The position numbers and the translations under genes are program-made. A stretch of DNA of 64,000 nt from Gordius sp. MW1 (lineage: Eukaryota; Nematomorpha; Gordioida; Gordea; Gordiidae): NCBI GenBank assembly GCA_964036665.1, contig OZ038528.1, positions 18,897,245 through 18,961,244 of the forward strand. Direction: 5' to 3'. This document shows, one piece after another, positions 1 to 64,000 of this stretch. The notes below the pieces were generated by a model. The model had not been told where the DNA came from and searched no databases. It was given only the letters and a program-made list of their open reading frames with translations. Positions within the stretch are counted from its first letter, which is position 1. Every line of letters starts with the position of its first letter.

Positions 1-155
1 TGGTGCTTAGTGAAGCTATCCTTCTCTGGTAGGGCGGACACTTCACGTTTTTTACACAGGTTTAAAGCTTCCCCACAATCGAGGTAGGAATCTTTAGAGG
101 ATGAATTACTCTTCCTATGCCCCTCTTCTTCGTTAAACGTGAGATCTACGGCCGA
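1..155 (-). CDS. Coding exon 8 (runs off the left edge)
   Basis: After acceptor GCCTCTTTAG at 156-165, a stop-free phase-0 frame runs to base 1: SAVDLTFNEEEGHRKSNSSS and onward to KREVSALPEKDSFTKH. AVDLT resembles a CtBP-docking motif. The open frame across all 155 bases, in the phase demanded by exon 7, is the evidence that this is coding. Confidence 0.55.
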
Positions 156-3100
156 CTAAAGAGGCAAAAATCATAATAACAAACACGCAAAAAACGAGAT
201 GAGATCAGCATTTATTATAAGAAAAAGTGAATTTGCTATAGTATTAAGTTGCTGCACTCTTCCTCGTTCTGCCGATTATTGTTTTTAGCGTCTTTTCCCC
301 CGATTTTAAGTGATTTGCATAAAAAAATAAAGCGTCGGGCAATGTTATAAGTTCTAACCTAACCCGTCCGTATTTTATATCTCCCGCCTCCAAAAAACCA
401 AAGAATTAAACCAAACACCGTATGACAATTCATCTAACAAACTATTAAATATTATATATTGCAAATACAATTTGGCACACAATATCAAATAAAACACCGA
501 TCCCATACAATCGTTGTTTATGATTTGCATTTCATTCAATTTTTCCGTCGCTTGCGTTGCGATTAAATAAACAATTAAAAGAAATGTATACATTTAACAA
601 TATTAAAAGTGCCTACGTCGTTGGTTAAAACATCGTTGGGGCTAGTGTTAGGGTCCTGTTTGGCGGTTCGGCCTCCACACTCCATCTCAGCATACTTTTC
701 ATCGCCCGAAGGCGAGCTACTACTCTTATTAGAGTACGGTCCTCCGCTGAAAGTGCTCGATAGGTGGCTGAGGCTATCATCGGCGGGCGATAGTTTCATT
801 GCGGTACGGGGCACATCATCGCGATGATAATCGTAGTATGATGGCTGTTTTTGTAGCTTTTGCGCGACGGTGTTTTTCGTTAGGTGAGCGTGTAGCACGT
901 TATTCGCTTGGAGGTATTTGTTGCAGGTCGCGGGTAGGGCCGTGCTCGTGGCCACAGGGTTGGTGGGAGTGTGATTGTATTGGGAATTATGCAATTGCCT
1001 ATGGTGCTGCTGCTGTTGCGAAGGAGTGTTTTTACAGGCTGCCCGACTCGTTCCTAGAGGTGTGTGTAATGGAATAATTTTAGTTAAATATTTAGATCTT
1101 TGTGTTTAAACAATATATGTCTTTTTGTTTTACGTTTAAATATGTGACTTCGTCTATGTACAAATAAATTCTAAGATTAAAACAAAAATTAAATCGATGA
1201 GACGCGCTTCTAAACCATAGATTCCCTCTCGAAACAAATTTATAAATAAGCTTCACCCAAAACTGAGCATCTACGTGGATGGCACAAAACGACCATGATG
1301 CGAATAACAATATTAAATTTAGCTTATTACAAAAAAATCTTGCATCCAATAGATTATCTTACCCGAGCCGAGGTCAGAGTAATGCTGTAAAAGTTTGGGG
1401 TCGAAGGTGGGCTGGTATTGGGGTGGGAAGGATGATAGAGTATCGTTAAGGCCCAAGTGACCTAGCATGTAGTAATAAGGATTAGACGCTAAAAGGGAGG
1501 AGGGATACAATGTGGAGGCAAAGTCTTTGCCCATATAGCCGCTAGCTGCTAATGCGTTAGGGTCCAAGAGATTATGCTGTTGTTGAAACATACTCATCAG
1601 GTATTGCTGCTGCTGCTGCTGTTGATAATAATACAGCGCCGCGTTGGCTACTAAAGGATGCATTAGTTGTTGTTCGGCCATGGGATGGTGGGCAATAGAT
1701 TGAGGTTGTAAATTGTCTTCTTGAAATTTAACTTGTTGCCCCGTCGGTACTCGACTTTTAGGCGTATTTGTGGAGGGGCTAGAGCTACTTTCGTGAAAAG
1801 TTTGGCGGCCGTTCGTGACTAGAACTTGGTGTGCATCTGGGCCGGGCGATGCCGGAGAGTTTGGGAGACGAGATGCTAACAACTTTTTAATGGGCGTCGT
1901 GTTGACGAGGCTACAGGCGAGGGAAGGGGGAGCGGTTGAGGAGGTCAGAGTGTTGGGGGAGCTATTGTTCTGCAAAATTTAAATATTGTCATAAAATTAA
2001 TGTTTTAAAAATCTATCGACTATTGCGAACTCTAACTTTATTAAATTGTGTAACTTCATTCCAAAGATTTAAAAACCACGAATAAAGCGATGTACAGTTA
2101 GTTATTATTCTAATTTTATACACTTAAGACTAGAAATTAGTGTTGTAAAATCGCTGGGTTTTGTTTGGCTGACCTGTGGTTTTAGTCGACTAAACCTAAA
2201 CAGACCAATGGTCCACCTCTAGGCTTAGCCAAAATTCGAAAAATAAACCAAAGTCGGCCGTTAGTCCTAGTCGAACCAAAGCTCGACCGAACAAAACCCA
2301 GCCGTTTTTACAACACTACTACAAATGCTCAAATAATTATCTAAGGGTTCGAAAACGGTGGATTTAATAAGTTTTTGCCGTTGTTTGTAGTAAACAGTTT
2401 TAAGATTGATTAATCAGGCAAACTAACTATGAGAGAGGCAGTCTGGTGATGATTTTTATTGGCAAAGCGCTCGTGGCCATTTACAAAAGGTGCTGCAGTG
2501 GATTGTTGCTCTTCTTCTTCTTTCGTAGCGTCCAATACTTTGCTTATAAACTCTTTCCAATATCTTTTAGCTTTCTGAATCAGTCGGGGACTCGAGTTGA
2601 GTATCGGAAATTGGGGAAAGTCTAAACCAAATTCCGCTACAAAAAATAAAAAATGGAAATTTTAATATTTGAAACTAAACTCTTAATTTTTAAGTTAAAA
2701 ACTGGTTCTGTCGAAATTTACCGTTTTTCATAGCAATAGATGATTCTTCATCAGCTTTCGGATCGGCTTTGGTGTTATTGTGGATATTTCGAAGATCAGT
2801 TATTTTATTCCTGAGAGCCAAGTCCTGATTTTAAAAATAGACACATATTTCATTAATATCGCGCAAAAATAGTTATCAATGAGCATTTTTTACCACTATT
2901 ATTATGTTTTTACGGGAAATAGCCTCGCTTATTCGACTTCATAACTTCTAAACAATTTAACATTGAGATGAGTCAGAAATTGCCATAAATAATTAACTAG
3001 CTGCATAGCGAGGCGAAAATTAAAAAAGTGTAGGAGAGAAGTCAAGCAGACAGCTATCATAATATATTTTAGCAAAAAGTAAACAAACCAAAGAGCTCCG

Positions 3101-6100
3101 AAAAAAGCTACACGCTATTTTGATGAAACGAAAATGAAATCTGCCATGACATGAATACAACCTTAGTATTGCCAGGTCAAACTTGCAAGGTTTAACCATG
3201 TTTATCCCGATAATTAGGTGGAATAACATGTTTTATAATTAACGGAAACGTATCCCATAAAATTTGTTCATTACCCGAATATATATGTATCGTATTCGAG
3301 CGAAAAGGAATACGATTTAAATAAGAAGGTCCAGAAGGGAAGAGTTATTAGGAATTAATTGGGGGAACTTAAAGGAAAATTGGGCCGTAAAACGATAAAT
3401 TATTGGGGGATGGCCGGGCCGCGAACAGGCTCACGCGCGTACGCAGAAATATTTCTCAACTGTCTTTATTACATGGCATTAATATAATCACAACCAAGAA
3501 AATATATAATAATTAAAAGATCGCAATGTCAAAATCGCATACGATAAGATGCGTATATCGAAAATCACTCACGCGTAAGAAAAATAACAAATACGTATCA
3601 GCGCGTCGGGGGGGGGGGGGTATACGCGTACTAGAAATTAAATGTAAAAGAATAATGGTCTACGCTATGAGTGTACAACGTGTAAGATCAAAAGATTGTA
3701 CCGCGTGTTGAACTCTTAACTTTAATTTTTGAATAAGATGAGATGAGGGGGGGGGGGGGGGGGGTGTGTGGGAAGACATCTTCATCATCGTATCTCTGGA
3801 TACGCTAATTTCATTCTTCGTGTATGGGTACACGACATCTTTTCCTTTTAAAAGTCGAAGACTTAATGTATTTTCGATAGAGTTCTAAGAGCTCAGTGCA
3901 ACTATCAAGGCGGCGTTATTAACATTATAAATTTCAAACATCTGGCATCGAATACCAACTCTGGCCTTTGCTCACACGACGACTGATATATGTAAAAATC
4001 AGAGATAAAAAGGCAACGTCATGACTAACGGATTTTTCTTCCAGCTCTGTGACTCACCTAGCAACAGCCTTGACAAAACTTATAATTAATATAGATTGTA
4101 AACTGCTATCTTGAAAATTATCCTTTCTTGCCCACGAGCAGACTGTCAAATACTAGTCAAAGAAACTGCGGGGGGGGGGAATTTTAATATTGGTTAACAA
4201 TATAATTTTCATATAATAAATATATGTAAATAAATCAAGTGTATAATTCTGTCTTACAATAATATTTTAGCGGATTAAGAATTTAGGCCTTGAGAATTAG
4301 TTAGGGATGATTCTGCATAATTGATATTTTGAATAAAATCAGTTTCGGGATCTTCATTCGTTCGAAGAATTCCGCCATATGTTCTCAGACATATTGGAAT
4401 TTCCACTGAATTATGTTTGCGGTTTAAATTTGGTAGCCAATTGTTCGAAGGAATTGTTTTCTTCCTCCGTCTCCCAATATTTCCGAATCATGGATTGGTT
4501 CGATTGTTTTAGTAGAATAATCTTATCCGATATCCCTGCGCTGTGACGGTTGTTCATGGCAAACGGGATTGGAATAATTTTATTCAATATCCCTGCACTG
4601 TGACGATTTTTCATGGCAAACGGGATGTTCCTGGAATAATTTTATCCGAATAATTTTATCCATTCCATTCAGAAGAAGGGGCGGGGCGGCAATTTGAATT
4701 CCAAATTAATTTTTCTGTATAAATTATTTCCTTTTTCGTTTTGTAGAATAATTCCTGGTTTCCTCCATCGGGCGTGAGTAGAATATCTGACACCAAATAT
4801 CGTATTCGATGCGAAAAAAGGAATACGATTTAAATAAGAAGGTCCAGAAGGGAAGAGTTATTAGGAATTAATTGGGGGAACTTAAAGGAAAATTGGGCCG
4901 TAAAACGATAAATTATTGGGGGATGGCCGGGCCGCGAACAGGCTCACGCGCGTACGCAGAAATATTTCTCAACTGTCTTTATTACATGGCATTAATATAA
5001 TCACAACCAAGAAAATATATAATAATTAAAAGATCGCAATGTCAAAATCGCATACGATAAGATGCGTATATCGAAAATCACTCACGCGTAAGAAAAATAA
5101 CAAATACGTATCAGCGCGTCGGGGGGGGGGGGGGTATACGCGTACTAGAAATTAAATGTAAAAGAATAATGGTCTACGCTATGAGTGTACAACGTGTAAG
5201 ATCAAAAGATTGTACCGCGTGTTGAACTCTTAACTTTAATTTTTGAATAAGATGAGATGAGGGGGGGGGGGGGGGTGTGTGGGAAGACATCTTCATCATC
5301 GTATCTCTGGATACGCTAATTTCATTCTTCGTGTATGGGTACACGACAATATGTATGGAGAAAAAACTTTATCGTTTTTAAACATCAATTTATAATTAAT
5401 ATCTGATCGCGAGAGGAGGTTTGGTAATGATTTAGGGAGAAACAATATGAATAATTTTTAGTTAACCACAATGTCGCTTTATATCAATGTAAAAAATCAT
5501 GGACGTGTCCTTCTTGCCTCTTTCCTAACTACACCTAGAGCCCTGCACGGGCCGCCAAAAAAAAAATTTAATCTGGCCTCGGGCTCGGGTCTAGCTTGAT
5601 GGGTCAACACGACCCGAGGCCCGAGCCCAGCCCGAGGCAAAATCTAGCTAGAAGATTATGTTTAAACTCTTACTAATTCCTTTGTTGAGTAGGCTATTTA
5701 GAGGAGATAAAATATTTTTAGGTTAAATGAAAGGTGCGGGTGGGTATTCTGAATAACACTATTATAAATTTACATTTCAAATTGGTCTGTTCATGTTTAG
5801 TCGACTAGGACTAAGGGTGGACCAAACAAAACCCAGCCGTTTCCACGACACTAAACACACGTCGTATCAAATTCACGATTAAAACTTCAAATTTATAAAA
5901 TGTGTTGCATAAGTTTTTACCAGGGGCTTTGAGGGTATTATTTCGTCGCCCGAGGGTGATGCTGGTGACGCAGTGTAAAAATTGTCGGATTTCGAGCTAG
6001 TGGGCGACGCTAGTGTAGCCACGCGATAATTATTCAACCAGTCACTCTGGGTTTCTAATTTAACGATTTAACAATCGGTTATAATGAATTATATCCATGG

Positions 6101-8617
6101 GTGTAGCCAGGGGGTGGCAGGAAGGGGCGACTTCCCCCCTCTATTTCAAAAGTTCTTTGATGTTTATTTTAATTATGTCTAAATTTTCACTAAGTTTTCA
6201 TTTTGCTCCTCCCCAAATCATTATTGCCCCCCCACCCTCTTAATTCCAATCCTGGTTACGCGCATGAATATATTCCACTCACACATGGAGTAAAACGAAG
6301 GCTTTTAACATCAAAAAGAAAAAATCTGAATCAATGACATACTATTGCAAATGTAAATACTAAATATTAACTCCACCTCCCCCACAAAATTAAATAATTT
6401 TTTAAATACCACCGTTTTACCAAAACTAAACACATTTTATTTACAGCTATATAACCCGTTTAAAAACGAGAATGCTCCATGTTGATTGCGAGCGTCTTAT
6501 GCTAGGATACATGGGCGTAGATAGGGGGAGGCAAAGAGGGGCTAAACTCATTCCCCTCCCTAAATTTCAAATTTCTTTTCTAACCTAAGTGTAAAAAAAT
6601 TTTAATCATTTTTTTGCCCGTCCGTATATCATTATGCCCTCCACCTCCTCCAATTCAAATCTTGGCTAAACTCAAACGTGGATAAAGCAAACGTGATGTT
6701 TCCTTTGTTTATTAAGTATAAAATGTAGCCGCCCCATTAATTTATTAAGTCAACCCCCAAAATATTGAGTAATTTTTTGGGGTGGAATCACCTAGGGGTG
6801 ACTTGTGACCTTGTGAGACAAAAATATATGAATAAAAAACTTTTTAAACTAGTTGACAATTACATTAAGACTCAGGGCAATATAGGGATGAGTCTTGCGC
6901 TTTTTATGTTATACGTCATTGATATAGTTATTAACAAGATATGGAACGCTGCCAAGGGCCAAGCATTCGACCCCTGCCCATTGATCTCCCCAATTTATAA
7001 TTTCAGAGCATCGCCCGAAAATTAAAGCGTTAAACTATTTTTAATGACCAAATCGCCAGAATTTGAAATTTCCAAACATAGGCATAGCCAGGGAGAAGAG
7101 GGAGGGGCGGCTGCCCCCCCCCTAAATCCAAATTTCTTTGAAATTTATTAAAAATTATGGCTAAAATATCAAAAAATTATCATTTTGCCCCTCCCTAAAT
7201 CATAATTGCCCCCCGCTCTAATTCCAATGCTGGCTACGTTAACATATTTCCTAAGAAGTACTGGGTATTAAGTCAAGCCAAATGACGATTCAAAAGTGGG
7301 TGTGGGAAAAGGAAATAACATTAAATTGACCATAAAAAAGCACGGTTTAGAATTTAGAAAGCTCAGCCCTGACATATCAATTACGACCTTTTGTTTAATT
7401 TCCAAAATTTCACCGATTTTATAAAATAAAAGTTAGAAAACAGAGGTCAAAATCGCTACCAAAAAGGCATACAATAACCAGCACCTAGTAGGGGAGTCAT
7501 GGGCGTAGCCAGGGGCAAATGACAAAAAATTTATTTTTTAATACAAAAATTCTCGAAAATAAAAAAATTAATGTCTTGCCCCGCCCCCTAATTGAACTTA
7601 ATACGATTTCGCCCCCCCCTAATCCAAAACCTGGCTAGGCCCATGGGGGAGTCAATGATCGCGTATCGCAAGCAAAATTATACAATAATTTTAACTTAAA
7701 AATACCGGAAGCAATTAGAGGCGGTGGTCCGTTGTGGGTTAGACTAGGGGAATTTGGTAGTATTGATGAAGAAGAACGACCAAAACTTGCTAATTTTTTA
7801 GGGCCTGGCGAGGGGTCGTCATCCTCGTGTACCCTTTTGAGCGAAGAGTTTTGGGGAGATTTGGTGGTACTAATGGAGTTATCCTGATTGCAACCGGCCT
7901 GCTGGTGTGAGGAGAGATCATCGAGGTTAGTAGTAGTGTGGGCAGTATGCGTTGTTGATCTAGGTGGTGGGCTGCTGCAGTCCGCCATGTCGTGCAAGAG
8001 ACTGTGGTTAGAAATGGCTGCGGCTAGTAGCAATTTCTTCTTGTAATTATTATTCAAGTGGTCCAACTTGGCAGATTGATGCCCCTTGTTAAGACCTTGA
8101 GTGGCTACGGGTGCCTGAAACCCCGGAAAATTTGATTCGGCCCTCAGTAGAGCAGCAGTGGGTGGATCGATGATGAAAGAGGGAATAGAATTCATCTTGA
8201 GGTCAGCCTGAAAGCAAAAATTAATAATGGATATTGGGTAAGTAATGGTAAAATGTAAGGTTAAATATGCGTTGAGCGTTGTTAATTAGTTTGCGCCCGC
8301 CGAGAGGTGTACACACAGCAATAACCTACACCTAGCTAGCTAGCTAGCTACACAAAATTTACTGCTAACTGGTTGGCCGGGGCAGCGAAAAACATTGCTG
8401 AAATGTGTATGGCCTTAGTAATGAAAAATAGATACACAAATAACATACATCTCTCTCTATAAGGTAATTAAGGTTTAAATAATCTGACCGCTCAAAGGTA
8501 AGCGGAGGGTAGTGTTGCTATGCGCATTGAAAAAATAGCTTATTTATTTAAAACAAAATCTGACCAAAATAATGTAAAGAGCGTTATATTTTGAATACGA
8601 CTTACTATGGCAGACAT
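1..8617 (-). CDS. Multi-exon gene, low-complexity nuclear regulator-like protein (3' end off window)
   Basis: Hand-built gene model, minus strand. Exons: 8606-8617 (ATG at 8615-8617), 7706-8207, 5921-6054, 2722-2824, 2428-2636, 1363-1969, 617-1053 (or 599-1053) and 1-155. Every junction has AG/GT borders and the phases chain (0,1,0,1,0,1,0) without a stop, giving about 720 codons open at the left edge. The protein is rich in Ser, Pro, Asn and Gln, with a Gln run and His/Tyr-rich stretches and no recognised folded domain. Joining exons 3 and 4 creates PLDLA, and exon 8 has AVDLT; both resemble the PxDLS motif that recruits the corepressor CtBP. This suggests a transcriptional regulator in the nucleus. 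An E93/Mblk-1/LCOR-like factor is conceivable, but its helix-turn-helix domain is not in view. The intron model is seen in the sequence; the function is inference. Confidence 0.7.
599..1053 (-). CDS. Coding exon 7
   Basis: The acceptor CACCTCTAG|GAACGAG restores GTSRAACKNTPSQQQQHH in frame with exon 6. Two phase-0 donors are possible, ending the exon at 617 (GTAGGC) or 599 (GTTAAA). If unspliced, the frame stops at 575. The content is His/Gln-rich, then Ser-rich with SPSGDEKYAEMECGG. Confidence 0.65.
1363..1969 (-). CDS. Coding exon 6 with Gln run
   Basis: Acceptor TTTTGCAG|AAC, consensus donor CTCGG|GTAAGA. It encodes a Ser/Pro-rich half and a Tyr/Leu/Gln-rich half with seven consecutive Gln, partly from a pure GCT/CAG tract near 1605-1622, followed by YLMSMFQQQHNLLDPNALA. 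Such Gln/Tyr/Leu stretches are common in activation or prion-like regions of animal transcription factors. Confidence 0.75.
2138..2318. mobile_element. hAT-type MITE, TAGTGTTG family
   Basis: The inverted ends are TAGTGTTGTAAAA and TTTTACAACACTA, with subterminal GGGTTTTGTTTGG mirrored on the other side. It is flanked by ctagaaat and ctacaaat (7 of 8), an 8-bp duplication. 181 bp, no coding capacity. It lies in intron 5 of the minus-strand gene. Confidence 0.75.
2428..2636 (-). CDS. Coding exon 5
   Basis: Acceptor TTTTTTGTAG|CGG, donor ATA|GTTAGT. It encodes AEFGLDFPQFPILNSSPR followed by LIQKAKRYWKEFISKVL, a likely amphipathic helix and the most ordered-looking segment of the protein. It is the best part to use for a homology search. 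Confidence 0.7.
2722..2824 (-). CDS. Coding exon 4
   Basis: Acceptor AAAATCAG|GAC, donor AACG|GTAAAT. It begins DLALRNKITDLRNIHNN, so the splice joins to KPL-DLA and makes PLDLA. The rest is charged (Lys/Asp/Glu). Confidence 0.65.
3288..3837 (-). repeat. 3' LTR
   Basis: Differs from the other LTR mainly in the lengths of two poly-G runs (13 against 14, and 18 against 15) and a few bases near the start. The near identity points to recent insertion. Confidence 0.85.
4486..4660 (-). repeat. Short tandem units inside the LTR element
   Basis: Two to three units of roughly 60 bp share AATATCCCTGC and TTCATGGCAAACGGGAT. On the minus strand they give a 67-codon frame with the repeated phrase NRHSAGI. 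It is not recognisable as gag. Confidence 0.5.
4798..5348 (-). repeat. 5' LTR
   Basis: Second copy of the direct repeat. In minus orientation it begins TGTCGTGTACCCATACACGA, which includes a small inverted repeat (GTGTA/ATACAC). Confidence 0.85.
5538..5645. mobile_element. GCCCG-rich hAT-like remnant
   Basis: Starts AGAGCCCTGCACGGGCC and holds mirrored CTCGGGCTCGGG / CCCGAGGCCCGAG blocks, so it folds back on itself. It resembles the GCCCG-rich families at 33.9, 53.2 and 56.5 kb. Ends are not well defined. Confidence 0.4.
5783..5853. mobile_element. TAGTGTTG-family MITE, right-end fragment
   Basis: Contains TTTAGTCGACTAGGAC and ends CCAAACAAAACCCAGCCG then a mutated CACGACACTA. The left half is missing. 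Confidence 0.5.
5921..6054 (-). CDS. Coding exon 3
   Basis: This short exon contains SDWLNNYRVATLASPTSS and ends ...IIPSKPL at donor CTG|GTAAAA. It enters in phase 1 and leaves in phase 0, as required by both neighbours. Its last three residues supply the first half of the CtBP-like motif. Confidence 0.65.
6096..6266. mobile_element. CATGGGCG-family MITE
   Basis: Diverged ends (CATGGGTGTAGCCAGG ... CCTGGTTACGCGCATG) with imperfect flanks (6 of 8). It lies in intron 2 of the minus-strand gene. Confidence 0.7.
6510..6675. mobile_element. CATGGGCG-family MITE, decayed
   Basis: Left end CATGGGCGTAGATAGG is clear; the right end is eroded (CTTGGCTAAACTCA). It lies in intron 2 of the minus-strand gene. 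Confidence 0.55.
7077..7238. mobile_element. CATGGGCG-family MITE
   Basis: Ends CATAGGCATAGCCAGG and GCTGGCTACG. The interior has the usual GGGGCGGCTGCCCCCC step and the 'aaatca-attgcccc' right arm. In intron 2. Confidence 0.65.
7498..7645. mobile_element. CATGGGCG-family MITE
   Basis: Ends CATGGGCGTAGCCAGG and CCTGGCTAGGCCCATG; 7 bp (ggggagt) is repeated on both sides. It stops 60 bp short of coding exon 2. Confidence 0.75.
7706..8207 (-). CDS. Coding exon 2
   Basis: The acceptor is preceded by a pyrimidine tract (TTTTTGCTTTCAG) and the donor is TCCG|GTATTT; it leaves phase 1. The peptide begins ADLKMNSIPSFIIDPP, then turns Ser/Thr/Pro-rich with the charged stretch KRVHEDDDPSPGPKK, which looks like a nuclear-localisation-type patch. 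Confidence 0.7.
8606..8617 (-). CDS. First coding exon (4 codons)
   Basis: Encodes only M-S-A-I, followed by a strong donor (ATA|GTAAGT). It joins in phase 0 to the next exon, giving MSAIADLKMNSIPSF. Upstream the same frame meets a TAG about 25 codons back, so the ATG at 8617 is the likely start. The alternative is that translation starts at the Met just inside exon 2 (at 8195). The 5' UTR exon limit is not visible. Confidence 0.5.
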
Positions 8618-9055
8618 GACCGCGTTGTCTTGATTGATTAAACGGTGTAGCCAAATCGAAAGTATAAGCCAAATCTATCGCCGTATGTAAGGCAGAAGTT
8701 TGCTGATTTCTCTATTATCCGCGAGCAGGGGGGCGCTGAAGATGATTAGAATAAAAAATGGAGGTAGGTAAAAGATTTACTTATTTTGTGAAGAAAAAAA
8801 TCAACGCCGATTAAAGCAAAAATATGAAGAATAAAAAAGTGTTATGCGTTAATGAAATAATTCAGACAGAAAAAACATATATAAAGGGGGGGAGGGGGGG
8901 GGGGAGAGTGGTGCAAGAGAACCGAGGAAGGCCACCCTGCACTTGTCCAAATAAGTACACATCAAAAGAGGGCCATTATAAATGAAATCACGGGGCTAGG
9001 GTTGTGCAAGGGGAGGGTGAGTATTTCCATCTCTATAAAGTTAAGCAGCTCTTAT
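8618..9055. other. Probable 5' flank of the minus-strand gene
   Basis: Sequence upstream of the predicted first coding exon. It holds a G-run (8887-8902) next to a TATATAAA-like stretch at 8877-8886. No promoter element can be assigned with confidence. Confidence 0.25.
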
Positions 9056-9233
9056 CATGGGCGTAGCCAGGGGGGGGGGCAGGGAGGGGCGGCTGCCCCC
9101 CTCTAAATCCAAAAAATTGTTAAAGTACATTAAAATTATGGCTAAAATTTCAAAAAATGTTCATTTTGCCCCTCCCTAAACATCCCTAAATCATTATTGC
9201 CCCCCTCTAATTCCAAAGCTGGCTACGCCCATG
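9056..9233. mobile_element. CATGGGCG-family MITE
   Basis: Intact inverted ends, an 8-bp perfect duplication (gctcttat), and GGGGCGGCTGCCCCCC inside. 178 bp. Confidence 0.9.
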
Positions 9234-11467
9234 GCTCTTATCAAGGAAAGGTCTGGTCTATTGGCTGAGTAAAAAGGGTAATCATTTTAAATGTATATAT
9301 ATAGAGTTCACAAATTGGGAGAGGAACCTTCGGCGGGCAATGTGATGTGGGGGGTAGAGGGTACACACAAATGCACGCTGTAAACACTCTACTCTATCAT
9401 CCCCCTCTCAATTCATTCAATGCATGTGTGTGTAGTGTGTGTACTGCCAAATTCGCTGGCTCATAACTCTGTCCGGTCAACCCCCTCCCCCGATCCCACC
9501 CTTTTAAAGTACACTGGTGATGGGGGTGGTAGTGCTTGTTAAAATTGCAATTTTGTCAAAAGACGCTACCCCCTCACTAATCTAGTAATAGCCGACAGAC
9601 AGGTAAAAAAAACAAAAACATGATCGAGAGCCAAGGGCTGGCTGCAGGACAATATAGGAGGGGAGGTAGACGCAGGGGGCGGTTACGAATTGCTAAAAAA
9701 AATGACGATCGCAAAGGACGGGTACACGGGCGTAGTAGTACAAAAACAACGCACTGCTGAACTGTCGCGATGATTCGTAAGCGTTACAATAACCTTGCAA
9801 GCCCCCGCCCAGGAGGACACTAGCCTCGGACGCGATGTCATGCCATATCTCGTTTTGACCCTCCAGTACACCCCATATAAAAAGCGTGTCTGCTTTGAAA
9901 GAATTGGTAGGTAGTGTATGTTAATATCATCGCCTTATACAAAAAAGAGGGTTCGGAAGTTCTTGAGGGTTGCCCCAGCCAGACATCGTCTATGAACCCA
10001 AAGATTTACGTGCATTACACATATACATAAATAAATGAAATGCACACACGTATGAGGGGGTGTTTTTGCTAAAATAAAAATAATAATTTTACGAAAATGG
10101 TCGTGGGATGAGGTGAAAACGTGATCAACAAATAACATGGCAAACAATCAGTAACCGTTTATGATGGGGTTCAAATGAAAAAAGGGTGGTATTGATGATT
10201 CATGTTATTTGGGTAGAACAAAGAGGGGGAGGGACTGGACCTGGGCAGTTTGAGATTTAAATGCAGTAAACTGAGTACAACAGACGCATAACCCCGTGCT
10301 GGAAGGGCAAGGGGGTGGGGAAGAAAATGTTATAATCGAGAAAAGGAATACATTATACATATAGAGAGATGAGAAGGGCATTTTGCTTAGCACCCCATCC
10401 AACCCTCCAACATGTAATCATCATGTAATAATATGGAAATATTATGTGCGTAGTAACAGGGAGGAAAAGAGCCTAGTGATTGCTACAATGACTAGACAGA
10501 CATTGGGGTGGGTGGGGGACGATAGGGCAGCAGCCGAGCCCGAGCAAAAACAATTCAAAAATGAACTTGTGTGCTGCCCCTATGTTAGGAGGGGCAAAGA
10601 GAAAGTATCCGTAGACGAATGAACCTGTTATATTTTTTTCTATGTTTTATGTTGAAATAATAAATACTATTAGGTAGCTAAGCTAGTCGAGCCAGCGCAC
10701 ACGAGCACAACATTAATATTATCATCATCATCATCATCGGGGTCAATGTACACGATGGCTGGGCATATGCCCAACCCTGCAGCATTCCTTTCCCAAAACA
10801 ACACACGTAAATGCACCCCTTACTCTTTTTTTACCCTTACAACCCCTCAAAATTTTTACGATTAGTAACTATGAGGGTGGTGGGTGGCTATGCCAATATT
10901 TTTTGGAAAAACTAATAACGCCATTTATTTCGTGGGCGTGCTTAGTCAGAATATGAATTGGAGGGAAACGGCAAAAGCCTTTTAAATTACTTGGGGAGGC
11001 GGTTTTACTAAAATTTTAAGCCATATTTAAGGTAATTAAACTAATTGGGGGCAACCAACCCACCCTGACTTCAAGGTAACTTAAAAAACAGTAATTAAAA
11101 GGGGCGGGGGACGATTTGACCCAAACTAAATGAATATTCTTAGAAATCATATTTAAAATAGAACATCGCCCTTCTGTGTTGATTAAGCTAAGCTAAATTT
11201 TACACAAAAAAGGTGATTTTAGAGGCAATGGGAAAGGGAGGGAGGGAGGTACACTTGAGTACACAAACCTTCCTATATTTTATTAGCTTGTCGATCGAGA
11301 CGCGCTATCATCGTTGATGAAAGTGTTGACGGTGTGTGATCGCAGTCAATGATGATGATGATGCGTCTCCTTTATATATTACCTTTAAAAACCTTCTTAT
11401 CCCAGCGCGCTAATATTTTTATTTGAATTTAGATGGCAACACAGTCTCTGAATTAAAGGGGTAAGAC
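9234..11467. other. No gene seen; GC-richer than surroundings, microsatellites
   Basis: Largely free of recognisable transposons. Contains ATC/GAT triplet runs at 10720-10738 and 11350-11362 and GT/CA-rich DNA at 9420-9445. Several 60-80-codon frames lack any protein-like signal. It could be regulatory DNA upstream of the minus-strand gene. Confidence 0.3.
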
Positions 11468-11805
11468 CATGGGCGTATCCCTAATTTAAAAAAAAAATCA
11501 ATACAAAAACCCTAACAAATTAAAAAAAAATTTGTTTTGCCCCCCCCCCTAATTAGCCGGAGGGGGACAGCCGGACCCCCTGCCCCCCCCCCCCCTAATT
11601 TGCCAGGGTGGGCAGGGGTTCTGGCTGCCCACACTGCCTAATTTAGGGCAGTTGCTTTTTTTTTGCTCACAGGAAATTTTTTGGACGTCGAGACCTTTTT
11701 TTTTTGCTCTCAGGAAATTTTTTGGACGTCGAGACCTTTTTTTTTGCTCTCAAGAAAATTTTAATCTGTCCCCCCCCCCTAATTCAAAACTTGCGTACGC
11801 CCATG
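11468..11805. mobile_element. CATGGGCG-family MITE, long variant with tandem module
   Basis: 338 bp, with perfect 8-bp flanks (ggtaagac). Between the two arms a module of about 47 bp, TTTTTTTTGCTCTCAGGAAA... then ...GTCGAGACC, is repeated about two and a half times (11655-11760). Confidence 0.85.
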
Positions 11806-12447
11806 GGTAAGACTGAGAGGGGACGCAATTTAGCAAATATATTATCTCAAAAATTGGGTATAAAAGGGGACGCTTGAGCCGTATTTATATATAAGCGTGA
11901 AAACACATTCATGATTATTTTAGCAATATCCTATTTTTGATATCGTGATAAAACTTAGTTAAAGACGCCAAAATAATTTTTAAATTTGAAACACGAAATT
12001 AAAATGGAGTTGCACCAATGAAGGGTTCTATGGCAGAACAATGACAGAATTAAGACTAGTCGATAAAGAGTAGTAATAGTAGTTCTGCCCAACCATTATA
12101 AAGTTTTTTCAAGCAAGATTATATTTAAACTTCAGTCAAAGTAACAAAACCTTAGGAAGACCTACCTCACTCTAAGTTTATAGATGAACGATATCGATTA
12201 AAAAAATAATTAATAAAATCATTACTTTATGCTATCTGCAGTCAAATTAATATCATAGGCGAAACAGAAAAAATCTTATAAATTTAACAAAATTATCGAT
12301 TTAACTAGGAAATATCAATCTGCTTTGCCCTAAGTTATTATTAAACTATTTAGCGCCTTAAATCTTAGTCTGGCTAGGACCAAATGTTGCGAGCCCTCTG
12401 TATGATTTGCTCGAAAAATAACTACCTAAAGGGAAAAGATATCATTA

Positions 12448-12469
12448 AAAAAAAAAAAAAAAAAAAAAA
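12448..12469. repeat. Poly-A run
   Basis: About 21 consecutive A. No adjacent retrotransposon body is recognised. Confidence 0.7.
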
Positions 12470-12881
12470 GTGGTAAACTTGTTTTTATCAATTTTACGAC
12501 CCTTCTATATTTAGGAAACATTCATCATTTTTCGGGTACTAAAAATCAAATGTCCGGTGTGCTTGTAAGTTGAAAGCCATTAATGTATATCATGAAGATT
12601 GATAAGTGAACTTACTCAAACTCAAGGTAAAAACAAGTGTAATACATCCTTAGTACATTTCCGTTGCTATACCGATTTTGTTAAAAATTGGTAGTGATGA
12701 TTTAAAAATTGACATATTCAGGTTTTATCTTTTTTAGGTGGCTTTAACAATTTCAAGATCAATTAGTTTTTTAAACCCATAAATTGCATAGAAATTAAAA
12801 GTTTTTTAGTCGCCTAAAGAAAAAAAAAGTTTAACTGTATGAAATATATAGGATAATTGAATTATATATTTTGATATCTGA

Positions 12882-13028
12882 CATGGGCGTAGCCAGGTTT
12901 TTGATTAGGGGGGGGGGGCAAAACGTTTAAAAATTCCATTTAAAGAGGGCAAAACAAAATTTTTTTTAATTTTTCAAAGTTTTTGCATTGAAAAAAAAAT
13001 TTTCGCCCCCTCCCTGGCTACGCCCATG
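12882..13028. mobile_element. CATGGGCG-family MITE
   Basis: Intact ends, 147 bp, flanks atatctga/atatcaga (7 of 8). Confidence 0.85.
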
Positions 13029-14819
13029 ATATCAGAGAAACGTAGAGCATATAAAAATATCAGAAAGTAATGGCTATTTTTTGAATAGCAAAATCGACTA
13101 AAACCTTTTTATTTAAAAGAGAAATATGATGGTAGTCAAACTAAAATTTAAAAAATAGACCTTGTTAGCTAATGACGACCCCCCCCCACCCTACTGGGTG
13201 AGGGAGAAGGAAACATTAAAGCCAAGCAGAGGTAATTATTATTTATTTGCCAAAAAATTTATTTTTTGGAGATTTGAGGTTATGATCCGATTAATGCCAA
13301 AACGCGGAGGCACAAAAAAATAGCTTTTGGCCTTTGGCCGGGGTCAGATAAAGTAGAAGTAAGCTCATCATCGATTTGAAGGGAATTATTTAGCCAGTTT
13401 TGCAATATCCGATATATAGCAACAACCTAGACAAGTTACCCAAATTTATAAATAATAAAGGTAATTGACACGAAAACAATAACGGAATTTGGGCTCGGGC
13501 GAGGTCGAATAAGTAAAGCCAACCAATGGTCATTAGCTTGGGTATTTGCGAAAGCAAAATTAAAGTTGAAAGAAGCAATGTTCACAGCCATTAAAAACCC
13601 CTATAAGTTTCGACGGCAATTATTCAAAAATTACAAATTGGACAGGACGGACAACCAAAAGCGAGCTTATGAATTGCATGGCATAGATAGAACAATTAAT
13701 TATTATTAATGACTTATATTTTATTTCACTAATTATGATATTGTCAATTTCGAGGTGAAGGATCAGGTGATGTGGATAGTCGATACTCCCACGATTATAA
13801 AGAGAAGTCTTTTTCTGTGTAAAGTATTGGGTAAATTAGAAAAGGTTATACAAAACGCGTAAAAACGTTCTTATTCTCTTTAATTACCACGGGCCTTTCT
13901 TATCCTTCACTCTCTGGCTCGGTTCCAATATTCGAAACTCTTTTTGTTTCTTTGACCTATTTTTCCGCGCCAAGTTGTATTAAGCATTCTGGATTCTTCT
14001 GATGACTACTTCTCTACTCCGTTTCTCAGGTCTTATATATCCTATCCTACCAGTTTCAAGAAACCCGACTTCTCGATAACCTTATGTCCTTAGCCCACTT
14101 TTTTAAGCCCATTTTTGATCTATAGCCCACCCTTTCCTCTTCTCTTAGGCACAATCCATATAAGGGGTGCAGCCCTGGCCTAATCGCCATTGGATATATG
14201 ACAAAGAGTTTTATTGAAAGAAATATAATGTCTAAAAACGTTGTTATAAATATAAAAAGTAGGAAAATTCCGCGAAAAAGGCCGCTGCATAGCGAAGAAT
14301 GCTGCTTACTCTTGAGATGGCTAATAACCTGAATCACAATGCGCTACACTACAAGTATGCACGAATGGGCCAAGATAAAGAAGAAGAAAAATCGCGATGT
14401 AGGAGTACTTAAAGTTGTCAAAAACTAGGCGAGTCAAACCTTAGGGGGAAAAAGGTTATGGAAAGGATATTTAAAAGAACACAAAAATGTTGCAAATAAC
14501 AAAGATTCCTTTCCCAATATTGACTGAAATATGGCAAAATCTATCAAGTGGACGGAGTTAGAATAAAAATGAAAAAAAGCAGAAAATAAAAGCGACAGAT
14601 GATATCCTAATGGAAGGATGGGTAGGATGCGGGGAGGATGATCACGAACAAGAACAACTATAACAAAACATCTGGAGGAGCGAATTTCCAATCAATGGAG
14701 ACCAAGCACGATTTTATCTTTACTCAAATGCAAGGAAGACCCACAGAGTTGAGGCAATTGCAAAGGATTAAGCTACTTAGTTACTCCTAGAAACGTAAAG
14801 AAAGAATCTTAATAAACCA
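13029..14819. other. No gene seen
   Basis: AT-rich, unique-looking DNA. Minus-strand frames at 13390-13578, 14056-14337 and 14434-14691 have hydrophobic, low-information translations, no splice context and no family resemblance. Confidence 0.3.
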
Positions 14820-14865
14820 CAAAGATGGGAATGCAAAAGAGGGGTATCTAAGCTGGACTGCCTCG

Positions 14866-15135
14866 AGCCAAAAATGGGTATCCGACCTATGGCTGAGATA
14901 AACAAAAATCGTTTAAGGTGGTATGGTCATATATTTAAAAGTAATACGAATGATGCAAGTCGAAAAGTATTAGACACGGAGTTGCCGGGTAAGAGTGGAA
15001 GAGGACGACCTCTTGTTACGTGGAAACGGCGTGGACAAAGTTAGGATTACTAAGAAGATAAACCAGGACATGGCCCTTATTCGATCAAGTTGAAAGAAAC
15101 AAACCAAACCCCACGACTGTGATCCGATTAAAACC
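14866..15135 (+). mobile_element. RTE-like LINE, 3' tail fragment
   Basis: Translates to MGIRPMAEINKNRLRWYGHI, then a Lys/Arg-rich stretch with VLDTELPGKSGRGRPLVTWK, then broken frames ending near KETNQTPRL. RLRWYGH and P-G-x-x-GRGRP-x-x-TW are the hallmark of the C-terminus of invertebrate endonuclease-reverse transcriptases. The enzyme core is missing and stops interrupt the frame. Confidence 0.75.
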
Positions 15136-17030
15136 GAAAAAAAACTTTGTCGGGATCGCGTTAATAAATATCAAGTTTCAAGGGCCCTTACTCAATGAAA
15201 GTCTAAAATGCGAGCCTTGGAGGTGCAGTCGTAATTATAATTAGACGACGTAGATATTTTCTGCACAGAGAATTTGAGCAATTGTCTTCATCTTTATGGG
15301 ATTTAACAAACGCCAACTTATTTGTTCCAACAACCCTCTCTTCTTTTGCTGTGGAGCTAAAAACAAAGGACTAAGGATCTCTAACAGTTTTAGTTATTAG
15401 GTTGCTTCGCATTTGCGCAACTCAGGAGAGTGAAGAAGAAATATTAGTATGTAGTAATATTTCAGCCTTTGTAAAAAATAGCCTTCTATTGCCAAATATA
15501 ACTTTAAATCATGGGCAAAAATATAATGTAGCGATTTTTTCCTGCCTTGAAATGATTATTCCCAATATATCATTCTTTATTTTAACAGATAATAAATAGG
15601 TTTCAATGCAAATTATCTTTTTTTTCGCGATGTCTGCCAAGAAGCTTAGGAAAATAGCATTACATAGTATAAAACAATTTGGGCTAAGGGCTAATGTATT
15701 TTCCCTAAAATTTGACACTTAGAATTTTCGTCACTATTTTAATACACAATTATTAGATTTTGAAATAATTTAAAATGTAAACTAGTTAAATACACCGACA
15801 ACAGAATACTTCGTTTAAAGCAACAACACTCAATAATAAATAATTTAAAAACAAAGACAAATGGTATCATCTTTTAAGTAGAAATATATTGTATTTTTAA
15901 AATTGTTACATGAATTAAACGCAAACGTCAAAACCAATAATAACCCGCAGTAATTAATTTATAAAATTCGTAGTCTACAGCAGGCAAATAGGTCGTGATG
16001 GACGAGACAATCATCCTTAACATGGACAAATAAACTAGAATTCGGGAACGACTCCAAATTAAGTCAACTAGTTCTGGCTTAAAGTTTTAAATGAGTTATT
16101 ATCAAAAGTTTGCTGCTGGAGTGTTGGTGGATCCAAATGTTGAAATATAGCAAATCAAAAGATAAATTCTAATTAGATGGAAAAAGTCGCGCTTCCAGGC
16201 GACTTTGATTTTGATAAATTACTTGACAAAAGCAAGGAAAAATAACTTTTTAATTTACAAACAAAATTCGTATTTGGGGGTCGCGATGCACAAAATTAAA
16301 ATAATTATTTTGCGACAAATATATGTGTAAAATTTATACAAATTACTGAGGTAATACGAATCAAAGGCGAACAAAAACAGGCAAGTATTTTCAAATAACC
16401 CTGAAAACATACATACTTGTAAATTCATTAAAATGCATGACATCAAAATCAATACTGAGTTTACCAAAACCAAAAAAGTACATATTTAAATTTAAAGAAA
16501 TGTTAGGGTACATATTAAAAATAACATATATTCATTAACAATTTACCATAGGTTTAATTAGATAATTGGCCGGAACCATATTGCCTCAGTTCCCACTCAA
16601 GAGAAGCAAGATCGCAGTTAATGACTTCAAATATAACCGGTCTAAATATAAATCATTATGTGATCATCACAAATAAATTTCGCACTTTGATCGTATCAAA
16701 CTAATATATAATTTATAAATAAATAAGGAAAAGCGACATGATTTTAATGAGTAAATAATAAATATGTTATTATCATCATTCGTTTACCTACTCGCAAAAA
16801 CAACCAGTCCACATCTATTATTCGTATTAACAGAGGCGACAATGTAAAGAGCCATCTTGAATTGCACCATGCCGGGGGATGAGCGTTGGCATGATATTGG
16901 AAGGGAATTTCCTATGTTTAGCCTTCTGTATTGATCAAAACATACTTTGTTGATTGCTATGGCGCTATTGAATATAAAAATAAAAAACAATGATTGGTGG
17001 ACCATTATTATTGTATAAAACATCCAAGTT
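15136..17030. other. No gene seen
   Basis: AT-rich DNA without recognisable repeats. The frames at 15402-15599 (+), 15509-15718 (-) and 16255-16473 (-) overlap or are low-complexity and are unsupported. Confidence 0.3.
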
Positions 17031-17176
17031 CATGAGCGTAGGGGGCAGGGAGGGGCGGGTGCCCCCCTCTGAATCCTAAAATTTGATAAAATTAGGGCTA
17101 AAATTTTCAAACACTGATCATTTTGCCCCTCCCTAAATCATTATTGCCCCCTCTACTCGTACTGGCTACGCCCATG
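17031..17176. mobile_element. CATGGGCG-family MITE
   Basis: Ends CATGAGCGTAG and TGGCTACGCCCATG; flanks tccaagtt/ttcaaggt (6 of 8), so an older copy. Confidence 0.75.
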
Positions 17177-20100
17177 TTCAAGGTAATTAATTAACAGATT
17201 GCCGCTTGGGAGATTTTGAATCGCGCTATGCTGACAAATCAAATTATAAAGTACAATTTATCTTATAATTATTTGCTGCTCCTCTGGATTTATTTTTTAA
17301 CAAAGCCAATAATTTGGATTTTTAATTTTATGCAGACAATATGGGTTATTGAAAAATTAAACTTTTAAAAAATGACGGTTAACACTTGGTATGTAAACCT
17401 TATATATTAAATTAGCCCTATGACTAAATTTTGCCAATTAAAACCGATATTTTTCAATATTCAAAAGGACTTTTTAAATTGTCGCTATTCTATTTTACTT
17501 TATAAGAAATTCTCAATTTTAATCGTCTAATTTTTAGATTAACAAAAGAAAGTAATGTGGAAAAGCTGTCCATTTTAAATTATTTATAAAATTGGAACAG
17601 ATGGGGGGGGGGGGGGGTGTCCAATAAGAGGGTCTTAAAATGGAGAAGTTATCAACTTCTAGGCAAGGCCTTGTGGGCAGCCTGAAGCCCGGCTCGTACA
17701 AACCCCTGAATGTTAACTAAAAATGTAATTAAGGCGTGGTCCATTTTTTAAAAGTCTATAATCATCATGGTTAATGCAAGCAATTAAATAAAAAAAATAT
17801 TTTTTCACAATATTGTAAAATCGTTCTATATAATCAGGCCAAATTCGAAAATAACAGTTTCGGACCATGTTTTAACCGGATTCAACGAGTTAAAGTGAAT
17901 GAGGGACAAACACGAATGAGCAAGGCAATATCTAAAGCCGAAAGTCCATATAAATTAAAAAAAGATGTCGATAGACAAAAAAAACCGTTGCCAGGATATG
18001 GGAGTATCTATAAATATAGTTTAAGAGCAGTGGTTACTTACGGGATGGGCAAAACGATAATTTTTTTAACTTTTAACTAAATTTAAAAGGGGGGGGGGGC
18101 AACTGCCCCTGCTTAAAAGTCAAATTAAAATATAACAATTAACAATTCAACCTTTCGTAAATTTTATTGTTGCATGTGCAACTACGGCAGATCAAATTTC
18201 AAAGATCTCATTTCCCGAATTCCTAAAAATTCCATCTAGTAGGGAATGGATAATGTGATTTCGGTATAATTCGCCATAGGTAATGCAAATGCGAACGTCA
18301 TGCCACGTCACATAGTGATTACAATAAACACAATACTATAATAATAGATGGATGAGGAAGGGTCGATTGAAAAAAAAAAGTTTGTAACGGTGACCGAATA
18401 AATTTCCGAGAATCGCTAAATATTATCACAATACTTTTTGCGTATGAGGGGATGGGGGAGGTTAAGTTGCGGTAATGAATCAATGAAAACGAGGTAGGTC
18501 CTTATTAGTCAGGCCTCAAGGCGGGGGTGAGAGGGGGGAACCTTTACCCCCCCCCCTCCCCCTCTAACTCTATGTATAGCTACGGGGGGGGGGGTGCAAA
18601 AAAACCACAAAATTGCTTAATCAGCTAGTTGCTGCTATATTAACTATGCGCTCATAGGCCGTTCCCTCCCTCCCTTCCTCGCTCGCTCTCCAATAACAAC
18701 GGTCCTTGATGATGTGACGATGACTCGGAATAATCGATATAATTGTTGTTAGGTGCAAAAAAACGCATTCGCAACTTTGAAACACTACCATTACTCATAT
18801 CATACGCGGTGTCACGTTTTACATGGATTGGATGGATGCTTAGGTCTCGAGTATTATGCTATTGTGGCTTTTAACTCGTTTTTGGCACAAGTTAAAGGGG
18901 AAAAATGTAAAAAATAGAAAGAAGTTATAGGTGTGGTATAATTAAATATTTCACTTTTTTAATTAGTGCTAATGAAATAGCCATATTGCTGGAAAAGTCT
19001 CTTACAAATACAAAATTTTAAATTTAGAATTAACCTGAAATTAAATTTGGAACTTAAGCCCAAACCCAACTTTAGAGCAACTCGAAATGATTTTTTTGCT
19101 CACACCTAGGCAAATTTCTAAAAAGTCTAAAACTAACCAAAAGATGATAACATTTAAGATATTCACACTTGGCTTAAAAAATTTTTAAATTGATATTTTT
19201 ACAAACCTGATCTCTATAAAATAGAATTATTATTTTCAAATCATTAATCACTGTTATTTTTCGTTAACTAGAATATTGTGTTGAAAATATTTCGGGTACA
19301 TTTTTTAAAGTTGCTTATAATTAAATCTTTTTTTAGTTCGTACAAATAGGTGGGCTTGAGGGAAGGGCAAAATTTAGTAAAGATTAAAGAGCGATTAAAT
19401 AATTTATTAAATTTTTATTCATAATATTAAGCCTTTTAAAATTTAAGGATGAGGGAAGGTTCTCTTTGATGAAACTTAGGCGTTCTTAAGATACAGTAAA
19501 ACATTGACAAGCACCCTTTAGATTTATTACTCCAAATCAATAAATTCAAATTGGGAACTCTCGGACATATAAAAATATATTGCGCTTATTAATATGTCGC
19601 AAAAATTAAGATGATTATATAAAACGGTCAAATATATTCTATTTTCTATATATTAAACCCTTTAATAAACAATTAGTCATATTATTAAGCTACAACTATG
19701 GTACAAGGATGACTGGACAATTAAAAATAAATTAGCATACCACGTTTATAATAATTCGACTCTTTAACAACGGTTACAAAATTGTCATCCCACAATAAAT
19801 TACAAGTTTAAAGGCATTATTGCTAGTCATTGCGTTGAGAGCAATTAAATAACTAGCTAATCGTTTTGGATGACGCTAGCGCTAGAGATCAATTGAATTG
19901 GGGGTGGGGGGGGGGATGATGATGACTCAAATTGATACAAATTTAGAAATATTAACAACGACAGGGCACAACAATCAATTATTAAATAACATTAATTTTA
20001 GTAAAACCAACAAAGGCAAGGCGGTGGGGTGTTTGTTATATTTGGGATTTTAATAGATCGATTTGGTAGCAAGTAAGTCAGCAAATATTGGCCTCATCGT

Positions 20101-21129
20101 GAGTTGTAACTTTGTATAAATAATATAAAATACTATTAATAGTATTGCTACAAGGTTGAGTCCGCTATATATAATTACATTGGACTTCTTCGGTCGAACG
20201 CCCATATCAATTTGTCACGTCATTGAGCAGTGAATTTACAAAAACATTTTGATTTTAGATTAGAATGAGGTTAAAATTAAAGAATCAAAATTTCCACTTC
20301 ATGTTTGTTTAAATTATCTGACTAACTAAAATATATAATGTTGACCAAATTAAATTTTAAGACTTTTCCCATAAGATTCGACCAGATCGAACCCCATCTG
20401 TAGATCGAGCCAGGAGACTTAGGGAGTAACAAATGCTTTAAATTACGTATTAAATAAAAAAAAATGTGTATAAACAGACTAATGTAGTCAACAGTAAGGA
20501 ATTTTGCCAATTTTAGTATAAGCAGTGGATTTCAGGGTTTCTAAGGCATTTTTAAATGAGACCAATTTACTAAAATGTTAAGCCAGCCGTAAATGTCCAC
20601 GTTAAAAGGACAATAAATAATTAGGGCTATTAACACAGGCTAAAGAACTTCTAATGGATAATGCAATAGGTAAGATTCTACCTGGTAAAATCTATTAGAA
20701 ATGAGAATAATCAAAGTTTCTAAATTTCAATATCTATCGATGGTTCAAGCTTAATGCTTGTGATTAAGATTATTGTATAACACGATAAATTAAAGTATGA
20801 CAAAGCCTCTTAAAATCTAAAAAATAAGATTTATATTTTATGTCTGCAACACACTATAATACCTGCTGGTATGTCGCCCTTATTTTGGTCTTGTTGAGCC
20901 ACTATTTTCGGTTATATTGCAGTGGACAATGATTGGTCCGTTTTCTATAATAAAGTAATAAAAATAATAATTGCGACAAAACTATCTTTAACAATTTCGA
21001 AAAAAGCACTTTTATGCTTCGTTGTAGCAATGCGACGCGCGATATAAGTATTAGTATTAAAAAAATTAGATTAAAATGGAATGGGCACTCTAAAACATTT
21101 ACATACGTGAGAAAATATATCTCCTTATG
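17177..21129. other. No gene seen; poly-G and AT-rich spacer
   Basis: Contains isolated G/C runs at 17605-17619, 18090-18099, 18548-18562 and 18585-18595, the last two perhaps an eroded MITE, and a G-run at 19902-19915. No coding or RNA gene is supported. Confidence 0.3.
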
Positions 21130-21285
21130 CATGGCGTAGCCAGGATTGTAACTAGAGGGGGGCGGCAATTATGATTTAGGGAGGGGCAAAATGAAAATTT
21201 CCTGATATTTTAGCCATAATTATATAAAATTTTAAAGATGATATGGATTAAGAGGGGGCACCGCCCCTCCCTGCCTAAGCCCATG
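21130..21285. mobile_element. CATGGGCG-family MITE, inverted arm order
   Basis: Ends CATGGCGTAGCCAGG and CTGCCTAAGCCCATG; flanks tccttatg/tccttaag (7 of 8). The GGGGG...caattatgatttaggg arm is on the left, the opposite orientation to copy 9056-9233. Confidence 0.85.
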
Positions 21286-23287
21286 TCCTTAAGCACGTGA
21301 CGTGTAAGATAAAAATATATAGTACCGCTACTAAGAAGTTGGATGCCTCCAATCAATGAATATAGTTTTAATTAAAGGGGGAAGGTAAGCCCAAAAAATT
21401 AAGAATTTTTAAATGTCCAAAGGAATGATAAATAATTTTATGTTAATTCGAACGAGATGTCGCGCTGCAATAAATTTGGATGACAACGATGATAACAGTG
21501 CAAATATCGAAATCGCTTGCAAATGACGAATACGCTTATGAGATAGGGAAGGGTGGGGGCGGTGTCGCACGGGGTACATAATAACCGATAGGTGGGTGTG
21601 GTGGGTGAGCTTTTTCTAATAGGGAGGACGCCTGGTTTATTAACGCAAAATCTGTTACCGCAGCCCCCTAAAAATCGCAAAGTTCGACCTTTAACCTTAA
21701 AATTTGCAGCCCCCCTCCGCCTGTATTAATTGTCATAACGTTTTCGTGATAGGGAGAGAAAAGGTCATCGACGATCGATAATGAACGAACAAATCAAGTA
21801 ATCAAACCAAAAAAAGTTTTTTAATTTTCATTTTTATTATCCTAATCCAACGTTTTGCATGGATTCGGGTTTTGCCTTAAAACTTTGGAAAGTGAGAGGG
21901 GAGAGGGAACGAAGTGAAAATTTGTGTTTAATGGATTTGACCCGGCGACCTAATGACAGACAATTCGCTCTCCTGTGCTGTGGTGACATTAAAACACTGT
22001 AAGCGCGCGTTGTCGTGTAATAATAGGTAATAAGTCCTATCTATCTTCGCGACATTTGCCCTTACAACACGAGCAACAAACTGCACTGTAGAGAGAGAGG
22101 TTGATGAGATGAGAGTAGTGGGGGATTGTTAACGGTGAAAGGTAGAAAGAACGAAGGAGGGGGGAAAGAGACCTTTGCTGCAGCAACTTTCGTTTACCTA
22201 ATTCCTTCCCGCCCGCCCGCACCCCCGCTCACTTTCTCAACTCTACAAAAGCCGAGAGCAATAGAGAGAATGAGAGTTCAACTGTACCATGCATGACACG
22301 CGATGATGCAAAGGTGAAAATGACAAACTACTCCCCTCCCCCCCCCCTGCTTTTCGCCCCCTCGTCAACCAAAAGTAGTCCAAACTAAGACAACGCACTC
22401 ACACTCACACACACATAGCGGGGACACAGTTATACTACATACGATTTTAATATTATAACGGCGGTGAAAATTCACGGTGTGTGTGGTGGTGAAAGGTGAG
22501 ATGTGGTGATAATGCGCGACAATGGTGATGATTGAAATGGAAGGATGATGAGACTTTGGAATATTGTTGTTTTATTGGTATACTCCCGCCCCTCCCCCCC
22601 CCTCGCACTTAGTGTATTTAACACGCGTACGCCATGAACATGACACACTTAAGTTCACCTAAGATTGGGGTGGGGGGAGGGGGGTAAGTTACCCGACCTA
22701 TTGACCCCTATCTCAACAACAATTCAAATTTCTCTTCCCCAAATTCGTTCGCTTCAAAACAATTCTATCTTTTCGCGAGTTGCCTTTCACGTTTCACCTT
22801 ATTTTCTGGCATCCGATAAAATGAGGGGAAAGCTGTAAAGACGCCATTTGTAATCCAATTAAAAAAATGTAAATTGCATTCGTAAGCATTTATTTGAAGC
22901 TGATTTATGTATAAAAAAAATTCAGACGGGCTATAAATCCCTGATATACATAGTTGTTTAACAGCCCGCTTTTTAACATAATACTCTCTAAAATAAAAAG
23001 GTAGATGACAATTTTAATATAACACCTTGGGGGCAGCGATTTTTTGAATATTTCCAGCTGATCGTAATAATTCTTTGATGTCAGATTTAGACTCTAATAT
23101 TTGAACAGGTCCGAGAGTCAATTGAATAAACACGCACAATTTTAAAACCACATTTTGGCCGTTAAAAATGAGGTGAGGTGTGCTAGATAAAGGCGATATT
23201 CGAGGGCATTATTTGCTTAAGCTGATTCAAGTTTAACAAGAAAGGAGACAAAGCATTTGTGCTTAGAGTGTTAATTCATAAGTATAC
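21286..23287. other. No gene seen; purine-rich and GAGA-like stretch
   Basis: 21890-22320 is unusually rich in GAGAG and CT runs (for example 22089-22119 and 22256-22274). Poly-C and poly-G runs occur at 22335-22346, 22593-22602 and 22669-22683. This may be regulatory chromatin sequence, but no gene is visible beside it. Confidence 0.25.
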
Positions 23288-23490
23288 TAGTGTTGTAAAA
23301 ACGGCTAGATTTTGTTTGGTCCACCTTTGGTTTACTAAGACTAAGGAACGATCGCTTCTGGTCTGTTTTTCAAATTTTGACTAAGCCTAGAGGTCGACTA
23401 ATGAAAACAGACCAAACTTTTGTCGGTTCATGTTTATTCGACCAAAACCGAAGGTCGACCAAATAAAACTCAGCCGTTTTTACAACACTA
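23288..23490. mobile_element. TAGTGTTG-family MITE
   Basis: 203 bp. Ends TAGTGTTGTAAAAACGGCT and AGCCGTTTTTACAACACTA are perfect inverted repeats over 19 bp. It contains the family's TTTACTAAGACTAAGG and GACTAAGCCTAGAGG internal blocks. No clear target duplication. Confidence 0.8.
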
Positions 23491-23954
23491 TAACAACAAT
23501 ATTTTTATACTTTGTCAAATTGCATGCCCGCTTGATCGTGAATGCTTAGTTTATATCCCAATCGAGCCCATTTTTGCTTCTACAATCGGCCATACCGGCT
23601 AGAATTGCTCTTTTTATTAGTTCCGCTCCGTTATTATTTATTTGTAAATTTTGCCCACACCACCTGGTTTATACTTAACAAGGGACCATAATATCAGCCA
23701 AAAACTCAAACATGGTCCTGACCTAATAATTTTGTTAAATTCATCGAAGCTAAATTTAATATAAAGACACAGTCGATTGCCTCTTTCATAGCAATTCGGT
23801 TAAAACTGAACCTGACTAATATTTTACTTGGTCCCTGATCTAAAAGCTTATTAATTGCTATGCAATTTATTAAAATTTAAGTTAAAAGCAGTGGTCTACT
23901 GTTATAATTATTGTGAAAATTTTGGTGTTAGGAGACAAAAATTCAAAGTTATGC

Positions 23955-24070
23955 AATCTAACAAGTCTAATCAAGAAATGGCACTAACCCGATCAAAATG
24001 GAAAAAACAAAAAACTCATCAAAGTAAACCCCACGACTGTGTGACCGAATACTTGATAAAGATGAAGAAG
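23955..24070 (+). mobile_element. RTE-like LINE, extreme 3' tail
   Basis: Carries the stretch that follows GRGRP in the other copies (ATGGCACTAACCCGATCAA ... CCCCACGACTGTG), translating EMALTRSKWKKQKTHQSKPH. It matches 15068-15128 and 49826-49890. Confidence 0.6.
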
Positions 24071-24648
24071 GGAAGAAGGGCGGTATATACGCGCAAAAAT
24101 CCTTAAAAATAAAATTTGTTCTAATCCGCTTTCTTTTCGCACTATTTTATGATCCAACTCATGCATTTTGAAAAAAAATAGGTTTGGCGATACTAGGAAA
24201 AACAAATAATACAAATTATAGCTAAAAATCATAACTAAATCAGGGCAGATAAATTTATCTCCCCTTTTTAACTTACGCTTACTTTTGGATTTAATTTTGT
24301 ACGGCGCTCATTTAAGGCTCAATAAATTAAAAGGTCGAATTTTGTGAAAGTTAAGGTAGCTTTAAAGTTAAACCCGTTGGGAATGTCAACAAGCAGCTTT
24401 TAACTTTATATAGGTTAACCTAATTAGGGGTCATACACACACAAATTAACTTTTTGTCAACCAAGATCGTCGTTGCCTATAAGGCCATCCGCACGTAAGG
24501 TCGAGCCTCGAGCCGAGACCTCTAATAAAGTTAAGTATAACATAAATATATAACTATCGCAATTTCACACTTTTCGCATCTTACGCTTTGTATCGCATCG
24601 CATGCATTTCAAATTCAGTAGGCCATATTGCAGTTTAGGTCCTAAATA

Positions 24649-24813
24649 CATGAGCGTAGCCAGGGGGGCACGCCCCCCCCCCTAAATTACAAAAAAAAAA
24701 TTTCAATGTAAAAACTTTGTAAAATTAAAAAAATTTATGTTTTGCCCCCCTCTAATTGCTTTTAAACGTCTTGCCCCCCCCCCCTTCTAATTCAAAACCT
24801 GGCTACGCCCATG
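24649..24813. mobile_element. CATGGGCG-family MITE
   Basis: Ends CATGAGCGTAGCCAGG and CCTGGCTACGCCCATG; flanks cctaaata/tctaaata (7 of 8). Two poly-C runs in the right half. Confidence 0.85.
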
Positions 24814-25256
24814 TCTAAATATAAACAAAACATCATCACAATTTAAACCAAAAACTTGCAAGTCGATATAGGTAAAACGCGATAGCATGAGCTTAAGAAG
24901 CTCGACTTTTAACCGCACGCATAAGCAAAATATTATGTTTAATGCGTCGCGTTTGCATCGATAATGCAAGATATTTGCTTCCCCCAACCTCGCTAGTTCT
25001 TTTTTTATCAAGCCGTCGGGGTTTAAATAAGGCCAAGGGCAAGGTGACATCTGATGCCGCAAGGGAAAAGCATCCATGCATCCCGACCCCCCCCCCCAGA
25101 CGCATCATATTTACTTATTAAATCACATCAGGGTGGGGTGGGTGGTTAGACAAATTAGTTTATGTGCCTTGCTGTGTGTGCATTTATGCGATAATTAAAA
25201 TAATACGCATAATCGTTAATTCAAAGGTTATAGCGGTAGTAGTGCGATAGTAAGGC

Positions 25257-25410
25257 CATGGGCGTAGCCAGATTTTGGATTAGGGGGGGGGGCAAAACTT
25301 TTAAAAGTTCAATTAGAGGGGGGCAAGACATATAATTTTTTAAATTTTTTTACGATTTTGCATTGAAAAATTTTCTTTTTCGTAATTTGGGGGGGGGGGC
25401 TACGCCCATG
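25257..25410. mobile_element. CATGGGCG-family MITE
   Basis: Ends CATGGGCGTAGCCAG and GCTACGCCCATG; flanks agtaaggc/aataaggc (7 of 8). Unusually, both arms carry poly-G. Confidence 0.85.
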
Positions 25411-26567
25411 AATAAGGCCATCATAGGCAGTAGTTATCCAAATATATTAGAGCTGGTCGGCTGGCATGAGTTAAGGAAATATTATGGCGTTGTGTGACCT
25501 TCGAAAAACCGTTAAACGGGGCGATTCAATTTTCGCGGGCTCAACCATAGGGAAATTCGGTTAAATCGATATACATTACATGTATATACTACACTACACA
25601 CACGTCGACAAAAATAAATGTCGCAAGCTGTCATAATTTCAATGTTAAAGGTTTGCAGCTAGTAGCAGAAAGAGTGGATAGAATTTTCCAAGGTTCTTTT
25701 ACACAAAGCAAATTTATTATTTAATATGTCTTAGGGGGATCGATAATATTTTTAATGTTCATTCAAAGTGTTGGTTGACCTTTGTTACCGTTTTTGCATC
25801 GGGTACCACTATCACTCTTCTATCTTAGGGCTTGTCTTAATATCGGATTCAGATTCAAATGTCGCGAATTTATCTTTATCAAATATCCGATTCAATTTCA
25901 TGTGTCAAACTCGGTTGTAATAATTAATATTTTGTTTTTTGATAGTTAAAAACTTTTTTTGTTTATTTCAACTCTTGAGATTAATCGCTGTTATATTATG
26001 CGTCTGAAATGTAAATCTGCTGTGAATTCGAAGTTATGACACGGCTATGTAAGAACCCGTACAACGATTTTTGCTGCGCAGCAAAATCCGATATTAAGAC
26101 AAGCCCTTAGGTAAACACTTTTATAAAAAAAAAATTTTTGGGGGTTGGGGGGGGGAGGGAAGGGAGGGGTTATGGGGTTGAAACAAAATGGCTGTAAAAC
26201 TCTACAATGCATTTCGCACATTAATAACAATAATTCGCGTTAAAAGATTATGATTAACTAGACTATTTTTATACAGCTGCTGCCGTTATAACAAATTTTC
26301 TCAAGGGGGGGGGGTTAGTTAAAATTCAAAAAGTGTTGAGGTCTGGCTGGAAAATATTAAATTTTCAGAACTCATGGTTTACTAAAGCTATATTTTTGGT
26401 AATAACTATGACAGGACCGCCATTAACCCACATACTGTCCCTGCTATTTTTTGCTTTTGGTGTGTATAATCCTTTCGCTTTAACCATTATACTTTGACGT
26501 TAATTGAATCAAATAATATAGGACCTTGCGATCTACTTCAGTATACTTATGATATTTGGGACTAATT

Positions 26568-26736
26568 CATGGGCGTAGCCAGCATTGGGATTAGGGGGGG
26601 GGGGCAATAATGATTTAGGGAGAGGCAAAATGATCATTTTTTAAATATTTTAGCCATAATTTTAATAAATTTTTTGGATTTAGAAAGGGACAGCCGCCCC
26701 TCCCTGCCCCCCCCCCCCCCCTTGGCTACGCCTATG
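26568..26736. mobile_element. CATGGGCG-family MITE
   Basis: Ends CATGGGCGTAGCCAG and TTGGCTACGCCTATG; flanks gactaatt/gactaata (7 of 8). Poly-G (10) on the left, poly-C (15) on the right. Confidence 0.85.
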
Positions 26737-27064
26737 GACTAATATATTTATTTTATCCATTTTATATCAATAGAAATTTTTAATGAATGAGGTATGAAAA
26801 CCAGGTGTGTACAATACCCTCGCTTCACAGCATATAATAGAAACCTTTCAATAGGGTAGATTTTATGCTATTTAAAAAATTTCTAACAGTTTATTAACTT
26901 AATTCACATTATTCTGATATTTTTTAGACAAACGCTAGGTCAACTTTAGGAAATATATTAATACTGGAGAAAAAAATTACAAATAAAAAAGGTTTTAAGT
27001 CTAGTTTTGAGGGTGCCATTAAAATCTATCAAATTTGATATTTTCTCCATATAAAAGGGTTTAA

Positions 27065-27211
27065 CATGGGCGTAGCCAGAATTAGATTCAGAGGGGGGGG
27101 GGGGGGCAAAATCATAATTTTTTGAAAAATTAGCCATAATTATAATACATTTTAAAGAATTAAGGGGGAGGGGCAACCGCCCCTCCCTGCCACCCCCTGG
27201 CTACGCCCATG
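27065..27211. mobile_element. CATGGGCG-family MITE
   Basis: Intact ends and a perfect 8-bp duplication, gggtttaa. 147 bp. Confidence 0.9.
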
Positions 27212-27829
27212 GGGTTTAAGTTTCAATTTTGCATTACTTTGAGTTTGAAGCAAGCATCACATATATTGTGTACGTTTACCTTAAATTTAACTAAATCAAT
27301 CTAAAAATTTTAAATTATTTTAGTAATTTGTTCGTTGGTTAAATATAACCCTGGCTACCGAGAGCACCTGTGTTAACAATATCCACGCCTAGCCATTTGT
27401 AACATAGGTTTTAAATTAATCAATATATCCTTCCAGTCTATCCTCGACCTGTTTCCAATAGCAGTGGTTAATTAACCACTTTGATGTTGCTCCAGGTCTT
27501 TTGCAAAGGTGTCGTCAAGCAAAAACATATTCATCCCAATAAACTTAGATATTTTTTTAAATTTTAAACCACGCACTTTTTGATTACCCTTTCAAATATG
27601 GTAAGGAAGTTTTAACAATTTATTTTTATAAACACTCCCGTCATCCTTCCAAAGGATTTATTGATATGATAAATGATTGACATGAAAAAAGTGGCGTAGT
27701 TTAACGTAATAATCTCAAGGTTAGCATCACGGCAGCAATGAGGGAAAACGACCTCGGCCTAAAAAGGTCGAACGGTTTGGCAATTTATATTCAATAGGTC
27801 TATTAATTGCTGTGCAATTTGTTTGTTAC

Positions 27830-27992
27830 CATGGGCCAGTGGGGGCAGGGGCCCCCTAAATGGCGAAAAAAAAATTTAATGCAAAAACCCTTCAAAATTA
27901 AAAAAAAAATTTCGTTTTGCCCCCCCCCCCCTAATTAAACTTTTAAACGTTTTGCCCCCCCCCCCCTTATCCAAAACCTGGCTACGCCCATG
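27830..27992. mobile_element. CATGGGCG-family MITE, left end damaged
   Basis: Left end reads CATGGGCCAGTGGGGG (part of the repeat lost); right end CCTGGCTACGCCCATG. Perfect flanks tttgttac prove the borders. Confidence 0.85.
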
Positions 27993-28134
27993 TTTGTTAC
28001 TCTACATTTTCCATATGCTTAACCTTAACTAGAGGAAAGATAAAGAAACCCCCCGTTATATAGGTTGTGCAGTCTCAAGGCTTTTGTAGCGAGAAATGGT
28101 GGTACTCCATTCCCTGAATGTTGTTACTTTTTTT

Positions 28135-28302
28135 CATGGGCGTAGCCAGGTTTTGGATTAGGGGGGGGGGGGGGGGGGTAAAACGTTTAAAAGTTCAATT
28201 AGGGGGGGGGCCAAAACGTAATTTTTTTTTATTTTTAAGGGTTTTTGCATTGAAATTTTTTTTTCTCGCCATTTACGGCCCCCCCCCCCGGCTACGCCCA
28301 TG
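28135..28302. mobile_element. CATGGGCG-family MITE, long G-run
   Basis: Perfect 8-bp flanks cttttttt. The left arm has a run of about 18 G and the right arm a run of C against GGCTACGCCCATG. Confidence 0.9.
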
Positions 28303-28707
28303 CTTTTTTTAAACTAACTATCGCCTATTTTAATGTAGGATAGGATGGTGAAACATTTTAAAACTATAGCAATATATAGGTAAAGCATAAGCGACTGAAA
28401 ACATAGAATTGATCGAATAAACTTCAACGACCTACGCATTTATAAATATTACTGAAAAATCACATTATTTTAATCCCCTAAAAAATTTAAATCGAACATA
28501 ATACCAACAACAATAAAGGGTCAGGCGCGTAGCCAAGATTTTCTCAAGGGGGAAGAAAAATTCAAAAAAATTTTCGACACTTTTATTTATAACTAGCTGA
28601 CCCGGCAAACGTTGTTTTGCCATATAAAAAATATTTTTAAAAAAATTAAAAAATTTAAATAAGAAAATTTAAAACTACCAAAAAAAAATTTAAAAACTCA
28701 ACTAAAC

Positions 28708-29019
28708 AAAAAATAACAAATAATTGATATTTTTAAGTGTGGTTAAAAACACATTTTACCTCAATAATGTTCGAATTTAAATTTTCATGAAGCAAATTTT
28801 TTTTAAGTCAAATTTACCTATAATCAAAAAAAAATATCGCGCCTGGCCTTTATGATAAAATATAAACAAAAGGCGGATACGGATACGCATATAGGTTATT
28901 TAACGAAAAATAACAAATAATTGATATCTTTAAGGGTGGTTAAAAACACAAAATTTTACCTCAATAATGTTCGAATTTAAATTTTCATGGAGCAAATTTT
29001 TCTCAAATTTACCTATAAT
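28708..29019. repeat. Direct duplication of about 115 bp
   Basis: 28708-28826 and 28906-29021 are nearly the same (both hold AATAATGTTCGAATTTAAAT and TTTACCTATAATCA). They are separated by about 80 bp. Confidence 0.7.
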
Positions 29020-29517
29020 CATGGGCGTAGCCAGGTTTTGGATTAGGGGGGGGGGGCAAAACGTTTAAAAGTTCAATTAGAGGGGGGCAAATTTGGCTTC
29101 GCAAATTAGGGGGGGGGGGCATCCGAGGATTTCAATACAAAAACCCTTAAAAATTAAAAAAAAAATTATGTTTTGCCCCACCCCCTAATTAGCCAGGCAG
29201 GCGGGGGCAGGGGGCGATGGAAATCGTCAAATCTAACACGATTTCCATACACGGATCAATGCCATCCAATTAGATTTTAACGCGTTTTCTTTTTAATATT
29301 TTATTTACCAATGTATTTTACCCATGTGATTATTAGAATAAACTACTATTTGTTTAAAAAAAAAATTGTTTTGGTAAAATAAAATTTAAATTACGGTTGC
29401 ATGAAAATTTTTGGATAGTCGAGACCTTTTTTTTTTGCTCTCAGGAAAATTGTTGGGTAGTCAAGACCTTTTTTTTAATCTGCCCCCCCCCCTATTCAAA
29501 ACCTAGCTACGCCCATG
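29020..29517. mobile_element. CATGGGCG-family composite
   Basis: Ends CATGGGCGTAGCCAGG and CTAGCTACGCCCATG, but the flanks do not match and 498 bp is too long. It seems to be two family members or a rearranged copy with foreign DNA (about 29216-29395) between them, and contains the TTTTTGCTCTCAGG module once or twice. Confidence 0.65.
29216..29300. repeat. Dispersed repeat shared with 49262-49345
   Basis: AACACGATTTCCATACA then GATCAATGCCATCC occur at both sites, about 20 kb apart. No terminal structure can be seen. Confidence 0.5.
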
Positions 29518-30505
29518 GATATATCAACATTTATTGGCACTTTGTTAAAAGTATTTTCATTTTTCTCCTTGTTTAACGTGCAAAAAATTACAAAATTAGA
29601 TTTTTTAATTTATTTAGCCACGCAGGAGGGGGGGGGGGACACGACTGTCCTATAATAATAATAATAATTGAAGCAAAAAATGGCTTTGATAGTGCGTAAA
29701 AAGTTTTCATTTTCCGCAACACATGCCTACTGCATTTATCACCAGACTACCTACACGATAGATAGATAAGATACGCAGCAGTACGTGATGAGGGCAGGGC
29801 GTTTGATTGACGTGCGATACAACGTCAAAACGCATAAAACCCAATATCTCGAAAACTACTGGACCGATTTGGCTGGAACATATCTTAAAACACGCTCCGG
29901 AGTGGCAGGAATAAACTGTGAAATTTTGAGCCAAATCGGTCGGGTAGTTTTCCAAAATTGGTGGCGGCATACATACACACATAGTTTCATTTTTATATAT
30001 AAGATGTAACAAAAGTAAACATCGCGTACAATATATGCGAAACTTCAAGGCGCTATATAACCAGCTTTGAAACATCTCTTCTCTTCATTAATTAGAGCAT
30101 TTACTACCGATTGTATCCCTTAAAAAAGAAAATGGACCTTCAAAAAAAATTTATAGTTTGGTCAAGGGGGTAGAAAATTCCCGCTTTCTGCCCCCTTGGC
30201 TACGCGCCTGTAAAGGGTTACTACTAGATGATGAGGTGGAGATGGATGGCCTTGTAACCACAACCAAGTTAATATTATGTCGACTATATTTGGAAATCAT
30301 TAAAACCAACAAACCCCAACCCTCACCCTAGGAGACTCCCATTATAGGGGTTAAGTTTATAAAAATATAACAAAATTAATGCTATCCAAATAATAACGGT
30401 GCATACGATATATGCCATCGACAAATATGATTAAATCCCAACCCCTCCTCATCCCGGCCAAATAAGGGCAAGGTTAATGCTAAGATGCGATTTTAATTAC
30501 ATAGA

Positions 30506-30525
30506 TACTCACTCACTCACTCACC
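30506..30525. repeat. ACTC microsatellite
   Basis: Five tandem ACTC units at a low-complexity site. Confidence 0.6.
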
Positions 30526-30897
30526 CGGGGCCTAACTAACACCAATAATAATAAATATATTTGACGTTCATCTGATAATGTCCCCTAAAAATGACATCGT
30601 GTAATAAAACAAATATAATAGGTCAGGGCCGAGTGGCTTAAGGCGTTACGAGAGGGTAAAGGGGGCGTGTGCTTATTATTTTTGCGACGCGAAAATATCA
30701 AAATGATTTATGTATGAAATGTATCGAATTTGGCACACACCCCCCTCCAGCTTTCTGCTTTGATGGGTCACCCAGCGATTAAAAGGAACATAAAGAGGAC
30801 AAATGATTGACAATCAGAATGCAAAGAACCGGAATATTTTTAAGCTTATTGTGGCGAACCAAAATTCTTAGATAGAGGCAATAGTAATATCAGAAAG

Positions 30898-31161
30898 CAT
30901 GGGCGTAGGCAGGGGGGGAGTTTTGGGGAAAAATAGTTTTCAATACAAAAACCCTTTTAAAAAAAATGATTTGCCCCCCCCCCCCCCAATTAGCCAGCCA
31001 GGGGGGGCAGGGGGTCTGGCTGCCCCCACTGGAGTTGCGTTTGCTCTCAGGAAAATTTGGATTTGGATAGTCGAGACCTTTTTTTTTGCTCTCAGGAAAA
31101 TGTCGAGACCCTTTTTTTTAATCTGCCCCCCCCCCTAATTCAAAACCTGGTTACGCCCATG
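30898..31161. mobile_element. CATGGGCG-family MITE, long variant
   Basis: Perfect 8-bp flanks tcagaaag. Ends CATGGGCGTAGGCAGG and CCTGGTTACGCCCATG. 264 bp, carrying the GCTCTCAGGAAAA / GTCGAGACC module twice. Confidence 0.88.
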
Positions 31162-32178
31162 TCAGAAAGAATCTTTTAATTAATTTATAAAACGAGCCAA
31201 AAACTTGATATGGAAAGCTAATTAGTGGTATATAATTGAAATTCGATACCTTTCCAATGAGTTTAGTTAGATAATGCAAAAATGAGTCGAACAATATCGC
31301 ATTTAAAATAAACTTTAAGCCTGGATTCCCCGCAAATAAATTTTTAAAGCCAAATCTAATAATTCACAACAATTTAATTAGACCAACAACAAGAGTTTTG
31401 ATTTAATTTATTATTAACTCATATAGTGAGTGCTGAATGATTAATTAAAACGTAACGTTTTCGTGTACATCGGTGAACTATTTGGATTTCGGTGGCTAAG
31501 CTAAGAAATTAGGTACAAGGTACCCTTATGCCCTCATGTAATATTTTGACTGAACAAAGTAAAAATTGTAAGGTCAGAGTCCAGCCCTAGCTAGATATAA
31601 CTTATACCCGCCTCATAACGAGTACTGAACCAAGAAATAAGAATTAAAAACTATGATTGACATCAAATTATAAAATTAAGCTAAGAAGCCCCCTTAGCAA
31701 AGCATCAAAAAGTCGAACTTTTACATATTGATATGCTTTCAAACGACCGCTAACATAATATTTTGCAGGTAAATCAAGGTCGCGAGTTTACTTGCAAAAG
31801 GCAGTGTGGAATTAATGAAATCCCAGCAAACTCCAATCCATCCTAACGATGATCGGAAGCAAAGAATGAAGAAAAAATCCCGAAAATATTTTTAAAAAGG
31901 GATGGAGGGAGAGGGTTGCTAATTAATTAGTCGAGGTTGAGAAAACTCATCCTCACGAGTCACGACACAAAATCAAATTGAGTAAATAAATATAAATAGT
32001 GGGGTTACTCATTCAACTGGGAAGCGTTAAGACAGCAATTTAGTTGATACCTTTTATTTCATTTGAGGCTATGGCGAATTATGCGCATTTTTTTGTATAT
32101 TTTACAATGTCAAGATTAAAGGCTATCGGATCATAATATTTTCATCCGGAAGAATACAACATTGATGACACATAATCT
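31162..32178. other. No gene seen
   Basis: AT-rich spacer with no recognised repeat, RNA gene or protein-like frame. Confidence 0.3.
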
Positions 32179-32342
32179 CATGGCTTAAGCAGGATTGAAA
32201 TTAGGGGGGGGGGGCAATAATGATTTAAGGAGGGGCAAAATGATAATTTTTGTTTTAGCCATTTATATTAAATTTTGGATTTAGAGGGGAGAAGGTGAGG
32301 GGAGAAGGTGCCCCTCCCTGCCTTCCTCTGGCTCCGCCCATG
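32179..32342. mobile_element. CATGGGCG-family MITE
   Basis: Ends CATGGCTTAAGCAGG and CTGGCTCCGCCCATG; flanks cataatct/cattatct (7 of 8). Confidence 0.78.
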
Positions 32343-32860
32343 CATTATCTAATGCTCTATAAATCTAACTTATTCTATTCAAAAACATGCCTTAAAACTG
32401 TTCAATCATTGAAAATAGATTTCAAGCCATTTAGCGTCTTTTATATCACATTTCAAAATCCTTTCATAGTCTAAACTAAATGAATTCAAGATTTTAATTT
32501 TTTTAATGGAAATTTTAGAATCCAATACAATGATCCATGGCTCAATGCCTGCTCATTAACTTAATATATTTTAAGCATGTACCTCTATAATGAGTTAAAA
32601 AGAATTTTAAATTGACAAATTTCAAATAAAGCTAGGAGTTGTTGACTATAGCATTTGCTTAAGGTCAAGCAAAGATGAATCCAAGGGGCAAGTCAGGATT
32701 ACGATTAACCCTGGCCAATTTTTAGGATAGGGTTCGATGATAAACAAGCTATGTATAATTTAGGCTTTAGACAACTATCTTCATCGTGTCTAAATTTAAA
32801 TCACTAAGCACACAGCACATTTATTAATACCTATTAATAATAAATATACATATCTATTTC

Positions 32861-33018
32861 CATGGGTGTACCCTGCCCCCCCCCCTCCCCTTGAGAAAAA
32901 AATTTTCAAAGCAAAAACATTGAAAAATTAAAAAAAAATTATGTTTTGCCCCCCTCTAAATGAGCTTTTAAACGTTTTGCCCCCCCCCCCTAATTCTAAA
33001 CCTGGGTACGCCCACATG
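32861..33018. mobile_element. CATGGGCG-family MITE
   Basis: Left end CATGGGTGTACCCTGCC; right end CCTGGGTACGCCCACATG. Two C-runs. No clean duplication. Confidence 0.65.
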
Positions 33019-33903
33019 TACATATCATAAAAAACTTGTTTATTTTGGGAGTAGGAGGCTCTATGGTCAATATCTACAAATTAAATTTGTTGACCATTGA
33101 AAAGCCCTTATTCTAGTTTAAATAGCGGTTTTAACGATAAGTATTGGTAAAAGTTTGATTATTTTGAATTTTTTTCACCAGTTGAAAGATATATTTTTTA
33201 AGATTGATTCGCTACTTCCCCAAAAATAAGATTCAAAAATAAGATTTAAACTTTGCTATAATCTTATTTTCTATATTAGAGAATCAAACATTTTCAAGCT
33301 CTCTCTTTTCAGAATGTTAAACACTCCGTCGGTCGGGTCTAAAATGCTAACACGGATGGTATTTGGGGTTATTATTACCCCAAACTTTAAATAGCTATAA
33401 CTTCTTATTTTATAATATAAACTTGTCAAAATTTGCAAAAATAATATTTCAACTCTTATACGTTCATTAATATATTAATTTGGCTATTTGATCAAGTGGT
33501 TAAAATTTTATATCTATATTTAGAACAAACAACCCCCAAAATTTTTCCCCTAATGACTATTTTGCTCATACCCAAAAAACTATATTATATTTTATGGTTT
33601 AATTAATGAGATCTTATAAAAGAAGGTTGAAACTATAAATGTGGAAAATTCGGTAAAAAATACCCCAAAAACAATAGAGATGTTCAAACTTAGGCAATTT
33701 TTGGCTTTTTATTTTTTAAGGCAAAAAAGTTACTATTGGTCTCAACTCATACTTTTATAAATTTAAATGTTATTTTATAAAATTTTTCATATAGATTCAT
33801 AATAAAAGATCAAAATTAATGAAAAATATTTAAATGAAAAATGTTATATAAAATATGAGGTTGTAAAAATAGTTACATATACATTTTCTACATATATTTA
33901 TAT

Positions 33904-34884
33904 CAGAGGTCAGATTTGTTAGAATTTTTCAGCCCGAACCCGGCCCGGCCCGATTTTATAATTAATCTGCCCGCCCGAGCCCGCCCGAACCCATCTAAGT
34001 GTCCGCCCGGGCCCGCCCGAATCGTTAAAGCTGCCCGAATTGCCCGGCCCGAAATATTAAATTTGCCCGTTAGTCCCGAATTTGTGAGGTCGCAAACAGA
34101 GGTCGGATTTGTTAAAAATTTTCTGCCCAAACCCGGCCCGGTCTAAATTTTTAACTAAATTCCCCGCCTGAACCCTTCTAAGTGTCCGCTCAGCCATGCC
34201 CAAACCATTAGAGCTGCCCGGCCCTATTAATAAAATTTGCCCGTTAGACTAGAAATTATCCAATCCCAAAATCTTTTAACCACTATTACAAAATAAGCAT
34301 TAAATAATGGCATATTGATCAGAACAAAGATGACAATATTTTATTATTCATAATTATTATGTAAAAATAACAAATCGTCGACAATTTCCGGGGATAATCT
34401 TGTGCGTCTTTCCTCTATTAATCTTCCTGCGATAGAGAAACTTCTTTCACTTGCAGCACTCGTCGCCGGGATGGCAAAGAGTATTTTTGTTAATCTTGCT
34501 AATTTAGGATACCTAAAATAGTTATAATTTTAGATAACTTTAATGTGACTTGTTTTCTTTATTTTTCCACCATATTAAAAGGGAAAATTTTTCATCCACG
34601 TCCTTGTCTAAAACATCATTCAAGTATGAATTGATCTCATCTAATGCTGTATCATCTTCATCATCAGCCTATAGCGAATTTTTCTTTTTTCGAGGAAAAT
34701 CAATTTGATAAAATTTCTGGCATGCCCGAATTGCCCGAATCTTATCAGCGTGCCCGCCCGGGCCCGTCCGAAAAGTAAAACTTAAGACAGTTGCCCGGCC
34801 CGGCCCGGCCCGTGGGCCGGGTCGGGCGGGCCGGGCAGCGGGCCGGGCCGGGCAGCGGGCCGGGCCGGGCATTTCTGACCTCTG
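33904..34884 (-). mobile_element. hAT transposon derivative with GCCCG-rich arms
   Basis: CAGAGGTCAGA and TCTGACCTCTG are perfect inverted ends. The flanks atttatat at 33896-33903 and 34885-34892 are a perfect 8-bp duplication. Long GCCCG/CGGGC arms surround a transposase remnant on the minus strand. The left end is partly duplicated at 34098 (CAGAGGTCGGATTTGTTA). Confidence 0.92.
34344..34670 (-). pseudogene. hAT transposase C-terminal (hATC dimerisation) fragment
   Basis: On the minus strand a frame gives an acidic lead (DDEDDTALDEINSYLNDVLD), then LLIWWKNKENK. After a possible 40-bp intron it continues YPKLARLTKILFAIPATSA, ASERSFSIAGRL, TRLSPEIVDDLLFLHNN and stops at 34344. WW, P-A-T-S-A-A-S-E-R-S-F-S and L-x-P-E are signatures of the hAT C-terminal domain. 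The catalytic DDE region and zinc finger are absent, so it cannot be an active transposase. Confidence 0.88.
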
Positions 34885-35865
34885 ATTTATATAGTCATAA
34901 ATTTACTAAATTTCACTCTACTCTTAATTATTTCATCTATAATAAGTAATTTAAAACAATTAAGAGGAGTTTTGGTTGCTCATATGGCTTTACTCCAGGT
35001 AAATGAAATACACAATTCTATTTTGTTCTAACATTTTTATTAGGACAATTTTTGTGGCACTTAGTATTCCTTTGAAATATATCATATAATAAAATCTTCT
35101 AAGTTATTAACTAATTTTGTTAGGTTCATCTTAATCTCCTGTTAACTCACTCACAGACTCATGACTACTCTAGTATATGTAATCATAGAATCATCAAGAA
35201 CTTGATAAAATGTTATAACTGTTATGTTCATATACCATCTTCAGACGAAGAACTATAAAAAAAACTGCACTTTTTAATATTAGCCTTATTAAAAAATCAA
35301 AAAATGCAATAAAAATCACACAAATAAGCACTTTGAATTACCACGAGGAAAAATTAACATGTGAAAATTAGAGTTTAAATTTTGAATATTTTCAATAAAA
35401 AGAAATGTATAGAAAAATTTTTTTCACGAATGGGTTTACGATAATGGTTTTATTAATATATTTCAAGAAAAAAGTTGAAAAATTTTTTTTGTTCATATTA
35501 TGGAAGGTGGGGTCGTGGAAGACCCCGGGCATCTAAAACACGCTGTATCTTAAAAACTACTGGATAAAAACTAGCCATTTTGCAGAGATATTCTAGGGTA
35601 AATTTTGTTAAGCTACTGAGAAAATAGAAATTGTAATATTCACTAATTTTTTTGCACAGCGTTTTTAAACGGCTTGGGGTCATTATTACCCCACTCGACC
35701 GACGGAGTGTTAAAGCCTTTTTAATTTATACTACCTTCGAGCCAGAGTGTAACAAATTCGATTGTTTTCAACACGAGATTAATTTTATTATAAATTTTAA
35801 CCCAAACTAATTCTTGAAATAACCAATTATATTAAATTGTATATCGAAAACACTACAACTAAACT

Positions 35866-35925
35866 CATGGGCGTAGCCAAGAGAGGGGGGGATCCCCCTC
35901 CCTGAGCAAAAATAAAAAAACTCTT
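35866..35925. mobile_element. CATGGGCG-family MITE, left end only
   Basis: CATGGGCGTAGCCAAG followed by a G-run and GATCCCCCTCCCTGAGC. The sequence then becomes AT-rich without a right end. Confidence 0.6.
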
Positions 35926-36620
35926 ATTAATAAATAAATCAATAAATTAAGAGTATTTACAGTTGCATGAAACACTGAGTCACTTATAAATACTTCAAAA
36001 GTTTATATGTATTACTTTTTCGTTTTGAATTAAATTTGACAAAAAACTTATTTCATCATTAATAAATTTTTTCCGAATTCACTTGTTCATTTGCCAAAAA
36101 AACTTGATCGAGCATCTTCCACAGTAAGAAGCATTTTTATAAATTATAGGGGTAGTTCTCTTTGTCAATCTGAATACTTGATTTTCCTTTCATATCTTGA
36201 TAAATTATTCAGTTATCATCCTTACTATGCAAACAAGTGCAAAAAATGATTTTGACATTCAACTGGTGATTCGGCTAGCAGATAACATTGCAACCCAAAT
36301 AAAATTTATAAGGAAAAGTGGCGACGGAGAAGTATTTCCTATCTCGATATTCCAAGAGGCAAAATTTTCGCATTATTACTACAAATAAATCCATTGACCT
36401 TTATTTAAACAACTTTTCTTTCCTTGATCGAGATCTTCACTTTACAAGTTAAAAAAGGGATTTCCATAAAAAAAACAAGTTATACCTAACTTTAAATCTT
36501 GTTTCCGCAAGATCGATCAATTATCGTGCTGGAAATTAAGAGATTTTTGTTGGCTGAATCAGTAATTTAAATGGCATAAACAACAACTTAATATTAAACA
36601 ACTTTGTCTTAAACTTAAAA
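35926..36620. other. No gene seen
   Basis: AT-rich spacer. The plus frame at 36197-36388 has no supporting splice or family evidence. Confidence 0.3.
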
Positions 36621-36621
36621 G

Positions 36622-36706
36622 ACCGTCGGCGGATGCCCCCACTCTAAATCCACAAATTTATGGCTAAAATTTCAACAAATGAATTCCAATGCTAGCTATG
36701 CCCATG
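36622..36706. mobile_element. CATGGGCG-family MITE, right part
   Basis: Retains CGGATGCCCCCACTCTAAATCC and ends GCTAGCTATGCCCATG. The left end is lost. Confidence 0.55.
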
Positions 36707-36936
36707 GCACAAAAGAGTATTAAAATTACTGCCTAAATAATCACACCTTTTGTCTTCTCATAACCATGCACTTTCCATAATCAGGAGATTGAAAACTTAT
36801 TAATTAAAAATTCATCGGATATGTTCTGACCTCAGGTGAATATCTAGATAGAAATCGCTGGGCAAAATAAAAATTAACCTTGCCTTTCAATGACTATTTT
36901 TTGTAACAATTTATACGCATTCTTAATATCTTTTTA

Positions 36937-37500
36937 GAGATCAAATTTGTTAAAATTTTCTGCCCGAACCAGGCTGGGTCAGATTTTATAACTAAATTAC
37001 CTGCCCGGGCCCGCTTAAACGCTTCTAAGAATCCGCCCGGCCCGAAACGATTTTTTTAATTTTCGTTAAATTTTCGGAAAATTTTAATTTAATTCTCATT
37101 TTTTTAGACAAGAAACACGATTAAATATTATATAATCAAATAAATAAAATAAAAACAATATAATACAGTCATGGGCGTAGGCAGGGGGGGGGGGGCGGCC
37201 GGCCCCCCCCCCCCCCCCCTAAATGAGAATTTTTCTTTTTTTAATGTAAATTTTGGTAAAAATTGGAAAAAATTAGTGTTTCGCCCCCCCCCTAATTGAA
37301 ATTGACGACTTTTTTTTTTACTCTCACTTAGTCTCGGCGAATATTTTTTGCTCGCCCCCCCCCCTTCTAATCCGAAAGCTGGCTACGCCCATGAATACAG
37401 TATATAAAAAATGAAAAATCTTATATGGCCCGAATTGCTCGATTGCTATGATGCCCGCCAGTAAATCTAATTACGACAGTGGCCCGGCCAAGGACAGACT
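36937..37500. mobile_element. GCCCG-rich hAT remnant split by a MITE
   Basis: The left part (36937-37060) is like the arm of the 33.9-kb hAT element: AGAGATCAAATTTGTTAAAA, TTTCTGCCCGAACC. The right part (37425-37490) has GGCCCGAATTGCTCG and GGCCCGGCC. A CATGGGCG MITE (37170-37393) lies between them. Confidence 0.6.
37170..37393. mobile_element. CATGGGCG-family MITE
   Basis: Perfect 8-bp flanks aatacagt. Left arm G12 followed by CGGCCGG and a run of 16 C. Carries one CTCTCACTTAGTCTCGGCGA relative of the CTCTCAGG module. 224 bp. Confidence 0.9.
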
Positions 37501-37512
37501 AAAACAAAAAAT

Positions 37513-37555
37513 TTGAAAATCCCCCCCCCCTGAGAAATGCCTGGCTACGCGCTTG
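37513..37555. mobile_element. CAGGCGCG-family right-end fragment
   Basis: Poly-C then TGAGAAATGCCTGGCTACGCGCTTG. This is the right terminus of the family seen complete at 28522-30210. Confidence 0.5.
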
Positions 37556-39841
37556 ATTTTACTAAAATTACTTATTAGATACTTTGTTTAGTGAACAATT
37601 TCTATCGTGAAAGGCATAACCCTGCAAAGTTGAATTTTTCAATTATAACCCTACACAAAATTTTATTTTTAGTTTTTAAAGGTTGGTTTAGGGTTTAACT
37701 GCTTAACATGCTTTAGAGAGAGCTATAAAAAAATCTGGTCACTAATTTGTCAAACAATAATACCAAATCTGGGCAAAAAATTGTCTGGTAGACATATATA
37801 AAGTATATTTCTTATAAATGGAAATAAGAAATATGAAGAAAAAACTACTTTGATTACATATAAAAAAACTAAATGCTGTGCATTCCTAATAGCACAAATT
37901 CTACAAACACGTATGAAATAATATCTAAAATTGAGATCAAATAAACAAATTTTTCAATATTTTTATTTGTAAAAATGACCTATTTATAAAAAATATTTTT
38001 TTTGTCCAATAGTCATAATTGCAATTAATTTCATCAAAGGATAGACATAAAATCCCATCAGGGTGTAAGAAATAAGGACAAAATTCTAAAGAAAAAACGA
38101 AGTTTATGCATAAAACTATATAAAAAATTAGTGCGAAATAAAAAATAATAATTCACTATAAAATAAATTTAAATGTAAAAATATTTTTGTATTTTTCCAA
38201 GAAAAATTGATGTAAATGCATAAACCAATGTTTTCACAAAGTGATGATATTGTTTGGCACAATATTCTAACCAATTTTACACCCTCACCAATTTGCTGCT
38301 GATTCAAATGCGCATAAAAACAAAAATGCAAGTTTAACCTTGAACAAGCCTCTACCCAAATATTTACATTTAGTAAAGTTTGGCCCCATATAAATTTAAT
38401 TAAGATAAAGAAGTTAGCCTTATTTAACAACAATGATATTGTGCTTCCAAAACTAAAAAATATAATTGGCACGCTTTATAGCTAAGTAGGACATCTAGTT
38501 TCTTAAATTAACAATCTACTATAAAATTTTAACCTTATTGACATTTACTAAAATGGTAATTCAAATTTTAATTTGCCATCTTTCTAAAAATATCATATAC
38601 CATTCAAATTTTTGTTTACATTTAAGTCAAAATTAAATTGATGTTAATATACTTCATTAAAATTGAGACTGATAACAATTGTTTTATAATTTAATAGGCT
38701 TACACAAAAAAGCCCAAAATAATAATGATTAGATCTTATAATTTGAAAAAATCAATTAAGCTGTGATGTTTGAATTGCTTAAAATTAGGTATTACGTGTG
38801 TAAGTCATGAACTTGCAGTGTTGTCCATATCCTAATATAATAATTATCGCATATGTAAAATTAAATCCACCTTATTTTGTTGAAAAAATACTAAATAATA
38901 CTGACAATTAACATAATTCCCAACCCACCATAAATTATTGCACTGATTTTATGAATGAATGTTATTTAAAGGGTAGCATATGTGCTTCAAATTTTTTCAA
39001 ACAAAAATTAAAATATAAACAAGTTGAAGCCAAATTTCATGAAAAATAATTTTATGTTGGTCGTTTGAGTAAAAAGTAACAAAAAAATTTATCACAGTTT
39101 TACTAATTTTATAAATTGTAATAATACTTTTCTTGATATATAATATAACTAGTGTTCTATTCAATGCAAACATGATTCCATCCTTAACATGTTTTTATTA
39201 ATAAATTTTTTTAAACCATCTATTTTTAAAGAGTAGACGCTGCCGCGACCACGCTGATTATGTACGGCTAAAAACAATAAATTGAAGACGTAATTAAATT
39301 ATTGCTATAGATGTCATCATAATCTAAGGCTTACATTATATATATATTTATATATTTTATATATATATGGGTAATATAATGGGGTGTCTTTCTGAATTAC
39401 CTTAATTAATTAATTTTTTCTATTTTGCAAATAGATATGCTACTTACTACTTTGTTTAATCACTCTTTATTCCGTTTTTTATTTACCTATAGTTTGCAAA
39501 AAATTGAAGTTTTATAAATTATTCCTTTTAATTTAATATAACACTTGTTATAGACTTTCAAAATGTCAAAATAAATTTTGTTTAGATTCTCGTACCCGCT
39601 ACATTTTATATGCTTCATGATTATTCAAGCGTTGTTTTTCGGTTAATTGTCAATTCTGTCTTAAATTGAGGTTCAACAATTTACATTATAATTTAACTTT
39701 GCTTTTCAGTAAATGGTAATTTTGGAAGTCTATTTTAATTTTTTATATACTTATACTTTGTTATTTTTTAATAAATAGAATATAAACTATTGTGCTTTTT
39801 AAATATGAGAAATTTTTATTAATGTATTTTTATCTAATTAG
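37556..39841. other. AT-rich region upstream of the CAAP1-like gene
   Basis: No gene is supported. It should contain the 5' exon(s) and promoter of the CAAP1-like gene, but none can be pinned down. A 114-codon minus frame at 38128-38472 has a mixed composition and an acceptor-like TTTTTTAG before its FGST; its status is uncertain. TA-rich palindromic DNA at 39337-39369. Confidence 0.3.
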
Positions 39842-40006
39842 CTATCTAAAGATGGTGGAGAAGATTCGTATGAGAGTTCCTATGATCTTTCCTTAGAATT
39901 CAAACCAATTTCTTATTATGTTGGTGATCATGAAGAAATGGTTAGACAAATGTTTAAAGTTGTTGGAATATCATTCATAAAGAGTATTTTGCCTGAATCA
40001 CTTAAT
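39842..40006 (+). CDS. CAAP1: CAAP1-like exon a (conserved core)
   Basis: Acceptor TATCTAATTAG, donor AAT|GTTAGT. 55 codons, phase 0. Holds the EEMVRQMFKVVGISF core. The first in-frame Met lies well inside, so at least one upstream exon is expected. Confidence 0.8.
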
Positions 40007-43000
40007 GTTAGTTAAACTGCTTTTCCCTTGCAATAATAATTTTTTTGTTATATAAATGGTTTCCTTTAACTAAATAATACTTGAACTTTCTGTTCAAATC
40101 AATTTATAGAAGATGCCAATATTGCAATTGCAGCAAGCTTGCATTGGTGAGTTGAATAATCTTAACCCAATTGATGTGAAACACATTCTTTCAGGTGATT
40201 TAATAGCTATTTGTAATTAAGAAGGATTAATTATTTGACATATAGGTAAAAGGATGTCCTTTTCGCCTCCAAGAAAATCAATGTTATTAAATTTAGCACC
40301 CTCTTCTGACCTCAGTGACATAAATGATGATTTAAGCAGTATTCATAGCAATATTACCCATGGCAGTATAAATGAAAGTTCATCTAAAACACCTAGTCCA
40401 CACTTTGCTTCATCCATCAAAATTTTTTCTAAATATGATGTGGCAACAGGAAGAAATTGTCTCAGGCCAAATAAATTACAACATTCATTGAAAAGTAACT
40501 CTTTTGAAATTAACTTTTAATACATAGTTACCTTTAATTTTATGATTGTGCCATAAAAATCTAAATTTTATGTATCAACACTATATTTAATTTAAGTGTA
40601 GATGTTTTTGTTTAATATTTTGTGAATATTTGTTTGTAGGGTTATAATGTTACTACTTACTTAGTTTTATAATGAATTCAGGCAATGTTGGCTTCTAACT
40701 CCTGTGATACTAACTTTATGTAAAAAGGATAAATGAGTGGGTTGTAAAAATTATTATATAATATGGGGCTTTTTAAAATTGTTTAAGAAGAAAAATTGGA
40801 AATATTAAAACTAAAACTATTTTTTTAAAGCAAAAAGCGGGAGGATGGTTTAAGCAAAGTGCCAAAATTATAATTCAAATGTGACAAAATAGCTTATCAT
40901 TATTTATAGAATCTCATAAATCAGAATCATCCAAAAAGGTGATGAGGAATAGCAATGAAAGAAGCCACCCAAATCAATTGCCATTACATAAAGCTTGCAA
41001 AGAAAAAATGTTTCAGGGTCCAACTTTACCTAAAAAACCAGAAACTTTTAATATCAGTACTCCGTCTTTAGCGATAGAATCCAACAGGTGAGCTCTTTGG
41101 AGAAAATTAAGAAAGAAAAGATATTTTTGAAATTAAACATATGAAGCTATTTAGATTAATAGGATGAAACATGGGCGTAGGCAAGGGTGGGGGGGGCGCC
41201 TAAATGACAAAAAAAATCAATACAAAAACCCTCAAAAATTAAAAAAAATTATGTTTTGCCCTTCCCCCTAATTCACTTAGAAAATGGTGAAACATCTTTT
41301 TATTGCGAATTATATATACTAATTAATAGTGAATATTTTCTTGATATTTCACAAAATAATGAAATGCCAATCCATCGTTAGTCAGGTGGGGGCCATGAAA
41401 CTTCAAGCCGCTTGAAAACTAGGGCTATTTTTAATCCCCAAACTTGATATCTTACTTTTATTTATAACTCGACCTAAGCTCGGCTTGACATTTTTATGCA
41501 ACTTCCATGCAAAATTTACGTTTGAAATTAATTTACTGTTTAAATGTATATTAAAGTTTATTGCTATTTCTAGGTCATTTAAAACAAAAAGAAGCATAAG
41601 TAAAGAATTAAGAATCAATCTATCTTGGTACAATCTAGTCAATCATAATTTTTATAGTTTATCTAGCGGTTAGAAACAGTTTTTTTTAAATATTTACCTA
41701 TATTATTTATTAACGTTACCTTTATATTAATGCTACACAATTTATGCACTCACTTGTGATGAAATATGCCCTTTTCTCCTGCCTGTCCTGTCCACTTTGG
41801 GTTTATATTGCAAAATTCGGATTTTGCAAACGAATTTGTGCGTCATGATAAAAATTAGATAATGACCGCTGGTTCACATTATTTTTTTGACCCCGCTTGA
41901 AGCCAAATTTCGTTTTCATTTTTGTGCCTTAACCGATTACTTTTATAAATTTCTTCTTGCAGGTTGTTAACACGTTGCTTTACAACGGACCACGAAACCG
42001 ACTAATTAACTGCTTCAAAATAAATGTTGACCGTTGTTCACATTAAATTTGTCTGACCCCGACCCGAGGACAAAATCCTTTTTTAATTTTCGTGCTAATT
42101 TTTGTTAATCCTACTTTTTGAAGCAAGTTCCACTTTAGTTAATAATGTAAACTACGATTCTGATTTAGTTTTTTTACCCAAAACCGTTGTTCAAATTTTA
42201 TTTCTAAACTCGGCTTGAAGCCAAAATACTTTATAAGTGGCAATTGATTCTTTACCTTTGTTCAACTTAATGCTTTATAATGGAGAACTACGAATATGGC
42301 GAAATTGTTGCTTAAAATAGAATGATGGTAGTTATTTGCACATAATTTTTCTGACCCCGGCCAGAGGCCTAAATCCATTTCTTAACCCCCTTGGGGGTCC
42401 TTGGACGAAGCCTCTGGCAGGGTTTATATTTATAAATGTAAATTTGAACAAAAACTGAGAATAACATATTGAACAAAAGACTAGAAGAGCTGATCATGGG
42501 CGTAGCCAAGAAGGGGGGGGGGGTCAGTGAAGGGTGGCTGCCCCCCTCTAAATCCAAAAATTTGTTGAATATTGGTAAAATTTTGAAAAATGTCCATTTT
42601 GCCCCTCCCTAAATCATTATTGCCCCCCCCCTCTAATTTCAATGCTGGCTACGCCCATGAAGCTGATGCTCGAAAAGGTATGTCCGAGAACCCTATATTT
42701 CAATGTAGTTCTCGCTGAAAAGACAGTAAAATACTAGGCCCTCCTACCCTCTAATATCTTTACCCCTATCGTTGCCTCGTGCTCTGGGACTTTTGGTCCG
42801 GCCGCCATCAAGCTTTTCAAAGAAATCAGCCGTCGCTGCCCGCCCTCTAAATATTCCACACTTTTTGTACTTAAACCAAAAATTGGTATTTTTATAGCAA
42901 AGAACAATTTTAAATCCCTGGTCGACAGCTGGCCACTTTTAGTAGATGACACATGCAACGCTTTTGAATTTTAGTTTTTTTTATTTTGTTTTATACCCGC

Positions 43001-45362
43001 TCTCATATTTTTCCAATTTTAACACTTCGTTTTTATAATGTTCTTACGTTCATATAAACAATATATATGTTGAAAAAAATTTAGAAACACAATTTTTTAC
43101 TTGCCTTGCCTTGGGCGTCCCCTGACCCGTGTCCAATTATTTTATTAATTTTTGCCTGAGCCCTGCCCGAAATTCTCTTCGGCCTCGAGCGTCCTATTCA
43201 GGGCTGGGGGGGGGGAATTTTTGCGGACAAACACGAATCCAAAAACGAAATAAATTAACATTTTGAGGTTAAACCATCATTATATTTTACACTAACCGAA
43301 ATATAATAATTTAAGAACTTCCAACCTTGACCAGGAGGACAGGATTAGTGATTAATTTAGATTCGTGGACAAGTTATTCCACGTTTATTAAATGTATGTA
43401 TGGGAATGGGGGTCAAGTGAGCTTTTTATTAAATCTAGTTTTTCGCTCTGTATATATAACTTTGCTTTTAAAACTAGGATTGCGTTTAAAATATCCATAA
43501 ATTGCGTGGCAAATTTATTAAGTTAATCGTGTAATAATAGCATTATGACCGCCAAAGTATATTAATAAAAGAGGTGATGAGTATTTTGAAAAATTTTGAA
43601 TAACATATTTTCTTGCCGCTTAAAACTCTGAATCACGTATAGGCGCGTTTGTATTTTGCTGGCCACCTTACAAATCAAGGAATATATTTGAGCGAATCTA
43701 TAAAACGTATTCTGGCACTTTATAATGCAGAATTGTTAAATCTTGAATAGTATAAAGCTAGGCGTAGCTAAGGCCCCCCCCCCCCTAAATTAAAAAGTTT
43801 TGGAGTATTTAATAAATTTATGGTAAAAATTCAACATTTTGCCTCCCAAAAACATTTTTAAACCCTGGCTAAGCTCGTTAAGTCTAGAAGAGACACAAAA
43901 GTAGTTTAGTTGTTTTAATCCTTACATTTCGTGAAAAAGACATGAACATTGGAGAAATATAAGGGAATGTAGGCAATATATTCGCTTTAAAAATGTTTAA
44001 AATCCTTCAAATTAAATGCTTATTAATGATTTAAGTTAAATAAGTTTATTAGTATATATATAACACTTAAAAAATGTTTCTAATATCAGAACTTACTCGG
44101 TATTTTTGAGTTAAAATAGGTAATTTTTCTATTTGATTTATAAAAATTATTCATTGATTTCATGTTTCTCTCTAATTAGATCGAAGCTAAAATGCCTGTG
44201 TACATTATTATCAATGTAAAATATTTGTGTTAAAGAATCCAGCATGATCTGTACAAAATTATCCAAATGTAAAATTAAATAATGGCTCGATGTTTTAAAA
44301 TTTAAACATATGTTTAGTTTTATTTGGATAAAAGTGTAAGATTTTATTAATACGAAATATTATGTAAAAAACATTTTTTTTATCGCCCTGGACCATCCCC
44401 GTTAAAACATTTTTAAAGAATAAGTATGTTCTAAAATTACAAAAATATTCATAGCCAAACCCATTTTAAAGTGTGCCACGTTTTTATATCTATTCAGAAA
44501 ACTTATTTGTTAGCTTGGGTTATTTGTTAAGAAAATAAACATTTTATAAATATAATGTAACCTTTCTAATTCAATTTAAAGTCAACTTGGCATTGATCCT
44601 TAAAATAAATTAAGAAATTGCATAGTAATAATAACATTGGTCAACAAATAATGGACTTAAATCTATTTATAAATGCAATTTATTAAATTAAAATTTTGCC
44701 CATTAATTTGCAAGTTATTGACGTTTAAACGCCAAAATCGCTGTTTTTAGCAACTTTGACAGCAAATATCTGATAAACCTGACATACAGGGAAAAAATTT
44801 GAAACATATTCGTGATCACTGCAAAACGCTATAAATTTGCAAATAGTTTGTCGGTTGATTTTTCGTTGAACCGTGTAAGTATTTCAATTTAATTTAACAA
44901 ATTCGTAATCAGGGAGGGGCTGTCCCAAATATTAATGAAATTGTGAATGATTTCAAAATATAATATTAATTTCCAAACAGTTTAAAATACAAATTGTTTG
45001 GAAAAATTTCCTACAAAAGTTCCCTTGAGGGAAAATAACATTGGTTATCAACCTATCATAATTAACTTTCAGTAAATAAGGCTAATATCAGAAAAATTCA
45101 ACTTTATCTTAATGCATTGGGCTTGAGTGCATAACATAGTCTTGTATACTATAAAAAGCTAATATGTTGTTTCAACCTAAATATTGATTTAATGTTAAAA
45201 CATTTTTTACTTTTTATATGCAGTGATCGTAATAACGAATATGACTCCAAGGTGACAGCAATATTAACAAAGCCAACATTTTCTACAAGTTTGGATTCTG
45301 TGGAGTTGGAGTTAAGGGCAAAAGCTATTCAAGCTATGATGGCTCATAAAAAGCACTTTTAG
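39842..45362 (+). CDS. CAAP1: CAAP1 (caspase activity and apoptosis inhibitor 1) homologue, 3' five exons
   Basis: Plus-strand exons 39842-40006, 40110-40194, 40246-40494, 40910-41087 and 45224-45362 (stop TAG) join with AG/GT borders and consistent phases (0,1,1,2). They give about 271 residues. The first part has YYVGDHEEMVRQMFKVVG and LPESLN, matching the conserved core of CAAP1 (Y-x-x-D-R-E-E-M, F-x-V-V-G, LP-x-x-L). The C-terminus SVELELRAKAIQAMMAHKK matches the family's LELEMRARAIKALMK end. The middle is Ser-rich and acidic. In vertebrates CAAP1 restrains caspase activation through a caspase-10-dependent route; the role here is inferred. The 5' exon(s) were not found. The last intron is 4.1 kb. 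Confidence 0.82.
40110..40194 (+). CDS. CAAP1: CAAP1-like exon b
   Basis: Acceptor AATTTATAG, donor TCAG|GTGATT. Encodes KMPILQLQQACIGELNNLNP and onward to DVKHILS, the helical continuation of the core. Ends in phase 1. Confidence 0.78.
40246..40494 (+). CDS. CAAP1: CAAP1-like exon c (alternative end possible)
   Basis: Starts GKRMSFSPPRKSMLL. Donor AAAA|GTAACT at 40495 gives the phase needed by the next exon. If the donor is not used, the frame stops at 40518-40520, which would give a protein lacking the conserved C-terminus. Confidence 0.72.
40910..41087 (+). CDS. CAAP1: CAAP1-like exon d
   Basis: Acceptor TATTTATAG, strong donor CAACAG|GTGAGC. Encodes a basic, Ser-rich linker (SHKSESSKKVMRNSNERS). 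Ends in phase 2. Confidence 0.78.
41170..41278. mobile_element. CATGGGCG-family MITE, left end only
   Basis: CATGGGCGTAGGCAAG, a G-run, then the usual AATACAAAAACCCTCAAAAA and GTTTTGCCC. The right terminus is missing. In the last intron of the CAAP1-like gene. Confidence 0.65.
41868..42370. repeat. Degenerate tandem array, period about 150-160 bp
   Basis: Units begin near 41868, 42030, 42183 and 42330 with ACCG(C/T)TGGTTCACATTA-like text. Each then has T-GACCCCG or AAACTCGG, followed by GAAGCC or GAGG and AAAT. Three to four units can be aligned by eye, strongly diverged. They lie in the last intron of the CAAP1-like gene. Confidence 0.5.
42495..42659. mobile_element. CATGGGCG-family MITE
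   Basis: Ends CATGGGCGTAGCCAAG and GCTGGCTACGCCCATG; flanks gagctgat/aagctgat (7 of 8). In the last intron of the CAAP1-like gene. Confidence 0.85.
43757..43878. mobile_element. CATGGGCG-family MITE, decayed
   Basis: GCTAGGCGTAGCTAAGG, a C-run, and CCTGGCTAAGCTCG at the far side. Both outer ends are eroded. Confidence 0.55.
45224..45362 (+). CDS. CAAP1: CAAP1-like last exon
   Basis: Acceptor TTTTTATATGCAG, stop TAG at 45360-45362. Carries the family's C-terminal helix (LELRAKAIQAMMAHKK). The exon lies 31 bp before an AATAAA. Confidence 0.85.
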
Positions 45363-45392
45363 TTATTATCATTTTATGTGTATATAAATTTG

Positions 45393-45398
45393 AATAAA
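45393..45398 (+). terminator. Poly(A) signal of the CAAP1-like gene
   Basis: AATAAA, 31 bp after the stop codon. Confidence 0.6.
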
Positions 45399-45470
45399 CA
45401 AATACCAAATGTATAGAAAAAGCTTAATTCTACTTGTTTAATCATTTTAATTTTAAAAAGGAGTTAATTT

Positions 45471-45476
45471 TTTATT
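45471..45476 (-). terminator. Poly(A) signal of the Nudix gene
   Basis: AATAAA on the minus strand, 36 bp after the stop codon. The two convergent signals lie only about 75 bp apart. Confidence 0.55.
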
Positions 45477-45511
45477 GTACATATTAAAATACAAAATCCA
45501 TATATATTAGC

Positions 45512-46246
45512 TTAACAAACTGTAGGGATATATTTTATCTTGTGTCTATACATATCAGGCATTAGTAATGTTAAAACGTGGTGAAGAATAACTGCTGTTA
45601 TCCCCCAGATTCTTAAATTTTGTGATTCTGATCCATTTTGATAATTAAGGTATATTGGCAGAGATAAGCCCATACCTGTTCTAAACTGGGTGTGATATAT
45701 ATTTGAAACATCACTTAAATTGCATATGGAAGCCATTATGACATTGGCAACCTCATCTTTAGATAAAGTCAAAGCATTTGGATCTACTTTTCCAATATAA
45801 CCAACATAAGGTGTTATTAATGTCTTACAATCTCTACTAGGAAATGGTTTCAAGGCACTCCAAATATCAATAGCAGTTTGTGGCAATCCAATTTCTTCAT
45901 GAGCTTCCCTTATAGCAGTGTCCATTAAATTGGAATCTATATCTTCAAAAATTCCTCCTGGAAAACTGATATCTCCACTATGTCTAGATATGTATAAAGT
46001 TCTTTTAATAAATAAAATGGATGAGTTATTATCTTTGTCAATGCATAAAGGCACTAATACAGCGGCTTTTCTAGTAGGCTTGACATCACCTCTTTTTTCT
46101 AATAAATGAGATTTATTGGCACATTTTTGAAAATTCAATTTGTTGCTAGGAGAAAATAAGGAACTCGGGGAATATAATTGAGGCCAGGCATAAGATGTAT
46201 GTAAACTAAAACTAATACGGCTAGGCTTCCATTTACTAAATATCAT
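45512..46246 (-). CDS. Nudix hydrolase, CoA-pyrophosphatase type (NUDT7/NUDT8-like)
   Basis: 244 codons in one exon on the minus strand. The core reads ILFIKRTLYISRHSGDISFP directly followed by GGIFEDIDSN and TAIREAHEEIGL. This fits the CoA-type signature (L-L-x-x-R-x-x-x-L-R-x-H-x-G-x-I-x-F-P-G-G before the Nudix box) and the box catalytic residues R-E-x-x-E-E. Such enzymes cleave the pyrophosphate of CoA or acyl-CoA to a phosphopantetheine and 3',5'-ADP, with a divalent metal. Length and the non-acidic, Ser/Lys-rich N-terminus (KWKPSRISFSLHTSYAWP) suit a mitochondrial NUDT8-like protein; no peroxisomal C-terminal tripeptide is seen (it ends IPTVC). It converges with the CAAP1-like gene. Confidence 0.9.
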   Translation of the reverse strand: MIFSKWKPSRISFSLHTSYAWPQLYSPSSLFSPSNKLNFQKCANKSHLLEKRGDVKPTRKAAVLVPLCIDKDNNSSILFIKRTLYISRHSGDISFPGGIFEDIDSNLMDTAIREAHEEIGLPQTAIDIWSALKPFPSRDCKTLITPYVGYIGKVDPNALTLSKDEVANVIMASICNLSDVSNIYHTQFRTGMGLSLPIYLNYQNGSESQNLRIWGITAVILHHVLTLLMPDMYRHKIKYIPTVC

Positions 46247-46579
46247 AACACTTTTTCATTTAAATTTTGAATATTGATGTGCCAAATCGATACATTTTGC
46301 AATTACAATATGAAACTAAACTCGACGTGAATCCACTTTTTCAAAATGGGGGGTTGCAAGATACATAAAGCTTTACAAAGAAATTAAATAATAACATTGA
46401 TTATAAAATTAGCTTAGTGTTTGATCACAGATGAGTGGAAATATTAAATGTCGAGTTTATTCACTTTGAAAGTGGAATGGTAGGGATAGGCATTAGGTTA
46501 AAAGAGAAAAAAATACGTCAGGAGAATTAACTTGAATTTGAATGTTTATCGATACTTGCAACTCTTGCTAATATATTAA

Positions 46580-46930
46580 TGTGCGTTTACCGCGCTCTTC
46601 CTGTCTCCTTCTGTTGTAGAGCTATGGTTTCACTTGATACGCATCCAGGGCCTTATAGTTGGTTCACTCTTGACCGAAGGCCCCCTTTTTAGACTAATAC
46701 TGGCTTGGTCTCCTTTTTCATTGGTGCGCCTACTTCAATGCCCCTTACCGCCTGTGGCGTTAAATTCTTCTGGATCGTCTTTCGCCGCATCATAGTCCAC
46801 GATCCCATTTGTTATCTCTGGCTCCCGCGCGCCTTGATGCTCAAAGAAGTTTAGGCGATAGCGTTCAATGGAAATTCTCGAGTTTTAATGAACTCAGCCT
46901 TCAAAAAAACACACTAAAGACTGTGTAAAG
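46580..46930. other. GC-richer island with a short open frame
   Basis: Sharply less AT-rich than its surroundings. On the minus strand about 46750-46830 reads EPEITNGIVDYDAAKDDPEE followed by FNATGGKGH and a stop. It may be another piece of the nearby gypsy element or of an unrelated gene; not identified. Confidence 0.3.
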
Positions 46931-47438
46931 CTATGTTTATTTTATTAAAATTTGCTCTGATTGGTGTTACAAGAAACAATTTTAAATAATGATCATTTTA
47001 AAAATTAAAAAGTTAAAGCTGGTAAAAAATTAATACAAAAAATGGCTAAAGTAATAAAAAATTCGGTTTCATTAAATAACATTTGACGATATACTTTAAA
47101 ATCTAAACAAATATTATAAATTCTGCTTAATTATTTTAAGCAATCATAACACAACCTGACCCAAACAATAAGGTATTTAACAAAATCAACTTTATCTATG
47201 CTCGCGAGATCGAGATTTCCATAACTTCATGAAAAAAATTTTTGTAAAAAGAAATCGAGAAATGAATCGCAAATAATTTTCTTTATTACTTTTGTCTCTA
47301 CAACCTCAAATGATAAATTTTTTAATTTTTGACATTGAGGAATAATATACTGTTGAGGACTGGGAATATTATTTAATACACGTTATGAAGGGATACAAAA
47401 ATGGAAAGTGAGTAAAACGTATATATCAAACGCATATA

Positions 47439-48885
47439 TTAGTTACAATACAACCAATTAACGGTAATTTGATTGACAACACATCGGTAAATAACGAATC
47501 CCCTGAGGCACTTTTCACTCCAATTACCTCTCTTCAGTTCCCCCCTTTTCACAGACAAAATCCTTAAGGAATGCTGGACCCTCCAATTTCCCCCTGGTGC
47601 TCGTTGCTGTAAGATGGCCCCTAACCCTGTACCAGAGGCGTCTAGGCCCATGCCAGTCTCCCAATCTCCATTAAAGTATGCCAGTACGGGGCTTTCGTAA
47701 GCGCGGACTTGATGGCTTCGAATGCGCTTTGTTGTTCTCCGCCCTAGTGGTACATCACGTTTTTTTCATGAGTTTCTGAATCGGATGTAAGATTTTGGCG
47801 TAGTCCTTAATGAACTTTGAAAAATATTCTGTTAACCCAAGGAAGGATTTTACGTCGTTTTTGTTTGCTGAATTTTTCCACTGCTTGACTAGTTCGGCTT
47901 TATTGTCGTTGATTTGAATCCCCTTGTTACTTATTACGTATCCCAAAAATGATACTTCCTTTGCCCACAAGTTGCTCTTGGAAATGTTTGGCACGAACCC
48001 CCACTTTTGTAACGTTTCTAGGACTTTGAGTAACCGCTCGTTGTAAATTTCTTCCGTTTCCCCTGCATTAGTATATCATCGATGTATACCGCTACCCCCT
48101 CCATGCCTCCTAATATTTGATCCATTGTTTTTTGGAAAATAGCCGCGGCACAATTTAAGCCAAACGGCATCCGGTTAACTTTAAATAAGCCCTTGTGGGT
48201 GGAGATAGTCAATCGTCGACTCGTCTCTGGACCTAATTCAAGCTGTAGGTACGCCTTAGTTAGGTCCAGCTTCGTAAAACAACACGCGTTATCGAGTTTA
48301 TTTAATAAATCGTCGATTTTGGGCAAGGGGTACAACAAAACTTGTGCGTATTTATTTATCGTAAACCGGTAGTCTATACATAATCGCACTCCCATCGCTT
48401 TTACGGGTACCACTGGACTGGCCCATCTTGAGAAATCGATTGGTTCTATTACCCCGTCTCTGACCCATTTATTCAGCTCTTCTTCTACTTCTTTCTTCCA
48501 CGCCATCGGCACCCTTCGTGCGAGGATAAATACGGGATCTATGCCCTCTTTTAACGGTACTTCCACCGTTATTCCCTTGACTGCAAATTCGTTTAGCTGG
48601 CCATCCCATTGCTTCAACACCGTAATTAACCGCAAACCGTTCCACCGCAGCTCTCGAATTCCAACGTATTCGACGCCAGATTTCGGGCTCGAATTCTTGG
48701 ATCCAATCGATCCCGCACAACGGCGGCCCAGTTACGTCTGCTAACAATAACGACAGCTGTTTCCTCGTGTTACCCATTCGGGCATCGGCTTGTACCTTGG
48801 CTACAATCTTTATTTCCTCGTGGCCGTACGCGTACACCGTCGGGACGGGCTCCTTGTTGCGTGGGATCTCCTTCGCCCCGGACAT
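47439..48885 (-). pseudogene. Ty3/gypsy pol remnant (protease end, RT, RNase H start)
   Basis: Four minus-strand frames in pol order. 48885 onward ends a protease-like segment (LLLADVTGPPLCGIDW). 48635-48018 is reverse transcriptase with FTKLDLTKAYLQLEL, PFGLNCAAAIFQKTM and the catalytic VYIDDI. 47994-47755 is the connector (FLGYVISNKGIQIN, SFLGLTEYFSKFI). 47651-47439 begins RNase H (GLDASGTGLGAIL). At least three frameshifts separate them (near 48660, 48058 and 47755), and no integrase, gag or LTRs are recognised. It is dead and somewhat GC-richer than its neighbourhood. Confidence 0.88.
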
Positions 48886-49261
48886 CTTCTATTTTCATCT
48901 CTGATCATTAAAACAAAATAGTTGCTATATAGGGAAAACGCTGAAAATTACATTTAATATCAACGCTTAAAAAACAGCTCTATTACAAAAATATTAGTAC
49001 TAAAATTTAATGTATAAAATGAGTAAAAATGCTAAACATGAAACAGCGTTATAGGTTGGATGATGACCTTTAAATACAAAAACAATAGTTTTCAAAAAAT
49101 TTAAATACAAAAATAATGCAATTAAAAAAATGCTAACGTTTTAAGAAAAAAGTGGCAAAGGAACTATAATTAAAAATATAGAAATACATGAAACAAATTG
49201 TAATAGCGATATCTAACGTCTCATTCGATTTGAAAGATTACTTTTATATCAGGCAAAAGAT

Positions 49262-49345
49262 CACAATGAAAATCGTTAATTCCAACACGATTTCCATACA
49301 TGAATCAATGCCATCCGTGTAGTTTTAGTGCTTTTTATAGTTTTT
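49262..49345. repeat. Dispersed repeat shared with 29216-29300
   Basis: Second copy of the AACACGATTTCCATACA ... ATCAATGCCATCC block, just upstream of a LINE fragment. Confidence 0.5.
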
Positions 49346-49387
49346 TAGTCATGAATGTATTTTTAATTGCTATGCAATTTATGCAGA

Positions 49388-49890
49388 GATGAGAATGATG
49401 GAGTATACTAAGCTGGACCATATGACGAATGACCTGCTCATGGCAAAATGGGTATTCAACCTATGGCTGACATGATCAACGAAAATCGGCTAAGGTGGTA
49501 TGGGCATATACTAAGAAGGGACACGAATGACTAAAATCAAAAAGTACTGGACACGGAGGTTCCGGGCAGGAGAAAAAGAGGACGACCCCATGTCACCTGG
49601 AAATGGCAAGTTGATAAAGTAATGAAAACAAAAGAGAATAGTCAAGTTTTATTCTTTGATAGATTCATGCCCATTCTTAAAGAAGAGGAAGAAACGGATA
49701 ATGTGTTTTAATCATTTTTTTCATAAATGTTTTCGTTCTTGTATCTTTTTATTAATTCCACTATATATTTAATACTTTTTTTAATAAAGCATGTCAATTA
49801 AAAAAAAAAATAAAAATAAAAAAAAGATATGGCCCTCACCCGGTCAATATGGAATAAACTAATCAAAACAAACCCCACGATTGTGGACCA
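49388..49890 (+). mobile_element. RTE-like LINE 3' fragment with an insertion
   Basis: Encodes RLRWYGHILRRDTND and VLDTEVPGRRKRGRPHVTWK, then after 49825 resumes with MALTRSIWNKLIKTNPTIVD. It matches the 14.9-kb fragment on both sides of the insertion at about 49642-49825. Stops and shifts show it is inactive. Confidence 0.78.
49642..49825 (+). mobile_element. Short polyadenylated retrocopy inside the LINE
   Basis: About 184 bp. An open segment ending FFDRFMPILKEEEETDNVF, stop at 49709-49711, then an AT-rich 3' UTR-like stretch, AATAAA at 49783-49788, and an A-rich tail from 49800. This has the structure of a 5'-truncated reverse-transcribed mRNA. The source gene is not recognised. Confidence 0.5.
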
Positions 49891-50379
49891 AATAACTGAT
49901 AAAGAAGGAAGATTTCGGCATCTTGCAGTTCTAACTCATAATGGTTAATTACTTTTGACAAAAGAGATTTATCGCAAAAAAGGGATGAAGGGTTTCTTTA
50001 AACCTCTAAAGGCTTATATAAATTACAATTAATTTCCGAAAATATTTTGTTACTTTCTGCTACTATTCTATCGATGATAGCATAATATAAATCAATTTTG
50101 AATCAATTAATGAATTGGTAGATTTAAAAGATTAAAAAGTGCCCTAATTTTTTGATTTTAGAGGTTTAGACGGTAATTTTGAAATATCAAAATTTAAAGC
50201 TAAATCTTTCGCCTTATTATAAAGAACGGAATTATGTCGACTCAATAATTTTATAAAATTGGCATCCTTTTTTGTCTTATACAGCATCTTTATTTGTAAT
50301 GAATTAATTAAAAGTTTTATTAAAAAACAAATGATTATATAATCAGTATATTGTTTATCAATTAAAATAATATTTTAAA

Positions 50380-50463
50380 AGATTTTTCCCTTGAAGGGGC
50401 CCTTGGGGCCCAGTTTTTGCTCTTGGGGGCGGGGCCTTGGCTCCCACCTAGCTACGCCACTGA
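50380..50463. mobile_element. CAGTGGCGTAGCTAGG-type end fragment
   Basis: G/C-rich stretch (GGGGCCCTTGGGGCCC) ending CCACCTAGCTACGCCACTG. The terminus resembles the CATGGGCG and CAGGCGCG families but with CAGTGGCG. Only one end is present. Confidence 0.5.
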
Positions 50464-52131
50464 GACTAAAGTCAAACGACCATAAAGAATAAGCATAATA
50501 ATGGTGTCCTGTGTTCAGTGTTCACCAGTTTTGTCAACTAGGTGTTAGAATAACATCAGATGCGATTGTCCTAATCGCTCGTTAAGGCAAATAATGTCGG
50601 GAAGCTACTTGTTTATTTGATATGAGAGGACAGAGGACTAAGCTAATGATGATTATTCATAGACTAAATAGACTGCTCATCTCTTATATATTAACGCATC
50701 AAAAGTGTTGCAAAAACTACCGCCATTTTGAAAAGTGACGTAGAATTTGTATAGCGATGGATAGTATTGGTCAATAATCATTGATTTTATAATATAAAAC
50801 AACCCATTTTAATCATTATAGCGATTTTAAAAATTCATCAAACCATATAAATTGGCCAAAATTCATGTTAGAAAATAAGTTTAAGTGTAGATGGCGCTAT
50901 AAAAGTTAATATTATTTATAAATAATTATTAATATTCATACCAATATTTTAATTTTTAAAAGCTCATGTTGATAAAACTCAAAATGATTTACATTTTTAT
51001 ATCAAAAAAAATATATAAGGCATAACCGAAACCATTATAAACATAAACCTAACCATGCAATTCACTTTTCAAAATGGATGCCAAAATTTGGAACACTTTT
51101 TAAAAGTGGATGAGCAGTCTATTAGTTTAAGTGATTATTAGACATGTTAAAAATAACATGTTAAGGTGAAATTGTAATTAACGTGGGCAGTGTTTATTAA
51201 AATGTAATTATTGTTCGCCCAAAAAACTTACAATTTCATGAAAAAATATAAAATGATGCTATATTATATTGTGATTTATTTATCCATTAGATGATTGCCT
51301 CTAAAAGAAGGAAAAGCTAATTGGAAATTATAGGTACAGTCGAAACTTCTTAATCGCAAATCGGATTATCGAGAAGTTAACCGCCATTTTGTTTTTTTTT
51401 AACAATAATATTAACAAAAACATCATTTATTGACATATCGCTTAATAGTACAATATCGGATATTCACAAACATTTTCGAGTCCTTAAATCAACCAGATAA
51501 TTATATAAAATATTGTTTTATAGCTAAGCGTAAGAAATGAATATTTAATATAATTTACATATACTTTTATTTCCATCGTTTAATCGCGAAATATCGGTTA
51601 ATCGCGAATTTTCTTTAGGCCCAAGGCTTTGCAATTAAACGGTTTTGACTGTATATTAGTCGTGAGTATTTGTTATGGAAACAGGGTGGTCGATATTTTA
51701 GGGAAGGTAATATGTAAAAAACTAGTCGACAAAATTCTTTACCTTGCCATTTGACACTCCGTTTTGTAGTCATATTTTTGATCATTTTTTTACCTTAATT
51801 CATATTTATATTATGAGTACGTTGTAGAGTCTTGAACTAAGCGTATGCGCAATTTTAAATGAAAAAATATTTTAAAAAGAAAATAATAGGGCTCTAAAAA
51901 ATGTTCATCGTTTGCTAAAGACGTACAGTACATTAATTATAATAGGTATGCCCGTTCTGGCCTTTCAAAAATCTGGATCGAGTGGTCCCTACCTTAAGAA
52001 AAAATTTTATTATGTTAAATTTTTATTTAAAATATTTCGGTAATAAAAAATACAATAAAATCAATGGGTGATCAAGTTTGAAATGATGTATGGAGGTAAA
52101 AAATGATTTTTTTTCACAATTGAGTTAAAAT

Positions 52132-52200
52132 CGGCCCGGTCCGATGGGCTGAGAGTGCAAGTTCGGGCAGCAGGCCGGACCGGGCTTTTCTGGTCTCTGG
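52132..52200. mobile_element. GCCCG-rich hAT right-end fragment
   Basis: CGGCCCGGTCCGATGGGCTG ... GGCCGGACCGGGCTTTTCTGGTCTCTG, close to the right end of the 33.9-kb hAT element (GGGCATTTCTGACCTCTG). Confidence 0.6.
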
Positions 52201-52955
52201 TTTCAATGTTCCCCCCCCCCCCCCCCAAAAAAAAAAGTAATTCTAAATATCGCTGCTCTGCCCAAAATATTATGGTATTATTAAGCGTATTAATATTTGG
52301 CTTTCTTAAGACTAGCCAGAAGCATTGTAATTTTTGTTTAAATAATTAAGGTATATCCGAATAAAATTGTTATTTTTATAAAAGCGCTAACAATAGACAT
52401 TACCGACAAGAAAAATTGACCGAGAATTTTGAAATGTAAAAAAAGTTACTGGATAGGCCATAGCTCCAGAGGTGGTAGAAAAGTGTAGTTGCCTCCCCAC
52501 CCCTCTTTTTAAATTCTAAAACTGCACCTAGTGGCACACATAATATATTAAGGGTGATTATTGAAAAAATCATTATTTTGCCCATTTTCAAATCACATTA
52601 ATAATTTGTTTGCCGATCCGTATATTATTGAAAACTATGATTAATGTAATTGACACTCATACATACAAGTGTAGAGTGAGAAGATGAAACAATTGGACTA
52701 ATGAATTAATCAATAAATTGCTCGTCTACTTGGATAGATAGCGTACCGAAAGCAAACACGATGTGTTAAAAAAATTATTGCTAACTTTAAAAATTTTTAT
52801 TTTCAAAAAGTATAAGTAAACAATGTTAGTAAGATGAAGCTGACACATTTTTAAAACTAATTAAATGAGGTCTTATTTGGGCCTAGCTGGCTCTAAGTTG
52901 TGTGGATATTTGAAATAAAGTTATCTAAATTAATTATATAAGTGTCAGATTATAA

Positions 52956-52985
52956 GCGTGGGCGTAGCCAGAAGGTGTATGAATA
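52956..52985. mobile_element. CATGGGCG-family left-end scrap
   Basis: GCGTGGGCGTAGCCAGAAGG only; the rest is lost. Confidence 0.4.
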
Positions 52986-53139
52986 TTAGCCCAAAGAGCA
53001 TTCTTAAAGTTTGTTCTGCGTCATATTAAATTTTATTTTTTTCGGATTATTTCATTAAATTTAATAATTTCATCAATTTGACAACGAAATTAAGATTTTA
53101 TTTAGTTCTCTAATTATATACAATTTTGATGCCAAGTCA

Positions 53140-53965
53140 CTTTTTTCAACCCAAACCCGACCCGATTAAAATTTTTAATTTTTATCCCTAACCCAGTACG
53201 ACCTGAAAGCAATCTAAACTTTTCAACTTGAATCCGACCCCACCCGAAAGCGTTTAAAATTTTTTCACCAAAAAATAGCAAGTTTTATAGTCATTGTATA
53301 TTTATGTTAAATTTAAAAACACAGATTATTATTATTTATATTAATTTTAATAATGGACCATATTTTAAAATACATAGCTTTGCAAATGTATAATTTAATA
53401 AATTTAAACTTAGGTGAATGTTGGGTTATAAATTTATTTTTTTGTGGTTTAAATTAATGTTGAACTACCACGTCACACTATTTAAATAAAATTTAAAATT
53501 ATTAATTTTTTGATATATTTAACCTTCACGTGTCAAATTTAATGTGCGTTCAAATAGAAACAATCAGATTTAAATAAAAAAAATACAAAAGGAAATGAAT
53601 TAAATGAATAGCCTTAATTTAAATTGATAGATTTCGATATTAATTAAAATTATTATACATGATGGCATAACTTTAAAGATATGCCCCGTGCAGGCGCGTA
53701 GCCAGGATTTTCTCTGGGGGGGGGGGGGGGGAAATTATAAATTTTTTTTGTAACATTATTTAAAAAAACAAAATAAACATTTGATATTTTTTTTTCGGGG
53801 GGGGGGGGATTTCCCGGTTAAATTCATAACCTTCGACCCGACTCTTTAAACCAAACTCGAACCAAAAGCATTTTAAAATTTTCAACCCGAAGACATTTCA
53901 AAATTTTTATACGGAACATGACCCGAGGTCGGATTTCGGGTCACCCGTGCAGTTCTCTAAGCCCG
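53140..53965. mobile_element. CCCGACCCG-rich hAT-like remnant with a CAGGCGCG fragment inside
   Basis: Repeated phrases (AACCCAAACCCGACCCG, CCCGAAAGC) at 53148-53270 and GACCCGAGGTCGGATTTCGG at the right, closing GTGCAGTTCTCTAAG. At 53692 a CAGGCGCGTAGCCAGG end with a long G-run interrupts it. Confidence 0.45.
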
Positions 53966-54032
53966 AGGGAAGCAGGTAGGGGCCGTTGCTCCCCTTTAAT
54001 ATAAAAATTTGTAAAAAGCTATATCTTGTAGG

Positions 54033-54158
54033 CATGGGCGTAGCCAGGTTTTGGATTAGGGGGGGGGGGCAAAACGTAAATTTTTTTAATTTTTAAGGGT
54101 TTTTGCATTGAAAATTTTATTTTTTCGCCATTTAGGGGGGGGGGGGGCTACGCCCATG
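54033..54158. mobile_element. CATGGGCG-family MITE, G-runs in both arms
   Basis: Perfect 8-bp flanks cttgtagg; ends CATGGGCGTAGCCAGG and GGCTACGCCCATG. 126 bp. Confidence 0.9.
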
Positions 54159-54247
54159 CTTGTAGGTGCAAAAAGATTTCAACCACAATGTTTTAAATGA
54201 GTCATTTGATTGTTATTTTATTTGTATGTTTTCATGAATTAAAATTC

Positions 54248-54402
54248 AAGGGTGTAGTGTAGCTATGGAAGGCAAGGCAGGGATAGGATAGGCAGCTCCC
54301 CTCTAAGCCTTATATTATAAATTTTTAAAATGATTTTACCCCTTAAATGTGAACCCACATTTTTGTCCAATACCCTATGATTTAAATCATGGCTGCGCCC
54401 TG
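54248..54402. mobile_element. Decayed CATGGGCG-like copy
   Basis: GGGTGTAGTGTAGCTATGG at the left and ATCATGGCTGCGCCCTG at the right, with the typical CTCCCCTCTAAGCC and TTTTACCCCTTAAAT interior. It ends 10 bp before the next MITE. Confidence 0.45.
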
Positions 54403-54412
54403 ACCCGTCCCC

Positions 54413-54539
54413 ATGGGGGTAGCCAGGGGGGGGGGGGCTGGGAGGGGTGACTAAAATTGTTGAAATTATGGCCAAAATTTACAAAAATGATTCTTTTGCC
54501 CCTCCGCTAATTCCAATGCTGGCTATGGCTACTCCCATG
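54413..54539. mobile_element. CATGGGCG-family MITE
   Basis: Perfect 8-bp flanks cccgtccc; ends CATGGGGGTAGCCAGG and a slightly expanded right end (CTGGCTATGGCTACTCCCATG), where a few bases have been duplicated. Confidence 0.85.
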
Positions 54540-56519
54540 CCCGTCCCACTGATTGGAGTTTGTAAAACATAAAGATTTTATTTCATTTTTTAAATATTTT
54601 ACCCCACCCCTTGTTGACATGTGTTGAAATCATAGGCAACTGTGCATCCCCTCCATCTACTATTACTATGCTTTATCCCTTCTGTATAGAATGCATACGT
54701 AAACACTCAGGTTGAGTCAACATGCTCTTCAGCCTCACATGTGTTAAATTCATTACCTTAAGAACGATATAAACCCAAGCTTAAAGTATTTAACTTTTTC
54801 AAATATTTTTTACAAACTCCCTAATTCTATATTTTATTGATGCGGGGGAAAGGCAAAGGCGAGGAGGAACCATGTAGTATTTTGGGATCCTTCAACAGCA
54901 AATTGGTGCAGTCTTAAAATAAAACTCATAAGTATCCCTTTTTTCTCTCCTTCCTTTCCATTTGCAATGTACAACAACATAAAATTTCATGCAATTTCAC
55001 AATGGTCCCCCCTCTCTACTTAGTCCTCATTGATGCTAGTGAGTGGCCCATTTTCAAACACTAACTTCTAAACACACAAACAGTGAATTGATGTGTAGAC
55101 GATTTACAAAAGTTACGTATTTGAAGTTTGAACTAGAAATTGAATTAAATAATAGGATTATGTGTAATGTGTTGTGTAGTAGTAGTGTAATAATATAAAT
55201 TTTATCATCATCACATGGCTGCCGCCAGACGGGCATACAACATATATATAAGTGGGGGTCCTGCATAAGCATCAGGATAAAAAAGAGACTTCAATCTAAT
55301 GTTCTTTCATAATAATTTCACTATATATACTATTAATAATAATAACTACTACTACCGGATCCCCTCTTAGCCTAGTCCCCTCCCCCCTTCCTTTCAACAT
55401 GCACAATGTGTCATATTATTGCCAGCTGGTTTAGAAAAAATAACGACTTTTCGGTCGGCGCTTTTTAAGTAAAAAACACCATTTGAAACGCGTTTTATTT
55501 TTCATCAAATTATATTTTTCAAAAGACTGGAGACAATACGTATTTATTTGGGCTTCCTATGAATTCCGTATTCCATACGCATGTAAGCAAGCATAGTGGT
55601 TTTAAAATTAATACATATACCGTTAATTTTAAACATGAATTGCATAGCAAAAATATAATTTAAATTTTTTTTTGTTATTTTTTTTTAAACTAACATTTAT
55701 TTACCCTTAATTCAAAAAATTTGTCACCTTAAATTAGTCATTTTTGCAGTTATTCATTTTTTTAAATTTTAAAACTATAAATTTTAAAGTTGACTTAGCT
55801 ACTTGTTTTGAAAAAAAGAGAATGGTTTAAACGCAGCCAGAATTTTTGAAACATCCAAAAATTCATGAGCAGTTAGTTAAAGGGGCAAAGTTATGATTTA
55901 TTTTTTCATAAAATTTAACCTATCAAAACCGAATTTTGGATTTATAAAGCGTCAGCTGTTCCGCTGCATTCCCCCTAAACTACACACTTGCTTAATTTTT
56001 GTAATTAAACTTGTGAATTTGTTAAACATTAACACTTGATTGTAGCTATTGTTTGTTTTATGCCTTTTATGTGTATTTTGTTTGACGTAGCCAGAAATTT
56101 ATCAAAAGGGGATTTTAAAAAGGCTGCTAGGTATTTGTTAGACTTCTTAAATTAATTTCAAATTTCAATACAGTTAAAATAAAAGTTCAGTAAGATTATA
56201 AATTTTGTTAACTATCATTTTTTTCAATGAATAAATTGTTTATGGGCATAAACCGAAACAATACATTATGAGAACTATCTATTTAGTCTTCCATTGTAAA
56301 AAAAAATTATATATAATCTGTAAAATATCATATTTTTATTATAGCTTCATATTTCCCCACCCATTTACCTAATTTTATTAATTAAGCAATCGCTTCCAAT
56401 GACTTTTCAATATTCGGTATGGTTTTTTAATCCATCATAGAGCATAATAATTTGACTTTTGTATATATCCATCTCCTTAGTGACGAAAGTAAGAATGTGA
56501 AATTCAAAGCAGAGGATTT
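54540..56519. other. No gene seen
   Basis: AT-rich spacer, slightly richer in CA/GT near 54960-55400. An eroded GACGTAGCCAG end lies at 56085. No supported gene. Confidence 0.3.
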
Positions 56520-56655
56520 GCTCAACATTTTCAGCCCGAACCCTGTCCAAATTTTTAGCTAAATTGCCCTCCCGAGCCCGCCCTAATCCTTCTAAATGTT
56601 CGCCCGACCAAGCCCGAATCATTAGAGCTGCCCGAACTACCAGGCCCCAAATGAT
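56512..56655. mobile_element. GCCCG-rich hAT arm fragment
   Basis: GCAGAGGATTTGCTCAACAT, TTTTCAGCCCGAACCC, CCGAGCCCGCCCTAATC, GCTGCCCGAACTACCAGGCC: the same order as the left arm of the 33.9-kb hAT element. No right end. Confidence 0.6.
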
Positions 56656-57606
56656 GATGTTTTAAATTTTAACCACTAATTTTGTTTATACTTGTAAAAA
56701 TTTAAACCTTAATTCTCGATTTTTTGGGGATAAAAACTACAGTTAATAAATAAAATGCAATCAAAAAAGTGAAAAATCTCACTGAGCCCGAAGTAAATCT
56801 TGTTTTTTTCAAACAATCAAAGAATATTAATAAAATTATATTTATTACTAAAGAACTCATTTGACTTCAACGATACTTAATATGTTTAAAAAAAGCGGGG
56901 CCCTTCATTATCTGTTTTAAACAATTTAAATGGTGAAAATGTGAAATATAATAAATGTGCAATTTCACAACATTTTTTTTTATTAATTAAGGGCATATTT
57001 ATTAAAATTTTTAGATGAATTTTATCACTTTATATATTTATTTGCCATTTTCTAATAATAAATTTTGTTTAAAACGTTTTTGTTAAAGAAAAGAGTAGAT
57101 TATGCTTATGCGAATTATATAGCTTTCCGCAGCGCATTTATATCTGCCGCTTTTGGCTATGGCACTTTAAACACAATGGCGCTCAATTTAAGTAGGGCAA
57201 GGCTCGCCTTTTAATTAACACATTAAACTTATTTACGACCTCTTTTGCCATATTAAACCGTTTTATTTCTTATAGCTATGATGTCTGTAACTTTACATTA
57301 AATTTTGTTACTACCTCCGAATTATTTTTGTTTTAAATAGTTTGAGATCTTCTGTTTAAAAAATAATAATTTTTTTTTACAAATATTCTGTTATTTTAAT
57401 GAGTTTTTATTTCTTTGTTACATAAACAATTGTTCTTGACTTGGCTTAGCATCTATTTCTCCACAGAGCTTGTTCAAAGATTTAAAACCACTCTTCCTCA
57501 CATATATAAATAATAAAGAACATGTATCTTTTTATTTCATTTAATTTGAATATAAAGTCTAATGTGTAGTTTTTTTTAGTATTTTTCATAATTAATATTG
57601 AAAACC
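56656..57606. other. No gene seen
   Basis: AT-rich spacer with no recognised feature. Confidence 0.3.
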
Positions 57607-57734
57607 ATGGGCGTAGCCAGCATTTGGATTAGAGGGGGCAATAATGATTTAGGGAGGAACAAAATAATTGTTTTTGAAATTTTAGCCTTAATTTCAATAA
57701 ATTTCAACAACACCCCCCCTTGGCTACGCCCATG
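57607..57734. mobile_element. CATGGGCG-family MITE
   Basis: Perfect 8-bp flanks ttgaaaac; ends CATGGGCGTAGCCAG and TTGGCTACGCCCATG. 128 bp, with an internal deletion next to the right C-run. Confidence 0.9.
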
Positions 57735-58019
57735 TTGAAAACTAATCTTATCTGCAAATTTGCTGCTAATAGTTTGATGGACATAAGACTCTACCAGCAA
57801 GTCCTTAAAGTTGTAAAAAACCAAGGTTTTCTATAATTGAATAAGAGGAAAAAATACCATCGTTTTTGCCAACCCAAATTACTTTATTGCCCACCAATTT
57901 TGGAAAAATTCTTTTCTGATTTTTCATTAATCAGCTCCAAATGCAGAAAGACCTGAATTTATTAATTTTGTTTTAAAACGATAATTGAATGTAGGACTAA
58001 AATGTGACCATTTAACTAT

Positions 58020-58130
58020 CATGGGCATAACCACGTTTTCAAAGGGCGGGGGGAGCAGAATAATGACTTAAGATTCTTTTCAATAAAATTGTTTAATATA
58101 GAAAAAAAATTGGATTTAGAGGGAGTGATT
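58020..58130. mobile_element. CATGGGCG-family MITE, right end missing
   Basis: CATGGGCATAACCACG then G-rich DNA and AATAATGACTTAAGA. Ends in GGATTTAGAGGGAGTG without the terminal repeat. Confidence 0.55.
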
Positions 58131-58309
58131 ACAACAATCCAGCTATTTAGGCAAATACGTTTTGCTAGCCTTACTGGACTAGTTGGAATTTATTAAAAGG
58201 TAGAGTGGACAGTTGACTAAACAACTTTTATACCTGTTTAGGCTAAAGGAGTATGCGCGATATATTTGTAATCTTGAATCATAATGGTTTGCATTAGTAT
58301 TGTTGAAAC

Positions 58310-58515
58310 CATGGGCGTAGCCAGCTTTTGGATTAGGGGGGAGCGAGCAAAAAAAAAAGGTCTCGACTATCCAGAGGGGGGGGGCAGAGCAAAATTCAGG
58401 GGGGAGCAGAGCAAAATTAGGATGGGGCAGAGCAAAATTAGGGGGGAGCAAAACATACTTTTTTTTTTAATTCTTTAGAGTTTTTGTATCCTGCTCCCCC
58501 CTGGCTACGCCCATG
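58310..58515. mobile_element. CATGGGCG-family MITE with AGCAAAATTAGG repeats
   Basis: Perfect 8-bp flanks gttgaaac. The interior holds AAAGGTCTCGACTATCC (the GTCGAGACC module inverted) and three tandem units like GGGGGAGCAGAGCAAAATTA. Confidence 0.9.
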
Positions 58516-58539
58516 GTTGAAACGGTTGGGTACTGTTTT

Positions 58540-58600
58540 AGTCGACTAAACATACACAGACAAACGGTTTTTTAGTCTGTTTTTCTTAAAAAGGTTGTGA
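58540..58600. mobile_element. TAGTGTTG-family internal fragment
   Basis: TTTTAGTCGACTAAACATAC and CAGACAAACGG match the interior of the 2138-2318 element; ends absent. Confidence 0.4.
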
Positions 58601-58793
58601 ATAATACTGAAACCTAAAATTTTGAAAATAGGCTCTTGAATATTCGCTTTCCCGTGCAATAAGCACAGTGCAGTGTATGACATGGAATGGCTATATATAA
58701 GCTTATAATATGCTATTTTAGCCTAACAATTTTGGCATAAATTAGGGGAAAAATCAATAACAATAAGACCCAAAATATGATTGTTTTATGATT

Positions 58794-58945
58794 CATGGGC
58801 ATAGGCAGGGGCAAGCCGTCCCCCCCCCTCCCACCCCCCCCCCCCCCCCCCCATTCCTCTCCTTTAAATTAATTATTTAAAAATATTAATTAAACTTAAG
58901 CTAAAAGTTAAATATAAAATTTCTCCCCTATTCACTTCTCAATTC
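58794..58945. mobile_element. CATGGGCG-family MITE, left part with extreme C-run
   Basis: CATGGGCATAGGCAGG then C-rich DNA from 58818 including a run of about 22 C. The right terminus is not found. Confidence 0.55.
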
Positions 58946-59488
58946 TTTGAACCGTTTAAATTAGTTATGGGACGCCAGTGTTTGAGATTTATGAATAAAA
59001 TTAGTTAAATTTATCGGAGCGTGCAGGATTGCTACTGCCTCGTCCTTTTGGATGCGTTTTATTTTGGCAGAAGGTTTTATTTGAGTGGCCAAATGTGTGG
59101 CTAAAAAGTACATATCACAGCGACATTTGTATAATTTATCGATTATTTTGCCTACTGTCTACTGTCCAGTTAGCCTAAACTCTCGTTATATAACGTGTTA
59201 AATATAACGCCTATATTCGGCATATATTTAAATAACATTTTTTTTTATTTTCTACTCAAAATCATCCTTTAATCTCAACTCTTTTTATCGTTTTTAAAAG
59301 TTTTATTAAGTATATTTTTTAAATACATGACTATTTTAAATCAATTTCGTAGCTATATTTATATAGTAAATGTAAAATACAAATAAAATGCCCGAATATG
59401 CAGACAGAATATGTAATTTTACCTAAACCTTTTATATAGATCCATTTAAATAATCCCATGTTTGCCCGCATACCATTAACTATATACG

Positions 59489-59629
59489 CATCCCCCTAAA
59501 TGACGAAATTTTTTTTTCCAATGTAAAAACCTTTAAAAATTAAAAAAAAACATGTTTTGCCCCTCCCTATTTCAACTTTTAAACGTTTTGCCCCCCCCCC
59601 CCCTAATCCAAAACCTGGCTACGCCCATG
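59489..59629. mobile_element. CATGGGCG-family MITE lacking its left repeat
   Basis: Flanks tatatacg at 59481-59488 and 59630-59637 are perfect. The left end keeps only CAT and jumps to CCCCCTAAATGACG; the right end CCTGGCTACGCCCATG is intact. Confidence 0.85.
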
Positions 59630-59637
59630 TATATACG

Positions 59638-62194
59638 ACTAAAAGGAAAAGATTAAATGGCAGCATAATTTAACTATAGTTAAAGTTTATAATATTAATC
59701 TACTTGTAAGCACATTAAAATGAAATCGGATAATTTATTATATTTAAAAACCCTTTTGTTTTACATATATAACGTTGTTTTACAAATATTTAATTTTATA
59801 GGGTAGGCATGAGATGAGTTATATCTTAAATGTTATCAATAATTTATAACATTAATATCATATAACTTGAACTTTTATAATTTAATTGTGTAAAAATTTG
59901 AGGAGCCTCTCTAATTGAAAAAAACAATTTAGTAAATTGAATCAAGTGGTACGTGAGTTTTACCACACAAAAACCCAAATCTTCAAGTCGTTTTTTAGAA
60001 ACATTATTATTTTTGTAAATACAGTTTTATAAATTAAATCTCTTAAACTATCAAAATTTATTAATCCACCTCAATTTGTTTTCAATTAGGAATCTAAATG
60101 ATTCTATTTAAATAATGAAGCCAAATAAAAGTCCTTTATAATGCCTAATATAATTGTATAAAAGCGGTTAAATTGATTTAATTATATACCTCTACTCTAC
60201 CTCTATTTCTTAGTTAACAATTCAATTTTTATATTAAACTCAAACCCTAATAAACTCACTTCACCCAAATGATTTTGTTGTCTAAATTTTATTCACATTT
60301 TATTAATTAATAAATAATCTTAATAGTACTGATAGGTATGTTATTATAAATTTTTCAACCCATATTTCGATTAAATAAAGTTTGCGCCAGGCAATTCCCC
60401 GATAATTAATATTCTTAAACTTGAGTTGGATTATAGGAATTTTTCTCAGCTAGAGCTCTCTAACTCACAGGCATAACAAAGCTGCACTTCTATTCTATAT
60501 ACCTAATTCAATTAACAGATTTAATTGACTTTTCTTTACGGGATTATTTTGTAGTGCTAACTTTTTAGCTTATAAACAAGAACTAAGCTTTAACTATGAT
60601 TAGTTTCAAAACTCCTATTCAGAGCATATATCGTGAATTCTTCTCCCGCCATTGTTTTGTGTAAATCTAATATTAATGTTAATAACGCAGTGACGCTTAT
60701 TATGGGCTTAGCCCGAGAGAGCCGGAGAAACGTAACAAAATTTTTTAAAAATATAATTAAATCTTAAATTTATTATAATTATTAACAATTATTACCTTCA
60801 TCCAATTGCCATCAAGCTGTTTTAAGCTCAAGAAAAAGTATTTCTTTTTCGCTCGTTCCGGGTCCTTTCCTATAACAATATCCCAGGTAAATAAACGTAT
60901 ATTTAAGGTTGATTGGTTATGTTTGAAGTTAATTAAACCTTTGTGTCAAAATGTGCAAAATACCTAACTTTGTATATTTATTCAAATACTATTCCGCTCT
61001 TTACAATTGCTTTTAATTGCATTATTTCGATCTATTTAAAATATCTTTTTATGGTAGCAATCCATTTTTTCCTATAAATTATTAAAAACACGCACCCGGT
61101 TGTTCATAATCCGATATTTCGCGAAGTGTTAGTAACCTATGCAGGCCCAAAAAAGGGACGACGCGTCACGATTAATTAATATTATTAATTTAGATTGCCA
61201 TTTTTACTATGCCCCTTCTTTAAATAAAATATACCCTTTAAACCTACTCATATTTACGTGCTATAAATCGATCGAACAAAAATTACAGGGTGCCTTTGGT
61301 TTATTAACCCTGTCCTTACAATGCAAAAACCACGTGGTAGGGTCCAGTCAGGAGTCAGTGCTTCCCAATTTTATAATTATAAAATGGGAGAGGATGATGG
61401 AATATATATGTTAATATAAAAAAAGCTAATTTTTTTTGGCAGATGGGAAAAGGGTTGTTCTCATATAACGGGGGGAAGGGGACGGGCTTAATCGAAAATA
61501 TATTATAATTTATTATTCCTAAGGACTAAAATTGGTTATTTTTATTTAAGAAGAATTCTTAACGGTTTAGTATATATCACAAATTGTTTGTTTTATAATG
61601 GGATTTTTAATTTTATTGAATTGTAACTTAAAGTAATTTAAAGCCTCAAATTTGCTTTAAACTCGCCGCGTAGTTTTAAATTACTTACTTTAAAAACATT
61701 TAGCATAATTTATTTTATTTCGTATCTTAATGATTTTGATAAAATGAAACGAGAGATTTAATAGAATTAAAGTTAGAAAAGAATAGATTTAGCGGGGGCG
61801 GGGGGTATGGCGTTATAACGGGTTATGATTACCCTTATTATACCTTAAACAACATATGGATATGGTTATGATGTGGATAAAAATATGGTTTTTATTATTT
61901 TAATTAAGTATTTATATAAGTTAACGCTCTCTCCCTCCCACCACACAGTAATATAGTTCGAGAAAGGAATTTAAACCCTAAAGAATCCTGTTACTTTTGT
62001 AAAATTATGTAGACAAAAGATGCGTTGAAGAAATTCGACTAATCTATTAATATTTTTTAATTTACTTTAAAATTTAATTATTTTTCATGAAAATCCCTGA
62101 TAAAATGTGCTACTGAAAGAACTGTATTTTATAAATGTATATTTGGTTCATTAAACCCCTTAACTTTTTTTTATTTAAAGTTAAGGTAACTTAG
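59638..62194. other. No gene seen
   Basis: AT-rich spacer. The plus frame at 61139-61414 (91 codons) has a mixed composition but no family, splice or neighbour support. Confidence 0.3.
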
Positions 62195-62348
62195 CATGGG
62201 CGTAGCCAGGGTAGGGGCAAGCGGCTACCTCCCCCCCCCCCCCCTAATTTACGAAAAAAAAATTTCAATGCAAAAACTTTGAAAAATTAATAAAATTTAT
62301 GTTTTGCCCCCCCCCCCCCCCCCAATCCAAAACCTGGCTACGCCCATG
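62195..62348. mobile_element. CATGGGCG-family MITE
   Basis: Perfect 8-bp flanks taacttag. Ends CATGGGCGTAGCCAGG and CCTGGCTACGCCCATG. C-runs of about 14 and 19 in the two halves. Confidence 0.9.
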
Positions 62349-62425
62349 TAACTTAGGCTTAACTAATTGCCAATGGCCTATTCTTTTTTCATATATAATT
62401 TTAGCGTGTTTATGCCTATCTCGTT

Positions 62426-62605
62426 GTGTTGTAAACAGACAAGGGGTTTCGTTTGGTCGACCTTTGGTTTCAGTCAATTGAAAATAAACAGACGAAAGTT
62501 TTTTGGTGAACTTTGTCGAAATTTGAAAACACACCAGAGTCGACCGTTAGTTGTTAGTTAAACTAAAGTTCGACCAAACGAAACCTAGGAATTTTTACAA
62601 CACTA
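62426..62605. mobile_element. TAGTGTTG-family MITE, diverged
   Basis: TGTTGTAAACAG ... TTTTTACAACACTA, with GTTTCGTTTGGTCGACC mirrored by TTCGACCAAACGAAACC. No clear target duplication. Confidence 0.65.
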
Positions 62606-63830
62606 CATTTTGTTTCACATAGATGACATAATGGAAGAAAATTATATAAATTATAATTTGTGTATATACTAACTATCTCAGCCTTTGGAAAACATCTTTT
62701 TAAAACAAGGCGAATAACATTGGTAATATGCGAACCTTTATAAAATTTGACACTGGCGCGGTTGAAATGGTTTTATTTATTCAGGCCATTCCAAGTCCTC
62801 AAATAATAAAACCAAGCCCCGTATAAGGTCTTATACCAAATTCAATTGAGCAGCATAATATTTTCTCACTAAAATCCCTGGGCCCAGTTTCTTGGGGGGT
62901 GGAAGGGCCCAATGATAAATCTGTGAAATTACTTTAATTTTGTTAGATCTTGGTTTAGGGCTATATAAATTTATTTTTAATTCCTTCTGCTATCCAAACA
63001 AATTATTAATTTTCATAAATTTATCCCCATAAAACTATCAAATAGGAGCCTTTCCCGTTTTGATTAAACTTTTTCAAATTGTACCAAAGTTAAATTATGG
63101 CGCCTATATTTAATAAAACTGGTGGATGATGTGCCTCCACTTTGTCTATATCCGATTCACATTACCATCTTTATATAAGTTCCATTTCCACATATAATCC
63201 CCCATGAGACTATTAACCCTTTTGGTATTTAGATGCTAAGGTTACGATAACAAATTGTTGCTTAGTATTGATTAATCTTTAATTTCCCCATACCCCTTCC
63301 TAGGCCTCGACTAATTACTTCCTATGTATCAACTTCAATCTTTTATAATAAATAGCTAAAATACGTTTTTAAACCTGCCATTTATAAAGTGGTAGATTTG
63401 TATCAATTAAATTATATATAAATGTTTTAAAAAACTAAAAACAAATTGCCTGCCATACTAAACAGTCATTAGTTATTATTTCTAGAATTAAAAAATGCAC
63501 AAATTTTGTAAAAATATAGAATAGTGAAAGTCCCGTTAAACTGAGATTTTAATATTACCCAATGATGTTTTATATTGATAGTGCATCAATTTAAGTAATT
63601 AGCAACACGCACCTATCTAAATATAAAAACTAGTATTTAAAGTTTTTTCAAAAGTGAATCTAGCTAGAAGACGCTAATGAGGTGTTAGCTTTGGCAAAAA
63701 TTACCTTAATTGCATACAAACCAATCGAAAACATTTTTTTTCAGGCTAAGCCATTTATAAAAAGTCCACATTAAATTTTAAGCGATATTTTCATTTGCTT
63801 CGGCTACAAAAATAACTTATAATAAATAGC
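62606..63830. other. No gene seen
   Basis: AT-rich spacer. A GGGCCCAGTTTCTTGGGGGG stretch at 62881-62900 resembles the 50.4-kb fragment. Confidence 0.3.
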
Positions 63831-63882
63831 CTAAGGGGGGGGGGGGCGGCCCCCCCTAACCCAAAACCTGGCTACGCCCGTG
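63831..63882. mobile_element. CATGGGCG-family MITE reduced to 52 bp
   Basis: Flanks taaatagc at 63823-63830 and 63883-63890 are perfect. Only CTAA, a G-run, CGGCCCCCC and the right end CCTGGCTACGCCCGTG remain. Confidence 0.82.
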
Positions 63883-64000
63883 TAAATAGCAATAACCTAG
63901 ATTAATTCTAAATATTGAAGCACACCAATTACAAATCATTATATTAACAACTTGACGTATAACGAATCGAGCGTACGCAATTACATTAAATGATGGTAAC

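Follow-up and report, generated by a model that had tools for sequence, protein, structure and literature searches.

A high-copy MITE group with 8-bp flanking duplications in Gordius sp. MW1, most likely hAT elements moved by transposases encoded elsewhere in the genome

Four published reports describe the closest known systems. Tip100 of Ipomoea purpurea, in the Tip group of the hAT superfamily, is listed with the terminal repeats CAGGGGCGGAG (PMC12511174). BuT2, also of the Tip group, is described as having DUF4371 and hATC domains and 8-bp TSDs (PMC3942097). Silkworm BmMITE-13 to -16 are given as Pegasus-like MITEs of 263-431 bp with 8-bp TSDs, and the ends CAAGGGCGGATCCAG, CAGTGGCGGATTA, CAGTGGCGTACCTA and CAGTGGCGGATTT are listed for these Pegasus-like families (PMC2997013). 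The Mar MITEs of Drosophila are assigned to the Buster group of hAT (PMC3517528).

We analyzed 64,000 nucleotides of contig OZ038528.1 (positions 18,897,245 to 18,961,244; hereafter the window) from the nematomorph Gordius sp. MW1. A short element recurs many times in the window. Its two ends form a 16-bp inverted repeat, CATGGGCGTAGCCAGG, beginning CA; it is a small non-coding transposable element present here in a few dozen copies. Against the Tip100 repeat CAGGGGCGGAG (PMC12511174), the end CATGGGCGTAG of these elements differs at 2 of 11 bases, and the end CAGGGGCGTAG of two hAT loci elsewhere in the genome (L058 and L107) at 1 of 11. Unlike Tip100, the elements here have T at the third base and no transposase, the likeness being judged from the ends. 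As described for BuT2 (PMC3942097), the hAT genes of this genome combine DUF4371 with hATC and occur with 8-bp duplications; judged from DUF4371 and end sequence only, they may belong to the Tip group. The silkworm Pegasus-like MITEs likewise have 8-bp duplications and ends resembling those found here (CAAGGGCGGATCCAG and CAGTGGCGTACCTA), in smaller families of 9-171 full-length copies (PMC2997013), whereas the ends here run to thousands. Poly-G/poly-C tracts adjoin the ends here, unlike those of the silkworm MITEs. Non-autonomous hAT MITEs, conserved duplications and relic transposases are features shared with Mar (PMC3517528). All of this places the elements within a kind already described; the T at the third base is a minor variation, and a form starting CAA has been published. 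A literature search for the 12-base core together with "transposon" returned nothing.

A sequence-only reading of the window had described one MITE family that saturates it with more than 30 copies or fragments. That figure is reasonable: at ≤4 mismatches there are 31 ends of the left type and 31 of the right type, a few of which belong to other hAT elements. "Saturates" is too loose a word for 29 listed copies that occupy about 7.9% of the window (some boundaries estimated). At the mean density of the genome the window would have 1.5 exact copies of the 16-mer, and it has 14 (9x denser). Across the 211.8 Mb of the genome (12 contigs), a search for the exact 16-bp end gave 5,094 matches, and the reversed 16-mer gave 0. 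Complete copies are 126-338 bp long. Short, non-coding, numerous, and bearing inverted repeats and duplications, the elements are MITEs. The window gave no Rfam match at the gathering threshold.

All 14 perfect 8-bp flanking duplications of that reading were borne out on recheck, as were seven flanks matching at 7/8 (Table 1). At 13 of the 14 starts the exact duplication adjoins a recognizable right-hand end. Twelve start coordinates stood as given and two were off by one (54413 became 54412, and 57607 became 57606). The left inverted repeat is truncated in three of the 14 (27830, 59489 and 63831); the copy at 63831 keeps a single C of it, with TAAATAGC at 63823-63830 repeated at 63883-63890. 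A search of the window for end pairs (≤5 mismatches to the 16-mer, ends 60-1500 bp apart) returned 63 pairs, with flanks matching at 8/8 in 11 and at 7/8 in 5. When the left flank was moved 1-6 bases either way as a control, the 12 slides summed gave a single 8/8 pair and a single 7/8 pair. By length, exact duplications numbered 11 at 8 bp, one at 4, one at 7 and none at 5, 6, 9, 10, 11 or 12, and the signal is thus specific to 8 bp. Copies elsewhere lacking 8-bp duplications were not the pattern seen in the fetched loci: eight distinct end pairs ≤600 bp apart, a small sample, gave two at 8/8, three at 7/8 and three without a match, and six slid controls on these pairs gave no 8/8 and no 7/8.

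Table 1. Elements in the window, with strand, particular features and flanking duplications (bases agreeing out of eight).
Element	Position	Strand	Features	Duplication
Sub-family A copy	6096..6266	+		flanks 6/8
Sub-family B copy	7498..7645	+	both ends clear	none ≥6/8
Sub-family A copy	9056..9233	+		GCTCTTAT 8/8
Sub-family B' copy	11468..11805	+	41-bp internal tandem repeats	GGTAAGAC 8/8
Sub-family B copy	12882..13028	-		7/8
Sub-family A copy	17031..17176	+		6/8
Sub-family A copy	21130..21285	-		7/8
Sub-family B copy	24649..24813	+		7/8
Sub-family B copy	25257..25410	-		7/8
Sub-family A copy	26568..26736	-		7/8
Sub-family A copy	27065..27211	-		GGGTTTAA 8/8
Sub-family B copy	27830..27992	+	left repeat reduced to CATGGGC	TTTGTTAC 8/8
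Sub-family B copy	28135..28302	-		CTTTTTTT 8/8
Different, CAG-ended hAT	28522..30210	-	1,689 bp; ends CAGGCGCGTAGCCAAG	TAAAGGGT 8/8
Sub-family B' copy	30898..31161	+		TCAGAAAG 8/8
Sub-family A copy	32179..32342	-		7/8
Sub-family B' copy (by eye)	37170..37393	+		AATACAGT 8/8
Sub-family A copy	42495..42659	+		7/8
Sub-family B copy	54033..54158	-		CTTGTAGG 8/8
Sub-family A copy	54412..54539	+		CCCGTCCC 8/8
Sub-family A copy	57606..57734	-		TTGAAAAC 8/8
Sub-family B' copy	58310..58515	-		GTTGAAAC 8/8
Sub-family B copy	59489..59629	+	left repeat reduced to CAT	TATATACG 8/8
Sub-family B copy	62195..62348	+		TAACTTAG 8/8
Short fragment	63831..63882	+	left repeat lost	TAAATAGC 8/8

The claim of a single family has to be qualified. 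Aligned with one another, 29 copies (23 of them in the window, 6 elsewhere in the genome) have common ends and distinct cores, which define sub-family A (core GGCTAAAATTTC), sub-family B (CAATGCAAAAAC plus a TTTTGCCCCCC-CTAATTGAACTTTTAAACG block) and the longer sub-family B' (GCTCTCAGGAAATTTTTTGG repeats in two copies). The copies were assigned by eye to A (14), B (11) or B' (4) because one clustering cut lumped all 29 together, and copy 54412 was re-oriented by hand. The element at 28522-30210 is a different, CAG-ended hAT; it contains CATGGG ends at 29020 and 29517, and no transposase match was found in it. Copies diverge from their sub-family majority by 4.8-17.3% in A (14 copies) and 4.1-15.8% in B (11 copies). 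Copy 9056 has 39 other genome copies at 94-98% identity (40 of 2,750 first-look candidates scored), and copy 54033 has 39 other main places at 85-99%, mostly over partial length (scored among 1,978 candidates). These values describe a large, moderately young family and not one fresh burst. With copies 4-17% from the sub-family majority, the earlier claim that many insertions are recent is right only to a moderate degree.

Genes for hAT transposases are numerous in this genome, with at least 150 matches to hATC (PF05699; 150 scored among 3,413 candidates) and at least 129 to DUF4371 (150 scored among 281 candidates). Around the best loci we looked for the exact core CANNGGCGTA near the gene, counting it only where its side and strand were those that an element end would have. 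It was present at 24 of the best 30 DUF4371 loci (wrong strand, 1 of 30), which are not independent, many being near-identical copies. The best 30 PF05699 loci gave 2 (wrong strand, 1 of 30), and ten P-element loci gave none. With one mismatch allowed the counts were 25/30 for DUF4371 (wrong strand 2) and 7/30 for PF05699 (wrong strand 15); one mismatch in 8 informative core bases is too loose, and the result is therefore based on exact cores. The five DUF4371 loci without a core at either stringency (L059, L062, L063, L064 and L074) are near-identical copies of one set, and a 93-94% relative of that set, L060, carries the 5' core.

Among the fetched DUF4371 loci, ten have a candidate at each end together with eight flanking bases. 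Six match at 8/8 and one at 7/8, which together with the exact cores supports mobilization by hAT; the remaining three are without a duplication (L076, 5/8; L058, where a nested B-type end serves as the 5' candidate, 4/8; L085, 1/8). Set C (L049, L050, L051, L055 and L056) runs from CAGTGGCGTAAATAAGGGG to CAGGCGCGTAGCCAGGATTTT, with slight differences at each end in L051; all five have 8/8 duplications. Set D (L065, L067-L073 and L075-L078) is CAT-ended, from CATTGGCGTATACAAGG to CATAGGCGTATCTAGG; the three copies with both ends and eight-base flanks match at 8/8 (L075), 7/8 (L071) and 5/8 (L076), and where shorter flanks are in view 6/6 bases agree in L078 and 3/5 in L068. Both DUF4371 and hATC (PF05699) were matched in open frames of L049, L062, L067, L084 and L085; related ends were seen for L049 and L067, and for L085 there are candidates without a duplication. 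The L049 protein had no match among solved structures at E 0.1.

Transposase-bearing hATs here start with CAG, CAT or CAA. Since all three precede the same GGCGTA core, the earlier reservation that the MITE ends are not of the usual CAG type is dropped. A third repeat base of T or A is tolerated by the hAT elements here, and end spelling alone should therefore not exclude hAT. Among the fetched transposase-bearing elements, the ends closest to the MITE 16-mer depart from it at 1 of 16 bases (L058 and L107) or 2 of 16 (L049). The check proposed earlier was for a transposase gene lying between ends identical to those of the MITEs. Such genes were found between closely related ends, and none between exact CATGGGCGTAGCCAGG ends in the fetched DUF4371 loci, which take in all but about 75 of the 129 matches. 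No relative with a transposase of another superfamily was seen among the hAT and P-element genes searched, and the related ends were on hAT genes.

Since the ends and 8-base scars are like those of transposase-bearing hATs, the MITEs most likely form a large, ordinary family of hAT hitchhikers. We conclude, with a probability of about 0.92, that they belong to the hAT superfamily, have Tip100/Pegasus-like ends, and are mobilized by the DUF4371 + hATC transposase of full-length elements elsewhere in the genome. Confidence is slightly lowered because polarity at the 5' ends is mixed (see below) and because of the three element pairs without duplications. What was observed directly is the ends, the 8-bp duplications, the copy number and the presence of transposase genes in elements that have duplications and closely related ends. 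The transposase would recognize CANNGGCGTA ends, excise the MITE and make an 8-bp staggered cut at the new site, so that reinsertion would leave the 8-bp duplications. Movement in trans, by the cut-and-paste chemistry usual for hAT, would be the work of one such transposase or of a cognate that bears exact CATGGGCG ends and is rare or has been lost. The window MITEs are otherwise ordinary transposon biology at high copy number.

A variant of this explanation, still within hAT, is that the exact cognate has been lost and the MITEs are cross-mobilized by other, CAG-ended hAT sets. The fetched loci hold no exact cognate and the ends of L058 and L107 are one base in 16 from the MITE end; with so many DUF4371 matches outside the sample, however, a cognate may simply have been missed, and we regard the variant as possible while leaning against it. 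We consider it rather unlikely that the transposase of a CAT-ended MITE lineage has died out while the lineage persists, with transposases of the CAG-ended sets in the same genome now moving it. If it were true, a one-base difference at the third repeat position would not block recognition. Many MITE copies beside open-framed hAT genes make this genome a natural setting for asking which transposase moves which MITE.

P elements likewise make 8-bp duplications, and the Drosophila type starts CATG. Membership of the MITEs in the P-element superfamily would have young candidate genes to draw on, with 77 matches to PF12017 in the genome and ten fetched copies (L039-L048) more than 99% identical to one another over aligning stretches. 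The P family is therefore probably very young. Its alignments cover L040 over 2.6 kb only and L045 in two pieces. None of the ten P loci (one P sub-family) has a CATGGGCG-like end within 1.5 kb on each side, however, 6.3 kb around one P locus contains no such end at ≤5 mismatches, and CANNGGCGTA ends were found on hAT elements instead; we consider P membership very improbable. The P family's own ends were not found in the 6.3 kb around that locus. It is barely credible that the flanking repeats are a by-product of duplicated whole stretches and not of transposition: two B copies (L001 and L002) do lie in near-identical local surroundings (by eye), but the window copies at 8/8 or 7/8 each have their own 8-bp sequence, with flanks that differ beyond 8 bp. 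The L001 and L002 copies are 479 bp apart and look like a tandem duplication that took the MITE along.

Further checks bear on the assignment of the MITEs to hAT. In a coarser check of twelve 1-kb stretches, 0.8-1.8 kb downstream of other DUF4371 matches, an end stood at the expected place in 1/12 (L092). At L088, a CATGG-type end was rejected as the end of the adjacent gene and is a short B-like copy. For a blind check of 10 further DUF4371 loci, a 261-bp slot was fixed beforehand from positions already learnt. An end was present on the right strand in 7/10 (L101, L102 and L106-L110), in CAT-, CAG- and CAA-starting forms, whereas the slots of L103, L104 and L105 had no end, nor did one added on the 3' side of L062. 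Of the top 30 PF05699 loci, one (L013) had such an end no more than 700 bp from the domain. At L013 (1-3243), a hAT gene first seemed to be enclosed by these ends in one full-length element. This reading was rejected, since the gene belongs to a second hAT, with ends TAGAGGCCTGCA, nested within a longer A-like element that has its own 8/8 duplication, GTTCCGAC (nesting read by eye).

Profiles of MITE sub-families A and B were run over all fetched loci at E<0.01, with reversed decoys as control. In DUF4371 loci, hits had the right polarity at 9/9 3' ends and at 8/12 5' ends, the four opposite hits all being to profile B. Five further hits were separate short copies, and the decoys gave none. 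Similarity outside the terminal repeat is weak by its E-values at element ends (1e-5 to 1e-2, best about 1e-5 to 1e-4) and the DNA is G- and A/T-rich and of low complexity. The profiles offer a hint that MITEs and transposase-bearing elements may share distant common descent, the 3' arm being firmer than the 5' arm.

The Buster group has the target nnnTAnnn and the Ac group nTnnnnAn. Both motifs were sought in 23 perfect duplications (14 from window MITEs, 2 others, 6 from transposase-bearing elements and 1 from the CAG-ended element). The Buster motif occurred in 0/23; only about 2.5 are expected by chance, and this is therefore weak evidence against Buster. The Ac motif occurred in 5/23 against 2.5 expected.

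Decayed fragments of a DUF4371-type hAT transposase lie in the window at 36154-36505 and about 36711-36800, with an A-like MITE fragment between them. We rejected 36154-36505 as part of a half-deleted full-length copy between the G-type end at 35866 and the A-type end at 36706. The flanks are unmatched (ACTAAACT vs GCACAAAA) and another transposase-aligned stretch lies on the far side of the A-type end; an old relic that encloses the A fragment is therefore the likelier reading. The fragment at 36154-36505 appears to be an older relic and not part of a MITE of the window family.

Other features of the window include an almost identical pair of stretches, each about 535 bp long (3303-3837 and 4816-5348) and 1,511-1,514 bp apart; the pair may represent a local duplication or a short element of LTR type. 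A reverse transcriptase fragment (PF00078) lies on the minus strand at 48021-48731, and a NUDIX-domain open frame on the same strand at 45515-46255 is probably a host gene exon. Elsewhere in the genome, contig C1 starts with CCCTAA repeats (L083 1-300), a TTAGGG telomere.
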